Below, piece by piece: positions 1 through 64,000 of a stretch of 64,000 nt of DNA. Origin of the DNA: Asterochloris sp. CNOR1 (taxonomy: Eukaryota; Chlorophyta; Trebouxiophyceae; Trebouxiales; Trebouxiaceae); contig OZ017762.1 in the NCBI GenBank assembly GCA_963969365.1, positions 1,426,001-1,490,000 of the forward strand, read 5' to 3'. The position numbers were made by a program, and so were the translations under genes. Each line of letters starts with the position of its first letter. The first letter of the stretch is position 1. The notes under the pieces are model-generated. The model saw nothing but the letters and a program-made list of their open reading frames with translations. It had not been told where the DNA came from and did no database searches.

Positions 1-2253
1 ATGAAACATGAGCGTGGGTGCATGGTTTCCTTTAACTTTGCGCATGACCTTGTCCAGCACATCGATCAGCAGTCCAAAGAGGAGTGGGCTGAGGGGGCTG
101 CCTTGCTGCACTCCTTGCAGGCACCTGAATGCCTCAGATATGCCCCCTCCAGCCCTGACCGCTGCTGAGTCTTGGGCGTACATGCTTTGCAGGCAGCTCA
201 TGAAGTGTCCACACACCCCCAGGTTTTGTAGGACAGCCCACAGCACCCCGCGATCCACTGTGTCAAAGGCCTTCTCAAAATCAACAAAGCAGCAGAAAAG
301 CTTGCTGTTGTGCCGCCTATATTTTCTTACCAGAATGTTCAGTGTGCTCAGCTGTCCAGCAGTGCTGTGGCCCCTGCGGAAGCCAGCCTGCGGTGGTGCT
401 CTGAGATTGAGCGCTTCCGCCCACCGGGTCATGCGCTGCTCCATCACTGTGGCAAATAGCTTGGCCAGCACAGGAACGACCGTGATTGGCCGGTAGCTGT
501 TCATGTTGAGAGGATCCCTCCGTTTTCCCTTGTATACTGCAGTGACTAGGCCAGTGCTGAGCGACGTGGGATAGGTCCCCTTGAGCATGCTGGTGAACAG
601 CTTGGCTAGGCAGTGTTGCATGTGGAATGGCCCATGCTTCAGCAGCTCTGCACTCATGCCATCGATGCCAGCTGCTTTGCCAGCACTCAGTTTGCGCAGA
701 CCAGCCCGCACATCAGAAATGGTGCAGTCAGCATTCAGGAAAGCATCTGTGCCAATATGTACTCCTGTGATGGTGTCTTCAGGGAGCAGCTTTGGAACGG
801 CAGCAGATGCGGGATGGCTGCCCAGCACCTTCTGCATGTGCGCAGCCTGGATGGCACTGGACAGCGGGCACCCAGGGCGCCTGCGCCACCCTGCTATGCG
901 ATGAAGATCCGGCAATGAGAGGTGATCCATGCGGCGCATCTCGTTGGTCAGAAACTGTCGATATTTGCGGCGTCGGACAGCCCGGTGCCTGCATCTTAAA
1001 CTGTTAGCAGCAGCGTGGTGGGCAGTCAGCACAGGAGCCCTTGCTGCTGCTTTCCATTCACGCCATGAGGCCCAGCATTCTGCATCAAACCACACCGGAA
1101 ACTGGCGGGGTTTCTGGCCCCTTCCCTTCTTCAGGGCAAAAGTCTGCACAGCAGCGTCAGCCAAGCATCGTGTCATAGTCAGGACCCCAGCCTCTGGGTC
1201 TGCACAGGCCGCATCTAGCTGCTGCTGGTCTGCAGCACACAGAAAATGCTGCCAGTACTGCTCCTCCCTTTCGGCCTCAAACTTCACAGCAGGCACTTGC
1301 AGACACCCTGCCTTTGAGTGGGCTGGCTGGTCAGCCTGGCCATTGTAGGCTGGGGGCTCCTGTGCAGCAGGCAGCCTGAACCGTGCCATCACAGGGTGGT
1401 GGTCTGAGCAGCTCATGTATGGTGTGCTTACTTTCTGCAGGACTTCAAGCCGCTCTGCCCAGGGGTAGAGGGCTGACGAGGCCATGTGGTAGTCCAGCGT
1501 GGTGCGCACCACACGCTTGCGGCCGCGCATGAAGGTGGTCCTGCCAGTTGGGTCGCCATGGACTCTGCCATTGAGAATGAGCAGGGAATTGTCCTTGCAG
1601 AACTGCAGTTGCTGGCGACCTCTCCTGTCTACTGCATGGGGGCACTCATTTCTTCTTTCTGGCACGTGCTCTGGCAGTTCATCTAGAGCCTGTACAGCAT
1701 CAGGGATTTCAGGGCCCTCCAGCATCACATGGTCTGGCAAGGTCCCCGTGTGGGCATTGGTGTCCCCACACACCCAGAACTGAACACCTCTGGGCAACTC
1801 TTGAGAGAGTAATCTCATGTCTGCAGATAAATCCTTGAAAGTGGACAGATCTTTGTGCTTGTGGCCTGGGGGCATGTAGCATGTGGCAAAGGCAACGTGC
1901 TGAGGGTGATCACCCCCCAGGCGAACATGCAGCCACAGGTAAGTGCCATCTGGAGCACATTTCCAAACAGAACAGCGGTCAGCCCACTCGCGCTTTATGT
2001 AGACAGCAATACCCCCATGCGGTACCTTGCCACTTTGTAGGTGGCTGGGGCGCACAAGGTCATGGTAAACATATCCTTGCATGTCAGGCAGGTGTTCGCC
2101 ATCGGCGTGCCAGGTCTCTGTCAGGCAAATGAATGTGCAGTTCAGTGCCACCAAGTTCTGTAGTGCATCAGGCATTGACAGGTGTGCTCTGCTGAGCCCC
2201 CCGCGCATGTTCCATAATACCGCGGAGAGCTCGGCAGCATGGGTCCCTTCTCC
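1..2253 (-). CDS. LINE ORF2: apurinic-type endonuclease plus reverse transcriptase (partial)
   Basis: Read from 2,253 downwards, the protein opens with an exonuclease-endonuclease-phosphatase (EEP) fold: LWNMRGGL near the start, then CLTETW, later WVCGDTNAHTG and, at the domain end, SCSDHHPV with the catalytic Asp-His pair. This is the nicking endonuclease for target-primed reverse transcription. Below about position 620 comes the reverse transcriptase: YRPITVVPVLAKLF, then CFVDFEKAFDTVDR carrying the first catalytic Asp, then GVQQGSPLSPLLFGLLID. The YxDD motif would lie past the left edge. The frame is open for all 2.25 kb. It is the same frame as ORF1, with only the ORF1 UAG stop between them, and no ATG is found immediately after that stop; the first in-frame ATG is at NMRGG. 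Confidence 0.93.
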
Positions 2254-3627
2254 CTAGCAGCTCCTATCCAGGAGCCACCGGCCGCTGTCGGTGCGGATCC
2301 AAATGCGGTCCAGTCGGAAGCAGCAGGTGATGTTCTGCTTGCGCAAGTCGCGAAAGCGGCCCATGGCCAGGCGCTTCCTCATCTGTTGCTCAGGGGTCAA
2401 ATCTGGCTGCAGATAAACCTTGTTAAATGCTGGATGGTGCTTGAGCTGACTTGCAGCACGTAGTACACTGGCACATTGATCTTTGCGGGCAACCCGTATG
2501 CGCACAGGGGGAGTCTTCCCTGTCGCATTTCTCAGCTTGATGCGCTCTACCTTCAGCACCTCAACACCCTCAAGGTGCAGGCCATCCTTCAGCATGTCAG
2601 CAACCTGGTTCTGAAGCATGCCCACATCCTCAGTGCTGAAGTCCTGTGCATCAGGCCCCTCGCAAGTCATTCCATGTGCCACCACCACATCCTCATTAGC
2701 AGGTACACTCTTATCTGCAGGCTCCGCCGCTCTGTCTGCATCACGCTCCTGAATCACCCGTTCCAGCTGGGTCTGCTGCTCCTCAGTCCTCATTTGCGTC
2801 TGCCGCAGCCCTGCCTCTACTGCCTGCATTGCAGCCTGGCTTGGCCCACTGGTGGCTGCCGTGGTCTGTGCCTGCTCAAGCTGTTGCACCCGCTGTAAGG
2901 TGGCTGCCAGTTGCGTCTGGGTATCTGTCAGCTTTTGTTCTACTGCACTGAGCTTCTGCTCCAGCTGCTGGTCCCGGCCGCGAAGCATGTGCTGGACCAT
3001 TGCCCTTATGTCTGCTTCTGATAAGACCTTTGCAGGCCTCATGTCTGCAGCGGCGTCGCTGCCTTCTGCAGCCTGTGGTGCAGGCGTCAGCAGCACTGCG
3101 GGCCCCAACTCCCCCACCTCAAGGGCGGCAGGGGTGTTGTTACCAGCATCAGCAGCTGAGGCTGCTGAGGCTGGTGCCAAAAGCCCAGTCTCAGCAGGTC
3201 CAGACACCAGCGCATCAGGCTCTGCAGTCGGTGCCAAAGGACCAACTACAGGCAATGGCGTCACGGCCATGCTGCCACCTGTCTTGCCACCTGCCCTGCC
3301 TCCTCTTGCATCAGGCAGGCGTGCCTGCTTGGCGAGTCTGCTGCTGTCTTGGCCTCCATCACATTCAGTCAAATCATCGCTCTTGTCGGCCCAGCGGTTC
3401 ACTGTTGTATCCTTGCCAGCCCTCCCAGGCTGCACCCTGCTCAAAAGAGGCGGTGCTGCTGGTCGGCCAGGCTTTGGCGCCTCCCGGCCTGGGCTAAATC
3501 TGCGCTGTGCTGAGCTGAGCACCATGCGATCAGTGTCAACAGCAGATCGCCTGAACTGAGAGCGGTGGACCCTCCAAAGCTGGACCCTCCAAAGCAGTGT
3601 TGTGCAGATCTGTGAGCGATCGAACAA
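2254..3627 (-). CDS. LINE ORF1: coiled-coil RNA-binding protein
   Basis: A 457-residue protein with a Pro/Ala-rich N-terminal half, a heptad coiled coil in the middle (around LEQKLSAVEQKLTDTQTQL, then LQRVQQLEQ), and a basic C-terminal part with RIKLRNATGKTPPVRIRVAR and VYLQPDLTPEQQMRKRL. The order coiled coil then small nucleic-acid-binding C-terminal domain matches ORF1 proteins of L1-type LINEs, which trimerise and coat the element RNA. The frame ends at a single UAG (2,254-2,256); ORF2 continues in the same frame after it. The start at 3,627 is the first ATG of the long frame; an internal start is possible. Confidence 0.85.
   Translation of the reverse strand: MFDRSQICTTLLWRVQLWRVHRSQFRRSAVDTDRMVLSSAQRRFSPGREAPKPGRPAAPPLLSRVQPGRAGKDTTVNRWADKSDDLTECDGGQDSSRLAKQARLPDARGGRAGGKTGGSMAVTPLPVVGPLAPTAEPDALVSGPAETGLLAPASAASAADAGNNTPAALEVGELGPAVLLTPAPQAAEGSDAAADMRPAKVLSEADIRAMVQHMLRGRDQQLEQKLSAVEQKLTDTQTQLAATLQRVQQLEQAQTTAATSGPSQAAMQAVEAGLRQTQMRTEEQQTQLERVIQERDADRAAEPADKSVPANEDVVVAHGMTCEGPDAQDFSTEDVGMLQNQVADMLKDGLHLEGVEVLKVERIKLRNATGKTPPVRIRVARKDQCASVLRAASQLKHHPAFNKVYLQPDLTPEQQMRKRLAMGRFRDLRKQNITCCFRLDRIWIRTDSGRWLLDRSC
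3566..3595. repeat. Two exact 15-bp direct copies near the LINE 5' end
   Basis: The unit TGGACCCTCCAAAGC occurs twice back to back just inside the ORF1 N-terminal coding region. It could be replication slippage or the remains of repeated 5' promoter units. Confidence 0.8.
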
Positions 3628-3650
3628 GTTGCCTCCAAGTCCAAGGGTTT

Positions 3651-5500
3651 TTAAAGCTTACCCTTATAGTATTTTTCGGCCGCTTCCCCCGCCGCATGCG
3701 GATGCCAAAACTCCGCCCCACCTCACCAGCTGTGGCGTGTTGTGTGCTGCTTCAGCCGGAAGGAGCGGTGGTTGCACCCACAGGGAGGCAGAGACACTGG
3801 CAGTGAATCCGAGCATGTGAAGCCCAAAAAGGTGTGTGAGGTCTGTGGCTCTAGTCCATGGCTGTTTTCTGCAACATCACGCTGAATCCTACAGGGGAGG
3901 TGGGCTGCCACTGCCATAGCTGAGGCTGATGCCAATGCTGAGGGATCTGGGGGTGACAGTGATGGGGCAGGAGTGAGATTGTGGAGGAGCCTGATGCTCC
4001 TCCTGCCTCTGCTGGGGCCATGTGGAAGCTTGAGGTGTGTTTCAGTTTGCAGCCTGCTGCAGGCCTCCAGCGCTGCTGCAACTCATTCCTGTATCACTGT
4101 TGGCTGCAGTGCTGCAAGCGCAGCAAGAAGTGGATTGATCAGGAGGGCCCTGGCTCCCAGGCCTGGGTACCCTGTGTCAAAGGCTTCAACTGTCCCCCCA
4201 CCCCTTGCAATGTCTGTACACAGTTGCTGGCACATATTGCCATTGCTTAGTGTACACATTGCATGACCGACGTTTACTTAAGCCTCCTGTAGCCCTTAGA
4301 GGTGGACAAAACTGGGGCCCTGGAGGCCCCCGCAGCAATCAATGAGAGAGGAGCCAGCAGGTCACTTCCAACGATTTCCAAAGATATTTGAGGAAGTCCC
4401 ACGGGACGCCAAATGGGGAACGTGCCCGGCTTCAGCAAAACTCGAGGGTTTCGCCCCAGATAGGTGGCTGCAATCTTGCGATATCATGGGAACCCAGGTC
4501 TGCTCCTACCTCTGGTGGCGCCTTTTGCTGTTGATGATACAGAAGCTTTAGACTTCCACAGCTGCAGCTGTGGGCCTCATCACCTTCCGAGGGCTTTTGC
4601 CTGTCATTCCGGCCACAATGCAGGCCACAGAGGAGCCTGGCGCTCGCAGAGGCCCGTGCCTGCCAGCAGGACTGCGTTATAGGCCTCACCAACTTGCAAT
4701 CCTCAGTGACAGTCACCCAGTGACAGGTAGACAACAGTTATTGCGCTGCTGCATTCAGTTCTTCAGGGAAACGACAGCTGCTGAACCCAGCATGGCGTGT
4801 CACGCAGGCTGTGAACCAGAGCCGCAGGACCACTTAGGGGATGATCTGAACAGCATAGGCAGCCGTGCTGCTGACATTGTGCATGCCACCAGGCAGAGGA
4901 GTCACCTCCCTGAAGTAAATCTGGGGTTGCGGGCATGCCAAGGTGAAGCTCTTCCTGCAGATCTGCTCTGCATGCCTTAGAGCACAACAGCCAGATGAAG
5001 ACACCTGCTACCTGCTGCTGTCTCTGCTTGGCAGGTGTCACATGCGCCTCTTGCCACATGCTTCTTGCAGGCAGAACCTCCAACAACACAATCGAGCTGT
5101 GCAGGCAGGCGCTCGAGGTGCGCCCCTGGCCACACCTGGACCTGCTTATGCACGATCCAGGGTGGTTGCCAGATTGGCAATCAATTCAGCTTGAGCCCTG
5201 CGTTCCATAAATGGGGCATGGCCCATGCAGGCGGAACAGTGGCCACACTCTGGGTGTGACCAGGCGTGACTTTTAGGTGTCACACCTGCAAACATAACAA
5301 GCCACTTCAACCTTGCATGACGTCTGCAGCCTGCCAGAGGGAGTTGGTGCACCTGGGGGGTGTGCAGGCTGCATGGGCAGTGCGTCTTGGCTTCCCGCCA
5401 ATTGCCAGCTTGCCTGGGGCAGTGTTCCCCATGGAATCAGCGTACGGGCTCAGTGCTGCACAGAACAGCCGGTGACGGAGGCATCCAGCCCTTCTTGTCG
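3651..5500. other. No recognised gene; may hold 5' exons of the U-box gene
   Basis: Short open frames on the plus strand (for example around 3,790-4,250 and 4,570-4,980) show no family I recognise, and no chain of exons could be closed in phase. Upstream exons or the 5' UTR of the U-box gene may be here. Confidence 0.5.
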
Positions 5501-8500
5501 AGCCACTAACCCCTGTTGTGCTTCCTGGCTGGATCGTCTGGTCAAGTTCGGCCTCATTGCTGAACAGGGCGGCAGCCAGTGATGACTTGGGCCCTGCAGT
5601 GCAGGGCTCCTGAGCGCTGTTGTGTTTCAGCCCTGAATGCCTGCTCACAGCTGGGTCTACTGGTTGTCCATGTCGGTGCCAGGTCTGCCAAAGTGCTGGG
5701 CTCCCTGCTGCAGAGGGCAGCAGCCAGTGGAGGCGGCGGGTCCCGCACCATGGGCTGCGTCAGTCACTGTGCAGTCTCTCTTGTGGCCGTGTGGCGCTGG
5801 TGTCTGGGGGAGGAAGAGAGGGCCCTGTATGAGGCAGACTCAGAAGTGAGACCTAGCATCTGACGCATGCCACCAGCGCTTCTGGGGGCATCAGGCCACC
5901 TGAGTCAGGCTGTCTGTATGCAGCTGCCTCAGAGGCGAGCTTCCAGTTTATGAGGCAGAAGAGTGACGCTCTGCAAGGCAGTTTGGAGGCAGCTCCCAAG
6001 GCATAAATGACAGCCTTGGAGTGCGTTTTCAGCTTGCTGCTGGATGCATGCAGTGTGCATCAGGTAAACATGCAGCTGCTTGGGGTGCATGATGAGCCTG
6101 CCTGAGCAGGGCATCAGTACGGCGGCAGCAGCACATCAGCTTGGCAAAGCCGACTTCAATCTGGTGCAAGTGCTTGTGACAGGCAAAGTCATGGGTACTG
6201 GAGGCCTTGCCTGCCACAGCCAAGGCGGCTGCATGCCCTTCTGCAGGACAGCTTGATGAGCAACGAGGCGCAGACTCGCTCTCTGGAGCGCCTGTTTGCA
6301 GCAATGGGGCCCGCCGTTGCATATGACGCATCCTATGCTGCGCTGAGAGCGTTGGGCAGCAAGGCTGCCACTCTGGGCACAGGCGTGTCTGGAAACCTCG
6401 TCAGGTGAGCCTGGAGTGCGGCCTTGTGGCCAGGGGCCTGCCTCTTTTTGAATGAGTCCTGGGTTCCACTGGCCTGAGCTGGGCGGTCGGGTGGGCACAG
6501 AGGCATCTGGCACTTTTCAGGTCAGCCTGAAGCATTTGTCTGCCGTCCTGGGCCTCCTTGAGAGAAGGTGCCATCACTGGGGGCGCCGTGGCAGAATGCC
6601 TCTGCTTTGGGGTGACAGGCATCTGCCGACTTCATCAGGTGAGCCTCAAACATGGTCATAAGGCTACCTTGAGAATGGGTGCTACCTTGAGAATCGGCAG
6701 CATATGGACAGACTGGGCAGCAAGGTACCCACGTCAGGCAGAGGCAGCTGAATACCTCAGCAAATCAGGCCAGCACCCACAGCATGCATGCAAACACGAC
6801 AATGCTGCTGGCCAGATTGCGGTGGGGCACACCCAGCAGTCCTCCTGAGTCACCTCTGTGTTGATGTTGTGTACCACCGGCCGCAGACCAGTGGTCTGAG
6901 CTGCACCAAAGAGCAAAGATGCTGTAGCCTACTGCGCACTCTGGTCGTGGAGTAGCTGTCCTTGAGCTTGCTGCTGCACTGCAAGTGCCTGGCTGGGGTG
7001 GCCTGCAGCATTGTGACCAAGGCGGGAGCGCCGTCAGCAGCTCTTGATGTACCAAGGGTTCCCTTCAGTTGCTATTTAGGCCTGATGATGGCCACGTTGC
7101 AGATGCACACTATTGACTTCGGGGAGGTTGCAACCACTGCCACAGCCAAATTGAGCTTGAGGCTTCTCACAAAGGGCAACCCCAGGATGGAGCCTGAGTG
7201 GACCAGCAGCCCTCCTCTGGGTGTGATAAGGCCTGACTCCCCTGTGCCATGGCTAGGCTGCCTGAATCTTTGTGGCCAGGGCTGCCACAGCTACAGTGTG
7301 CTCTCATGTCTCATGTGGCACTTGCTGCTGCATTGCAGGTGCATGGCTGAGGTGGCAAGCAGCCTGTTGATTGGGCTGCAGCAGCACACCGCGTGCTCTT
7401 TGTCCACACTCACCAGCCTCGCCAGGTGCATGACTGGGTTGGCATGTAGGCCTGTGGACAGAGCTGCAGCAGAACAGCTGGCACTCTTTGCTTACACGCA
7501 CAGGCTTCATTTTTGCGGTGCAGGTGCATGGCTCGGGTGGCATGCAGTCCAATAGCCCGAGCTGCAGCAGCAAACCTGGTGGTCACCACGCTAGCCATCC
7601 TCATCAATAACCACCAGGGGGCAAGCAGTGCCACCCTGACCAGCTCCATGGCTACTATTGCTGTAGAAGCCACAGCAACACTGGGAGGTGAGCCAGACGG
7701 GATGGTCCATAAATCTGGCAACCAGATTGGTGATTTGGCCCTTGCATGCCCTGTTGAAGGGGCACGCTGCAATCAACACAGGCCCTGGCACCGCTGGGTG
7801 GCGGCCGTCTGATGCTACCGCTGACCCTGAGCAACTCCTGACCAGCTCCCTGGCCACCACTGCTGTCATGAAATGAGATTGCTGGATGGTGGGCCCTGTT
7901 GTCATAACACTGATGCATGACCCTAAGGGGCCAGGTCACAGGGCAGGTCACAGGGGATACCCTGCTATTGCAGCTGCAGCCATGCTCTGGGGCAAGCTGT
8001 GGGTGAAGCTCTCAGGTGCTGCCTGGCCCCAGACACATGCAGCTGGCATGATGGCTCTTGAGGGGCAAGCTGTTTTGAGCCTTGAGGCTGCTCATGCTGC
8101 GTGACTTCTGTGCAGCCAGGCATCAGTCTCTGCACGGCACAGCACTGCCTGCTGCGCACCAGCCAACAGCAAGGCTGCTCTGCACATGCCCTCCTGCCTT
8201 TGCCATGGCCAGCTGACACATGTCCACTGGGGATGTATTCCCTCCTGCAACCGCATGTTGCAGTCTCAAGCATGGCTGGCCTAGCTTGATGACTTGTCTT
8301 GGTAGCCAAACCAGCACTCAGTCCCCACATGCTGCATCTTGCATATCCCTGCTTGACGTCATGGTTGCTGTTCCTGCCAGTAGCACTCGGCAAAACAGAG
8401 CCTCTCCTGGCATTCAGAGGACATCCAAAACCCCTTGCCTGCTTCACACCCTTTGCTCTGCCTGCAGCCTCAGCCGTGGCTGCGCTTGATGGGGTGGTGC

Positions 8501-10149
8501 CTTTCCTGGCATGCACAGGGGACATGTATGTGCTGATGCTCTGCCTGCCTCACGTCATCCCTGCTGTGCCTGCAGCCTCGACTGTGGCAGCGCTTGGCGG
8601 GTTGGGGCCTGTCCTGGTGGCTCTAGCACTGGGATGGTACATCTCGAGCACCGGACACCGTCTCTGCGAGGAGATGCAGGTGAGCCAATCCAGCTGGGCC
8701 TGCACCAGACTGCCCACGCAGAAGCAGCAGCACATGCCGGGCCTGGACCTGCTGGCCAGGCAGCTGCGGCGGCTGATGTGCTTCAAGATGTGGGCTGGCA
8801 GCCCCCTCCTGCCTTCCCTCCCCTTGCACTTGCGCTCGGCAGCCACCTTTGCCTCCCCTCCCCTTGCACTCGCGCTTGACAGCCACCTTCTGCCTCCCCT
8901 TCTCTTGCAGGCGCGTCCATGCAGGCCTGCAGAGTGCGGCGGCTGGTGGGATGCCTTCCTGCGCGCCACCCATCTGCGCAAGCGGCTGCCTCCCATGCCA
9001 CAGTGGAACATGGACCGGGCTCCCGGGCTGGCGGACGCAATTGATGAGAGCGCGCCCGCCCTCAAGTGCCCAATCCTGGACACCCTGCTGGTGGAGCCAG
9101 CCGTGCTGCATGGAGTCATCTTTGAGCGTCGGTGAGCATCTCTGCTGGCTGTGTGAGGGTGGCCTACTGGCTGCGCCTTATGCCAGACCATTGTTGGTGG
9201 AGTCAGCTGTGCTGCACAGGGTTACCGTGTGAGCCCGTTGAGGATCCTTGGTGGGGCTCTCTCTAATCTTCCTAGTGTGCCAGGCGGAGTCAGCCTGCTA
9301 GCTCATGAGCGCATGTACTGAACCCTTCACTTCTGACTGTGTGTGCAGCCACTTTGCAGCTGCTGTGACCTGAGCTAGTGACTGCGCTGGAGACTTAGAG
9401 GGTTGGTGGCATCATTGCAGCCCATGCATTGTTGATGCTGGAGGTGGTGGCTGCATCTGAAATTTGTCTGCTTTTGAGGCAGTCGAGGACAACTCACTGC
9501 ATGTCTGGAGGAAGGCAGCTTGCTGGTTATCACAAAGACAGTCTTGCATCAGTGCCGGTAGGGTTCGCTGTGCCCAGTGCTGCGGGAGTTACAACAATGA
9601 GCACTGGGAGAAGTGTATTGAGGGACATGTATTTGGAATTTTGCTGCAAACCTGATGCAAGCAGCTGCTGCGCCATGCTGGGCAGGGTGACACTTTGTGC
9701 CTGTGAGGGAGCAGCGTGCTTCAGCAGCTGCCTGGCAAGCAATGCTCATCCAGGCCATGCCCTCATGTGGTCCTGCCCAACACTGCAGCCACTGGGCAGG
9801 CAGAGGCATCACAGGCGTGCTGGAGCAATAATCAACTTGGAAAGCCCAGCTGTAGTTGTGTGGGCAGCCTAGGGAGCATGCAGCGCTGAACCTAGCGGCA
9901 TTTCTTTGAGCCCTACTCCTGGAGACAGCAGACAGCAGCAGCGCCCCAACAGAGTGTCAGCTACAAGGCTCTGCAAGTCAGCGAACTGTGTTGCCCTGCA
10001 GCGTCATTGAGGACTGGATAGACAGGGACAACACCCACCCCTTTACTAGGCGGAAGGCCTATCGGTCCCAGTTGCAGCCCTGCCCAGAGATGCAGGCACT
10101 GGTGCTGCGCGTCAAGGAGCTCCACAACTTGACTTTTGTCCAAGCTTAG
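5500..10149 (+). CDS. U-box E3 ubiquitin ligase-like protein (5' end and one middle exon unresolved)
   Basis: The last two exons join in phase to a U-box: LKCPILDTLLVEPAVLHGV, then FERRVIEDWIDRDNTHPFTRR, then a short tail ending in UAG. A U-box is a zinc-free RING-like fold that recruits E2-ubiquitin. Exons that close in phase: ~5,510-5,578 (LDRLVKFGLIAEQGG), 5,683-5,845, 6,247-6,404, 6,563-6,638, then ...-7,687, 8,576-8,679, 8,911-9,131 and 10,002-10,149. Between 6,638 and 7,687 the structure is unclear. The N-terminal part is helical and Ala/Leu/Gly-rich, possibly armadillo-like. The exon at 8,576 encodes a hydrophobic stretch (ALGGLGPVLVALALGWYI) that could be a membrane segment, which would be unusual for a U-box ligase. 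The intron 8,680-8,910 is a multiple of three and free of stops, so it could also be retained. Confidence 0.75.
8800..8910 (+). repeat. About 40-bp tandem repeat x3 that includes the 3' splice site of the U-box exon
   Basis: Units begin near 8,800, 8,841 and 8,881 with AGCC-pyrimidine tract-CTTGCA. The third unit ends in CTTCTCTTGCAG, the acceptor of the exon at 8,911. The repeat thus multiplies a polypyrimidine tract and a near-acceptor. Confidence 0.8.
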
Positions 10150-10511
10150 CATCATAACTTTTGTACAACAGTCCCCATCCCATCTTGTCTCCGTGTCCTG
10201 TTCAGTGGATGCACGCCAAGCTGCAGCTGCGCCTCTACAGATGTGTAGACTATGCATGAGGTAGCCAGATCACTTACACCGCTCACCCAGCATGCTTGTA
10301 TTCTCAGAGCAGCTTTCACGCCTGTAAAATTTCAGTGCACAGGAGAAGCAATGGCATGACAATTGCCAGCATGTGTCTCTTCCCTGGAAAAGCGTTCCCG
10401 GCTTGTACCTCGATACAAATGAAGGAGTGGCCAGCCTGCAACTTGCCGCTGTTGATCAAGTGACATTGCGACTGTTTCAGGCCATGACAAGCGTCGCCCC
10501 TGCTGTGCACC

Positions 10512-12356
10512 TCAACGCCCTGCTGCTACTGCAGTGCTGGGAGCCTTGCTGTTCTTGCCACCCTTTGCCAGCTGACCAGCCAGAGCTGCTGGGCTGGTGC
10601 TGTTGCTGGTCACGCAGAAGATGCCAGGAGAGCCAGAGGAGCTGCTTGCAATGGCATTGTTCAGGTCATCAGGGGCCTGCAGTGCAGCGGTGCAGGACTG
10701 CTGTCCCACAGGTGTCAAGAACATCTGCAGGTGTTTTGAATTCCTCAAAACAACCTGGCAAACAGCAAGCCCACTGCCACCTGTCAAAGATGACTGGCAG
10801 CAATGACAAAGAGGACTGTGCTGCCGTCAAGTGCAGCCATGTAAAGCTTTTAGGAGCCACACATTCTCCCAGCAGTTGGCCCTGAGAGCCTGGCAACCAG
10901 TTCACGATTCAGCGCACAGGTTGCTGTCTGACGGTGTGACTTATAGCAGAATGCGTGAAAGACATATGCAAACCTTTCCAGCAAGGGGCCCCGTGAGGTC
11001 AGCAGCCACAACGGTGCCATTGTTGGTCAGGCCGTCAAAGAGGCCATTGGGGCTGACAGCAGCACCACTGTACAGAGTGATGATGCTGGCGCCAGTCGGA
11101 GAGCCCTGCATGGCATCAACAGTACAGCACGCCATTGGTATAGCAATGATGCAGGTGCTGTGCATAAAGGAACAGTGGGTGGGTATGGCCCAGCAGATGC
11201 GTCATGCTGTCTGTCAGTGCAGCAGCGTATATTCGAAAGGACGCAGACAGAGGTTCAAGCGACTCAGCAACCTCAACAGACTGACTGTCACAGCCGCCTT
11301 TGCTGCATGGTGAGTAAACTGCAGATGGCCCCTCAAAGTGAGAGGACTGCCACTGCAACGTCACCAAGCTGCCCCACAGTAGGTACCACCTCATTCACAG
11401 CAACTCAGTCAGCCCATCAGCTGCAGGATGCACATTCCCACGTAGACATGTCACCTCAGCAGGCCAAACGTTGCTCAGACGTGCCTACATGTGCTGTAGG
11501 AGGCACTTGAGGTCGACTTCTTGAAACAGCTGGTTCAACGCCAGCTGGCCGTCACCTGATGCAGGGAGACTCTGGTGGCCACCTCTGTCCAAACAGCTGC
11601 CTGCCTCTCAGCAGGTCCCCACTGCCCTCACCTGCTGCAAGGCGAGCTGGAGGGCATGCGTCACAAATGCTGGCCCTTTCTACAAGTGCTGGCCCTCACC
11701 TGGTTCAGGGAGATTCCAGTGGTCTGGGTCTGCCCAAATAGGTACACCTTGACCCTGAGCTTGTCCTTGGATTGGCTCCATTTCACGCTGCAGTTGCCTG
11801 AGCCCCCAGCATTGGAGCCAGGCAGGCCTGCCCCTAGGGGCACCAGAGCTGCGCTGTACTTGTCCTTGCCATTCTTGAGCAGTCGCCTGCCGAGCACACA
11901 TTCCGTTCAGCCAGAGGCAGCCTGGCTCATGTGTGCCTCGAAGATCTCACAGCCTTTGCTTGCGCCAAATAGAGGTGGTGTGAGCGCACAGACAGGTAAG
12001 CACACTGTCTTGTGCCATCTTAAACTGCTCAACAGCCTCAGCTATGGGCCAATGTGGGCCAGCTGCCCAACGGTAGGGGTGATTGCCATTCATATGCAGA
12101 GGCGCCATTGCTTATGAATCTAGATTCGCCAGGTTGCTGTGCAGAGGGCGTCCTTCCGCCAAGTGAAGTCATGCCAAACTGAACTCACGCCCATCCTGAC
12201 GCCTTCCAAGTAGCACAGAGTGCCTCATGCAGGTGTGCTCTACACTTGGGCACAGCACAGCGCAAGCCTGCCTCACCTGCCAGATGTCTGGTTTGCCATG
12301 GCAGACATGGCCAGAACTGCAAGTGTGAGGCACATCACTGTCCTGCAGGTAGTCAT
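10512..12356 (-). CDS. Secreted CHRD-domain protein, tandem copy 1
   Basis: Four exons close in phase: 12,356-12,277, 11,886-11,700, 11,105-10,974 and 10,676-10,512, giving about 187 residues. Exon 1 is a signal peptide (CRTVMCLTLAVLAMSAMA), followed across the junction by SGRRLLK. Exons 2-4 form one CHRD domain (named after chordin): YSAALVPLG, KDKLRVKVYLFGQ, IITLYSGAAVSPNGLFDG, VVAADLTGPLAGK and the closing GIFCVTSNST...AALAGQL. CHRD domains are beta-rich extracellular modules; in algae and bacteria they occur in secreted or wall proteins of unknown role. The usual HIHxG segment is shortened to GSPTGAS, so a further small exon may have been missed. The copy-2 gene has the same exon structure. 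Confidence 0.87.
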
Positions 12357-12846
12357 GATGAGCTGTGTGCCAGGCTTTGGTTGCTGCCTGAGATGCCAAC
12401 AGCGGTTTCAGAGCAAGGCTAGAGATGCCTTCATTAGGAAATCTGACAAGCCACTCCAAGAAACTTTACAGCTGGGGGTTTTAAGTTTTTCAGTGATGTG
12501 ACTTCTGTCAAACCTTAGCCTCGTTGTTTCTGTACAACAGTCCCCATCCCATCCTATCAGCATTTCCTGTTCAGCAGGTAGCCAGACCATGTCTGAGGTA
12601 GCCAGACCACTTACCCAGCAGGCTTGTATTCTCAGAGCAGCTTTCATGCCTTCAAAATCTCAGAGCACAACTGTACAATTAATTAATGGCATGGCAGTTG
12701 CCAGCATATCTCCTCCCCTGGATGCAGCTGTCCTGGCTTGTACCTTGAAAGCTTTGAAGAGGTGGCCAGCCTCCAATATGCCGCTGGTGATCAAGTGACG
12801 ATGCAGATGTCTCAGGCCATAACAAGTGTCGACCCTGTTGAGTACT

Positions 12847-14675
12847 TCAGTGCCCTGCTGCCGCGGTGCTGCTTGGGGGCGCCTTGCCAGTCTTGCCACC
12901 CTTTGCCAGCTGACCACTGAGCGCTGCCGGGCTGCTGCTGGTGCTGGTCACACAGAAAATGCCCAGAGAGCCAGTGGAGTTCTTTGCAATGGCCTTATGC
13001 AGGTCATCAGGGGCCTGCAGGGCAGCAATGTAGGACTGCGAAGACAACACGTGTCAGTGTCAAGAACATTTGCAGGTGTTTTGAGTCCCTCAAAACAGCC
13101 TGGCAAACAGCAATTGCAAGCCCGGTGCCACCTGTCGAAGATGATGGCAGCAATGACAAAGAGAGGTGTGCTGCCCTCGATGATTGCGGCAATGACAAAG
13201 AGGGGTGTGCTGCCGTCAAGTGCAGCCATGTAGTAAGGTTTCAGGCGGCAGACCTTCCCCCAGCGGTCGGCCCTGACAGCCTGGCAACCAGCAAAGTGCC
13301 AAGAGCACCGGTGCTGCCTGACAGTGTGGTTACAGCAGACTGCGCGAAAGACACATGCGCACCTTTCCAGCAAGGGGTCCCTTGAGGTCAGCAGCCACGA
13401 TGGTGCCATTGTTGGCGAGGCCGTCAAAGAGGCCATTGGGGCTGACAGCAGCACCACTGTACAGAGTGATGATGTTGGCGCCAGTTGGAGAGCCCTGCAT
13501 GGCATCCACAATCCAGCAGGCCGATAGCAATGGTGCAGGTGCTGTGTATGAGCCACAGTGGGTAGCGGCCAAGCAGGTGCGTCAAGCTGTCTGTCAGCGC
13601 AGCAGCATATGTTCAGAAGGGTGCAGACAGAAGCTTAAGCGACTCGGCAACCTTGAAAGACTGTCACAGCCACACACCTCTGCTGCACTGGGAAGCATTG
13701 CACGCGGCCCCGCACAGCGGCTGGACCGCCACTGCAACATCACCAAGCTTCCCCACGCAAGGTAAGTGCCTCGTTGACAGCAACTCAGGCAGCCCATAAG
13801 CTGCAGGTCACACGCTGTGTCACACCCCAGCAGGCCCAGCTGCCCACATGTGCTGCTGGAGGCACTTCAACTCAGCACCTTAACAGAGCTGGCTCAACGC
13901 CAGCGGCGCCAGCACCCGATGCAGGGAGACTCTGGTGACCATCTCTGTCCAGACGGTTGCCTACCTCCCAGCAGGTTCAGCTGCCCTCACCTGCTGCAAG
14001 GCCCGCACCACAGTTGCTGGCACTCACCTGTTTCAGAGAGATCCCGGTGGTCTGGGTCTGCCCAGACAGGTACACCTTGACCTTCAGCTTGTCCCTGGAC
14101 AGGTTCAACATCACGCTGCAGTTGCCTGAACCCCCAGCATTGGAGCCAGGCGGGGGCGCCAGAGCTGTGCTGTACACGTATATGTCCTTGCCATACTTGA
14201 GCAGTTGCCTGCAGACCATAGAATCATTCAGCCAGAACCAGCATGGCTCGTTTGTGCCTCACAGACCTCACTCTGTGAACCTCAAACACCGTAGCTTGCA
14301 CCTAACCGAGGGCGACAGATAGATAAGTCAACTGTCTTGTGCCACTCAACAGCCTCAGCCATGGGCCAATCTGGGTCAGGTGCTCAAAGGTAGTGGTGAT
14401 AGCCATCCACAAGCAGGGGCACCACCGCCATTGATTTAGCCAGGCTGCACCAGGTGGAGTCATGGCATGACTTCACCTGCCGGAAGGTGAAGTCATGCCA
14501 AATGGAACTCACTTCTGCTCTGATGCCTTCCAAGCAGCATGGAGTGCCTCATGCAGGTGTGCTGTTCACTTGAGCACAGCACAAGCCTGCCTCACCTGCA
14601 AGATGTCTGGTCTGCCGCTGCAGACATGGCCAGAACTGCAAGTGTGATGCACAGCATTGTCCTGCTGGGAGTCAT
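12847..14675 (-). CDS. Secreted CHRD-domain protein, tandem copy 2
   Basis: Exons 14,675-14,596, 14,208-14,028, 13,494-13,363 and 13,014-12,847 close in phase to about 186 residues. Signal peptide RTMLCITLAVLAMSAAA, then a single CHRD domain: KDKLKVKVYLSGQTQTTGI, NIITLYSGAAVSPNGLFDG, IVAADLKGPLAGK, GIFCVTSTSSSP and ALSGQL. Every splice junction and the stop correspond to copy 1, and the frame is intact in both, so both genes appear to be under selection. Differences gather in exon 2 (ALAPPPGSNAGG here against ALVPLGAGLPGSNAGG in copy 1) and in the Ser/Thr-rich tail before the stop. Confidence 0.87.
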
Positions 14676-14790
14676 GATGAGCTGTGCATCAGGCTCCTGT
14701 TGCTGCCTGAGACTGCAGAAAGTATAAGGCAAGGGTAGTGATACCCTCAGGGAATATGACAAGCCCCTCCAAGAAAGTTACAGCCCAGGT

Positions 14791-15690
14791 CAAGCGTCTC
14801 AGCAATGTGCCAAGTGTCTGACAAGCAGGAGACTGGACAAGCCAGCCGCCTCTCCCCTGTTGCAGCCTGACTGACAGGATGCTGTAGCTGACATCCTGAC
14901 AAGTCATTGCACCTTGCCGATCATCTGCAAATGTCTGATAAGCAGAGGGGCCCACGGTTGGTGCCTCACATGGCCAACAGCCGCCTGGCCTTGCACACTT
15001 GATGGAATGCCATGGTCTTACAGGTAGATGACACAGCAAGTAGAGCACAGTCTGCGACAAGCTTGCTTAGCCTGTGACATCTGCGCTGAAGACAGCAAAA
15101 TGTCATCTTGGGCTAGCGCTTGCCGGCAGCAAGCATGCCCTTCAGCACATCAAAGTGCTGCCAGCCAACTCTTGTTCTGCCGGGGTCATCGGGATGCAAG
15201 CTCGCGCTCAGGCGAGCTGCAGCGTTTGTGACAGAAGTCCTGTGCATCACAGTGGCTGACAGGGGGCTGCTCTCTTGCTGCTGCCAAGGACGCTATGCTT
15301 GTTGAACAGCCTGCAGCAGGCGAGCTGCTACATCTCAGAAAGGCACACCGCCCTGCATCCAAGCAGCAACGCCTACCAGAGAAGCCAATGCCTGAAGTGC
15401 AGCTCATACAGGTGTACACAGCGACAGGAAACAACAGCAGGCCCCGAAGCTTCCTCATAGGCCAGCCTAGTGTTCCTGTCAGGGAGCTCTGCAGACAGGT
15501 GAACAGCGCCATGGTTCGACCCCAAAGGTCACGTTCCAAGCTGCAGCACCTCACAAAGAGTCGGCGTGTTTCAAGGTGTACATCCTTGCCAAGGTTGCCT
15601 CCCCTTAGCCCCTCTTCACAGAGGGGCAATCTGCCCCAAGAAGGCCTGAGCGTTTTACTGGGCCCAGCCTCACCTGCTGCGGGGAGCGTC
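14791..15690. other. No recognised gene
   Basis: Between the second CHRD gene and the 3' end of PEX4. Open frames on either strand look like chance; part is probably the PEX4 3' UTR. Confidence 0.5.
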
Positions 15691-15696
15691 CTCTCC

Positions 15697-16899
15697 TCAC
15701 GCTTTGCACGCGTACTCCAAAGTGTACATCTTGGCCAGGGAGTTGTATCCCCGCTGGTCCCCGGCCCGCAGCAGGTTCCCCGCGTCGCAGTTGAGGGGGC
15801 TGTCTGGGGCGGAGTCGCTCATGAGCGCCACTATGGCTTGGCACACAGACTGCAGCGTCCAGGCGGGGCTCCACGCGTTCTTCAGGATGTCCAAGCAGAT
15901 CTCCCCCGTCTGCAGGCAGACCATCTCACATCAACTCCTGCGTGTACACTTGAGTTGAGGGCCTCAGGCTCATGCAAGCTGCCTGGAAGTAGCCAGGCTA
16001 CGCTGACCCAGCAGGCACATGCACACCACATGCAAGCTTGGCAAGTATGTGCTGTGGTGACTCCTGCCGCCAGGCAGGCAGGCATGCAAAGAGCAGCACA
16101 ACAAGCCAGCACCACACCGGTGCACAGATTGAAGGCGTCAAGGCCTGTGTGCTAGGCAAGCCCTGCAGTGACAGCAAAGAGCCTGTGCACTGCGAGGCAA
16201 GGCCTGGGTCAGGCGGGCTGTGCAGAAGCTGCCACACAGTCTGAATTGGCCACACCTTAAAGTGGATGTTGGGGTGGAAAATCTTGGTGGTATACCGAAT
16301 GTTAGGTGGCACCAGGGGGTAGGCCTCAGGAACGCTGATCGCCAGCTCAAAGGTGCCTGACTCAAAGGGGGTGCCTGCGGGGCCCTGCCAGCCATTGCAG
16401 CCAATACGCGAGGTGAGCATTAGTGTTACTATGACAGACGGAACGTCACTGATGGCCGAAGCCACAAGTGGGGCAGCCTCTGCAGCTGGGCTGGCCACAG
16501 CCTGCCCGTCCACAGCACTGGGCAGCATCCTGCCTGCCAGCCACTTCAAGCCCCTCCCCCCTACATTCTTCAGCTACGGTGCAGGACATCGTGCTGGCTC
16601 ACTAGCCCTGCTGACCTGCAGGAGGCCCTTCCAGACATAGATGTTGGACTCGTCTGGCATCAGTGTGATGCCTGTGTCATTCTTGGGGTTGCGGGACATC
16701 TCCTTAAATTCCTGCACAGGGCAGCATCGGAGCATCTATACGACAGGCAGGAGGCAAAGAACACAACAACAGGCCTGAGAAATGATGGCCCTTGAAATGG
16801 ATCCTGCAAGCCATCTGCGTCAGCTTGCTGGAGACAGCAATGGGGCGAACACTACTAAGCTTCAAGCTTTACCTTGAAGAGCCTGATTCTGGCTGTCAT
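15697..16899 (-). CDS. PEX4: Peroxisomal ubiquitin-conjugating enzyme E2 (PEX4-type)
   Basis: Four exons close exactly: 16,899-16,873, 16,711-16,616, 16,384-16,256 and 15,909-15,697, giving 154 residues, close to the 157 of Arabidopsis PEX4/UBC21. The protein starts MTARIRLFKEFKEMSRNP and carries the E2 core: GPAGTPFESGTFELAISVP, YPLVPPNIRYTTKIFHPNIH and TGEICLDILKNAWSPAWTLQ with the active-site Cys in EICL. The segment PDSPLNCDAGNLLRAGD is characteristic of the plant PEX4 branch. PEX4 mono-ubiquitinates the PTS1 receptor PEX5 at the peroxisome membrane, anchored by PEX22, so that the receptor can be recycled. It has no membrane segment, as expected. Confidence 0.95.
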
Positions 16900-16999
16900 G
16901 CTGCTGCTCTCCTCTCGTGTGTTGCTCTGCTGTCTCTCGAAGCCCAGCTTGATTACCCAGAGTCCCACTTCTTAGTCACGAGTGCTTACTTGACCAGCC
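16900..16999. promoter_or_regulatory. Divergent intergenic region between PEX4 and the anticodon-binding-domain gene
   Basis: Only 100 bp separate the two start codons, which point away from each other, so the promoters must overlap or be shared, or each 5' UTR is very short. I see no TATA box. Inferred from gene positions only. Confidence 0.5.
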
Positions 17000-19756
17000 A
17001 TGGACACCCAGCAGCCTCAAAGCGGCAGCAGGAAGCGGAAGAGAAGGTCTGATGCAGTGGCATTTACAATGTTGCTGGGCAGCATGTTGAATGTCCAAGT
17101 GGCGGACAATGTGACCAACACAAGATGCGACTGCAGGGGCAAAGTAGATGCTCAGGACCTCAGCCGTGAGGAACAGGCCAGGCGCCAGAAGCAGCGGGAG
17201 CTCAGGGTGAGCTGCCGCCTCAGCTGCCCCCTGAGGGGATAGCATCGCCTTTGCAGAAGAGGCCTTTGTGCACTGTGAGCTGCTGCTCTGTCAGTTGTTG
17301 GGGAACACCGCCAGCAACCCCAGCGCCTGCCTGTGCAGCGTGCATTATCAGCTGCCGCCTCGGGTCCTGACAAGCAAGAGCTCTGTGCCTGGTTCAATGT
17401 CAGGGACTGGCCATGGACCCACCCTCAGAGCATCAGCTCTGAGCTTTCATTTAAGTGCAAGGGTGCAGCATGTGCTTGCCACCAACCTGCGGCAGACGTC
17501 TGCTCCATCAGCCGCCTGATCACTTCTTCACCGGTGCCAAGCTGGCTCCCAGAAGCAGACACAATGATCACATCAGCTCTGCCCTAGCACAATCTGCAGA
17601 AGCTTGCTCAGAAGGTAAGCATCGTGGGCGGGCAGGCCCTCAACTGCGCCAGCACCTGGCATTCAAGTCAAAAGCCCAAGCACAGCCTGCACCTTTCGGC
17701 ACCTCCTGGTCTGCAGGAACTTGCGCTGAAGCTGAAGGCCAGTGGCAAGGTGTACAAGCCCAAAAAGAGAGTGAAAGCCAAGGCAGTCAGTGGGGCTGGC
17801 GCTCCTGCTGGGGCCACAGGCCTGGCCAAGGCACATCGGGGCGTTCAGAACACAAGACCGGGCAGCAGGCCCCAGGACGTTGGGTTTGAGGGGAAGGAGG
17901 AGACTGGGACAAGGCCAGACAAGCCGCCTCAGGTCAGATTGGGACATCCTGCACCGTGACTCGTGTGCTACAGGTGGCACTTGCATGATGTTACCTGGGC
18001 CAGCAAGCAGGAGACAGAGTGTAAGCAGCCTGTGAGAGAAGGGAGGAGACCAAGTAGAGGACAACATGGTTGTAACATGTACGTCAGCAGTATGTCGAGC
18101 AGCATGGTCCTGCCAGCAATTGGATCCCCTTTCTGCTCCTGCTCAGCGGTCCAGACAAACAGTGAGATTCAGCATTCGCAGCATGCCTCTTGTTGCACCT
18201 GTCGCGAGCAGAGGCGCTCCAGCATGTGGGGTATGAAGGCAGGCGTCCTTCAGCTACACCGCCAGCTACAGAAAGGAAGCTCACATTGTACAGGTTGTGG
18301 AAGGACCTGGCACTCCTCTTACACGCTTCAAACCATCCCAAAGGCTGTGAGGGATCAGCTAACAGCGTACAGTAGGCAGCCAGAAATGCATGCTCTTTCA
18401 GTGCCGGCTGGGGCGCTGTGTGTTGTCAGCACAAAATCTTCTCTTTGTACCCAAGTTTGCCACCGTCAGCAGTCTGCAATAGCGCAGTGCAGGCGCCAGC
18501 AGGGGCGGGCACACAGTGCGTTTGCTGACAGGCTTCCAACAGGTATTCTGGCTGTGCAGGTGTCTGCCCTGCCTACCTCCTCAGAGACAGCTTCCAGAAC
18601 ACGTGCGATACTGGACTGCCAAGCCCTGCTAGTGCCTGTGCAGGTGATTGTGGTCCCGATCTTCTGGAACAAGAAAGCCGACGAGAAGAAAGCTGTCATT
18701 GATGCAGCAGAGGAGGTGGCTCAGCAGCTGCAGGCTGCTGGAGTGGAGGCAGCTCTGGACACCACCAATGTCCTGGCCCCAGGGCAGAAATACAAGTACT
18801 GGTGAGTTTGTTGTCATTGTTTCAGGCACTGGCTGCTGCATCTCTGGACAGAGGCTCGTCTTGAGCCCTTTAGGCTTGAGCAGCGGTCATTCTCCCTGCT
18901 GGAGGCCTTTTGAGCGGCTGGTGTGTGGGATATTACTGATGTGCTTTAAAGTGGATGCAGTGCTGAATGCCAACAACGCGCTGGCACTGGCAAAAGGGAG
19001 AAATCAGTCACCAGCACCATCACCAACCGCCTGTACGAAGCCGTTACATTGGCTCAGCCTTGTAAGATATGTTACTTTCCTGCTGCAGGGAGGATCAGGG
19101 AGTTAAGGTCAGGGTCGAGCTGGGACCAAGGGACGCCCAAGCCCGCAAGGCCTGCCTGGCTCTCTGCAAGAAGCCCGGGGAGGTGGCAGACAAGTCCTTC
19201 CTGCAGGTAGGTAAAAACGCTTCAGGCTTTGCTGCTTGCCTGTGGGCGGCTCTAGATTGGCTCCTGCCCGGCACTGCTGCAGGCAGCAGGTGTGTCTGCA
19301 AAGGTGACACGCAACCAGTGCAGCATACCTGACACGCTGTTCACTGTACCTGTTCCACCCCAGCAGGTGGGCGCCCCACTGACAAGCGCCGTTCAGCAAG
19401 CCTTAGGCCAACAGCCTCTGAACAAAATTAGTTTTGACAGTCAGGATGTTGCACCCCAAGCTGCTGGTGGAGATGATGCACCTGCTCAGGAGCAGCCTGC
19501 TGCTGCTGGCAAGAAAGCAAAGCCAGCCATATCAGAGCCTGAAGGGAAGCAGAGCAAGCAGCAGGTACTCACCCCCCACCAGCCAGCAGCCACAAAGGGT
19601 GGAGATGACTTAGATGACTTCCAACTGGACACACCTGAGGAGAATCCCAAGCAGAGCAGGAAGAAGCCAAAAAAGCATTGCGCAATTGGCCCCTCTGCAC
19701 CAGTGCCTGACAAGCAGACTCGAATGAGAAAACAGCCTAAACTTGCATCCTTCTGA
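17000..19756 (+). CDS. Protein with ProRS-type anticodon-binding (HGTP) domain; middle part unresolved
   Basis: N-terminal exons close in phase: 17,000-17,046, 17,137-17,206, a 15-nt micro-exon 17,600-17,614 (KLAQK) and 17,717-17,932. They encode a basic, nuclear-signal-like start (SGSRKRKRR), a charged helix (LSREEQARRQKQRELR) and KLKASGKVYKPKKRVKAKA. The C-terminal exons 18,644-18,801, 19,089-19,206 and 19,367-19,756 also close: VIVVPIFWNKKADEKKAV, LQAAGVEAALDTTNVLAPGQ and VKVRVELGPRDA match the anticodon-binding domain of prolyl-tRNA synthetases (compare VRVEIGPRD). A Lys/Asp-rich tail follows. No class II catalytic motifs were seen. One or more exons between 17,933 and 18,643 are unplaced; 18,196-18,350 (YRLWKDLALLLHASNHPKG in one frame) is a candidate. 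The function is not known to me. Confidence 0.72.
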
Positions 19757-19783
19757 TGCTTGGGTTCCAATGAATGCTGAACC

Positions 19784-22700
19784 TCATTGGTCCTTCATGC
19801 GCTTTTCACTGGCTTTAGGTATGCACTGTCTGCAGTAAGCAATGGCCATGGTGGCCCAAGAGCAAGTCACGCCCACAGCACAGAACGTAGAGGTCAGCAG
19901 CAGGGGCAGGAAGGGGAGCTTCTTTTCGAAGACAAAGGGGTGGACAAGCACACAAAAGACCTTGAGGGGCACCAGGCCGTACAGGTACCACTGCTGGGGC
20001 CAGCCTAAAAGGGGTCCTGGCAGATCTGATGGCTGCTGAGAGGTATGAAGCTCACTGAGCAAGGTGGCTGAGGCCACAGAGTAGATGAGAACCAGAAGTA
20101 TCTGCAATGCCAGGGAGGGGATTCCAGGCTCAGCTGCAGTTGGAAAGATAACTACATGGGCAGTCGCTTGCCCATCAGCAACAGAAGCTAAAACATGTAG
20201 GGATGCCTGCCAGCAGCATCTGCTGTGATGGGTTGAGCGGATATGGGGCAGAGACTCAGAGGAGTGCAGCCACTGTCTATGTGCTGACTGTAGGCCATTG
20301 CTTTGGCTGCATCAACAACCAGAGGCAGAGCTCACCTTGACAGGGTACTCCTGCAGAGTGAAGAGCAGGGGCATGAGGGCAAAGTGCCCCACAGCTGCCA
20401 GCACTGCATATTGCTGTGCTGCCCCTCTATCCAGAGCTGCCTCCACAGCTGCAACACAAGACAAAACTGGTGAGGATGAAAAGGCAATTATTGCTGTATG
20501 TCAATACAGATGAGAGGACAGCTGAGAGGACAACAGCCGCTGATTGCAGGCTTGAGTGGCACAGCTTGGTGCCTAGGCAGAGAGCCACACTCAGGCAGGG
20601 CAGGCCGTGTCAAGATCAAGGGCCTCAGTCCAAAGTTTTCACCCAAGGGAATGAGCACCATCAGGATAGCCTTCTCATGGACATGGTAGCCAAACATGAA
20701 GCTGCAGAGGCAGCAGTAGGCTGCGGCCCGCAGCAGGCCGTTAGGCCTGCAGAGCAGCACAGCAATCAAGTCCGCAGTGCCTCTGGTCCAGGGCAGCCAA
20801 GCGGCCAAATGTCGAGCTGCATCATCAGGCTGCAGTGCACAGCAAGCAAGCTGTGCTCCCCCAGGGGCTGGCAGGCCAGGCAACACACCTGCATCACAGG
20901 TTGCTGTGTCCCTGCAATGATGCGGGGGACTGCAAGCTTGCCCGCGAAAGCTTTGGGTATGCACAACACGACACACAAGTCAATGACCCTTAGCAAGGCC
21001 TGCCAGGGACTGCATGCTCACTTGGGGCAGCGCCAGGTGTGGACCAGGCAGGGAAGCATGGCTGCCGCCGACAGGCCCAGGGCAGCTGCTGGTGAGACTT
21101 GGGGCAGGACTGCAAACTCGCTGACACCCACCAGGCCTCCTGCAGCAGGACGGGTGCAGCATGGTGCAGAAGGTACTTTGGGCCTGCGCCTGCAAGCTGC
21201 CGTGCCGTTGGTGTGCCTCTGAGACTGTGGGGGCAGGGGATGTGCGCCGCAGCAAAAGCAGGCAATTGATGCACAAATTGCGGAGCTGGACGAACGGATG
21301 CATACAAACCACTTTATTTGCTGTCCCCCTTGCCACCTCAACCACTGCCACACCTGTCATCTGAGCGGCTGGTGGCGCCACAGGGCGCCCAAAGCGTGGC
21401 AGCAGCACCGTCAGCGCCTTGTCGGCGGCGCTATAGAGCGCCCAAAAGTTGGCTGCCCAGTACGCGTGGCACAGCCCCCTACCAAAGGGGAAGAGGCGCG
21501 CCAGCACCTGCGGCAAGGCAGGTTGCCAGCCTTCAGCTTGTGCGCCACATGCATCAGCAATATCAGGGTCGAGGGCAGCTGATCTCACGCCCACATGGGG
21601 TCAACAGGTTGAGGAATGCCCCTTGGAATTACTCAACACACAAGAAGGGGTGAGCAAGCTGGCACGGAAGTGCACATAAGTGCATGGCCTTCCGGGCTGA
21701 GCGTGCATGCTAGAGCTGGGCATTAATATGTTCAGGTGGCTACCAGGGCTGGCCATACCTGTTGCAGCTGCCCAGAGGCAATGAAAGGTCCAAAGGACAC
21801 GGCGCACACTGCCATCACGGACCCTGCCAGGCTCAGAAAATGGGCAACGGCTGCTGGACCTCTGAAGACAGCAGAGGAATGGTCTCTAACCATACACCGT
21901 CAGGAATGTGTTCTGCTGCGGCCTGCAGCTGAGCAGTCTTAAGGCCTCTTCAAGACTGGCCACTGCGTGCTCCAACATGCAAGTGGCACACAGGTACTGG
22001 CAGCAGATGTTCACAGTGGCATGGCTCACGAGTGACACACCGTCAAGGCAGGCCCGGCCTGTGACCCACTCCGTCAAAGCAGGTCCGGGCTATGACCCAC
22101 TCCGTTAAGGCAGGTCCGGGCTGAGACCCACCTGCAGTAGCTCCTCAACAGGAAAACCACATACAGCGGCGCCAAAGCAGCAAAAAGGTGCTTCATGTTG
22201 ACCAGTACTGCGAAGATCACCCCTCCCAGCAGGGGCCTGTCACGCTGAAGCAGTCCTATAGACCACAGCAGCAGACCTGCAGCATGATAAGGGTGACATC
22301 AGCACAAGGGTGCAGGGTTGTTCAGATGATGCTGCTGTGCTATTGTGAGGCCTCTGTGGAGCACGACTAACCACAGAAGCACGCCTGCAGCAAGGCACAG
22401 ACATTGCTGGTTGAATTGCCAAAAACTTCTTTCTAGCTGCTCCCTGCTCTGCTGTGTAAGCACAGACAACCACAACAGGCCTGCAGCGAGGCAGCGACAG
22501 GCAGGTGTCTAAAATTGTTGAGGTCCACACTGAAGTCAGGGTCAGCAAGGGTTCATTCTTCGTTGCATGAAGGCTGTGGACCAAATGAGCATGTTTGCAG
22601 CAGCAGGGCATGGGCAGCGTGGGTCAGACAATGAATGCACAATATGCAACTGCCCAGCTGAGCCTTGCAGGGGCCCAGCAGAGGAGGTGTGGCTGGCAGG

Positions 22701-24615
22701 CATGTGCTTGACACACCAAGGACAGTGCCTGGCACTAGCATGCCATCTGCAACCTGTGGCAGGGGCTCACCCAGCAGCTTCCTACCACAGATGCAGGCAG
22801 CAAAGCACAAACTTCAAGCATTGCCCCAGCAGCATGAACATTGAATGCACGTGGTGCAGCCCCCACAGGCCTTAGCTGCCAAGCACCAGGGCCTCCCAGC
22901 AGAATTTCACAGCGCCCAACTGGAAGCATGAACAATGCTAAAGCTGCAGCAGCAACTAATCAGCAGCTTATGATGTAGAGTCTCCTGCCTTTCCCGGCAA
23001 CATGCGACTTGATGCAATCTTCTCAAAGCGCTGTTTTGCCATTGTAGAGCCCACACAGCAGCTCACCAAGCAGCATCCCATTGTACTGAAAGTGAATGTG
23101 GTCCACCAGCAGCAGGCCGGGGCTACCCAGGACCAGCAGCCAGGCCAGGTCGCTGCTCTGCTTGCTCATACGCCTGCAGCCAAGTCAGGCAGGCTGACCT
23201 GAGCCCAGACACTCAAGGGTTTCTGCTGAAAGCCAGGCTGATTCAATCCTCTACCATCTCAGGAGCCTGCAGGCACAGGGGGCACCCCAGGTTGCTGCCA
23301 GCCATGCACGAGTTGCTGCGCATGTGCAAAATCGCTGGCCTACGGCTCATACTGTGACGCATGTCTGTTAAACTGAGCTTTTGACTGGAGGTTGCTGCTC
23401 TGCTTGCCATTATTGCCTGCAGGAGACACTGAAGGGTCATGCAGTCAGAGGCTCTGCGATCTTGCGCAACCATCAATATACAGTCAGGCCAGGTGGGACT
23501 CTGCTTGTGGAGGTGCTTGCAGGGGGGGACTGCACATTAAGATATGGCACATCACAGCACCTTGTCAGTTCTATCTGCTGCCTGCTGCCTGCACAGCCGA
23601 TATGCTCTGAGGCACGTCAACCAGGCAATCAGCGATCTCTGTTGTTCAAGATCTGAGGTGCGTTTCCACGTCACAACAAAGCAATGCAAAGCATGCATCT
23701 TCAAGCAGCAGGCTCCTGCAGTTGCTGCCCCGCCTGTGGCGCTGCTCAGCAGAGCATTGAGTCACACAGACACATGCAGCTCACCTGGTCATGTAGAGAA
23801 CAGCAGTGACCAGCACCAGCTCTGAGATAATGACGCTGAACCTCTGCAGCAGGTGGCAGACACTGAGTGCAAGAGTCCTATCTGCACAGCATGCTCAAAG
23901 GTGAGGCCAGCTGGCAGTACCTGCGTCCGGGTCAGAAGCTTTGCAGCTCCTTGCACCAGCATCTACATGCTCTATTTGGACATGTGCATGCACGCCGCTG
24001 CATATTGCTGGGGTGGTTTCCGGACAGGGATGCTGTTGTATCAGAGAAAGGTCACCAGGACAGGGCTGCTACTTACTTGGCAAATTGACTTGACTAACTT
24101 CTCAGCAGCAGACTCATCTCAGCGAGGTCACCTGAAAAATGATTGTGCCCTGGCTGTCATAGTTCAGGTTGTGGACTTGGAGCATGGCAGGGTCCACAAA
24201 GCGAGCGACCTGAGACAGCAGGAACTCGAACCAGGCAAACATGGGAGGGTAGTCCAGCGTCCACTCTGACGTTGCCTCAGTGTACCTGCGGAATGACAGG
24301 TTGCAGCAGCGCATCATCTGGAGCACCAGCAGCACTTGCTCTCTGAGCACTGTCTGCAACACTGCCTCCTAGGCTGCTGGAAGCAAGTTGCTGGCCCTGC
24401 CACACAGCACATCTGTTTGGCAGCAGCCCCAAACGCAGCTCTGGAGGGTGATCTCCACTCTGCAAAATAGACTGAGCGTACCATTGCCTCATTGGTAGGC
24501 TGTGCGTGATTGCCATCCAGTTCCTGTGCACCTCAAAGTCAGTGGATCTATAAGCTGGCACCAGCAGCAGCTTCAAGGCTGTCACTGCCAACAGAAATCT
24601 CATCTTCAACCCCAT
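19784..24615 (-). CDS. ALG8: Dolichyl-P-Glc:Glc1Man9GlcNAc2-PP-dolichol alpha-1,3-glucosyltransferase
   Basis: Eleven exons close in phase to 502 residues (human ALG8 has 526): 24,615-24,482; 24,285-24,132; 23,843-23,785; 23,173-23,067; 22,276-22,132; 21,861-21,759; 21,507-21,354; 21,139-21,022; 20,746-20,643; 20,448-20,336; 20,101-19,784. The enzyme adds the second glucose to the lipid-linked N-glycan precursor on the lumenal side of the ER, using Dol-P-Glc. Diagnostic segments: [20 protein letters not shown] (lumenal loop with the catalytic Asp), [50 protein letters not shown] and [29 protein letters not shown] together with [20 protein letters not shown] points to ALG8 rather than ALG6. 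The protein is multi-spanning. Its stop lies 27 bases from the stop of the convergent neighbour. Confidence 0.95.
22041..22133 (-). repeat. 31-bp tandem repeat x3 spanning the 5' splice site of ALG8 exon 5
   Basis: Units start at 22,041, 22,072 and 22,103 (CGTCAAGGCAGGCCCGGCC-type). On the coding strand each unit repeats the exon 5 donor context: AG|GTGGGTCTCAG at the real donor, then GAGTGGGTCATAG and GAGTGGGTCACAG downstream. Confidence 0.88.
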
Positions 24616-25320
24616 AGCTCAAACTCCTAAAATGAGCCCTGCTACAAAGCAGAGGAACTGCACAATGCAGCTCAGACAGAAAACAGAAGTGCACCACAGT
24701 CAATTTTAGGTCAGCTGCCATGCTTTTCCGGGCTGAAGATCAAGGAACGTCCTGATCCAGGGCTCGAGCTGACAGACCTGTTCGCTGTAGAAAATCTTGA
24801 CGCAAAGTGTCACTAACAGCTAGCAGTGCCCAGTTTGGTTGAATAATAGTCCATTCGCATCCACAAGGATGCTGAGTGCATTAGGAGGGGAGAGGTCACT
24901 GCAGCACTGCCAAGTCATTATCACAGCACTCCGCTAGTCTCTGTCGGAGGTGTGCAAGCTAGGTATGGCTGTTCATTGCTGCCACAGCAAGCTCCTGTGC
25001 ATGCAGCGCTGGTACACAAATGCAGCCAGCATGCATTCGTGAGTCAGCATTGCAGGTCTGGCCAAACATGTGAGTGTGCCAGCAGGCTGGCGCTCTGCAT
25101 ACGGCGCTCCCGAAGGCAGCATCCCTGAGTGCAGTTTGCTGAGCTGTTGATTTGGCTATCTCCCTGGGCAGCATGCTTACATGCGGGGCTGGTGCAGCAG
25201 CCCCTTGCAGCACCTTTGTGCGGTCAGCTTTAGTGCTGAAGTGTCACCGCAGACCACCTCAATGATTTTCTGGCTTGCAGGGCCGGCTGAAGGACAACCA
25301 CCTTGCAGCTCCTTTGCTGA
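24616..25320. other. Intergenic region between divergent ALG8 and NLE1
   Basis: About 700 bp holding both 5' UTRs and promoters. No further gene or clear motif was seen. Confidence 0.5.
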
Positions 25321-28300
25321 ATGGCCATCATGTCGGAGCGGTGGGCCAAGAGACCCAAGCTGGACCTCCAGGCCAAGCTGGATGCTAACATCATTGCAGC
25401 TAACATCATTGTGCAGTTCCAGGCTGACACCGGCGAGATAACAGGTGAACCTCTGCAGCTCAACTTGTGCATTGACTCCAACTTCATCGTGCGCTTCCGA
25501 GGGAGGTCACAGGTGCCCCCGCCATGGCGCAGACACAAGTGCAGCAAGGCAGGCTGGAGCTGGTAGCTCTTGCCGGCCTGCAGGCAAATGTCTTGGAGAG
25601 CCACCTCAGACGAGCAAATAGGCTTTGTGCAGAGCATGCTGCACTGCAGCCCTCGTGTGAGCAGCGAGTCCACATCATGCTAACATGATGTAAAGCTTCA
25701 TGCACATCTGATGCACACTTCATGCTGGGCACCTTCTGTGGGAACGCCCTGATGCACTGCCTCTGAGACCGAGAAGCACCTGCCTAATGACTGGCTTCCC
25801 TCACAGAGTATGCAGGTCCTCGGCTTCGTCTGATCCGGATTGAAGTCAGCTTCACACCCTTCTTGTGCTAGACTCTCAACTTGACTTTCTTCATGTCGCG
25901 CATCCCCACCACATGGTCTGTTTGCAGGCCCACAGCTGGATGTGCCTCAGAGCGTCACCCCAAAGGAGCTGGAGCAGCTGCTCAATGGTCTGCTCCAGAA
26001 TGAGGAACGCCTGCCCTACGGCTTTTACATCGACACCCAGGAGCTGGCTGCTTCCCTGGGCGCCCACCTGCATGAGCATGAGGTGGGTTTCTGTGGTCTC
26101 CTGGTCTGCTGACCTGCATGCAGCAAGAGGTGGGCCGTCTGCTTTGTTGCCCACTGGGAGGTCCATCTTGAAAGTTGATATTGGGCGATTGCATCACCAG
26201 ACTGCAGTTCACCAGGAGGAGGCGCAAGCCATTGGCCCATGCTGAGATACTGCGGAATTCTGAATGCTCTCTGTCAGCAGCTGCCTGGCTGATGATGGCA
26301 AGGAGCTTCACTGTTCTGTTGGCCACAAGCCACTGTAGCACGCAGATAGCTGCAGGACACTGCCAGTCCTGCAGATTCAAGTCAAGTTGTGGGTTCAGGC
26401 AGCACGTGTCCACCCAACCCCCCTCACCCAGAAAGTTTCTGTTGCTGCCTGCTGCAGGTCTCAGTTGAAAAGGCCCTGCGCATCGTGTACCAGCCCCAGG
26501 CCGTGTTCAGGGTCCGCCCTGTGGCTCGATGCACAGCGTCAATGTCTGGCCACTCAGACGCCGTGCTGTCAGTCAACTTCAGCCCTGACGGCAAGAGGCT
26601 GGCCAGCGGCTCGGGGGACACCACGGTCAGATTTTGGGACTTGGGCACACAGTTGCCAGACAAGACCTGCAAGGTGGGTCCAGGGGTGGGAGGACGGAGG
26701 GTCATACCGGTGGGAGGCAAAGGCTTGTGCCTGGCAGGCTGCTCGTGCTGGTCTAGTGACGTAGTTCCAGGGCAGAGCTGACGGGCTGGCTGACCAGGAA
26801 CGCAGACTTTCTGCCTGGAGTCTCCAATGTAGTGGGACCTGGGGTCGCCGCTATCACATGAGACCTGCAGGGTGGGCTGGGTAGGGTGCTGGGGGGTTGA
26901 GGCTTTCACCAAAGGGTTGCTCTGGGTGCTGACTTAGGCTGGAGGTGCTAGTATGGCTCTAGGAGGTGTATGAGTAGCTGCTGGTCAACTCCAGCAAACA
27001 CTATGGGGATGGCTTGTGCTGGGTCTGGCACAGAGGTTGCTGCTCTGGGCATGTGGGCTGTGCTCGAGGCACCAGCACAATGCCCTGCTTGTCCCAGGCA
27101 TGCAGCTGTTTGTCTGACCGAGGTCACACCTGAAGCTGTGCACATCGTTGCACGAGTGAAGTGTCTCAACTTACAGCATAGGTTACCTTTGCTGAACCAC
27201 ATCGAGCTGAGGGGCAACAGCACCGGCATGTGGGGCACTCAGGCCTGCCTCACCATCCCTGTGTCAGGACATTTGGCCCTGCCTTAGCCAATCTGGGATG
27301 TGGTGCTCAAGTCTCAGCCCATAGGCCCAACATGCTGTATTGTGCCTTTGCAGCAGCATTGGTAGAGTACTTGATGCTCCGTCTCGCAGCAGGCTGCAAT
27401 AGCTGCCTATGAGAGGCCACATCTCCTGTCTGAGGTTGTCAGAGGGTGCTCAGCACTGTGTTTTGAGGTGTTTCTGCAGTTATGTGGAGGTGCTGCATGA
27501 ATGGAGTACTTGGCTTAGCGTGGCTGAGGACAGCATGCATCCTGCCATGTCTTGTTGTAGTCTGGTCATTGGCCTGGAAGGATGAGTCAGGACCTGCAGG
27601 TGCTGCAGTTGCAAAGTTGAGAAGAACAATGTCATACCACCACCAGTGTCCCTGCTGATGTGGCTCTCTCTGACAGGCTGTGTCACAGGTATGGTGGACA
27701 CCTCAGTCTTGCGGCAAACCTCTGCTAACACATGACTACATCCAACCAGTCTGTCAGCTTGCATGGGAAAGGGCATCAACAAATGTCTTTAGCTGCTGGA
27801 CAGCGGCAGATGATCAAGCAATGGTCTTTTATTGACTGACATGCTCAAAACATGGTCTGCTTTACCGCCTTAGTCAAAGAAGATACTCCTTGTTGGCAGG
27901 CCATATAGGCATTGAAAAGGTACAGCTCTGGCTGCAGTCTGTCTGTATTTTTGTACTCAAACTTTCTTCACAATAGAGCTGGCCAGGAGGCATGGATGAT
28001 GAGACGCCACGTGTTGGAGCTGCACATGCTGCCAGTCTTTGACAGCTGCAGCGGATGATATTACACCATGTCATAGTTACACTGACATGCCTCCTGGCCA
28101 TGACAGGACTGCTGCAGTAGAGGTGATGTTTGCACTGCCTCTCTGTGGGAGGTTGGTCTGGCTCGTTGTCACACAGGTGTGCTGGAAGACAGAAGGGGCT
28201 GTCTAGGACCCTGTCGACCAGCTGCCTTGCATTACACACACAGGTCTTAGCACTGGCTGTGTGCCTTCTGTTCTTTGCTCTAGCTGCAGCAAGCCACCAT

Positions 28301-31300
28301 AAGCATCTGATTGAGAAGCACACATTGCTCTTGCCTGCCCACTTGTCCAGCAACCCAACAAATGGGCAGATGTTGGGCTTGTTCACTGCTTGCTGGGAAT
28401 CGCCTGGCCAACTGTGTCCCCCAATGTGACCGCAGAACCACAAGAACTGGGTGCAGTGCGTGGCGTGGTCACCTGACGCAGCTTGTCTGGCCTCTGGGGA
28501 CCAGAATGGAGCTGTATGGCTGTGGAACCCTGCAACAGGGGAGCCTCTGGGGCAGTGCAGAGGTGAGGGCCTGCGTGGCATGTTGTGTCGTGAGGCAAGG
28601 GTACACAGAGTGGCTGCTGGGACATATCAGGGCTTGAGGTGGGAAGGCACTGCAATGACGTTGTTGCAAGCATGGATGACTGCTTTGGCGCTGCATACAG
28701 CTCTGCATGTCATCGTGGTAAGCCTCATGCTGCTGAGTGCACCATGCTGCTGGCTTAGCAGCCGCCTGCAGCTTGCGGTCTTCACGCTTTGTCCCAGCAT
28801 CAGCTGACCTCACACCTGAACTTGCTGCTTGCTGCTGCTGCATTGCAGCATGCGCTTCACTACTCAGGTATGGTGTCCAGACAAACTGACCTGGTAACGT
28901 AATTACGCTGCTGCTGCTGCTGCTGCTGCAGGCCACAGCAAGTGCATCACATCTATGGCCTGGGAGCCTGCGCATGTGCAGCTACCCTGCCGGCGGCTGG
29001 TGACGGCGTCACAGGACTGCACTGCCAAGGTGGCCCTGCACAGTGCAGCAGTGCTGCTGAGAGCTGAGGGGCATGCCAGAGCTCTGCTTTGCCATTGTGA
29101 CATGTGCAAAGTGCCTTGGGCTGCTGCCGTGCCTGAGGCCTTCCAAAATTGCAGTGCCAAGCTGTCAGTTGTCTTTCATTGTCAACTGTAGCTCGTGACC
29201 AAATAACCTGCACATCCTGAACGCAGTCCCACAGCAATCTGGCATGCAGGTGTGGGACATCAGCATACGGCAGTGCGTGTTTACGCTGTCAGGCCACACA
29301 CATCTAGTCAGCTGCGTCAAGTGGGGCGGGGACGGCTTGATACACACCTCTTCTCGGGATGGCAGCATCATGGTCTGGGATGCCAAGGTCTGTTCTTGGG
29401 ATACACCAGGCATTTGCATCTTTGCCTGCCTGCAACAAGCCCAGGGTTGCAAGGTGTGAACTTGTGCGGCCGCAACCTTTGTGTCAGCCGGATGTGATCA
29501 CAACCTAGAAGACTATAGCAATATGCCAAGAGAGCTTGGGGCTGCCTTCAAAGGCATGCAAACCAAGTCTCGCAGGGATGCCAGTGGCGGCTGAGCAAAA
29601 TCTTTTCAGGTCTCATACAACTTGCTGCAGAATGGAGCCAAGACCCTGACCCTGGCAGGGCATGGGCACTGGGTCAACACCCTTGCACTCTCAGCGGAGT
29701 ACGCCCTCAGAACAGGCGCCTATGACCACACAGCCAAGGCGCCTGCCAGCGATGATGAGGGGCAGCAGGTGAGCATACCTGGCACTGGGGCTGCCCTCCA
29801 TGAGGGCCTGCAGTGCTGAGCATAGACTCTCTGGGCCAGTGTGGGGCTCTGCAGGGCTAGACTGTGTGTTAATTTGGCAGTTACAGTGTGCAGCATGCGC
29901 TTCAAGCCACTGGGTTGCATGTTTCCTTACAGACAATCGCTGAGGGCTCCTGAAGGACCAGATGCTGCCTGGCATGCCAGTAGCCTGACATCCTGCGCTT
30001 GGTTGTGACCCAGTCCACTTCTGCAGATTGCCCTGAAGCGCTATCAGGCAGCCTGCAGCGGGCAGCCTGAGCGCTTGGTGTCCGGCTCAGATGACTTCAC
30101 CATCTTCCTGTGGGAGCCCAGCAAGAGCAAGAAGCCTCTGGGGCGCATGACTGGCCACCTGCAGCTCATCAATCAGGTAGGCCTGGTATCCTCTTGTGGG
30201 GTGTGGTCACTGTTGGGTATCACAAGGTGGCCAGCTGCAGGGCTGGTCACAAGACCTCTTGCGGGCAAATTGTCAGGTGTAACCAGATTGTTGACCATCA
30301 GTTGGGGTTGTGTTAGCGCAGCCAGGGAGGATCCCAACAGCACGTGCAGTCTGGCCCCCAGCCTCATCCCATTAACAGCAACCTGTTGCATCATGTGTGG
30401 ATGTGCCTTTGCAGCAATTCTACTCTGCACTGGCCGCGTGATCAGCCACGCGGTCCCCACCAGTCTGTTCTGTGCTTGATGCCTCTGTCGTGCGGTCACT
30501 GCAGGTGCAGTTCTCCCCAGATGGCCGCTGGATTGTCAGCGCCTCCTTTGACAAGTCAGTCAAACTGTGGGATGGCCTGAAAGGAGTGTTTGTGGCCACC
30601 TTACGGGGCCATGTTGGCCCAGTTTACCAGGTGGCATGGTCAGCAGACAGCCGCCTGCTGGTCAGCGGGAGCAAGGACAGCACTCTCAAGGTGAGGATCA
30701 TGCAGAGTCATGTGGGGGGGTTTGCTTGGGGCGGATGTGGCTGCTGGTCAGCTGCAGCTTGATGTGCCTTATGTGCCTGGCAAGTCAATGGGACCCCAGC
30801 TTGGAGATTGCCTCCTTGGTGACTGCGTCCTTGTGACAGGGTTGGTGCTCTGGTTGGCTGGTCTGCGGTACCAAGGGCAAAGCCAACACCCTCAAGGTGG
30901 CTCTGTTGGGGCCCTTATTAAGAAAGGGGGAGCTGCAGGTTGCTGCAAGGGAAGACGCTACCTCTGAAGGTCAGTCGCCATATGTGGGCAGCACGTGTTT
31001 CTTTGTGACTGGCTTTACATTATCTGTCACCTGGTGGAGCGTTTTGCAAGCGAGGGCCATGAAGTTGCTGGTGCGAGATCTCCAGGATGATGTGCAAACC
31101 AACCTATGCCTGATAAAGCAGAATTGAACTCACTTGTATTGTCATGCAGAGGAAGCAGTTGATGCTTGGGGGGTGTACCCAAGCCATTGCACATAGGCTG
31201 GTCTTGCATACACTGCTGCTTACTAAGGCTGCTGTGCTTCATGCATGGTGTAAGGGCAATTCCTGGACTGTGTCCTGTGGCTGACGGCAGCTTGCTGAGC

Positions 31301-31462
31301 AGTGTCGATCCTGTGCTGCAGGTCTGGGACGTGCACACACGCAAGCTGCGCTTGGACCTGCCTGGCCATGCAGACGAAGTATACACTGTGGACTGGAGCC
31401 CAGATGGCGCATCAGTGGCCTCTGGCGGCAAGGACAAAGTGCTTAAACTTTGGCGCCAGTGA
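25321..31462 (+). CDS. NLE1: Notchless homolog, WD40 ribosome-assembly factor (NLE1/Rsa4)
   Basis: Ten exons close in phase to 497 residues: 25,321-25,444; 25,928-26,082; 26,458-26,673; 28,436-28,562; 28,932-29,029; 29,250-29,387; 29,610-29,768; 30,027-30,176; 30,505-30,690; 31,322-31,462. The N-terminal NLE (ubiquitin-like) domain reads [17 protein letters not shown]. Then comes the family linker [17 protein letters not shown] and eight WD40 blades, for example [65 protein letters not shown] and [17 protein letters not shown]. Rsa4/NLE1 binds the pre-60S subunit; the AAA ATPase Rea1/midasin pulls on its NLE domain to release it. The start could also be the second Met at 25,330. Intron 3 (1,762 nt) is the longest and shows nothing recognisable. 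Confidence 0.95.
28907..28929 (+). repeat. (GCT)7 microsatellite forming the 3' splice site of NLE1 exon 5
   Basis: Seven GCT units run directly into GCAG|GC, the acceptor of exon 5. The repeat replaces a normal polypyrimidine tract, so length changes would alter the splice site directly. Confidence 0.9.
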
Positions 31463-32762
31463 CTGGCAGGCAAGCGGAGCTGCCAGACTGTGCAAGGCAT
31501 TGTTGTGCTGCTAGCATGAGTGTGCTTCATGCTGCTGGCAAGCCAGATAGCCCCACTGTCGCATGAAGACATAGCTGCCCCCTTTCTTGTGCGTTTCTAC
31601 ATTGAGCACTGCATTTCATTGCGGGTGGTTTGATTCAAGCACATCATGACACTGGTGCATTTGTTCAGATTCCATTCCTTTTGGACACTGTCATACGCAT
31701 GAGTCAATCACAATTTGACTTCAAGGCTGCATAGCAGAGCTTCATTGCTCTGCCATGCGTGCCAAATTGAAGCACCTGACAGCACAACTCCGAAAGCTTC
31801 AGATCGGGTTGAAGTCCCTCTAAGCTTAAACAAAAAGCCTGTGTGCTGTGGCCAGTCAGCTCTTGTGCATTTGCTAAGCATCAAATGCACATCAGTAACT
31901 CCAGGTGAATCAGCGAAGAAATGCCAGCAGCGGGCACGGCTGCGGAAATCTTATTGATTACAGCTGCCGACATAAACATATAGCGCCTGGACATGCACCA
32001 CCAGGGCGCAATGGGGAGTGATACGCGGCTGTGAGGACATGACAGCAGTCTGATAGGAGAGATGTTGAGCACAGCATGGCTCGTACTCTTTGTAAGAATG
32101 TGCCTCCTGATTGCTGATTGCACAAGTGGCCTGCACATCACATGATCAGACTGCTGCGCAGCTGAATTGTCAGGGAGTGAATTGTCTCGGTCACAACTGG
32201 CTCATCACGCTGCACTGGAGGGATGCACAGCATTGAAACATGCCAAGCTTCATCCTGCAATGCGCCCTTTGCGGGCAGGAATCACCTGCATGCTGTCTCT
32301 GCACCTGTGTGCAGGGCGCAAAAGAGCTTACAACATGTATATGATGCTTGAACCCAGCGCTCTGCACTTCTGTGCTGTGCATGCCAGCCTCATGGGCAGG
32401 ATGCTAGAAATGCAGCTCCTTTCTGCAGCAGCATTGCCAGTGGACCCGTCAGCAATCTTGCTCTGCACCAGTGTGCTGGGCCTGCTTACCCTGCGGCATT
32501 TCCTTGCGCAATGCAAACACTGCCAGATACCGGCTGGCTCCTTAAGCAATCTTACTTCGTAACACAGCACTGCCATTGCCAGGCGCACACAAAAAATTTC
32601 ATCTGCCCTCATGAATGATGCAACAGCTGTGCGCATATGTGGGGAGGTCACCGCTGGCGCTGTGGGTGACTTCTGCATCGGTGCCATGTCTAGGTGCAAC
32701 CGCAAGCGGCGCAGTTCAACGTTGCCTCGCACCTGTTCATCCAGCTTTCTACCTGTGTGCAG
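31463..32762. other. NLE1 3' flank and ALG5 5' region; first ALG5 exon not found
   Basis: No independent gene recognised. The first coding exon of ALG5, expected to carry the ATG and part of the membrane anchor, should lie in the right-hand part but could not be placed with confidence. Confidence 0.5.
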
Positions 32763-35700
32763 GGTGCAGCGGTCGTGCTGGCGGGCTGGCGCATGCTCAG
32801 CTTCATCTTGCAGCAGGACATGCACCGGCGAGAGGTCAATGTAGCCAATTTCCTAGAGGATCCCAGGACAGGAAAAAAGGTGTGTCTATTGTCCGCTGCC
32901 CCTGTTTGCAGCACGCCGTGTCAGCCTGTTCCGGTCAGGAACCCTGATCAGAGATGCATGCCCAGGGTTCCAGTTTGTAGCTGAGGCCTCAAGAAGCCAA
33001 GCCCCCGGAGTATACCACAAAAGGTGTGCAGAAAGGGCCACAAGCTGCAGGCTGACGGGTTGCATCAATTTGCAGGTGCACCACCATGCATCTACAATGC
33101 TTCCAAGCATGCACCCACCTTGTGCATGGCACCGCTGCTCTCTGACATGACACCTGCGGCCAAGCACAGAGGCCCCAGGCAGCAAAGTCCATCTGCCCGC
33201 CTGCAGGTGCACCCACCATCCATCTATGACGAGCCCACCAAGTCATTGTCAGTCGTGATTCCTGCGTACAATGAGCAGGACAGGCTGCCTTCCAGCCTGG
33301 ACTCCCTTGCTGGGTGAGCTCAGCATCCCTCAGCGCCATCGTGACCTTTTAGCTGCATGGGGCCCATGCAGCTACTGCCCGGACGCTGTGAGCCTGACAA
33401 TTGACGCTGCTGATGTCTGCACGGCGAGGACTTCAGAATGCCTGCCGGCCGGCCAGAACTCCCTCAAGAAGTACCTAATGCTGCATTGGGTTGCAACTGT
33501 GGCAGGAGGCAGTGTTGTGGTCTTGCATGATGTGCACACTGCCTGCCAACCTGGACAGCCTCAATCAGCACTGAGAGTGGCTCTTAGCACAGCATGAACC
33601 TTTCCGTATTTGCATGATGCACTCACAGGATTGACACAGGTGCCTGAGCAGCAAGGGCTTTTGCATGGCCTACAGGAGCTGCATGCATGCACTGCACAGC
33701 ATGTCGCTGCTGGCACACTTCAAAAGCAGGCACCACTGCATTGCTGCCTAGTTGCAACTACCTGGCAAGCCCCGGGGTCCTGGTGGCTTAGCAGGCGGCA
33801 GTGCACTGCCTGTGCTCAGCATGTCAGCTTATGCACCGACAACGTAAGCATGGACATCGTTGGTTGTGCAATGCGCTGGCCTTGTAAGCTCTGCACAGCA
33901 GAACCCTGCTCCCACGCTGGTGCAAATGTCAAAGAGATCCAGCCTGCAGCTGGGAGGAGGAGCAAATTGCTCAGGTTGCAACACGCCGCGCTGCGCTGGC
34001 CTGTGACAAGACACGTCAGAGCTGCATTTAGCGTGAAAGTCAGCATCGATTGCAGTAGGTTGGCCTATGGGCTGTGTACACTGCTCGCATGCAATCTTAC
34101 TGCTGGCAGATCTCCTGAGTGTTCAGGTGTCTGGTGCTTCTGCTGGACAGACTTGGTCCCAGCTGCACGCATGGGAACACTTTGGCTGCCATTGGACACA
34201 GATGTTCCAATGATTTCTTCCTCTGTGGGCACTGCAGATTTTTGGAGCGCCTGCGTGACAGACGTGGGCCCAATTTTACTTATGAAATCATTATCGTAGA
34301 CGATGGCAGCCAGGACAACACCCTTGAGTAAGTCCAACTCATTCAAGAGTTGATATGGTGTGTCCTGCAAAAAGCAAGAGCCCAACCTCCTGCATTGTCA
34401 TGCGCCCCTGCACGTGTGCCAGGGGCAGTATCATGCGCAAAACACAGGTAAGCAGCAGCACTCTGTTGGTGCTTTTGCACAACTTGACTTGCCATGCATG
34501 CATGTAGCCAGCAGTCACAAGTAGCTCCCTTCAGATCGGTGCAGGCACCCAGTGTCACGACCTGCCAGAAGCAGCACTGACAAGCTGCCTGCCACCTCAT
34601 GCACCTCTGGAGGTGCACAAAAGGCAGCCCAAATGTGCATACAAAAGCAGCCACAAGCCCCCTGCCTGCATTTCCAACGCCCAGCAGACTGTGCAGTGCG
34701 CATTGCGCTCAACTCAGTGGTTGATTGCCGAGACAGGCCTGCAATGTGGCAAGGCTCTAATGTGCACCTGCGTCCCACACTGCATGCATCTGTGCTTTGG
34801 ACTTGCAGCTGCCAGTCCCTGTTGCGGGCACATATGTGCCTGCAGATGTCTCCACCGGCATCCCACAACCATTCAACTGTGCTTGGGGCGGCTGCCAGCC
34901 TCTGCTGATGCGAGCAGCTGTTCACACCTGCCAGCACATGCCAAGATCTACTGCTTGAGCACCAGCGGTGTGGTGCAGGTGCAGCTACACCTTCATCAGG
35001 CGCAAGGGGTTTGAGACTGTCAGAGCAATTGACTTGCAGCAGAACCATGGCAAGGTGGGCACAGCTGCTTCAGGCAGGATTCAACAACCGCCGTCATCAT
35101 GCAGATCACCCCAACACCCTCTTATCATCAGCAGGGAGTGAGCCAGAGGCAGCCGGCTTTCATATGCTGCTACCCTTTAGTTTAGACAACCTGTTCTCGT
35201 CAGCAGACATGTGCACTGACTGCCGGGGCTTCCTGGTGCATGCCTGGCATCCTCCAGCTGTCTGTGCACCTGAGGACGCTTGCTGCAGACAGCGACTGAT
35301 GGATGTGAAGGAATCCAGCAGGCCAGCCCCTGCTCTGCTGATGCACACCTGTGTCTGTACTCCTGTTGGGGGCCTGGAAGCTGGCCAACCTGTGCTTCCC
35401 TGCCTGCAGGCACATGTATGCTGCATCAGCAAGATGACCCTGCCCTGCTGCAGCACCCTTGTGGTTCACTTGCAATACGGGGCTAAAGCTAGCTGGCTGG
35501 CACATCTGACTGCCTGCAGGCTGACGCTGCGTCAGTTAGTTCTTGTGGCATACTGCTCTGCCCAGCACTACGCTTCACACAGCAGCTGTCCCCTGCCAGC
35601 TCCCCCTGCCTGTCTGCAGGCCTTGGCCTGGCAAGCAGGCTCTCCACCCTCTGGCCCCTGCTGTGCTCATGCTGCAAGTGGGCAGCTGCACGCCTCCTTC

Positions 35701-38233
35701 TCTTCCTGCAGGGCCATGCAGTGCTGTGGCAGGCATGTTGGTGGGGAGCCGGTGCTGAGCTGCCACTCCGGCCCCTGCTGAGACAAGTGGCGCTGTCTGG
35801 CTGCAGGGCCATGCTGTGCGTGCGGGCATGATGATTGCTCGTGGGGAACAGGTGCTGATGGCAGACGCAGATGGGGCCACCCGCTGGGAGGACCTGGAGC
35901 TGCTGCAGGGCCGAATGCAGGAACTGCTGAAGAAGCAGAGTGAGTCCCGTGTAGCATGGATGCCCCGACATGTGGCTGGACATGGCCTGCAAATCAGCAT
36001 GCAGGGTCTGCCACAGAAGCAGGGTTGCAGAATCTGCTGCAGAAGGAGGGTGAGGTGGTGCCAGAGCAGCCCGCTGCAGGATGTCCCCACAAACAGGGTG
36101 TGGGCACGGCTTAGCATGAGCTGAGGGCCATGTCGCAAATCATACTTATTCGGTCGCTGTACTATGACATGCATGACAGCCAGCAGGCAAGCGCTTGGGC
36201 AGCATTGGGGTGTTTCTGGGACCCACGTTTTGGCTCATCTCTCTGCACTGCCTCCCTGCAGGTCAGCCACCAGGCCGGGGCCCACTTGGCACGGTGGTGG
36301 ACTCCTGCGCCCCACCTTCAGAAGCAGGCCAGGTCCAAGCTCCAACCCAGCCAGCTGCGTTTTTATGCCAGGCAGCTTGCCACAGCTCTGGGCTGGTCAG
36401 CACCACGCCCCCAGCTGACACCTCATGTCTGACCAGCACTCCCACTCCCTGCAGAACACGAGAATAGACTGGTCCTCAACAGCAGCACAATGGGCGCAGC
36501 CCAAGGGCTGAATGTGCCTGGGGCTGCTGACACAGGACCCTGTTGACAACTGTGCTGCCTGCAGGAGCCATGAAGTCAGCAAAGACACTGTGCGATCTGC
36601 CGGCCCCGGCGCTGTCGGCATGGTCATTGAACCCCGCACCCAACTCAGGATGCAGGCCATGCCAAGCGTCAAAGGCACTGAGTGGCGATGTATGCCTGCA
36701 GGGCTGCTGTAACACCTCTTATGCTGCCTGGCAGGACAATACAGCTGCCAAACACGGGGAGTTGCCATCACCCACCCTTCTCCGGGGCATGCCTACAGGT
36801 CAAGCCACAGGACTGGGGCCCCTGGGCATGGTCGTCGGCTCGCGTGCTCACCTTGAGAAGCAGGCAATGGCCAAGCGCAACAGGCTGCGCAATTTCTTGA
36901 CCAAGGGGTTCCACTTCCTGGTGCTGCTGGTGGCCGGCGGGGCTGTGCGCGACACCCAGTGCGGCTTCAAGGTCAGCCAGGGTCAGGCTGGGGGTGCATG
37001 CAGCTGGGGTGTGGCAGCCACAAAGTGTGCAGGGCAGGCTCATTTCCTGGTGGAGGGAGCTGGGCTCAGCGTGGCCAACAGTGTGGCTTCAGTCCAAGTG
37101 CATTATGATTGCTGCTCACTACTTGTGCAGAGTGCAGCTGGTGGTGTGGCTGCCTTCAATATGTGAGATGCTGAAAATGCCTGACTCCAGGCAGCTGCTG
37201 ACACAGGTGCTGCCACACGGCTCTCAGACCTCATGCTAGGCTCAACCAGGACAGCACATTGCCACTTTGCAACTCTTAGCTCCAGCGTCAGCACCAATGA
37301 CAACAACGCTCTGCCAGGCTCGTTGTAGGCGTCCCTAGCTCCTGATCTTGCATCGCGTGGGTGCTGACGCTGGAGCTAAGAAATGCCTGGATCTTGCTAT
37401 GCAGCTGCTCACATTGAATGCAGATGCTGATCAACAATCAGCACTTCGCACCTAGGCAACAGTTGCTCACCTGTTGCAGCTGCTTGCAAGCGCGCCCTGC
37501 CTAGGTGCTGCTCTGCACCGGCCCTGAGCTGTGCAGAGTGTGCCCAGCTGTGAGTCTTGAAGCCCACAACTGAGAGTCCATCCCTGCTCACTGCACACTC
37601 TGCAGCTGCTGACACGCCGCACGGCCAAGGTGATGGTCAGCAACCAGCGGCTGGAGCGCTGGTGCTTCGACGTGGAGCTGATCTACCTGGCTCAGCAGCT
37701 GCAGATCCCTGTGGAGGAGGTGCAGGTGCACTGGACTGAAGTGCCTGGTGGGTCCTGGGCAGACATCGATTGTGGGATACCTACTTGAGAGGGTGTCCAT
37801 GCAATCACAAGTCCTGAGCTGGCTTGTCAGGTGGAGACCATCAGACACCTGCGCACTCAGGAGATCTGCCAGCAATAAGAATGCATGCGGACAGTGCTGT
37901 ACACAGCCCATAGGCCAATCTGCTGCAATTGTTGCTTTATTTCACGCTGAACCTGCGGCACGTCCCATGTCCCTGAGCCTGGCTATGACCCAATTTTGTT
38001 GGATTGGTTACTAGGTGCCAACGTGTTTTGCCAGGCAAGTCATGTCACAAGGCTGCATGCAGTGCTGGGTGCTCACGCTCACCACCCTGCACATGTGCCA
38101 CGCAGGCTCAAAGATCCGCAGCACCTCCATCCTGCACATGGCCTGGGAGCTGCTGGCTCTGCTGATTGGCTACAAGCTGCTGCACATCTGGAGGATACAC
38201 ACAGAGGTCGAGCTTCAGACTGACTCACAGTGA
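32763..38233 (+). CDS. ALG5: Dolichyl-phosphate beta-glucosyltransferase (5' end unresolved)
   Basis: Eight exons close in phase to 321 residues, against 324 in human ALG5: 32,763-32,879; 33,207-33,313; 34,238-34,327; 34,979-35,054; 35,807-35,939; 36,799-36,971; 37,606-37,747; 38,106-38,233. The enzyme is a GT2-family transferase on the cytosolic ER face that makes Dol-P-Glc from UDP-Glc. Seen in order: hydrophobic GAAVVLAGWRML (membrane anchor), SLSVVIPAYNEQDRLPSSLD, YEIIIVDDGSQDNT, EQVLMADADGATRWEDLELL (DxD-like metal-binding site), GMVVGSRAHLEKQAMAKRNR, GFHFLVLL, RDTQCGFK, ERWCFDVELIYLAQ and HWTEVPGSKI. Exon 2 has no in-frame ATG before its acceptor, so a short upstream exon is missing. 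The acceptor of exon 34,979 has an alternative six bases downstream. Confidence 0.92.
35710..35780 (+). repeat. Degraded copy of the ALG5 exon at 35,807, just upstream of it
   Basis: CTGCAGGGCCATGCAGTGC...GGCATGTTGGTGGGGAGCCGGTGCTGAG matches the acceptor and first about 50 bases of the real exon (CTGCAGGGCCATGCTGTGC...GGCATGATGATTGCTCGTGGGGAACAGGTGCTGATG). The acceptor dinucleotide is kept but the frame is broken. Confidence 0.75.
36255..36690 (+). repeat. Two degraded copies of the ALG5 exon at 36,799
   Basis: Copy A (about 36,257-36,340): CTGCAGGTCAGCCACCAGG, GGGGCCCACTTGGCACGGT and CTTCAGAAGCAGGCCAGGTCC. Copy B (about 36,575-36,670): GGCGCTGTCGGCATGGTCAT and ATGCAGGCCATGCCAAGCG. Both align with the first 100 bases of the real exon (GGGGCCCCTGGGCATGGTCG, GAGAAGCAGGCAATGGCCAA). 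Neither keeps an open frame. Confidence 0.75.
37274..37381. repeat. Perfect 22-bp inverted repeat, 64-nt spacer, in an ALG5 intron
   Basis: Left arm 37,274-37,295 begins TCTTAGCTCCAGC and right arm 37,360-37,381 ends GCTGGAGCTAAGA; the arms are exactly complementary. RNA from either strand would form a strong hairpin. It could be a small foldback (MITE-like) element; no target-site duplication is obvious. Confidence 0.92.
37448..37508. repeat. Second foldback: perfect 11-bp inverted repeat
   Basis: GCACCTAGGCA (37,448-37,458) and TGCCTAGGTGC (37,498-37,508) are exactly complementary, about 65 bases after the 22-bp foldback and in the same intron. Confidence 0.88.
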
Positions 38234-40053
38234 TGCCTCCCTGGCTTGTCAGCTTACTACTGCTTCAGCCTGAGTTGTTAAAAGCAGGAGGGGGTGTCAC
38301 AACAGATTTTCATTCAGGGTGTCTGGCTAGCTGCTGACTTGGACTCCAATTGAGCAGTTTGTGAGACCAGCAGTCTGCGTGCAAGCGTCCTGGGCTCTGT
38401 TGGCCTGGGCCACCTGCAGGAAGCAGCGTGTACGGAGCCATTTCTAAAACATGCAGCGGGCAGCAATGGCAAGACAGCTCACTTCACAGGTCTGCGTTGC
38501 GCTGCTGCCATGCTGTGCAGCAGCTGGTGTCTGTGTGCCCTCAGTGCTCTGGCTCCAGCGAGGAGTTTGCGTTGCACCAGTCTGAGCACGGGGCTCAGGC
38601 TCGCTCCGGTGCTCCGGCAGCCACCGTGCCATGACCGCTATGGATGAGGGAGAATGGGAAATATCAGATGGGCTGGTGCAGGTCGCATAGCACAAAGAGG
38701 CAGTCACTGATAGAGCATTTCAAAGCTTCACAGTGATCACAGGTCGTTTGCTACTGTTCGGGGGAGGCTCGGGAAGGACTGTTGTTGCCTGTCTCTCATA
38801 CGCCTCTCAGCGATGCAGCCAGTACAGCACAGCTGCCTAACCAGCGCTCCAGCCAGCGCTGCACCTCCACCGCCCTCCTTCACTCCCCTTGTTCTTCTTG
38901 CTCTCCACTTGCCCCAAGCCCCTGGCTTGTGTTGGGCTGAGCCTGTAGCGTCCTGGGTTGCCTGATGCTACAGCAGGGCTCATGTGGTGAAGCAGCTGGA
39001 CATGCAGCTGTGAGTGAGAGGCAGCCATAGATGCTTTGCGAGCTGCTAGAGGCGTCCTGGGAACCGGGGACTGGAGTGTGGCTGGCACTCTGCAGCAGCC
39101 TCCCCAGGTCTGGCTTTAACCCGCAACAAGGCCAAGTCAATATGCTGGAGTTGGACAACCTGTGCGCTGGCACTCTGGCACTTGTGCTGGAGGGCCAGGA
39201 GGTCTCCAGTCAGCAGATGGACTCAGGGAGGCTACAGCTCGCGTTACAGCATGTGGGAAGGAGGACTTTGCGAATTGTGATGGCCACCGCGGTGCATGTC
39301 ATCCCAGGCAAAAATTGCTCTGAGGTACTGTTGGATCATGGCTGTGAAGAGAGGCAAGCTTGGCTGCATGCTAGGGCTTGCTGAGAACTATGCCCTGAAC
39401 TCTGCAGGTCAGCAGGATGCCATGGTAGCCGCTGTGCACCAGCTGCGCCCCCAGGGACATGACACGCGGACAGAGGACGGCCTTCTGCGCCTTGTCTGTC
39501 TGGGTGTAGCAAGCGCAGGCGCATCTCTTGCGGAGCATAGCAAAGATCTACTGTGAGGAGCGTCCGCCCAGACTCAGCCAGGGCCCGTGGACTTCTTGTC
39601 ACGGCGCCGCTTGCCAATCAGATCGCTAAGCCAATCAGATCGCTAAGCCAGCCAATGTGGCACCATACGCCTCACTTTGCTGCCCAAGTCCCCAGACTCT
39701 TATGTGCTTGAAACCAATTTCCTTGGAGCAGTCATCAAGGGCTATCACTTTAGGGCTGTGGATCCAGGTTCTCGTAAGGCAAACTGCAATTCTGCTGACA
39801 AAGCCAAACCGGGCAAATTGGATACCTCTGAAAGTCTGCTCAAGCAACAGCAGCTCCAGGTAAATGCTAAGCTCACAATGTTCATCACAACTTCACGGGG
39901 AGTCCTATCTGGCAGAGCTGCTCTGAGTGAGAGAACTGCATATGTCATTCTTGTTGCAGCAGCACAAGCCTGAGCAAGGTGGCTGGCTTTTAGGGTGAAT
40001 GCTGCAGATGACAAGGGCATCTGTTTGACAGAAACAGCCGGGATTACCATCAT
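38234..40053. other. Possible small unrecognised gene (+) at about 38,631-39,556
   Basis: Protein-like stretches occur on the plus strand: 38,631-38,681 (MDEGEWEISDGLVQ followed by GT), about 39,031-39,330 (NMLELDNLCAGTLALVLEG, DSGRLQLALQHVGRRTLRIV) and about 39,406-39,556 (LRPQGHDTRTEDGLLRLVCL to a UGA stop). I could not join them in phase and recognise no family. Nothing was seen from 39,560 to 40,053. Confidence 0.3.
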
Positions 40054-40199
40054 GTCTCGGTGGTCTAGTGGTAGAATAGTACCCTGCCATCATTGGTAGC
40101 ACGTTCGGTACAGACCCGGGTTCGATTGTGGCATACAGCTTAGGTCGAAAGCCCTACCCTGAGTATCAGAGATAGCATCTCTACATGCCGGCCGAGACA
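40054..40199 (+). tRNA. tRNA-Gly(GCC), interrupted by a 37/38 intron and a T-loop insertion
   Basis: The acceptor stem is perfect over 7 bp: GTCTCGG (40,054-40,060) with CCGAGAC (40,192-40,198), discriminator A at 40,199. The D-arm TGGTCTAGTGGTAGAAT is the standard eukaryotic tRNA-Gly sequence. The anticodon stem GTACC (40,079-40,083) pairs with GGTAC (40,107-40,111); the loop carries anticodon GCC (40,086-40,088). A 16-nt insertion (40,090-40,105) sits between positions 37 and 38, the canonical nuclear intron site. The T-stem 5' strand CCGGG and loop TTCGATT (40,116-40,127) are followed by about 59 extra bases before GCCGG (40,187-40,191), which restores four of five T-stem pairs. The weak points are a G53-G61 mismatch and no clean bulge-helix-bulge at the second insertion. 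Confidence 0.7.
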
Positions 40200-40203
40200 C
40201 AGC

Positions 40204-40207
40204 TTTT
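40204..40207 (+). terminator. RNA polymerase III T-run terminator
   Basis: TTTT starts five bases after the discriminator base of the tRNA-Gly, where a Pol III terminator is expected. This supports the tRNA ending at 40,199 rather than near the first T-loop half. Confidence 0.65.
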
Positions 40208-40617
40208 GCTGTAGTGAGGAGGGCTTGTTGGGAACTCTCCAAGGCATCGACGAGTAGATGGCATGAGCACTTCCCTGCTGTCCAGCTTTGCAAATGACAC
40301 CAACTCATATCAACAGTTCCCTAGCCAGCTTTGTCCCTCTTCTGGAGCCTGTGCCACTTTTGCATCAGCCAAGGCACTCCAATTTTGAGGGTTACATGTT
40401 CAGACAATCAAATAAGGGTGGGGTTCATGAATGGTGGACAACATGTGCAGTAAGCTTGAGTGATATAAACAAGCAGGCGTTCAGCATTAAGGCACAAGGG
40501 CAGCCTTGGACGGGCTGCAGACCATCAGTCAGGCCTGAGGCTGGCCGGCCGGAGAACATTGCATGTGACATGAGAATTTATACAGCACATGTGACTACAC
40601 TTGCTGAGCCACATGTC

Positions 40618-43600
40618 TCATATGAGGCCGGTCAGCAGCTGCTGGTATACGCGGCCGTGCACTGCCTCGGTGAGGGCAGCAGTGGCAGCGAGCCTCTCTG
40701 CCAGCTCCAGCAGCTCTGCCTTGAGAGCTGCACCACCGCAGCGGGCAAGTATCTGGTGCAGCGCATGCTGCAGCCCCGTGTCGCACTGGCATGCTGCGCA
40801 GGGAAGAGGGATGTTGGATGCTATGTATGCGCAACAGGTGGGCTGACGCCTTATTGCAGGCGGGACTCTAGCATGCTGCCAGAGAATTCAAAAGTGGTGT
40901 GCAGCAGGCACGGCGAGCTGAAGCTCAGACCAAGTGGTGCTCAGCATGCAGCGGCATGAAGCCAGATCGAGCATTTAGGGGGGGATAATGTGCTGATGCT
41001 CAAAAGCAACACTGCTGCTGTTCCTGGGCTTGCACAGCAGTTGCCATGACTCCAGGTGCTCAGTCGCCTGGCAATTCTGGCCTCCTCACACTCCCATCCA
41101 AGCAGACTGAGCACTGAGCAGCCGCCCAGCCAAGCCAAGCCAAGCAAGACGCCTCCCTCAAACGCCACTGCAGCGTCAACACACAAGCCTCTTACCTGCA
41201 GGCCCTGCCAGCAGCGCCATCTGCAGCGCAGCAGTCATGCCCGTGCTGAGCGCCTTGAAGGCCCCTCCGCTCCGGACCAGCATGCGGTTTAGCGCTGCCT
41301 CCATGGCCTTCTGCTGACCCTCGCCGGCTGGCAGGCCTCCCAGCTGTACCAGTTCCGCTGCCAGGTCTGGCAGGCGCATGTTGGGGTCCGCCAGCATGGC
41401 CGACAGGCGCCACTTCATGTCTGCAGGGGCTGTGGCGGCAGCTGTGGGGGCCTGCAGCAGACGCAGGGCCCAATGCTGAAGGAGTGCGCTGGCGGATGCA
41501 TGTTGCGGCGTAGGCAGTGGCCCCAGGGGCCAGCAGTACCGCTTTGATGCATGAAGGCCCCCCGTGCTGTCAGTAACAACCTGGTCCAGCTTGAGTACAG
41601 GGTCAGCTGACACAGGAGCGCCTGGCTGGAGCCTCACCCTGGCCGCAGCACCACATTGGCCTGGCCGCTCAGCAGGAGGCAGGCAGACAGCGCCACCAGG
41701 ACTCAGGTTGGTGCAGTGCAGGCCGCTGGACAGATGGCGTCACCATCACATCACATGAGCAGAAGCATCGCTGCGGGCCCTGGCTGCCAGCAGCCATCAC
41801 CACCAGCATGCTGCACAAGAGCACAGTGCACGCCGCCGAAGAATGGGGTTGGACAAGGAACCGCATGAGCCCTAGCGTCACTGCGAGCCTGAGCCATCAG
41901 CAGCTCGCCAGGCTGCAACCGGCACAATGCAGATGTCCTGCACAAATGGCTGGGAAGACATTCACCTGAGCTGCAGCATCGCTGCGGGCCTGGGCTGTCA
42001 GCAGCAGGCAGGCAGCCAGCACCACCAGCCTCTGGAAGTCGTTCTGGGCGCGGTGCAGCCGGGGGACGTCCAGGGCCAGAGTCTCAGCCACAGTGCCCAC
42101 TTGGGCAGGGGCCTCCTGCCCAGCCACAGCTGCCAGTCCCTGGCGCACGATCCCCCGCCAACTGCCTGGAGAGACGGGGTGCACGAGCTCTGCGGCGGGC
42201 TTGGGGGTGTCAGCTGCTGCCGTGGGGGCCGCCGAGCTGCCGGGAGTGGCACGGAGGCCAGCGCGCATGTTGAGAGGCACTGCAACGGCAGGACAAATGA
42301 GTCAATGGTTGGGGTGCCAAACTGAAGAATGGGTCACCCGGCATGGGGTGCCTTTCAGCATACGGCAGAAACCGAGATAGGCAACCACTGACATCTGGAT
42401 AGGGACGGTGGTGGACAAGCTATGATGCTGTCCTGTCCACACAGCAGTCAGGCAGGCTGAGCCTGGCTGGTGCTGTCCACTTTGACCGCTAGCTGCATGG
42501 AGCAAGTGTCAAGACCTACATCCAATTGCTCATGGCGGTTCAAGACAGCGCTTCGCAGTGAGAACAGTTTGACTCACCACCTGAGGACTGAGCTGCCGCA
42601 ACGGCGCGCACCCTGGCAGGGTCTTCTGCAAACTGGGCCACGGCCGCCAGCTGGGGCTCGGCCTGGGGCACTTGCCCAGCCACCAGAGCGACCCAGGCCC
42701 GAGCCTGAGGCAGGGCTGCTGCCACCTTGTCCGCAGAGCTGGCAGCCGTCAGGCCATGGGCTGCCAGCAGCTTTTCACCTGCATACCTGCAGAGCACAGC
42801 ATGCAACTAGTCAGCCTGGGTTCTGTGCGCCAAATGGCAAGCACCTGGCAGCAGGTGGAAGGGCGGGGCTGGATCCTGGCCTGACTCTCAGACACAGGCG
42901 GCACGTTGAGACTGAGACTCAGCTGCAGATTGCTGCCCCTCATGCCAGACCCATTGCTCAGCATGTCCGCCCACATACACATCATGAGATTAGCTGGTCA
43001 AGGCAGGCAGGGCACCCGTGCAGGTGCACATGCAGGTGGGCATGCAGGCCTCACCTGATGCCTGAACCATCCTTCAGTGTGTCTGCCAGCACGGTCAGCC
43101 GGAAGTTGGCGGCGTCCATGCGCAGCATCTTGAGCTGCACAGTCAGCACTCGCAGCGCGCGAGCCACAGCTGCCGCCACCTCCACCTTGGCGCCGGAGGC
43201 CAGTGCCTGGCTGAGCTGGGAGTTGATGCTGGCGTGGGCCTCGTGAGCAGCCGCCTCGCGGGCAGCAGCGCCCATGTCACGCAGTGCTGTTGCAGTCTGC
43301 TGGAGCACGGACAGGAGGTGGGCCGTGTCAATGCCGTTCAGGCCTGCAGCTCCCTGCAGGGACAGACGGATGATCACGGTAGAGCATGTGTGCGTTGGGC
43401 TCCGCTGCATGTTCTGCTGCACACCAGCACGCTGCAAGTGCCTGGCTGGCGGTTGTGCCCACAGTTGCGATCAACAAGAAATGCTGGTCCCAGCCAGCAA
43501 CGCCATCCTTCAGTCTCGATCAATGGCCCAGTGAAGCAAACGCACAGCGTGAGCTCTGTCCAATGCATTTGGGCAAGCAGACACGCCAAACTTTGAGCGA

Positions 43601-46600
43601 CCTCACACACCAATGGCTGACGAGAGTGAAGCAGTGGGCCCCCACCTGGTGAGCCTGCAGCACGTCCCTGAGGCGCCCCTCATCCAGCTGCGCTGCCAGC
43701 TGCTCCCGTGCACCCTTGGCCTGCTCAGGCAGGACAGCCAGCAGCTCCTGCCCCATGCCTGCCAGAAGTGAGGCAAGCTGCCCTGCCAGCGCCGCCTGCC
43801 CGCCTGCAGCGAGGGCATGCCCACAGTCGGATTTGCAACATGCCCTGCCAGTGCCCAGATCCACTCTGCAGCCACCTTCACTCACACGTTCTGTGAAGTC
43901 AGGTTGCCACATACATCAATTATGCTGGGCTGCCCAGTGGCGCAGCCATGCTGCAGCAATGCTCCAAGCAGGCCTCACCCTGGGTGCTCTGGGGCTCCGC
44001 CAGGGATGCAGCCACGCTGTCCCAGAACGCCTGCTCTGCAATGCGCCTGACGCGAGTCTGCACGTGTGCTGCGACCTGGTCGGGGCTCATGGACGCATCG
44101 GGCTGGTCCCCCTCCTGTACGAGCAGTGCAGTGTGTTGCAGCAGTGTCAGTCACGTGCCTTGCGTTGGCTCATGGTGGCAAATAACACACCACGCCAGCT
44201 CATATGAAAGTGGTGAAAAGACCAAGCCGTGTAGGGGGTGCCGCCTCAGCTCACATGCAACTGGTGAAACCCCAGCAGGGCTGCTTGCGCAAATGCAGTT
44301 AGCACAATGTGCCACTCCACTCCTGGCAGCCCCTGCAGCACCATTGACTGACCTGCATGACCGAGGTGGTCCCTAGGGCATCGCTCCAGGCCAGGTCCAG
44401 CTCCTCCGTGGGCAGCCGCCACCTCAGATCATACAGCAGCTCCCAGGCCATCCTGTCATTGCCCAGTGCACTGCTGCTGGCTGGCCCCTCTGCAGCTGGG
44501 GCTGCTGCCGGTTCCCGGGTGGGGCTGCTGCTGGAGCTGCTCCCTGCATCAATCAGAATACACATCATGAGAAGAGCGGGCTTGCAGAGGGCCTTATCCT
44601 GCACGTTGAGGGACTCCATGGGGGGTTTTGGCAGCTGCCAGGCCTGATGTCTACTGTCTGAAGAGCCCGCATGCAAGCTCTGCACTCACGGACTAGACCT
44701 GCCCAATGAGAGCTGAAAGACTGCCTGAATAGTGCACAGCTGCCTTGGCTGAGATACATCTTTCCTGCTGCCCAGCCTTAACACAGAAGCAGGAGTGCTG
44801 CACTGCGGCCCTGCGCGACACATCCTGCACCCACAACAGTGCACACTGTCAGCATCAGTAGGGCGCTTGCCTTCTGCTGCTGGGCCTCACTGCAGCGTCT
44901 GCAGGAGATGTGCTCCGCCTGCCGCAGCAAAACCACTGGACCACAGTCAAAACCTGTCCAGTGTGCACCGTCACCACCACTACTACCAACAGATGCCTCT
45001 GTGAGGCACTGTCTTTCTGCTGCTCAGCCTGGCTTACCTCCTGCAGGCAGCCAAGGCAGACGCAAGAGTGGGGTAAAGACAGTCACACAGGGTAGCAATC
45101 ATCTCAAGCAGCTACCTGCCTGAAGCACTCGTGTTCTCCTGTTGATCAGCCTCAGCTGCCGCGCGGGCAGCCGCCAGCCCAGCTTCCAAGCGGGCAATGG
45201 CTCTGCGCCCGCCCAAGCGCAGGATCCTTGTCCGCAGCAGGGCATGATCTCTCTGCACCTGCTCCACAACAGCCTGCAACAGGGCCAGACGAGTGATTTT
45301 TGCAATTAGAAGCAGGACCACGCAGGGGCTGATGGTTGTCATTCGCTTTCGGCTGTGACATAAAATGCATGCTAATTCAGCTTAAGCACTTGAACCAGAC
45401 CAGGAGCAAGCAAGTGGCATCCTACAGTTTCCTGTGCCCAACCAGGCTTGCAGATAAGCGTGATACAACTCATCCATCACATAGCAGCAAGTGTGGGCTC
45501 AACCGCTGCGGGCAGGGCCAATTCATGGCTGTCAACACACAAGCTGAGCATAGCAAGGCAGACAGCCAGAACCTGGCTGCAGGCAGCAGGACAGCTGCCA
45601 TGAACAGCTGCAGCCCAATTCATCAACAACCCAGCCCACATGCAGGTCCTCGCTGCGCTCCCTGAGAGGCGGTCCATCCCCGCCAGTCTTGCCCAACATG
45701 CTGACCTCCATCTCAATGGCCACCTGCACAACCAGGAGCTGGAACTGGGCTCTCCTGAGGCACAGCTAGCAGGCTGGAGTGCATGTGGAACTGGGGAAGT
45801 CTTGCATCTGTGCAGCTGCCGCCCTGCATAGTGGCATATGCCAGTCCCAGGTGCAGACAGCATAGAATATTATGCATGCCTTGCATACTCTGTATGCAGG
45901 GACATTGCATGCAGGATCGGCAGCAGAGAGGCGTCTCTGGTAACTGTCAAGGATGTCATGCAGCAGGGCCCCTTCGAGAGCTTGAACTCCCCCTAGGATG
46001 CACAGCGCCTCACCATGATGAGCACAGGCTCTGTTACTGCCTTTGTTTAGAGCCTCCTAGGTCAACACCTCACCTTGATGAGCTCAGCCTCCAAGGAGGC
46101 AGCATCAGCAAACTTCCATGCCACAAAGCGCTCCAGGTAACGGGCCCAGGCAGCGTCAAAGGCCACCAGCAGCTGTGAGGTCGGCTGCGCGCCCTCAGGG
46201 GCAATGGGCACTGGACTGGTGGTACCAGATCTGCAGGCAGAGAATGTGTGGGACCTCAAGTTCACTGGAGTGTCAGATACACACGCCCTCTTTAGGCCGC
46301 CCAGCAGGGCCACAGAGCTGCCCAGGATGCTGCAATCTTGCACAGCAAAACTGGAGGAGTTCACTCAGCAGCAAGCAAGGCACTCAGCCCATCGCAGAGT
46401 ATTGACAGCCCAGCTAGGTGCCCGACCAGGGCATCAAAGCCGACCAGCATGTTGCTGCCAACAGCCATCAAAGCAGAGGTGGCATCCCCTGGTGGCGTCC
46501 TACATACTCCTTTGCTTGACCGACCTGAGATTCTCCGCCCGTGGCCCGGCCAGTTGGCCCAGCAGGGTCTGGAAGCTGGCCAATATCCCGCAGCCAGCAG

Positions 46601-49600
46601 CTGTGCAACAAGCGAAGCACCCCAAGGACAACTCTCTGGAAGCCCCTCTGACTCACCTGGGAGTGTCGACAGGTCCAGCCAGGCGCGCCAGTAGCGCCTC
46701 AAAGCTGCCCAGCATGGTGCTGCCAGCAGCCGTCAAAGCATCCTCTAGCTCCCCCTGATGGTTGAACACGGTCTGGGGGTGGGACTGCACCATATAGGCG
46801 CACAGGAAGATCCGTGTGGGGTAGCGCTCCAGGTGGCCACCTGCAAGACCAAGAAAGGCAGTCAGAAAATCAGTTTGAATCAGGTAGCATCCCGCGCGGG
46901 CACCTGAACAGCAGCAAGAAATGAGGTACAAGTTTCAGGGCAAGCCACTGACACAGTGAAGCTGGTGGGGTACCATAATGTACTGAACAGGTTCCTGGGA
47001 TGAAGCAGTATCCCAGGAATGCAATGCCTTTAAGCAAAACAGAGCAACACGCGCAACTGCCATTTGCCCAGGCAATCATTCACACAGGTGCAAGCTTAGC
47101 GCCATGATAGGTACCAGCGGCTCTTCAGCAGCAAAGTCAGCACCAGGCTCCCCTAGCATGCAATGCATGCGACTGCTTCACCTGACCAGGCGGTCTAGGG
47201 GAAACAGGCGCTGCAGCAGCTTTGACAGCGCCCAAATGGCCATCATGCAAGGCAGAAATCCTAGTCCCCATGCTGGGAACTGCCTGGTCTGAGCAGGCAG
47301 TCTTTGTGGACAGACGCTGCAGCAGCCAAGGTCAGCGCCATTCTGCCCAGCATGCCATGCAGGCGTCCTGACCATCCATCTGTCTGTCTGTATCACCTGA
47401 GCGGGCGGTCTTGGGGAACAGGCGCTGCAGCAGGGGGGCAATGTTGGCCACGTTCTGCTGCTGCAGCCGCAGCTTGACTTCCAGACGCGCCAGCAGGGCC
47501 TGCAAGCAGGCAGCACTGAGCGTCATGAACACTGTCTGCACTGCAAGCACTGTTTTCGTACGTCAGGTGGTCAGCACCATCAGCCCCTGTCTGCATGGCC
47601 CCCAGGGGGACTGGTGCCCAGCACTTGCTTGCATGGGCATAAGGGTGGCTGGAGACTGGATGCCTAAGAAAAGTTTGCATCAAGCGCGTCTGGTTCAATG
47701 TGGGCTGGTTGGCACTCACAGGCAAGCACGTTGCCTGCATGGTCATCACAGTGCCTGCAAATTGGAAGCCTTGGCACTCACAGGCAAGCACGTCGCCTGC
47801 ATGGTCATCTCAGTGGCTGCAGATGGTAAGCCCTTGCAGCACTGGTTCACTCTCAGGGGGAAGCAGATGCTTACCTGTGCAGCCTTCAATGTGGCCACAG
47901 ACTGGATGGCCCTGGCAAATGCCTCAAAGCTGTCTGGCTTTGGCTCGGCAGTCTCCAGCCCCTCTGCTGCCCCATTCATGATCCCAGTCTTGACTCCCAT
48001 GATTGCGATAGCAGCCCCCTGGGCAGTCGCAGGCTCATCCCTAGCGGCAGGCTGCTCAGACTTGAAGGGGGTGTTGGGTGCCATGGCTGGTGGCGTGGCA
48101 GGCGTGGCTACCTCCTCCTGCACTGGAGCCAGTGCCTGCAAACACAGTGGAGCAGTGAGCCAGGGCCCTCTTGCCGGCAGAGGAAAGGGGTGTTGAGGGG
48201 TGCAGCTGGTGCAGATGTGCACACGCTGCATGAGTGAGCCAGGGCCGTCCAGCGAGGACTGGCACGTTGTGAGGGGCAACGGGTGACACTCTGCAGTGGT
48301 GCTTGAAGTGGTGCGCAGCAGGAGGCGGGCAGCTCAGACTCTGGCAGGCACCTCTGGAAAGGAGCGAAGTGGAGCAGCAGCCCGCACTGTGACTTGTGTG
48401 TCTAGAGCTTTCATGGTGAGTTCAACATCTCCCTGACAGCATGCACCAGGTAACACTGTGGATGAAAACTGCTCCAAAGAATGCTGCTTTGGTGCTCTTG
48501 ACTGTTTGTACCATCCACCACCATGTGTGTTGTGCACCAGCGCTGCACAGTAGCACGCTGCCAATCTAACAACCTCACCTGTGGCAGCTTGACCCCTGTG
48601 ATCCCCGTCTCTGCAACAGAGACTGCCAGCGCATGGGTGGTTTGCCTGCGTTTCACAAAGCCCCGCCACATGCGCTGCAGCTTCCGGCTGCTGCCCTGGC
48701 GGCGCAGCCACACCCGCAGGACCGCTCTGCAGCACAAGGGGACACCTTGGCAGCTGAAGGGGAGTGCATCAACAGCAGATGTGCAGCTCCATGGCCGTCT
48801 GGCAAGCATGCAACGCTGGTACTGCTGCACCTGGTGCTGCTTTGCCTGCCATGTGGCAGCGTCGCTGCTGCAATGACACAGAGTCATTTGGCACCCTTCG
48901 GGCCCCTCAGATGCGCCATGGTGCAGCACGGCCATACAGCCGACTGCGATGCTGCTGGCTGCTCTGCTGCTGCAGCAGGGCATGAACATAAAAACGAGTC
49001 ACAAATTTTGGAAAAGGGCACCCCTCATCACCCAGGCACGCACCCAATTGAGCTGCAGGTGCGACCAGATGCATAAGCGACCCATCACTATGTCTGCGCA
49101 ATGGCACTGCTTTGTGAGAGGCATGTGGAACTGTTTCCAGGCTTTTACACCTCTGTCCAGCGCTCAAGTCCCCATTTGCCCGCCACCCACATCTGCCTGG
49201 CATGCACACACCTGCGCTGCAAGTATGTCTTGTCCCCAGGCTGCCCTGGCCCCGCTGCCAGCGCAGCTGCTGCCAGCCGAGCCTGCCTGGCCGCCTCTGC
49301 CGCCTGCAGCCGGGCTCTGATGCGGGCTGCAGCCTGGGCCGCATCACTCTGCTGGACTGCCAGACGCTCTGCTGCCTGCAGGCACCAGTCCTGTGTCGTT
49401 GGCAACAAGCCTTGGCCTTTGCTGGGTGCTAAGTCTGGGCTGCTTAGGCCTGTCCCTCTGCCAGGTCCTCAGGGAGTCCATATCCATACGCAGTTTAGTG
49501 GGCAGCCAGGTTTGGATGACATGCACCAAGCAATGCACCAAAGTCATGGGCAGCACAGCTCCCAGAGCAGCAGGCCCCCATTTACAGCAGGACAGCAGGT

Positions 49601-50833
49601 CACCTGGCTGCCCCGCTCCGTCGAGGCCCGCGCCTTGAGCTGCACAGCCGCAAGGTTGCTCTGCCGGTTGGCCTCAGCGGCTGCCAGCCTCTGCTCCAGG
49701 CGCTGTGACCTCTCCTCGGGTCCCTGCTCGTGCAGGGAGGGGTGCATGCACTGGCTGCGGGGCTGTGCTTTGCGCATCACCCACTGCAGAAACTCCTGCA
49801 GGGGGAGGAGGGCCACGGTCAGCACTGCTGCGCTGCCCAGCACCAGGGGTTTGCACTGACTGCACAGCTCACAGCAGGACCTCCTGCAGGGGGGCCCCCA
49901 GCAGCGGCAGCTTGCGCTGACTACAAGGCAGCCTTGTGCAAAGGCATGCCCACAAGGACGTGAGGCCCTTGATGCTGCAGCTCCAACTGCATGCCTTGTC
50001 TCCATGCACAGGTGTGCACTGTGCCGCTGGAATGCTGACGTGCCGCAGAGTCAAACAATCCAATGGCTAAATTCTCCTTGCTACAGCTAGTGAGTACTCA
50101 GCTTCAATCAGCTGGACGGCTGAGGGTGTCTCGCAGCGATGCATGGGTCACAGATGTGCCTGGCACACCATTATCTGGCACACCGGTTGCAGTCTGGCTT
50201 GGCATGCAGGGCCCAGACCAGCATGTCAGGGCTGCCTGGCACCGCAGGGCAGCCATGAGCTGCTGGGTGCGGTGAGCAGGCTGCAGATGACAGACAGCTT
50301 CCTGTGGCAGTTGGGCCAGCCAAGACACTAAGCAGCGGGTGGTTGCGTATGATTAGGAGGAGGAATGCTGGATTTGGCACAGAGCACTGGTGAGCCGGCC
50401 GAGCCAGCTGCACAGTGCAGAGGCCCCAGGATGGCCCCACAGCAGGCACACCACATGACGCTCGCTGACACGCACCCTGAACAGACTGATCGGCAAGGGG
50501 ATACATCCCAATGCAGTGAATCAGCTGCAGACTGCGCTGGGATCAATCACAAGGGTGGGCAAGCCCACCCATACCCACCTGACGCTTCTGCTCCGCCAGG
50601 GTCAGCTTGGCCTCTATATCATCATGACTGGTAAGTTTCTCGGTATGCCCTCCCCTGTGGCCATCCCACTTCCTCTTCAGCGCGGGGCTGAGCGGTTTGG
50701 GATCATGCAGAGGCACTCGGAGGACACCAAAGGGGTCGAAGGGGTGCTGCACATCGGTTCCCATGCTCTCGCGATCCAATTGCTGCTCCATGCTGATGAA
50801 TTGTGAATACGAGGCCAAGAACGGGAATACCAT
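40618..50833 (-). CDS. T-complex protein 11 (TCP11)-like protein, large multi-exon gene
   Basis: Eighteen exons give about 1,130 residues, the size of plant TCP11 proteins: 50,833-50,579; 49,795-49,604; 49,375-49,212; 48,726-48,579; 48,135-47,875; 47,499-47,397; 46,840-46,657; 46,230-46,074; 45,723-45,640; 45,273-45,116; 44,536-44,353; 44,114-43,979; 43,803-43,646; 43,353-43,055; 42,786-42,581; 42,279-41,966; 41,451-41,196; 40,793-40,618. Every join is in phase. Family marks: [14 protein letters not shown] near the N-terminus, coiled coils rich in [108 protein letters not shown] and [20 protein letters not shown]. The biochemical role is not established; Arabidopsis members have been linked to growth and stress phenotypes. 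The start may instead be the Met at 50,791. The donor at 42,581 has an in-phase alternative 3 nt downstream. Confidence 0.88.
41640..41900 (-). repeat. Three degraded copies of the 3' end of TCP11-like exon 42,279-41,966
   Basis: On the plus strand the exon end reads GCATCGCTGCGGGCC...GTCAGCAGCAGGCAGGCAGC...CACCACCAGC. Copies lie near 41,750-41,810 (AGCATCGCTGCGGGCCCTGG, CATCACCACCAGCATG), 41,865-41,925 (GCGTCACTGCGAGCCTGAGC) and 41,650-41,705 (GGCCGCTCAGCAGGAGGCAG, CGCCACCAGGACTC). The first shares 16 identical consecutive bases. Confidence 0.8.
46280..46610 (-). repeat. Three degraded copies of the 3' end of TCP11-like exon 46,840-46,657
   Basis: The real exon end (plus strand, about 46,690-46,745) reads CGCCAGTAGCGCCTCAAAGC, TGCCCAGCATGGTGCTGCCA, GCAGCCGTCAAAGC. 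Copies lie at about 46,415-46,475 (GGGCATCAAAGCCGACCAGC, ATGTTGCTGCCAACAGCCAT), 46,550-46,605 (GCCCAGCAGGGTCTGGAAGC) and 46,290-46,335 (CCCAGCAGGGCCACAGAGCT, GCCCAGGATGCTGC). All lie in the next intron downstream. Confidence 0.78.
47187..47330 (-). repeat. Two degraded copies of the 3' end of TCP11-like exon 47,499-47,397
   Basis: The exon end with donor (plus strand 47,395-47,437) is CACCTGAGCGGGCGGTCTTG, GGGAACAGGCGCTGCAGCAG. Copy A at 47,181: CACCTGACCAGGCGGTCTAG, GGGAAACAGGCGCTGCAGCA. Copy B at 47,288: GTCTGAGCAGGCAGTCTTTG, TGGACAGACGCTGCAGCAG. Both lie in the following intron and copy A retains the donor. Confidence 0.85.
47709..47832. repeat. 62-bp tandem repeat x2 in a TCP11-like intron
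   Basis: TTGGCACTCACAGGCAAGCA starts at 47,709 and again at 47,771; the units share GCCTGCATGGTCATC and CAGTG-CTGCA. It lies just downstream of the exon ending at 47,875. Confidence 0.88.
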
Positions 50834-51688
50834 TACAACTGCCACATTTCTTTTAATGGCTGAACACGAACACCGCATGTTTTCACAATGGGTTTGAACA
50901 TGTATAGCTGGTACACAAGATGTTCTGCACGAATTTGAGATCTGGTGCAACGTTGAAGGTGGCCTGGACATTCTGTGCTGAGTATGGATATGTGATCTGC
51001 AAAGAGGATGGAGGGTTTGACCTGACCACACGTCATCTGGCAATGCTGATTGTTGCAGAATGTACCCTGCAGGAAACAGCAGCTCAACAACACCCACTGG
51101 TCCATACACAGCAGGCCTCCTTGCTGGGCCTCAGCTAGTTGGCATGGAGCTCCGAGAACGGCTGATCTGGAAGCTGCCTCAAGCAGCTGCCAAAAACGAT
51201 GCAGATGCTGCAGCTGCATGAGCAGGCCTGACAGAGCAGCAGCAGTGAGAGACAGATGCGCCACAGCAGGCTGTGGCAATGAGACGCCAGGCCTGGCCAT
51301 CCACGTGGACGGCAGGGTTCGTGCAAAGGCACTGCCATTCCTGTGTCAGCTGTTGGAGCCCGGCTTGCCAGCTGCGCCAATGCAAGGGAGACCACCCAAC
51401 AGGAGCTGGTGCGCTAGGCTTGCTGCACACCTATCGCCACATGCAAAGCCTACAGAGGATTATGTCACAGACAGGCAGCAGGATCTGTCACGAATCCCTT
51501 GACATGCAGAACTTTGAGGGATGTGGGGTTGGCTGGTCAGCATGCTGTGCATCCTTTTGATTGCAATCGCCTGCCAGGCATTGTCCCCAGCAAGACCGTC
51601 TTCAGACTGGTCAGTGTACACACCACTCTTGCACCACAAGCCTGACTTTTTGAAGCCTCAGGCATGCACTGCTTTCAGACAGCCACCC
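50834..51688. other. 5' flank of the TCP11-like gene
   Basis: Contains the TCP11-like promoter side. No gene recognised on either strand. Confidence 0.45.
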
Positions 51689-51751
51689 ACGGTTGCTATC
51701 CGCAGCCTGCTTCTGTCTGAAGCCTTTGCTGGACTGCAAGCAGCTGCACAG
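51689..51751 (+). pseudogene. Decayed copy of the signal-peptide exon of the RxLLQ gene
   Basis: The 63 bases ACG..CAG|GTGAAC encode TVAIRSLLLSEAFAGLQAAA, matching the first exon of the gene at 52,165 (VAIRSLLLAGAFAGL) at the same length and with its donor, but the ATG is now ACG. Likely the remnant of a tandem paralogue about 475 bp upstream. Sequence to about 51,860 keeps weak likeness to later exons. Confidence 0.75.
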
Positions 51752-52164
51752 GTGAACCCACAGTACCGGTGCAGGAGCCTCATCTGGGGGTCCTGCTCAG
51801 GGACTTTTGGCAGCAGCACTGTGACTTGGGGAGCATTGGCAGCGGCGCTGTGACCCGTTCACAGGGGCAGTTGCTCTCATGAAGGTTGGAGTGGGTCAGC
51901 ACCTACTACCCCATGAAGGACAGGAGCCGCAGCTGCTGTCGGAGTGAGGCACAGGTGCAAGAGGGGGAGGATGACCAGATGAATCCTGATCCAATCTAGT
52001 CATGGTCCACTTGGCCGTGCACTGAAACTGCACAGCAGCCTGGATGTGCATGGGGCTGGACAATATGCTGGCATCCCTTCATAAGCTCACCTTGGGAGCG
52101 TCAGGCATCACTTCTCAACCACTCCCTCCACCCTTAGCTCCCTTCCTGCTCCTCAGCAGCCGCT

Positions 52165-53303
52165 ATGGTCGCCATCCGCAGCCTGCTCCTGGCTGGAGCC
52201 TTTGCTGGACTGTCAATAGCTGCACAGGTGGGCTCACAGCCATGCTGCAAGAGCTGTTGTGCTTCACTCTGCAAGTGCTGACCCTGTCGAACTGGCGGAC
52301 AGCAGCAGCGCTACACCTTCTGCTGACAGGGCAGGCTCACAGTTGCTTGCTGGCGCCGATGACTTGTGCCTTTCCTGCTTCAGAAGGAGCCCGGCCGCCG
52401 TCTGCTGCAAGAGTCCCCGCCACCACCCACAGGCGATGCCGTGCTGTTGAACACGGTGGGTGCAGTGCTTGCCAGCCTGCCCTCTGTCAGTCCACAGTCG
52501 CACAATAGCACCTTGTTTGCAAGCCTCCTGTGGACTCACCTGGCCACTGCATGTGCTGGCAGAGACCTTCCTCCACCACAGCTGCAGCAGCTGCCACTGC
52601 ATGTTGACAGGTTGGAGCCCCGCTGCAGGTCCAGCAGAGCCTTCAGGGCACTGTGGGAGGAGCTGTGAGTGACGCGACTGGCCTCACTGCATCCCTCACT
52701 GGCATCGGCGGGCGCCACCTCCTGCAGGGGCCCCTGCCCCCGGTGACAGACCAGCTGGTGACAGCTCTCACCAGCGCTGGAAGCGCTGTGGTGGGCGCTG
52801 GGACTGGACTACTCGGCACTCTGGAGGTGCTGCCGTCGCCACCGGCCAGGCACCTGCTGCAGGAGCCCCCGCCACCACTCACAGGCGATGCCGTTCTGTT
52901 GAACGCGGTGGGTGCAGTGCTGCCAGCCTGCGCTCTGTTTACATCCCAGTCGCACAACCGCACCTTGTTACAAGCCTCCTGCGGACTCACCTGGCCACTG
53001 CCTGTGCCAGTGGAGACCGGCTCCCACCACAGCTGCGGCAGCTGCACTGCACGTTGACAGTTTGGAGCCCCGCTGCAGGTCCAGCAGAGCCTCCAGGGCA
53101 CTGTGGGAGGAGCTGTGAGCGACGCGACTGGCTTCACTGGATCCCCCACTGGCATCGGCGGGCGCCACCTCCTGCAGGGCCCCCCTCCCCCGGTAACAGA
53201 CCAGCTGTTGACAGCTCTCACCGACACTGGAAACGATGTGGTGGGCGCCGGGACTGGACTGCTCACCACTCTGGAGGTGCTGCCTACGCCACCAGCCCGC
53301 TGA
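52165..53303 (+). CDS. Secreted repeat protein with four RxLLQ-Pro modules
   Basis: Four exons, all phase 0: 52,165-52,227, 52,384-52,455, 52,611-52,907 and 53,061-53,303; 224 residues. Exon 1 is a signal peptide (VAIRSLLLAGAFAGLSIAA). The rest is made of repeated modules: GRRLLQESPPPPTGDAVLLN, GRHLLQGPLPPVTDQLVTAL, ARHLLQEPPPPLTGDAVLLN and GRHLLQGPPPPVTDQLLTAL. Between them stand GAPLQVQQSLQGTVGGAVSD and VVGAGTGLL.TLEVLP stretches. No family recognised. An RRLLQ-like motif is often seen right after the signal peptide of algal secreted proteins (from memory, not checked) and may mark propeptide cleavage; here it recurs four times, so a multi-peptide precursor is one possibility, a structural wall protein another. 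Confidence 0.72.
52396..53303 (+). repeat. 450-bp intragenic tandem duplication that includes an intron
   Basis: Copy A is about 52,396-52,846 and copy B about 52,847-53,303. Matched donors are 452 bases apart (52,455 and 52,907) and matched acceptors 450 apart (52,611 and 53,061). The intron inside also matches (AGTCGCACAA.AGCACCTTGT against AGTCGCACAACCGCACCTTG). The protein repeats therefore come from a recent genomic duplication spanning an intron. Confidence 0.9.
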
Positions 53304-54979
53304 ACAGTTGCACATTCAGGTGAGCCAGGCTCAAGTGTGCTTCTTGGTTGTGTGGCGACATCTGTGCTTTGCAATGCTGCTGCGCTGCGGGTGCTGTCTT
53401 GCTGGACAGCCTGCTATCGACAACGCGGGCTCTATGCTGGACTGTGTCAGGACAGCATGTGTCCTTATGCAGGCTTTTTGGAGGCCTCAGCCCTTACATT
53501 CAGGGCAGCCAATGAATGCTCCTGCACCAACTGTCACCAGGCAATTTGCAGCAACGTACAGACAGTCAGCATCTCCCTGAAACCTCCCCCATCACCGAGA
53601 AATGTGTGCAGACTGCTTTGAAAGCCAGCTGTGACACAACCATGTCACAACACAGTGTGTGTTCCATTTGTTTCTGATGTTGCATCCTTGCATCGCACAC
53701 CATCCCCATGAGTTTACCATTCTTGATATGTAACTCCAAGGGTTCAAAGGCTATGTCAGCAGGTCAACATAGGGCTGGAGATTGGCCCCCAGTCCGTCAA
53801 ATCACCTGGTCCTGGCAACCTCACCATGTTGACCCTGTGGAGCGCCTCAGAGCTCACTAGCCAAACTATGTAGCCAACACCACTTTGCTAGTCTGGAATC
53901 TGCTTGAACTGGCAAGCAACGCTGCTTATCCTTATTCCCTACGCCCTTAGTGCATCCAGGTGCATCCCTGGTCCTGCTCAGCATGAGGTCATGCTGAAAC
54001 AGTGCCACCTGAGCAGATGTTGCTATCTGACTGTGGTCTGTGCTGGATGAAGTGGACTGTTGAACAGGTGGCTGGAGCAATGGCCAGCAAAGGCTTGGCA
54101 CGCAGCATCATGTGGTCTCACCCTTGGTGGCTGCAATGGTCTTGTAGACGTGGCAGGTGCACTGCCACCTGGGGTGGTTGGCCTGCGCTCTGTTACTGTT
54201 CAGATGGTGGCTGCTGCATCTGATGCTGGCAGACACCCAGCAGCTTGTGTCCTCTGAGGGTTTTTAGGGGACTGCTTGATCTGGCTGAAGAGCAGCCAGC
54301 CCTTATCCATCCACAGCTGGACCGAGAACTCCTCACACTAGCGCTCATACATCAGAACTGTTCTGGCTTTGACTGGTTAGTCACAAACCCCATGTATGCT
54401 TGGAATGAACCCCGATATGACTTAGGCTCAGCATGACCCCATCTGGTGTGACTGCTGGAGCAGCAGCTTTGACCTCGCACCCAGCCATGCAATGTTTAAA
54501 GGCGCAGCAATGCATGTAGAGCGAGAGGCCAGAGGTGACAGCTGCGTTCCCAAGCAAGTGTCCCTCTATGTAGGAATCAAGATGGCAGCTGTGCAGGCCG
54601 TCACAGCTGCTTATGCTCATTTAATCAGTCACCTGAATGCGCCAGCACTGTTTGCGTCCCCGGGTTGCAGCCCTGTGATGGTGCTCCTGCTGTGTGGAGC
54701 ATCAGATCTTGTGCTGCCAGCCTGGACAACTTACAGCTTGCACATGGTCAAGGGGTCTGACGATTCCAAGCTGTGCTGCTGTTATGGCTCACAGGCTACA
54801 GCAGTGCACCGCCTCTCCAGCCTTTGCTGCAAACACTGAGGTTGGACTCTGGGAGGGCCCAAGGCTTAGCCTTGCACATGTCTCGGTGCAGGGGCCTTGA
54901 CGCAGACCAGACACAGCCGCCAGTTCACTGAGCTCTTTTCTCTGCACCCCCTCCCTGCAGGCTCTGCCACTGAGGCGCC
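53304..54979. other. Long stretch without a recognised gene
   Basis: Flanks of the RxLLQ gene and the AUX/LAX gene. Short open frames only; no exon chain or motif could be supported. Confidence 0.5.
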
Positions 54980-57900
54980 ATGGTGGGCTACGAGAAGTTC
55001 CAGGGCGAGAGCACGCCGCGGCAGCGGAGTCATGATCTCGAGCTGTCCCCCCAGCGCCCGGGTGCCTGCGGGTCTGTGCAGTGGGAGCCCACATCACAGC
55101 AGGAGCAGGCCCAGCTGCAGGGCAGGGAGGCTCCCCTGGACAGCGTGTTCACCGTCAACCAGCTACAGGTGGATGAGTATGCCAGGCTGCAGAGTCTGCC
55201 TTATGCTGGACCATGCCCTCCGTCAGGCAGTTGCCGGGCAGTAACTCCCCCTTCTCGCCCCTCAGCACCAGAATGAGGTTGGCTGGCTAGAGGTGGTGGG
55301 CATGCAATGTGTGGTGGCATGCTCACATCACATGCTGCAGATCCAACAGCTGCATGGAGGTCCGCCCTTGCAATGGGGGCAGCTGCAGGCTGCTCAGGCT
55401 GCTGCAGGCGTGCATGAAGAGTCTGCCAGATGAAGACCTGTGCAGTGGCAGCGACCACAGCTGCAGCACCTTGTGCCAAAGAGCCACACCGCATGGCAGG
55501 GCCACCTCCTGGGCTGCGGCAATGCTGCACACCTGCAGCTCCATTCAAAGCTTGTGGGCGTCTGATCGCTATGGCCCCTGCATTGCTGGCACTTCATTCC
55601 CTATGCTCTTAGATCTGAGCCCCGTTGGCAGCCCAACCTCATGCTGGTGCTGAAGCCCTGTTTCCTGCAGTGCTACAAGGCTGTTCTTCAAACTTGTGGT
55701 GCAGGCTGTGCAGACATGGCAGACCAAGCTCAAACTGATGTTGTTCCACGGCGGCTCCAGCACAGATGCCTGGTTCACCATGACAGCAGCGCAGGTGACG
55801 AGCGTTCGGGTGGTGCTGTTTGTTGTGTCAGTGCAGTATGGTGCTGCTAAGCTGCACCTGTGTAAGTGTGTTGCATGGGTGGTAGCCGAAAACGTGAGAT
55901 TCATGGTATGGAAGCAGGGTCACAGTGCGAATCGCAGGCTGTGTGTATAGCCCAGCTTGCCTGAAGGGTGCCTTGTGCTTATTGATGTGTGCTGCCACGG
56001 CGTACTGGACAGCTGCAGGGTATTGCATGAATGGATGGCCTTGATTCGGCTGCCTGCTTGCCCGTTTTCAAATGTGTGCTGGCAGCTGTGGCCTGCGCTG
56101 TTGCTGTGCTCAAGTGCAGTAACACTGAATATTGGAGCAGTCTGGGTGGTCTCAGGTAGCCAGCCTATATTAACGCTCAAGATTGAAGCCACAGGGCCAC
56201 GTACAGCTGCTGTGTGTTGCAGGTGGGGCAAGCCCTGCTGACCATCCCATACAGCATGGCGCAGCTGGGCATGGCAGCAGGAGTTTTGGCGCAGGTGAGC
56301 TGGGCAGAGAAACTAGCACTGTGGCCTTGTGCACTGCCTGCATGACCACCTGTATGGCAGCATGCATGCGCCTGCTGGGCATGGCAGCAGGCATCCAGGC
56401 GCAGGTGTTCTCAGTGCATGAAATGGCAGTGTGGCCGTTGCGCAAGTGCCCACCTGATACACGGTGCGAGGCCTTGCATATATTTCCAAAACCAGTTGGC
56501 GCCTGCCGCCCCTCTGCACATTCATCCACCATACTTGTCTGCCCTGTCAGCCCTGCAGACAGTCTACACCGCAAGCTACCTCTGAGCTTGAGTGGCATAC
56601 ATGCAGCATGACATGGCACTGGCTGGCTGCGCCCACAGCGGGCACACTGGCTGGCACCTGGTTTTTGGTTGCCCATAGATTCCTGTACTGGTGTCGCTTG
56701 TGCATCCCATTAACTCAAACAAATGCCCGCATGTGTGCAGCTGATATATGCGGGTATGGCAGCATGGTCAGCCCTGCTCCTCAATACATTGTTTCTGGAG
56801 TACCAGGCCAGCCACCGCGCACCACATGACCCTTTGGCCCACATGGAGCACAATGGACAGGAGACTGGAGATAGCAGCCCGCATCAGCATCAGGAATCAG
56901 CTACCAAGCAGCAGGAGCCTGCCAACCTCAAGTGAGGCTGCTTATGAGAGCTCAAATTCTGCTGCACAGCAGAGTAGGGCCTCTACCTCTTGTCATGAGG
57001 GGCTGAGGATTTGTTATGGGCTGGCGCCGCATAAAGCAGCAATGCCAGGCCCTAAGAAGGTGGTGGCACTGGCTGCCGGGGCTTGATAGCCTTCATCAAG
57101 TTGGGCATGGCACTATGAATGCTGCTGAACACCAGGGGCCATGGAAGCAACAACCAGGAGGCAGCCTTCTGTTGGATGGCCATCAAGTCAACATCTCCTG
57201 CTGACTAGCAGCAGTGGCAGCAAGCATTCAATCTAGTGCCATGAGCCGCATTCAGCTTCAGCGGGCGTCATTGCCAGCAGCTGCCTAAACAGAGAGCATG
57301 AAGGCCAGTACCCCAACAGGTGGGCGCGCTGACACCCCCACCCATTCTGAGGCTGCCCTTCTGTCGCTTTCTGTGCATGCTGTTGTCACTCATTCCATCT
57401 GGGCCTGTCTGTCTGGAGTGACTGCAGCAATAGTGCCAAAGCCCGGCTCAGCAACCGAGCAGGACAGCTTCATGGGCTATGAATCGGCACTCATACCTCC
57501 CTGTTTCCTATGCCTGCAGCAACAGCGAACATCAAATTCAATACCATGAAGTGCTGGGCGAGTTGACAGGCCCAGCCATGCGCCATGCAGCCCTATTTTT
57601 TAATGTGACCTCCCTGCTGGGCCTGACAGTCGTGCAAATCATTGCGTGTGCCAGCGATGCTTACTACCTCTGGCAGGGCCTGACAAAGAGGTGAGCCATG
57701 TCAGCATGGTGGCCACTCGTGTTGCTGATTGCTCTGGCACGGCCAGATCAGGTGGGTCGCTCTGGGGAGCTTGGTGGTGTATCTGCCTGCTGGAGCTCAC
57801 AGCGGTACAGACCTTTGCCTGTGGCTGCCACCCCAGCAGTCTGTGAGAGCTAGAGCTGGACTGCACAAGGGAAAGGCCTGCTTGCCCTCCAAGCCGACTC

Positions 57901-60900
57901 AAAAAGCTGCTCAGCAGTGAAGAGCAGGGCATGCGGCACAGCCGCTAGCATGCTGCAGAGTTGTACCCCTCAGCATGCGTATGACAGCATATGACTCGCC
58001 TCTGCTTAGATGGCCAGTGTCTCTTGAAGCAGAACAGCCAGCTGTGCAGCTGTACAGGTACAACAGAGCCAACCTGCCATGCCTGTTCCCCTGCAGGTCA
58101 TGGGCCATTATCTTCAGTATCCTGGCGCTGGGTACTACCTTCCTGCCCACCTTCTCAAACTACCGGTCAGCTGTTGTGTGACATCACGCTTGCTTTCTTG
58201 AACAGCAGCTTGCGTGTTGGTTCTTGTAGCCACTCCCTGCATAGGAGCAGTCAGCTGATGTAAACATACATGCTGGCTGCTTTGGCTGTTAACAATTTGC
58301 CAACAGTGCTGGTCTTGAATTTCTGGAATGGTGAACCAGTGGGCACCATCTTTCCCTCCCTGCTCATGCTGGCCAGCATAGCCATCCTCTCTTGACTGGA
58401 CATGTCTGGGTTCCATGCAGGGTTTTTTCTGTTGTCGGAGTGGTGGGCACTACCTTCACCTCCATGCTCATGCTGGCCACCAGTGCCACCAGTGGGCCAC
58501 TGCCAGGGGTGACGCGGACAGGGCCCCCCAGCTTTGAGAAGTTCTGGGTCGGCGCCACCAACATCCTTTTTGTTTTTGGAGGTCACGCCATGTGTGTTGA
58601 GGTGAGCCTGTGCTTTGATCTTGGCTTGTGGGGGGGGAGTTGGAGATCCTGTGGATGCAGAAGCTAAGGCAGAAATCATTTTAATTGAGCAAGTCAAACA
58701 GTTGAGGGTAAGGAGGTCATGCCCTGTGTATTGTGGTAAGCTTGCGCTTCGGTCTCGACCTGTGGGAGGAGGTGGTCTGCAGGGAAAGGCACGACAGACC
58801 GCTGGCACTTGAAGGGCACGCCATGCGTGTCCAGGTCAGCTGGGAGCTTAGGCCTGTGGGACAGCTGTCCCGGCGGAAGAGACAGGGCAGGTTGGGATGA
58901 GCCGCTTGGTCTCAGGGGTCATGCCATGCGCATTGACCCGTCTTGTGCTATTAATGTAAGCGCTGTGCCTGGGGCCGTACGTATTGTCTCTTGCAGCACG
59001 CCATGCATGTCGAGGCGGGCATGCGGCTGAATGGACCCCCTGGGACTTTTTGGTCTGGCCAGACCCGCCCATTCTGTTTGTTTGGTGGGTACGCATGTGG
59101 GAGTGGGGCATGCGGTAGAGGGCAGCTCCCCTGGGGCTCCTTTGTTCTCAACATCTCTGCAAAGGATGCTCACAGGCTATGGCTGGCCTTCAGCTTTGCC
59201 GGGCTGTGCACAGTCCATATTGCAGCAGAGCTCTGCAGAGGCTGCATCTCTGCAGGCTCACATGCATTCAGAGGGTTGTGTTAGGATCCAGCACATCCAC
59301 TCAGGGGTTCACGTGCCTCGCATGCAGGTTGCACTTTTGTGAGAGCAGTGCTTGCGCACTGGGCTAGGTGTCAACTGCACAAGGCAACTGTGTATGGCAG
59401 CCTGCTCCAGGTCCAGCCCACCCTGCTGCAGGTCATGAACGCCATGTCCAAGCCTGACAAGTGAGTGTCTGCAGCATTTTGCAGGACACTTTGCGTATCA
59501 CATATTCTGCCTTGTCGACTTGCTTGATAGTACGCAAGCCAACTTCATGTCCATCTCTGCAAGAGAACATGGCAGGCCTGCAGTCATGTCATGCTGCCCA
59601 ACTGTCTAGATGCACTGCCATGCCAGCTGCACCGTTTGTCTCAGCCAGTCAGCACATGCTTTATGTGAACCTCCCTGCAGCCTGGCTGCCATTGTATGTG
59701 CACTGTATGCAAAGCTGTCAAGCATCCGAAACAGGCTGAGCAATGCCAGGTCCCTGCAGATTTCAGTTTGTCTACCCCCTGAGCAGCATCTTCATACTGT
59801 TTCTGACCGTGCCTAGCTCAGCATCGAGCTATTTTAGCTATGGCGACACCCTGCTGGACAATGCCAATGTGTTTGGAGTGCTGCCGGCCTCACCGGCGCG
59901 GTCTTTCGCAGTGAGCCTGGAACCTTCAGGGCTTGTTGCTGTGCATCTCCCCAGTGCTGCTCAGTGTGCATGGCTGAGCTAATGCCTGCACAACAGGTGG
60001 TAAATGCTGCTTTCTGCTGCTTGATGATGCTGTCCCCTGCTATTGCTCCCCATCTCAACTTTTGAATATGAGCCTGTGTCAATTTGGCCTCCCCTCACTG
60101 CTGTGCACTGGCTGTTGGTGCAACATCAGGGCTGTGATCAGGAGGGTCCCCGCTGCTGCTGTCTCATGCTGCACACCTCAGGCATGTTCATGAGGCACAT
60201 TCCATCAGGGCTGCAATTTCGTGCAGAAGCAGCCCAGCCAGTCCTTGCCAGACCAGGGCCTACAGTCCAGGCACAAGCTCTGCCATGCTGCCCACATCTG
60301 CAGTTCAGCTTACTATCTGTTGCCCTGACTGCAGATCTGCCTCATGATTGCGCATCAAGCCATTGCCTTTGGGTGAGAGCTCTGAGCCTGGCAGCCATGG
60401 CATGCTGTATCGGGTGCAATCACCTTGTTATGCTGCCTGCTGTTGGCCTGGCAATGTCTGAAAGAGCAATTGTCCTGTGGCCTACAACCATCACCCACTC
60501 TGCAGAGCCAAGCACGTGCTTCTCCTGCCTGGTTGACTGCTCGCTGCTGTGCAGGCTGTTTGCACTGCCGCTGTTCTACGCCTGGGAGAAAGTTGTGGGC
60601 ACCCATCAATCCCCCTACTGGATACGCGTGCTGTCCAGATTTCCTGTGGTCGCCAGTGTGGCCCTACTGGCCCTGGCCTTTCCCATGTTTGGAGTTGTCA
60701 ATAGCCTCATTGGGGCGCTGACAACCTCGTTCTCGTCGTATGTCATGCCATCAGCAGCCTTCCTCCTGTTCTATCGCAGCCCAGAAAGGCAGGCCGCCAC
60801 CGCGAGGCAGCCACTGACATGGTTGGGGGGCTGGAGGGGCATGTTTGTGGTCTGTTGGGGGGTCGGCCTGTGGGGCCTCATAGCAGGCTTCCTTTTGGGG

Positions 60901-60981
60901 GGCTGGGCAGCCGTCCAGGAACTCAGAAAACAGATTGCCATTGGAGGCGTCTTTGACCCCTGTTACCAGTGTTTTAAGTGA
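54980..60981 (+). CDS. AUX/LAX-type auxin influx carrier (amino acid permease family)
   Basis: Eleven exons close in phase to about 542 residues: 54,980-55,168; about 55,705-55,794; 56,223-56,294; 56,741-56,931; 57,520-57,690; 58,097-58,165; 58,421-58,601; 59,411-59,460; 59,760-59,910; 60,335-60,372; 60,555-60,981. Segments match plant AUX1 throughout: FHGGSSTDAWFTMTAAQVGQ, LLTIPYSMAQLGM, VQIIACASDAYYLW, TFLPTFSNYRVFS, VGATNILFVFGGHAMCVE, MNAMSKPDKF, SYGDTLLDNANVF, YAWEKVVGTHQSPY and the C-terminal GGWAAVQELRKQIAIGGVFD-PCYQC (AUX1: FAKCYQC). These proteins are proton-coupled plasma-membrane symporters with about 11 helices. The cytosolic N-terminus of about 65 residues is polar and not conserved; the exact start of exon 2 is ambiguous among in-phase acceptors. 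Substrate in an alga is inferred only. Confidence 0.93.
56265..56425 (+). repeat. Degraded copy of AUX/LAX exon 3 end with its donor
   Basis: Exon end 56,265-56,300 (GCTGGGCATGGCAGCAGG, TTTTGGCGCAGGTGAGC) recurs at about 56,375-56,410 (GCTGGGCATGGCAGCAGG, ATCCAGGCGCAGGTGTTC). Eighteen consecutive bases are identical and the GCGCAG|GT junction is kept. Confidence 0.88.
58575..59030 (+). repeat. Three degraded copies of the AUX/LAX exon 7 end
   Basis: The exon ends GGTCACGCCATGTGTGTTGA|GGTGAG (58,581-58,606). Copies: GGCACGCCATGCGTGTCCAG, then GTCAGC (about 58,816); GGTCATGCCATGCGCATTGA (58,917); and GCACGCCATGCATGTCGAGG (about 58,997). All lie in the following intron and keep parts of the donor context. 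Confidence 0.82.
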
Positions 60982-61804
60982 ATTGTGCAAACTAAAAATA
61001 ACACATATGTCTTTTTTTGAGCAACTTTGTGGTTTCTGTGAGTTTCAGGGGCACCTCAGTGGGCACCGCCCCCTAAGACACAGAATATGCATCACATCTG
61101 TTGCAGGCCACAGGCTTCCCATCAAGACAGTCAAGCAGGGGGACTCCATGCTGTGCCAAGACAAGGCGCTTTTCGTTACTGGCGTCTTGGTGGTGGGTGG
61201 ACAGCAGGCAGGTCTGGGCCTGTCATGGCCATGCTGCCATGTCGACCCCAAGATGTGGTACAAGCCTTGGTCCATGGCACACTGGCAGACAACAGCTGTC
61301 CATGGGTATCCATTGTAGCATGATCAGGTTACCCCTTATAGCTGCCATTCCACAGATGGAGCCACATCAGGGGCAGCCGTGTTGCAGAGCCCATATCTCA
61401 AGAGGCCACCTAAGGCGCCTGCTGCCTGCTGATCACAGACAAATTTGCTCCAAGCGCATGAGGAGTTTGCTCAGCCCTTGAGCAGGACAACGTCATCAGA
61501 CAGTTGCGAAAGTGGTCAGCAAGGTGACATTCTTCAAACCTAAAAGTCTCCAAACCTAAAGATCTCTGCTCCTTGCCAGACAGGGCATCGGCAGACGCTG
61601 CAATAGTCACGATCGCGGTCGACTACCGCACTACTGACTTTTCAGCTGATCACTCATGACATTCTCTTGGAGGGAAGGGCTGCTCATCGCTGTCCAACTG
61701 CGTCTCTCACTCTGATCACCTGCAGCAATGGCATGCCGAAACCTGCATTAAGAAGCAGGGCCTGAAGGGCCCCACACTTACCTCCAGAATTGGAAGTCGC
61801 ACTC
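60982..61804. other. AUX/LAX 3' flank, no recognised gene
   Basis: Contains AUX/LAX 3' UTR sequence and the 5' side of the next gene. No supported coding exon. Confidence 0.5.
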
Positions 61805-63594
61805 ATGGCGCCAACTGAGGAGCAGCATGTCAAAGAGGAAGGCAATGAGGTGATCTATGGTGCAAGTTCTTGCTGGAGTGCAGCGCTGCGCTGTGCTGCA
61901 GGTGTTGACAACTTCTCATAAAAGGGGGACCTGGCTGGCAGTGCACCATGCCTGCTATCACAGTAGCCTGCCAGGCAATGCCCAGAGTGCTTGTGGTCAT
62001 CAGACAGTAACCCGTGCTGAAACTTCACGGTGCTGCTCCATGCCTCACAGGGGTTGAAGCCGGGCGAGTCGCCGTTCAGTCAGTTTGCAGGGCTGCTGCC
62101 AGAGATAATCACGCCCTCCCACCCAGGGCTGGTGCCGCTCATGTCCTGCCCAGGGCTTGTCAGGCGCCACAGCAGCCAGGCACTCACCCCTGGCACGCAC
62201 AAGTTTGGGTAAATGCCTGCACTGCAGCCTGTCAGTGTATCGAAGGTGTTGGCCTGACCTGGGCAAGTGGCTGCTCCATCGCAGCAGAAGCTTGTGCGGT
62301 CCACCAGCTGCTGCAACTTGACCAATAACCCCCGCCCTGCAGGACTGGCAGGAGCAGGCAGCTCTCCCTGGGCAGCACTGCTGCCGCTAGGCAGCTGCTG
62401 CTGGGTGACCATCAGGTTGCAAAACCGGCGCTGGATCCTGACAGCAGCGACACCACAACCCCTGTGGGGAGCACTGCAATGTCCAGCACTGGCCTGATGC
62501 CTGCGCAGAACGAGCTGCAGGCGTTTGGCTCTACCGCTGCTGAGCTGAGTGCTGGCCCAGCACATCAGGTAAGAGTGCTGCAGCAATGCAGTGCCTGGCA
62601 GCCAGGCATCCTGGAAGCCGCCATCTACACTTTGTGAGGGGTTAGCGCACCAAGCCTAAGGCATTGGTCTCGTACAGCGATTGTCTGGCCCTGCTTTGCA
62701 CTAATGCTGGATCCTATAAGATATTCCACAACAAATCCTGCTCTGCACATGAAAGAGAGGCTGGCAACAATTCCCTTGGCCTGTGTGCACACCTTGTCAT
62801 ACTGTATATTTGTGTGTGTTGACCTCATCTGACACCAGCCCTAGATTATGCTGCAGGATCAGGCGCCTCCAGAGCTGCGGCAGTGGCGGCCCACGTGGTA
62901 TGGGGCAGCACCCAGCTATGCTGGACCTGCTGAGAGCCTGGAGGTCACAAATCATCATGGGGAGGGTGCAGGCACTACCAGGGTCAAAGTAGAGCCTGGG
63001 GAGGGGCACCCAGCAGCCCCTTCATGGCATGGTACAGCTGGGGGGCACAGTATGGCCCTGCCCAGCTTGCCCCCACTCAGCACAGACCCACCAGAGCTCT
63101 TTGCGCCCCAGCAGCTCATGAGAAATATGGTACGGCAGTGGAGTGCCCCTCAACAGCAGCAGCACTCATGGGGCTGGGAGCCTGATCCCACCCCAGACAC
63201 TGCCGCAGCTGGCTTCGGTGGGTCTGCCATTACTGGCCATTTGGAAGATCAGCTGGGCCAGAGCAGTGTGCTGCCCTTGAAGTGCAGCGAGCCTGTCTCT
63301 GATGAGACACATGCTGCTGTGCCAGGCGTGGCTGCTGGCCACAGGGCAGAGCCACTGGCGGCTGTTGAGCCTGGCGGCAGTGCGCAGGAGCCCAGTGCAG
63401 ATCAAGAGGAGCTGCCAGCCTTTGCAGCTGCCAGGGTGGCCACCCAAGGCACGAGCAGCAGCTCTGAAGCCCAGTTGAAACCGGAGCACCAAGCAGCAGT
63501 GCAGGCCGCCAGGCTCATGCCCACCAGGAGAGGGACACCCGCAGGTTGGATGCTCCTTGAGCTGCAGCGGCAGACTGCTGCTGCTACATATTGA
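61805..63594 (+). CDS. Unrecognised Ser/Pro/Gln-rich protein, possible transcription regulator; 3' end uncertain
   Basis: Four exons close in phase: 61,805-61,849 (MAPTEEQHVKEEGNE), 62,051-62,208 (ESPFSQFAGLLPEIITPSHP), 62,343-62,568 and 62,857 onwards. Exon 4 reads to a UGA at 63,594, but a GT donor at 63,545 (CCCGCAG|GTTGGA) could lead to exons past the window. The protein is low in complexity, acidic and rich in Ser, Pro, Gln and Ala, with two sumoylation-like sites (VKEEG near the start, RVKVEPGEG in exon 4). Such features are common in transcription factors, but no DNA-binding domain is in the window and I assign no family. Confidence 0.55.
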
Positions 63595-64000
63595 TGCCCA
63601 CTGTGAATATCATTTGCGCAAAAAGCATAGGAGGTTGTGGGAACAGTCGTGGCAATCGTCCTCGATTAGTGTACTGGCTGGCAAAGAGGCCCAGAGAGTT
63701 GGTTGGGGCAGTATTGCTGGCAGCTCCAAAAGAAACCAATGCTGACTGGCCACGGTGACTGCGCAACAGCCTGACCATTTTTGATGGGCATGAACGCAGG
63801 GCCTGACCCCAGCAGTGCCATGCACCCTGTAACACCTGAGGACAGCTGGATGCCGTCAGACAATAATGTGCCAGAGATGTCAGGACATGCCGAGCATTCA
63901 GGGTGAGTCGACACCTGCCATCTGAGCATATGGGTGTACTCAGAATGCTGGTTCTCAACCCTCTGGACAGCTCACAGTTGTTGTCTCTTACTCCTTGAGC
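63595..64000. other. No recognised gene; possibly an intron of the preceding gene
   Basis: No open frame with a recognisable product. An AG|GTGAGT-like donor occurs at about 63,900. Confidence 0.4.

Follow-up and report, generated by a model that had tools for sequence, protein, structure and literature searches.

Introns of the green alga Asterochloris sp. CNOR1 contain decayed direct copies of the ends of adjoining exons, and many of these copies, which we call echoes, cross the GT or AG junction. They are probably the remains of ordinary short tandem duplications, mostly old, that occurred at more or less random positions and subsequently decayed. The window is a stretch of 64,000 nucleotides (positions 1,426,001 to 1,490,000 of contig OZ017762.1). 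It was compared together with a 60 kb flank and 200 kb of another contig, giving 324 kb of genome. Gene models throughout are ab initio, made without transcripts, and false echo exons are among them. The median predicted exon is near 119 nt and the median intron near 235 nt.

A tiled self-comparison of the 324 kb identified 123 direct repeats at short range; two Markov shuffles gave 1 and 4. There were 34 inverted short-range repeats, 32 of them self-palindromes and 2 non-palindromic, while the shuffles gave 20 and 27. Of 437 probes taken from exon ends (the last 60 nt), 35 match a copy in the intron next to the exon, where 0.3 would be expected; for exon-start probes it is 21 of 438 (0.5 expected). 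Excluding introns shorter than 120 nt (148 of 701) left 553, and dropping probes from exons shorter than 60 nt gave these probe sets. The decayed exon-end copies reported in the preliminary description are therefore real, and far above chance. Of 51 testable gene models 24 contain echo matches, and both sampled contigs are represented. About half of the repeat pairs have a spacing of 60–150 nt; self-BLAST is probably blind to pairs spaced by less than about 50 nt. For exon-involving pairs the spacing modulo 3 is uneven, at 30:21:44 for remainders 0:1:2. Family and simulation counts exclude the 17 of 123 pairs with spacing outside 50–400 nt, and 77 tandem families were counted in the 324 kb. 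Tandem Repeats Finder counts had no shuffle control, and global alignments, which ran mostly along the common flank, were used by eye only. Introns with exon-end echoes are longer than others (median 433 versus 271 nt), which makes it plausible, as had been suggested, that echoes explain the long introns.

Five genes had been named as carriers. The echoes are clear in the TCP11-like, U-box and AUX/LAX genes, but weak in ALG5 and at most marginal in ALG8. A protein family search found U-box, Alg6_Alg8, Glycos_transf_2 and Aa_trans, and gave no family match for the first half of the TCP11-like protein; a further search found Tcp11 in its second half. The TCP11-like gene has three exons with 3, 3 and 2 echoes, and a younger duplication within an intron:

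41966..42040, − strand: exon end, source of three echoes
41866..41925, − strand: echo of 41966..42040, 72% identical
41751..41794, − strand: echo of 41966..42040, 86%, GTGA kept
41623..41699, − strand: echo of 41966..42040, 74%, GTGA kept
46657..46760, − strand: exon end, source of three echoes
46517..46604, − strand: echo of 46657..46760, 66%
46377..46475, − strand: echo of 46657..46760, 74%
46294..46333, − strand: echo of 46657..46760, 78%
47397..47480, − strand: exon end, source of two echoes about 107 nt apart
47289..47346, − strand: echo of 47397..47480, 73%
47144..47219, − strand: echo of 47397..47480, 75%, GTGA kept
47709..47838, − strand: younger head-to-tail tandem duplication of 62 nt within an intron, 88–90%

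The U-box gene has one echo of exon 8925–9131 and two echoes upstream of the exon at 7568. A further echo belongs to a gene that has a tandem paralogue. The paralogue has a matching stretch in its intron, suggesting that this echo is older than the gene duplication:

9192..9254, + strand: U-box gene, exon-end echo of 8925–9131, 75%
7343..7481, + strand: U-box gene, two upstream echoes (7343–7420 and 7430–7481) of the acceptor and start of exon 7568–7687
8436..8617, + strand: U-box gene, acceptor-like site and exon start duplicated 106 nt apart, 78%; either copy may be live and both are predicted as exon
11544..11596, − strand: tandem gene pair, one member, echo of the exon end at 11700
13890..13970, − strand: matching stretch in the intron of the paralogous gene; match to its own exon weak (score 13)

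In ALG8 one exon-start match scores 17 (intron 23174–23784), and a 31-nt sequence occurs three times within an intron. Introns 36972–37605 and 33314–34237 of the merged WD40/ALG5 model give matches at the threshold (16), and the model also has one copy pair:

36250..36876, + strand: ALG5 region, copies 36250–36340 and 36787–36876 starting from an acceptor-like CAG|GTC, 73%; both are predicted exons

In the AUX/LAX gene one exon end is echoed repeatedly in a single intron, with three clear and two weak echoes. The true donor of this exon is probably at 58601/58602, rather than at the exon end of 58591 chosen by the gene finder:

58542..58601, + strand: exon end (..FGGHAMCVE|GTGAGC) from which the array derives; boundary placed by alignment with auxin transporter protein 1
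58712..58769, + strand: echo of exon end, donor and 34 nt of intron, 78% identical
58809..58840, + strand: echo, 81%; overlaps predicted exon 58783–58834, judged false
58906..58974, + strand: weak echo, 65%, score 14
58984..59023, + strand: echo, 76%, score 16; holds a predicted 18-nt exon (58997–59014), judged false
59070..59099, + strand: possible echo, score 13, near noise
56364..56436, + strand: echo of the end of predicted exon 56223–56294, with donor, 71%
58339..58384, + strand: upstream echo of the start of exon 58421–58591, 83%

Short tandem duplication followed by decay, as first proposed, is supported by the form of the copies. They are direct, the youngest are arranged head to tail, the similarity crosses the junction, and the echoes look unconstrained. 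The youngest cases are tandems of 79 nt at 93% identity on contig C1 (112562–112729), of 62 nt at 88–90% (47709–47838) and of 450 nt at 87–88% (52402–53297); young copies with intact edges are few. Across the best 77 pairs the median alignment spans 0.5 of the spacing, and the head-to-tail form is not directly visible in old pairs. In donor echoes the identity is 0.70–0.80 at the exon end, 0.51–0.53 at the donor positions and 0.32 at +6 to +13. At +2 to +6 it is 0.53, compared with 0.31–0.56 for tandem duplication simulated with four settings (0.45–0.56 in the two closest) and 0.26 for a simulated copy of the exon only, in both settings. Copying of the exon only, for example through RNA, is therefore disfavored, since the similarity runs on past the junction.

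Mismatches between echo and exon are 239 of 1042, 185 of 1042 and 301 of 1033 at codon positions 1, 2 and 3, excluding pairs with one copy longer than 600 nt. The ratio of the Jukes–Cantor distance at position 3 to the mean of positions 1 and 2, calculated by hand, is about 1.55. This is close to the 1.64 that a free echo beside a constrained exon should give at the rates used in the simulation, and far from the ratio for two constrained copies. Columns predicted to be exonic in both copies have nearly the same pattern (74 of 356, 63 of 359 and 95 of 352), so the outcome depends on which of the copies are true exons.

These data bear on whether the echoes have been retained as tandem exons that serve alternative splicing. 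Some copies are indeed predicted as exons, and several keep their splice site; in aligned columns with an intronic counterpart, GT or GC is kept in 26 of 38 donors and AG in 21 of 30 acceptors. Yet with extrapolation of the junction, 15 of 35 donors retain the core, inside the range simulated for donors (0.20–0.51), as do 11 of 21 acceptors. The third-position excess is about that of one constrained copy. Moreover, the two AUX/LAX echoes that the gene finder took as exons amount mostly to a 20-residue insertion when aligned to auxin transporter protein 1. We consider retention as alternative exons very unlikely.

The preliminary description had the duplication anchored at splice sites. Of the 123 pairs, 77 cover a predicted junction, against 48.5 ± 4.9 under random placement, with a maximum of 62 in 500. 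The excess of self-matches near splice sites over shuffled positions in the 324 kb thus stands, but simulated duplication explains most of it. Random placement is an incorrect null, since the alignment that survives falls short of the unit originally duplicated, and we replaced it with simulated duplication. Junction enrichment is then largely expected, because the unit exceeds the surviving alignment, exon-internal events are removed by selection, and constraint on the exon copy leaves decay mainly to the other copy. When ages are fitted to the scores and lengths, three settings predict that the 77 families comprise 30–35 junction, 24–30 exon-only, 12–18 intron-only and 1–3 intergenic; the observed numbers are 44, 17, 16 and 0. 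Exon-containing families number 61, where 56–64 are predicted. The age distribution that comes near the data is fitted rather than measured. Constant-rate (uniform) ages are rejected, giving 31–33 intron-only families in five settings against 14–16 observed, and a ratio of exon-end to intron-middle matches of 0.5–0.8 against 2.5. Using old events only, without splice-motif constraint, overshoots the other way (exon-only 54–60, junction 14–19, intron-only 1–3). Anchoring is therefore unsupported, since random tandem duplication largely predicts the raw enrichment. Both random placement and free decay of the echo are supported, but in a model-dependent manner.

The 44 junction-spanning families nevertheless exceed the prediction even with fitted ages. 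This excess, like the count of 77 pairs over junctions, would suit a process that targets splice junctions and preferentially duplicates exon ends, for example through nicks or breaks associated with transcription and splicing, or through CAG|GTG-CTGCAG microhomology. Of 35 donor echoes, 26 (0.74) have alignments that extend as far as the junction, a larger share than in any of the four tandem settings (0.28–0.65), and identity just inside the junction is 0.70 against 0.39–0.63 simulated. Among the 24 best pairs with at least 80% identity, 16 span a junction and 5 are intron-only, where simulation with young ages gives about 40% and 50%. Against targeting, the copies do not share a constant edge. 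Among 58 copies with a single junction, the exon share is spread over all fifths (7, 11, 7, 17 and 16), with a skew to the exon side and no bound at the junction, where the uniform-age model is flat at about 10–13 per fifth. The copies include intron flank, and intron-only tandems occur, one of them (47709–47838) among the youngest. On balance targeting of junctions seems unlikely.

A constant rate would predict several times more young echoes than are seen. Because the echoes are mostly old, and junctions are over-represented beyond the fitted random model, we allow a small chance that short tandem duplication, in an earlier episode and somewhat favoring junctions, lengthened introns genome-wide and then largely stopped. 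If the shortage of young copies is confirmed, the duplication rate in this lineage has fallen.

Under the preferred reading of random tandem duplication and decay, short head-to-tail duplications, perhaps originating in break repair or replication, would strike a gene-dense genome at more or less random positions. Given the short exons and introns, a unit of about 100 nt would often span an exon–intron junction. A duplication within an exon would usually break the protein and be lost, while one within an intron, and probably one across a single junction, would be tolerated because the original junction still splices. Selection would hold the exon copy and the intronic copy would decay freely, so that old duplications could still be read against the exon; those confined to introns would become unreadable sooner. 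Repeated rounds would generate arrays of several echoes and probably a longer intron.

Tandem duplication could also have created the introns themselves. In this well-described mechanism (PMC3443670 and PMC2891723) an exonic AGGT is duplicated, and the sequence between the copies becomes an intron ending in a copy of the upstream exon end. AG|GT often lies within the repeats here. However, donor and own acceptor contexts compared in register are similar in only 1 of 701 introns at a score of at least 12 (0.07 expected) and in none at 15 or above. Nor does the junction fall within 10 nt of the acceptor in any of 35 donor echoes, or within 10 nt of the donor in any of 21 acceptor echoes. As a general origin this is contradicted by the comparison of the 701 introns, although single old cases are possible; as an account of the echoes we regard it as highly improbable.

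The least probable reading is that many introns received insertions of a dispersed repeat or introner family. A 110-nt inverted pair (34027/37951) and a single 73-nt match, which lies on another contig, point that way, neither of any weight. The echoes match their own neighboring exon, and of four arrays searched against the whole genome, in a search that skips very common words, three match only themselves and the fourth has just the 73-nt match. On these four arrays the matches are not explained by a dispersed repeat, and the idea that the same unit recurs in different genes fails at the level of sequence.

In a genome of short exons and introns, exons serve as preserved references that expose old tandem duplications in adjoining introns, so the rate and timing of a common and quickly erased class of mutation become readable over longer times. 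The AUX/LAX gene also provides a warning that gene finders can call echoes as exons.

Among the literature matches listed, from a search whose scope left out preprints and most subscription journals, no paper describes the echo pattern in green algae. Within-gene duplications that copy exon–intron boundaries have been described previously. The echoes likewise copy these boundaries, but we see no creation of introns; rather, existing introns hold dead copies. Alternatively spliced introns reportedly arose from tandem arrays in human genes, in work by Zhuo and others in 2007. Those arrays resemble ours in being tandem and containing splice sites, but the splice sites of the echoes are known from sequence alone. 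With intron gain by tandem genomic duplication (PMC3443670 and PMC2891723; PMC4974935 is listed on the same subject), the echoes share tandem duplication involving AG|GT, but the donor–acceptor homology that is the hallmark of such gain is lacking here. In PMC8355091 small tandem duplications are attributed to fill-in and end joining at staggered breaks, and are said to be more frequent in the human genome than any other short insertion (<100 bp). They are like the echoes in being direct copies, arranged head to tail, that are tens to hundreds of bases long and have no target family. They differ in that the echoes are mostly old and decayed, and are seen through the exon that one copy overlaps.

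Introns in the analysed sequence carry worn copies of the ends of their adjoining exons, as the preliminary description had proposed. We analysed 324 kb in total, comprising the window (G000:C17:1426001-1490000), 60 kb of flank and 200 kb of a second contig (C1), from a genome of 56.4 Mb in 21 contigs. Gene prediction with a self-trained finder yielded 52 models and 701 introns for this sequence, with median exon and intron sizes of 119 and 235 nt respectively. The predicted introns have the donor CAG/GTGAGC (slash at the junction), with ~7% GC donors, and a very strong acceptor consensus CTGCAG/G. Pfam comparison of the window models identified Alg6_Alg8 (the profile covered nearly end to end), U-box, Glycos_transf_2, Aa_trans and Tcp11.

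Self-comparison of the 324 kb in 3-kb tiles gave 123 local direct repeats, where second- and third-order Markov shuffles yielded 1 and 4; the fullest spacing bin was 90-120 nt. The same comparison gave 34 inverted local repeats, 32 of which were self-palindromes. We then probed introns with 60 nt of exon, taking a score of at least 16 as a match and the introns of other genes as the expectation. The last 60 nt of the exon matched its own downstream intron in 35/437 cases (0.3 expected), and exon starts matched the upstream intron in 21/438 (0.5 expected). Both contigs were positive (ends, 17/294 on C1 and 18/143 on C17, the contig of the window; starts, 8/295 and 13/143). Probes lying 60-120 nt from the junction within the exon gave 3/201 (0.9 expected) and 1/207 (0.7 expected). 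Intron probes matched at 15/412 for the start (0.5 expected), 10/312 for the middle (0.4) and 7/412 for the end (0.9).

Five genes had been named as carrying such echoes, and three do so clearly. The AUX/LAX exon end GGHAMCVE/GTGAGC is echoed in the following intron at these window positions:

Start 58712, stronger echo, score 32
Start 58809, stronger echo, score 20
Start 58906, weaker echo, score 14
Start 58984, stronger echo, score 16
Start 59070, weaker echo, score 13

The gene finder called two AUX/LAX echoes as exons. We reject these as real exons, since alignment with auxin transporter protein 1 leaves a 20-residue insertion covering most of the residues they encode. Three exons of the TCP11-like gene have 3, 3 and 2 echoes with a step of ~100-135 nt. 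The U-box gene carries one echo on the donor side of an exon and two on the acceptor side of a different exon. ALG8 has one marginal match at most, and matches in the ALG5 region are at threshold level. Separately, 73 nt of the U-box gene model (window 6960-7032) match contig C15 of the same genome (G000:C15:940496-940568) at 84%. One small predicted gene has a copy of its start (first exon and donor) lying 476 nt upstream at 80% identity (window 51691-51778 and 52167-52254), and the same gene contains a 450-nt tandem duplication (window 52402-53297).

The proposed origin, tandem duplication followed by decay, is supported. The youngest examples are head-to-tail tandems of 79 nt (93% identical, spanning an acceptor), 62 nt (88-90%, entirely intronic) and 450 nt (87-88%). 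Similarity continues across the donor junction into the intron, identity falling from 0.70-0.80 within the exon to 0.51-0.53 at donor positions and 0.32 at +6 to +13; at +2 to +6, simulated tandem duplication gives 0.31-0.56 in four settings and simulated exon-only copying gives 0.26. Exon-echo mismatches at codon positions 1, 2 and 3 (239/1042, 185/1042 and 301/1033) fit, by hand calculation, free decay of the echo beside a constrained exon, although columns predicted to be exonic on both sides give much the same pattern (74/356, 63/359 and 95/352). A tandem gene pair (window 10130-14784, minus strand) consists of ~2.3-kb copies that are 74% identical, and an intron stretch of the second gene matches the echo of the first (80 nt, score 53). 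The echo therefore probably predates the gene duplication. The spacing of exon-involving repeat pairs is uneven modulo 3 (30:21:44 for remainders 0:1:2), possibly by chance.

Anchoring of the duplications at splice sites is not clearly supported. Repeat alignments cover a junction in 77 of 123 cases, against 48.5 ± 4.9 under random placement, yet this is a poor yardstick because the duplicated units were longer than what can still be aligned. In simulations we therefore placed tandem duplications at random on the annotation, discarded any that broke exons and let exons, and in later runs splice motifs, evolve slowly. Uniform ages overpredicted intron-only families (31-33, where 14-16 of the 77 were observed). 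Ages fitted to the observed scores and lengths (three settings) gave 30-35 junction families (44 observed), 24-30 exon-only (17 observed), 12-18 intron-only (16 observed) and 1-3 intergenic (none observed). The 61 exon-involving families observed lie within the 56-64 predicted, so no special mechanism is needed for exon involvement. There remains a junction excess of ~10 families, and the alignment reaches the donor junction in 26/35 echoes, above all four simulated settings (0.28-0.65). Both might reflect longer constraint on splice flanks, false exon calls, or a mild real preference for junctions. The exon share of single-junction copies fills all fifths (7, 11, 7, 17 and 16), skewed to the exon side, which speaks against a fixed edge.

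The copies appear to be mostly old. Only 2/35 exon-end and 1/21 exon-start matches score at least 30, where a constant rate predicts 42-47% of detected exon-end matches. Tandem Repeats Finder, run without a shuffle control, agrees: its 18 arrays with periods of 50-150 nt comprise 15 whose copies are below 80% alike, 2 in the 80-90% range and a single one at 90% or more. In the 324 kb, the number of old tandem duplications of 50-150 nt would, at a constant rate, predict several times more young ones than are present; either the duplication rate has fallen in this lineage, or the decay model is wrong. Echoes had also been suggested to explain the long introns. Introns with exon-end echoes are indeed longer than those without (433 against 271 nt), and so are introns with exon-start echoes (504 against 268 nt), which fits the idea that echoes add length.

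A dispersed repeat family is not indicated as the source of the matches: in a genome-wide search with four arrays, three matched themselves alone, and one had a single extra match of 73 nt. The window contains, at 1-3525 on the minus strand, reverse-transcriptase/endonuclease-like reading frames that we take, by their motifs, to be of the non-LTR retrotransposon kind. It also has a 110-nt inverted repeat, 84% identical and ~3.8 kb apart (34027-34136 and 37839-37951); a genome search with one copy found these two places only. Splice dinucleotides are retained in 26/38 donor and 21/30 acceptor echoes when the junction is inside the alignment, and in 15/35 and 11/21 when it is extrapolated (simulated donor range 0.20-0.51). 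These counts give no sign that echo splice sites are kept up for use.

Introns are known to be gained through tandem duplication of an AGGT-containing segment, as described in PMC3443670 and PMC2891723. Intron gain by tandem duplication would need the upstream exon end repeated directly before the acceptor, a mark absent here: the required repeat occurs in at most 1/701 introns, and none of the echoes places its junction within 10 nt of the splice site at the other end of the intron (0/35 donor and 0/21 acceptor echoes). Small tandem duplications are themselves a known and common class of mutation, according to PMC8355091. We would file the echoes as ordinary short tandem duplications, dense, mostly old, and visible through the exons that they overlap.
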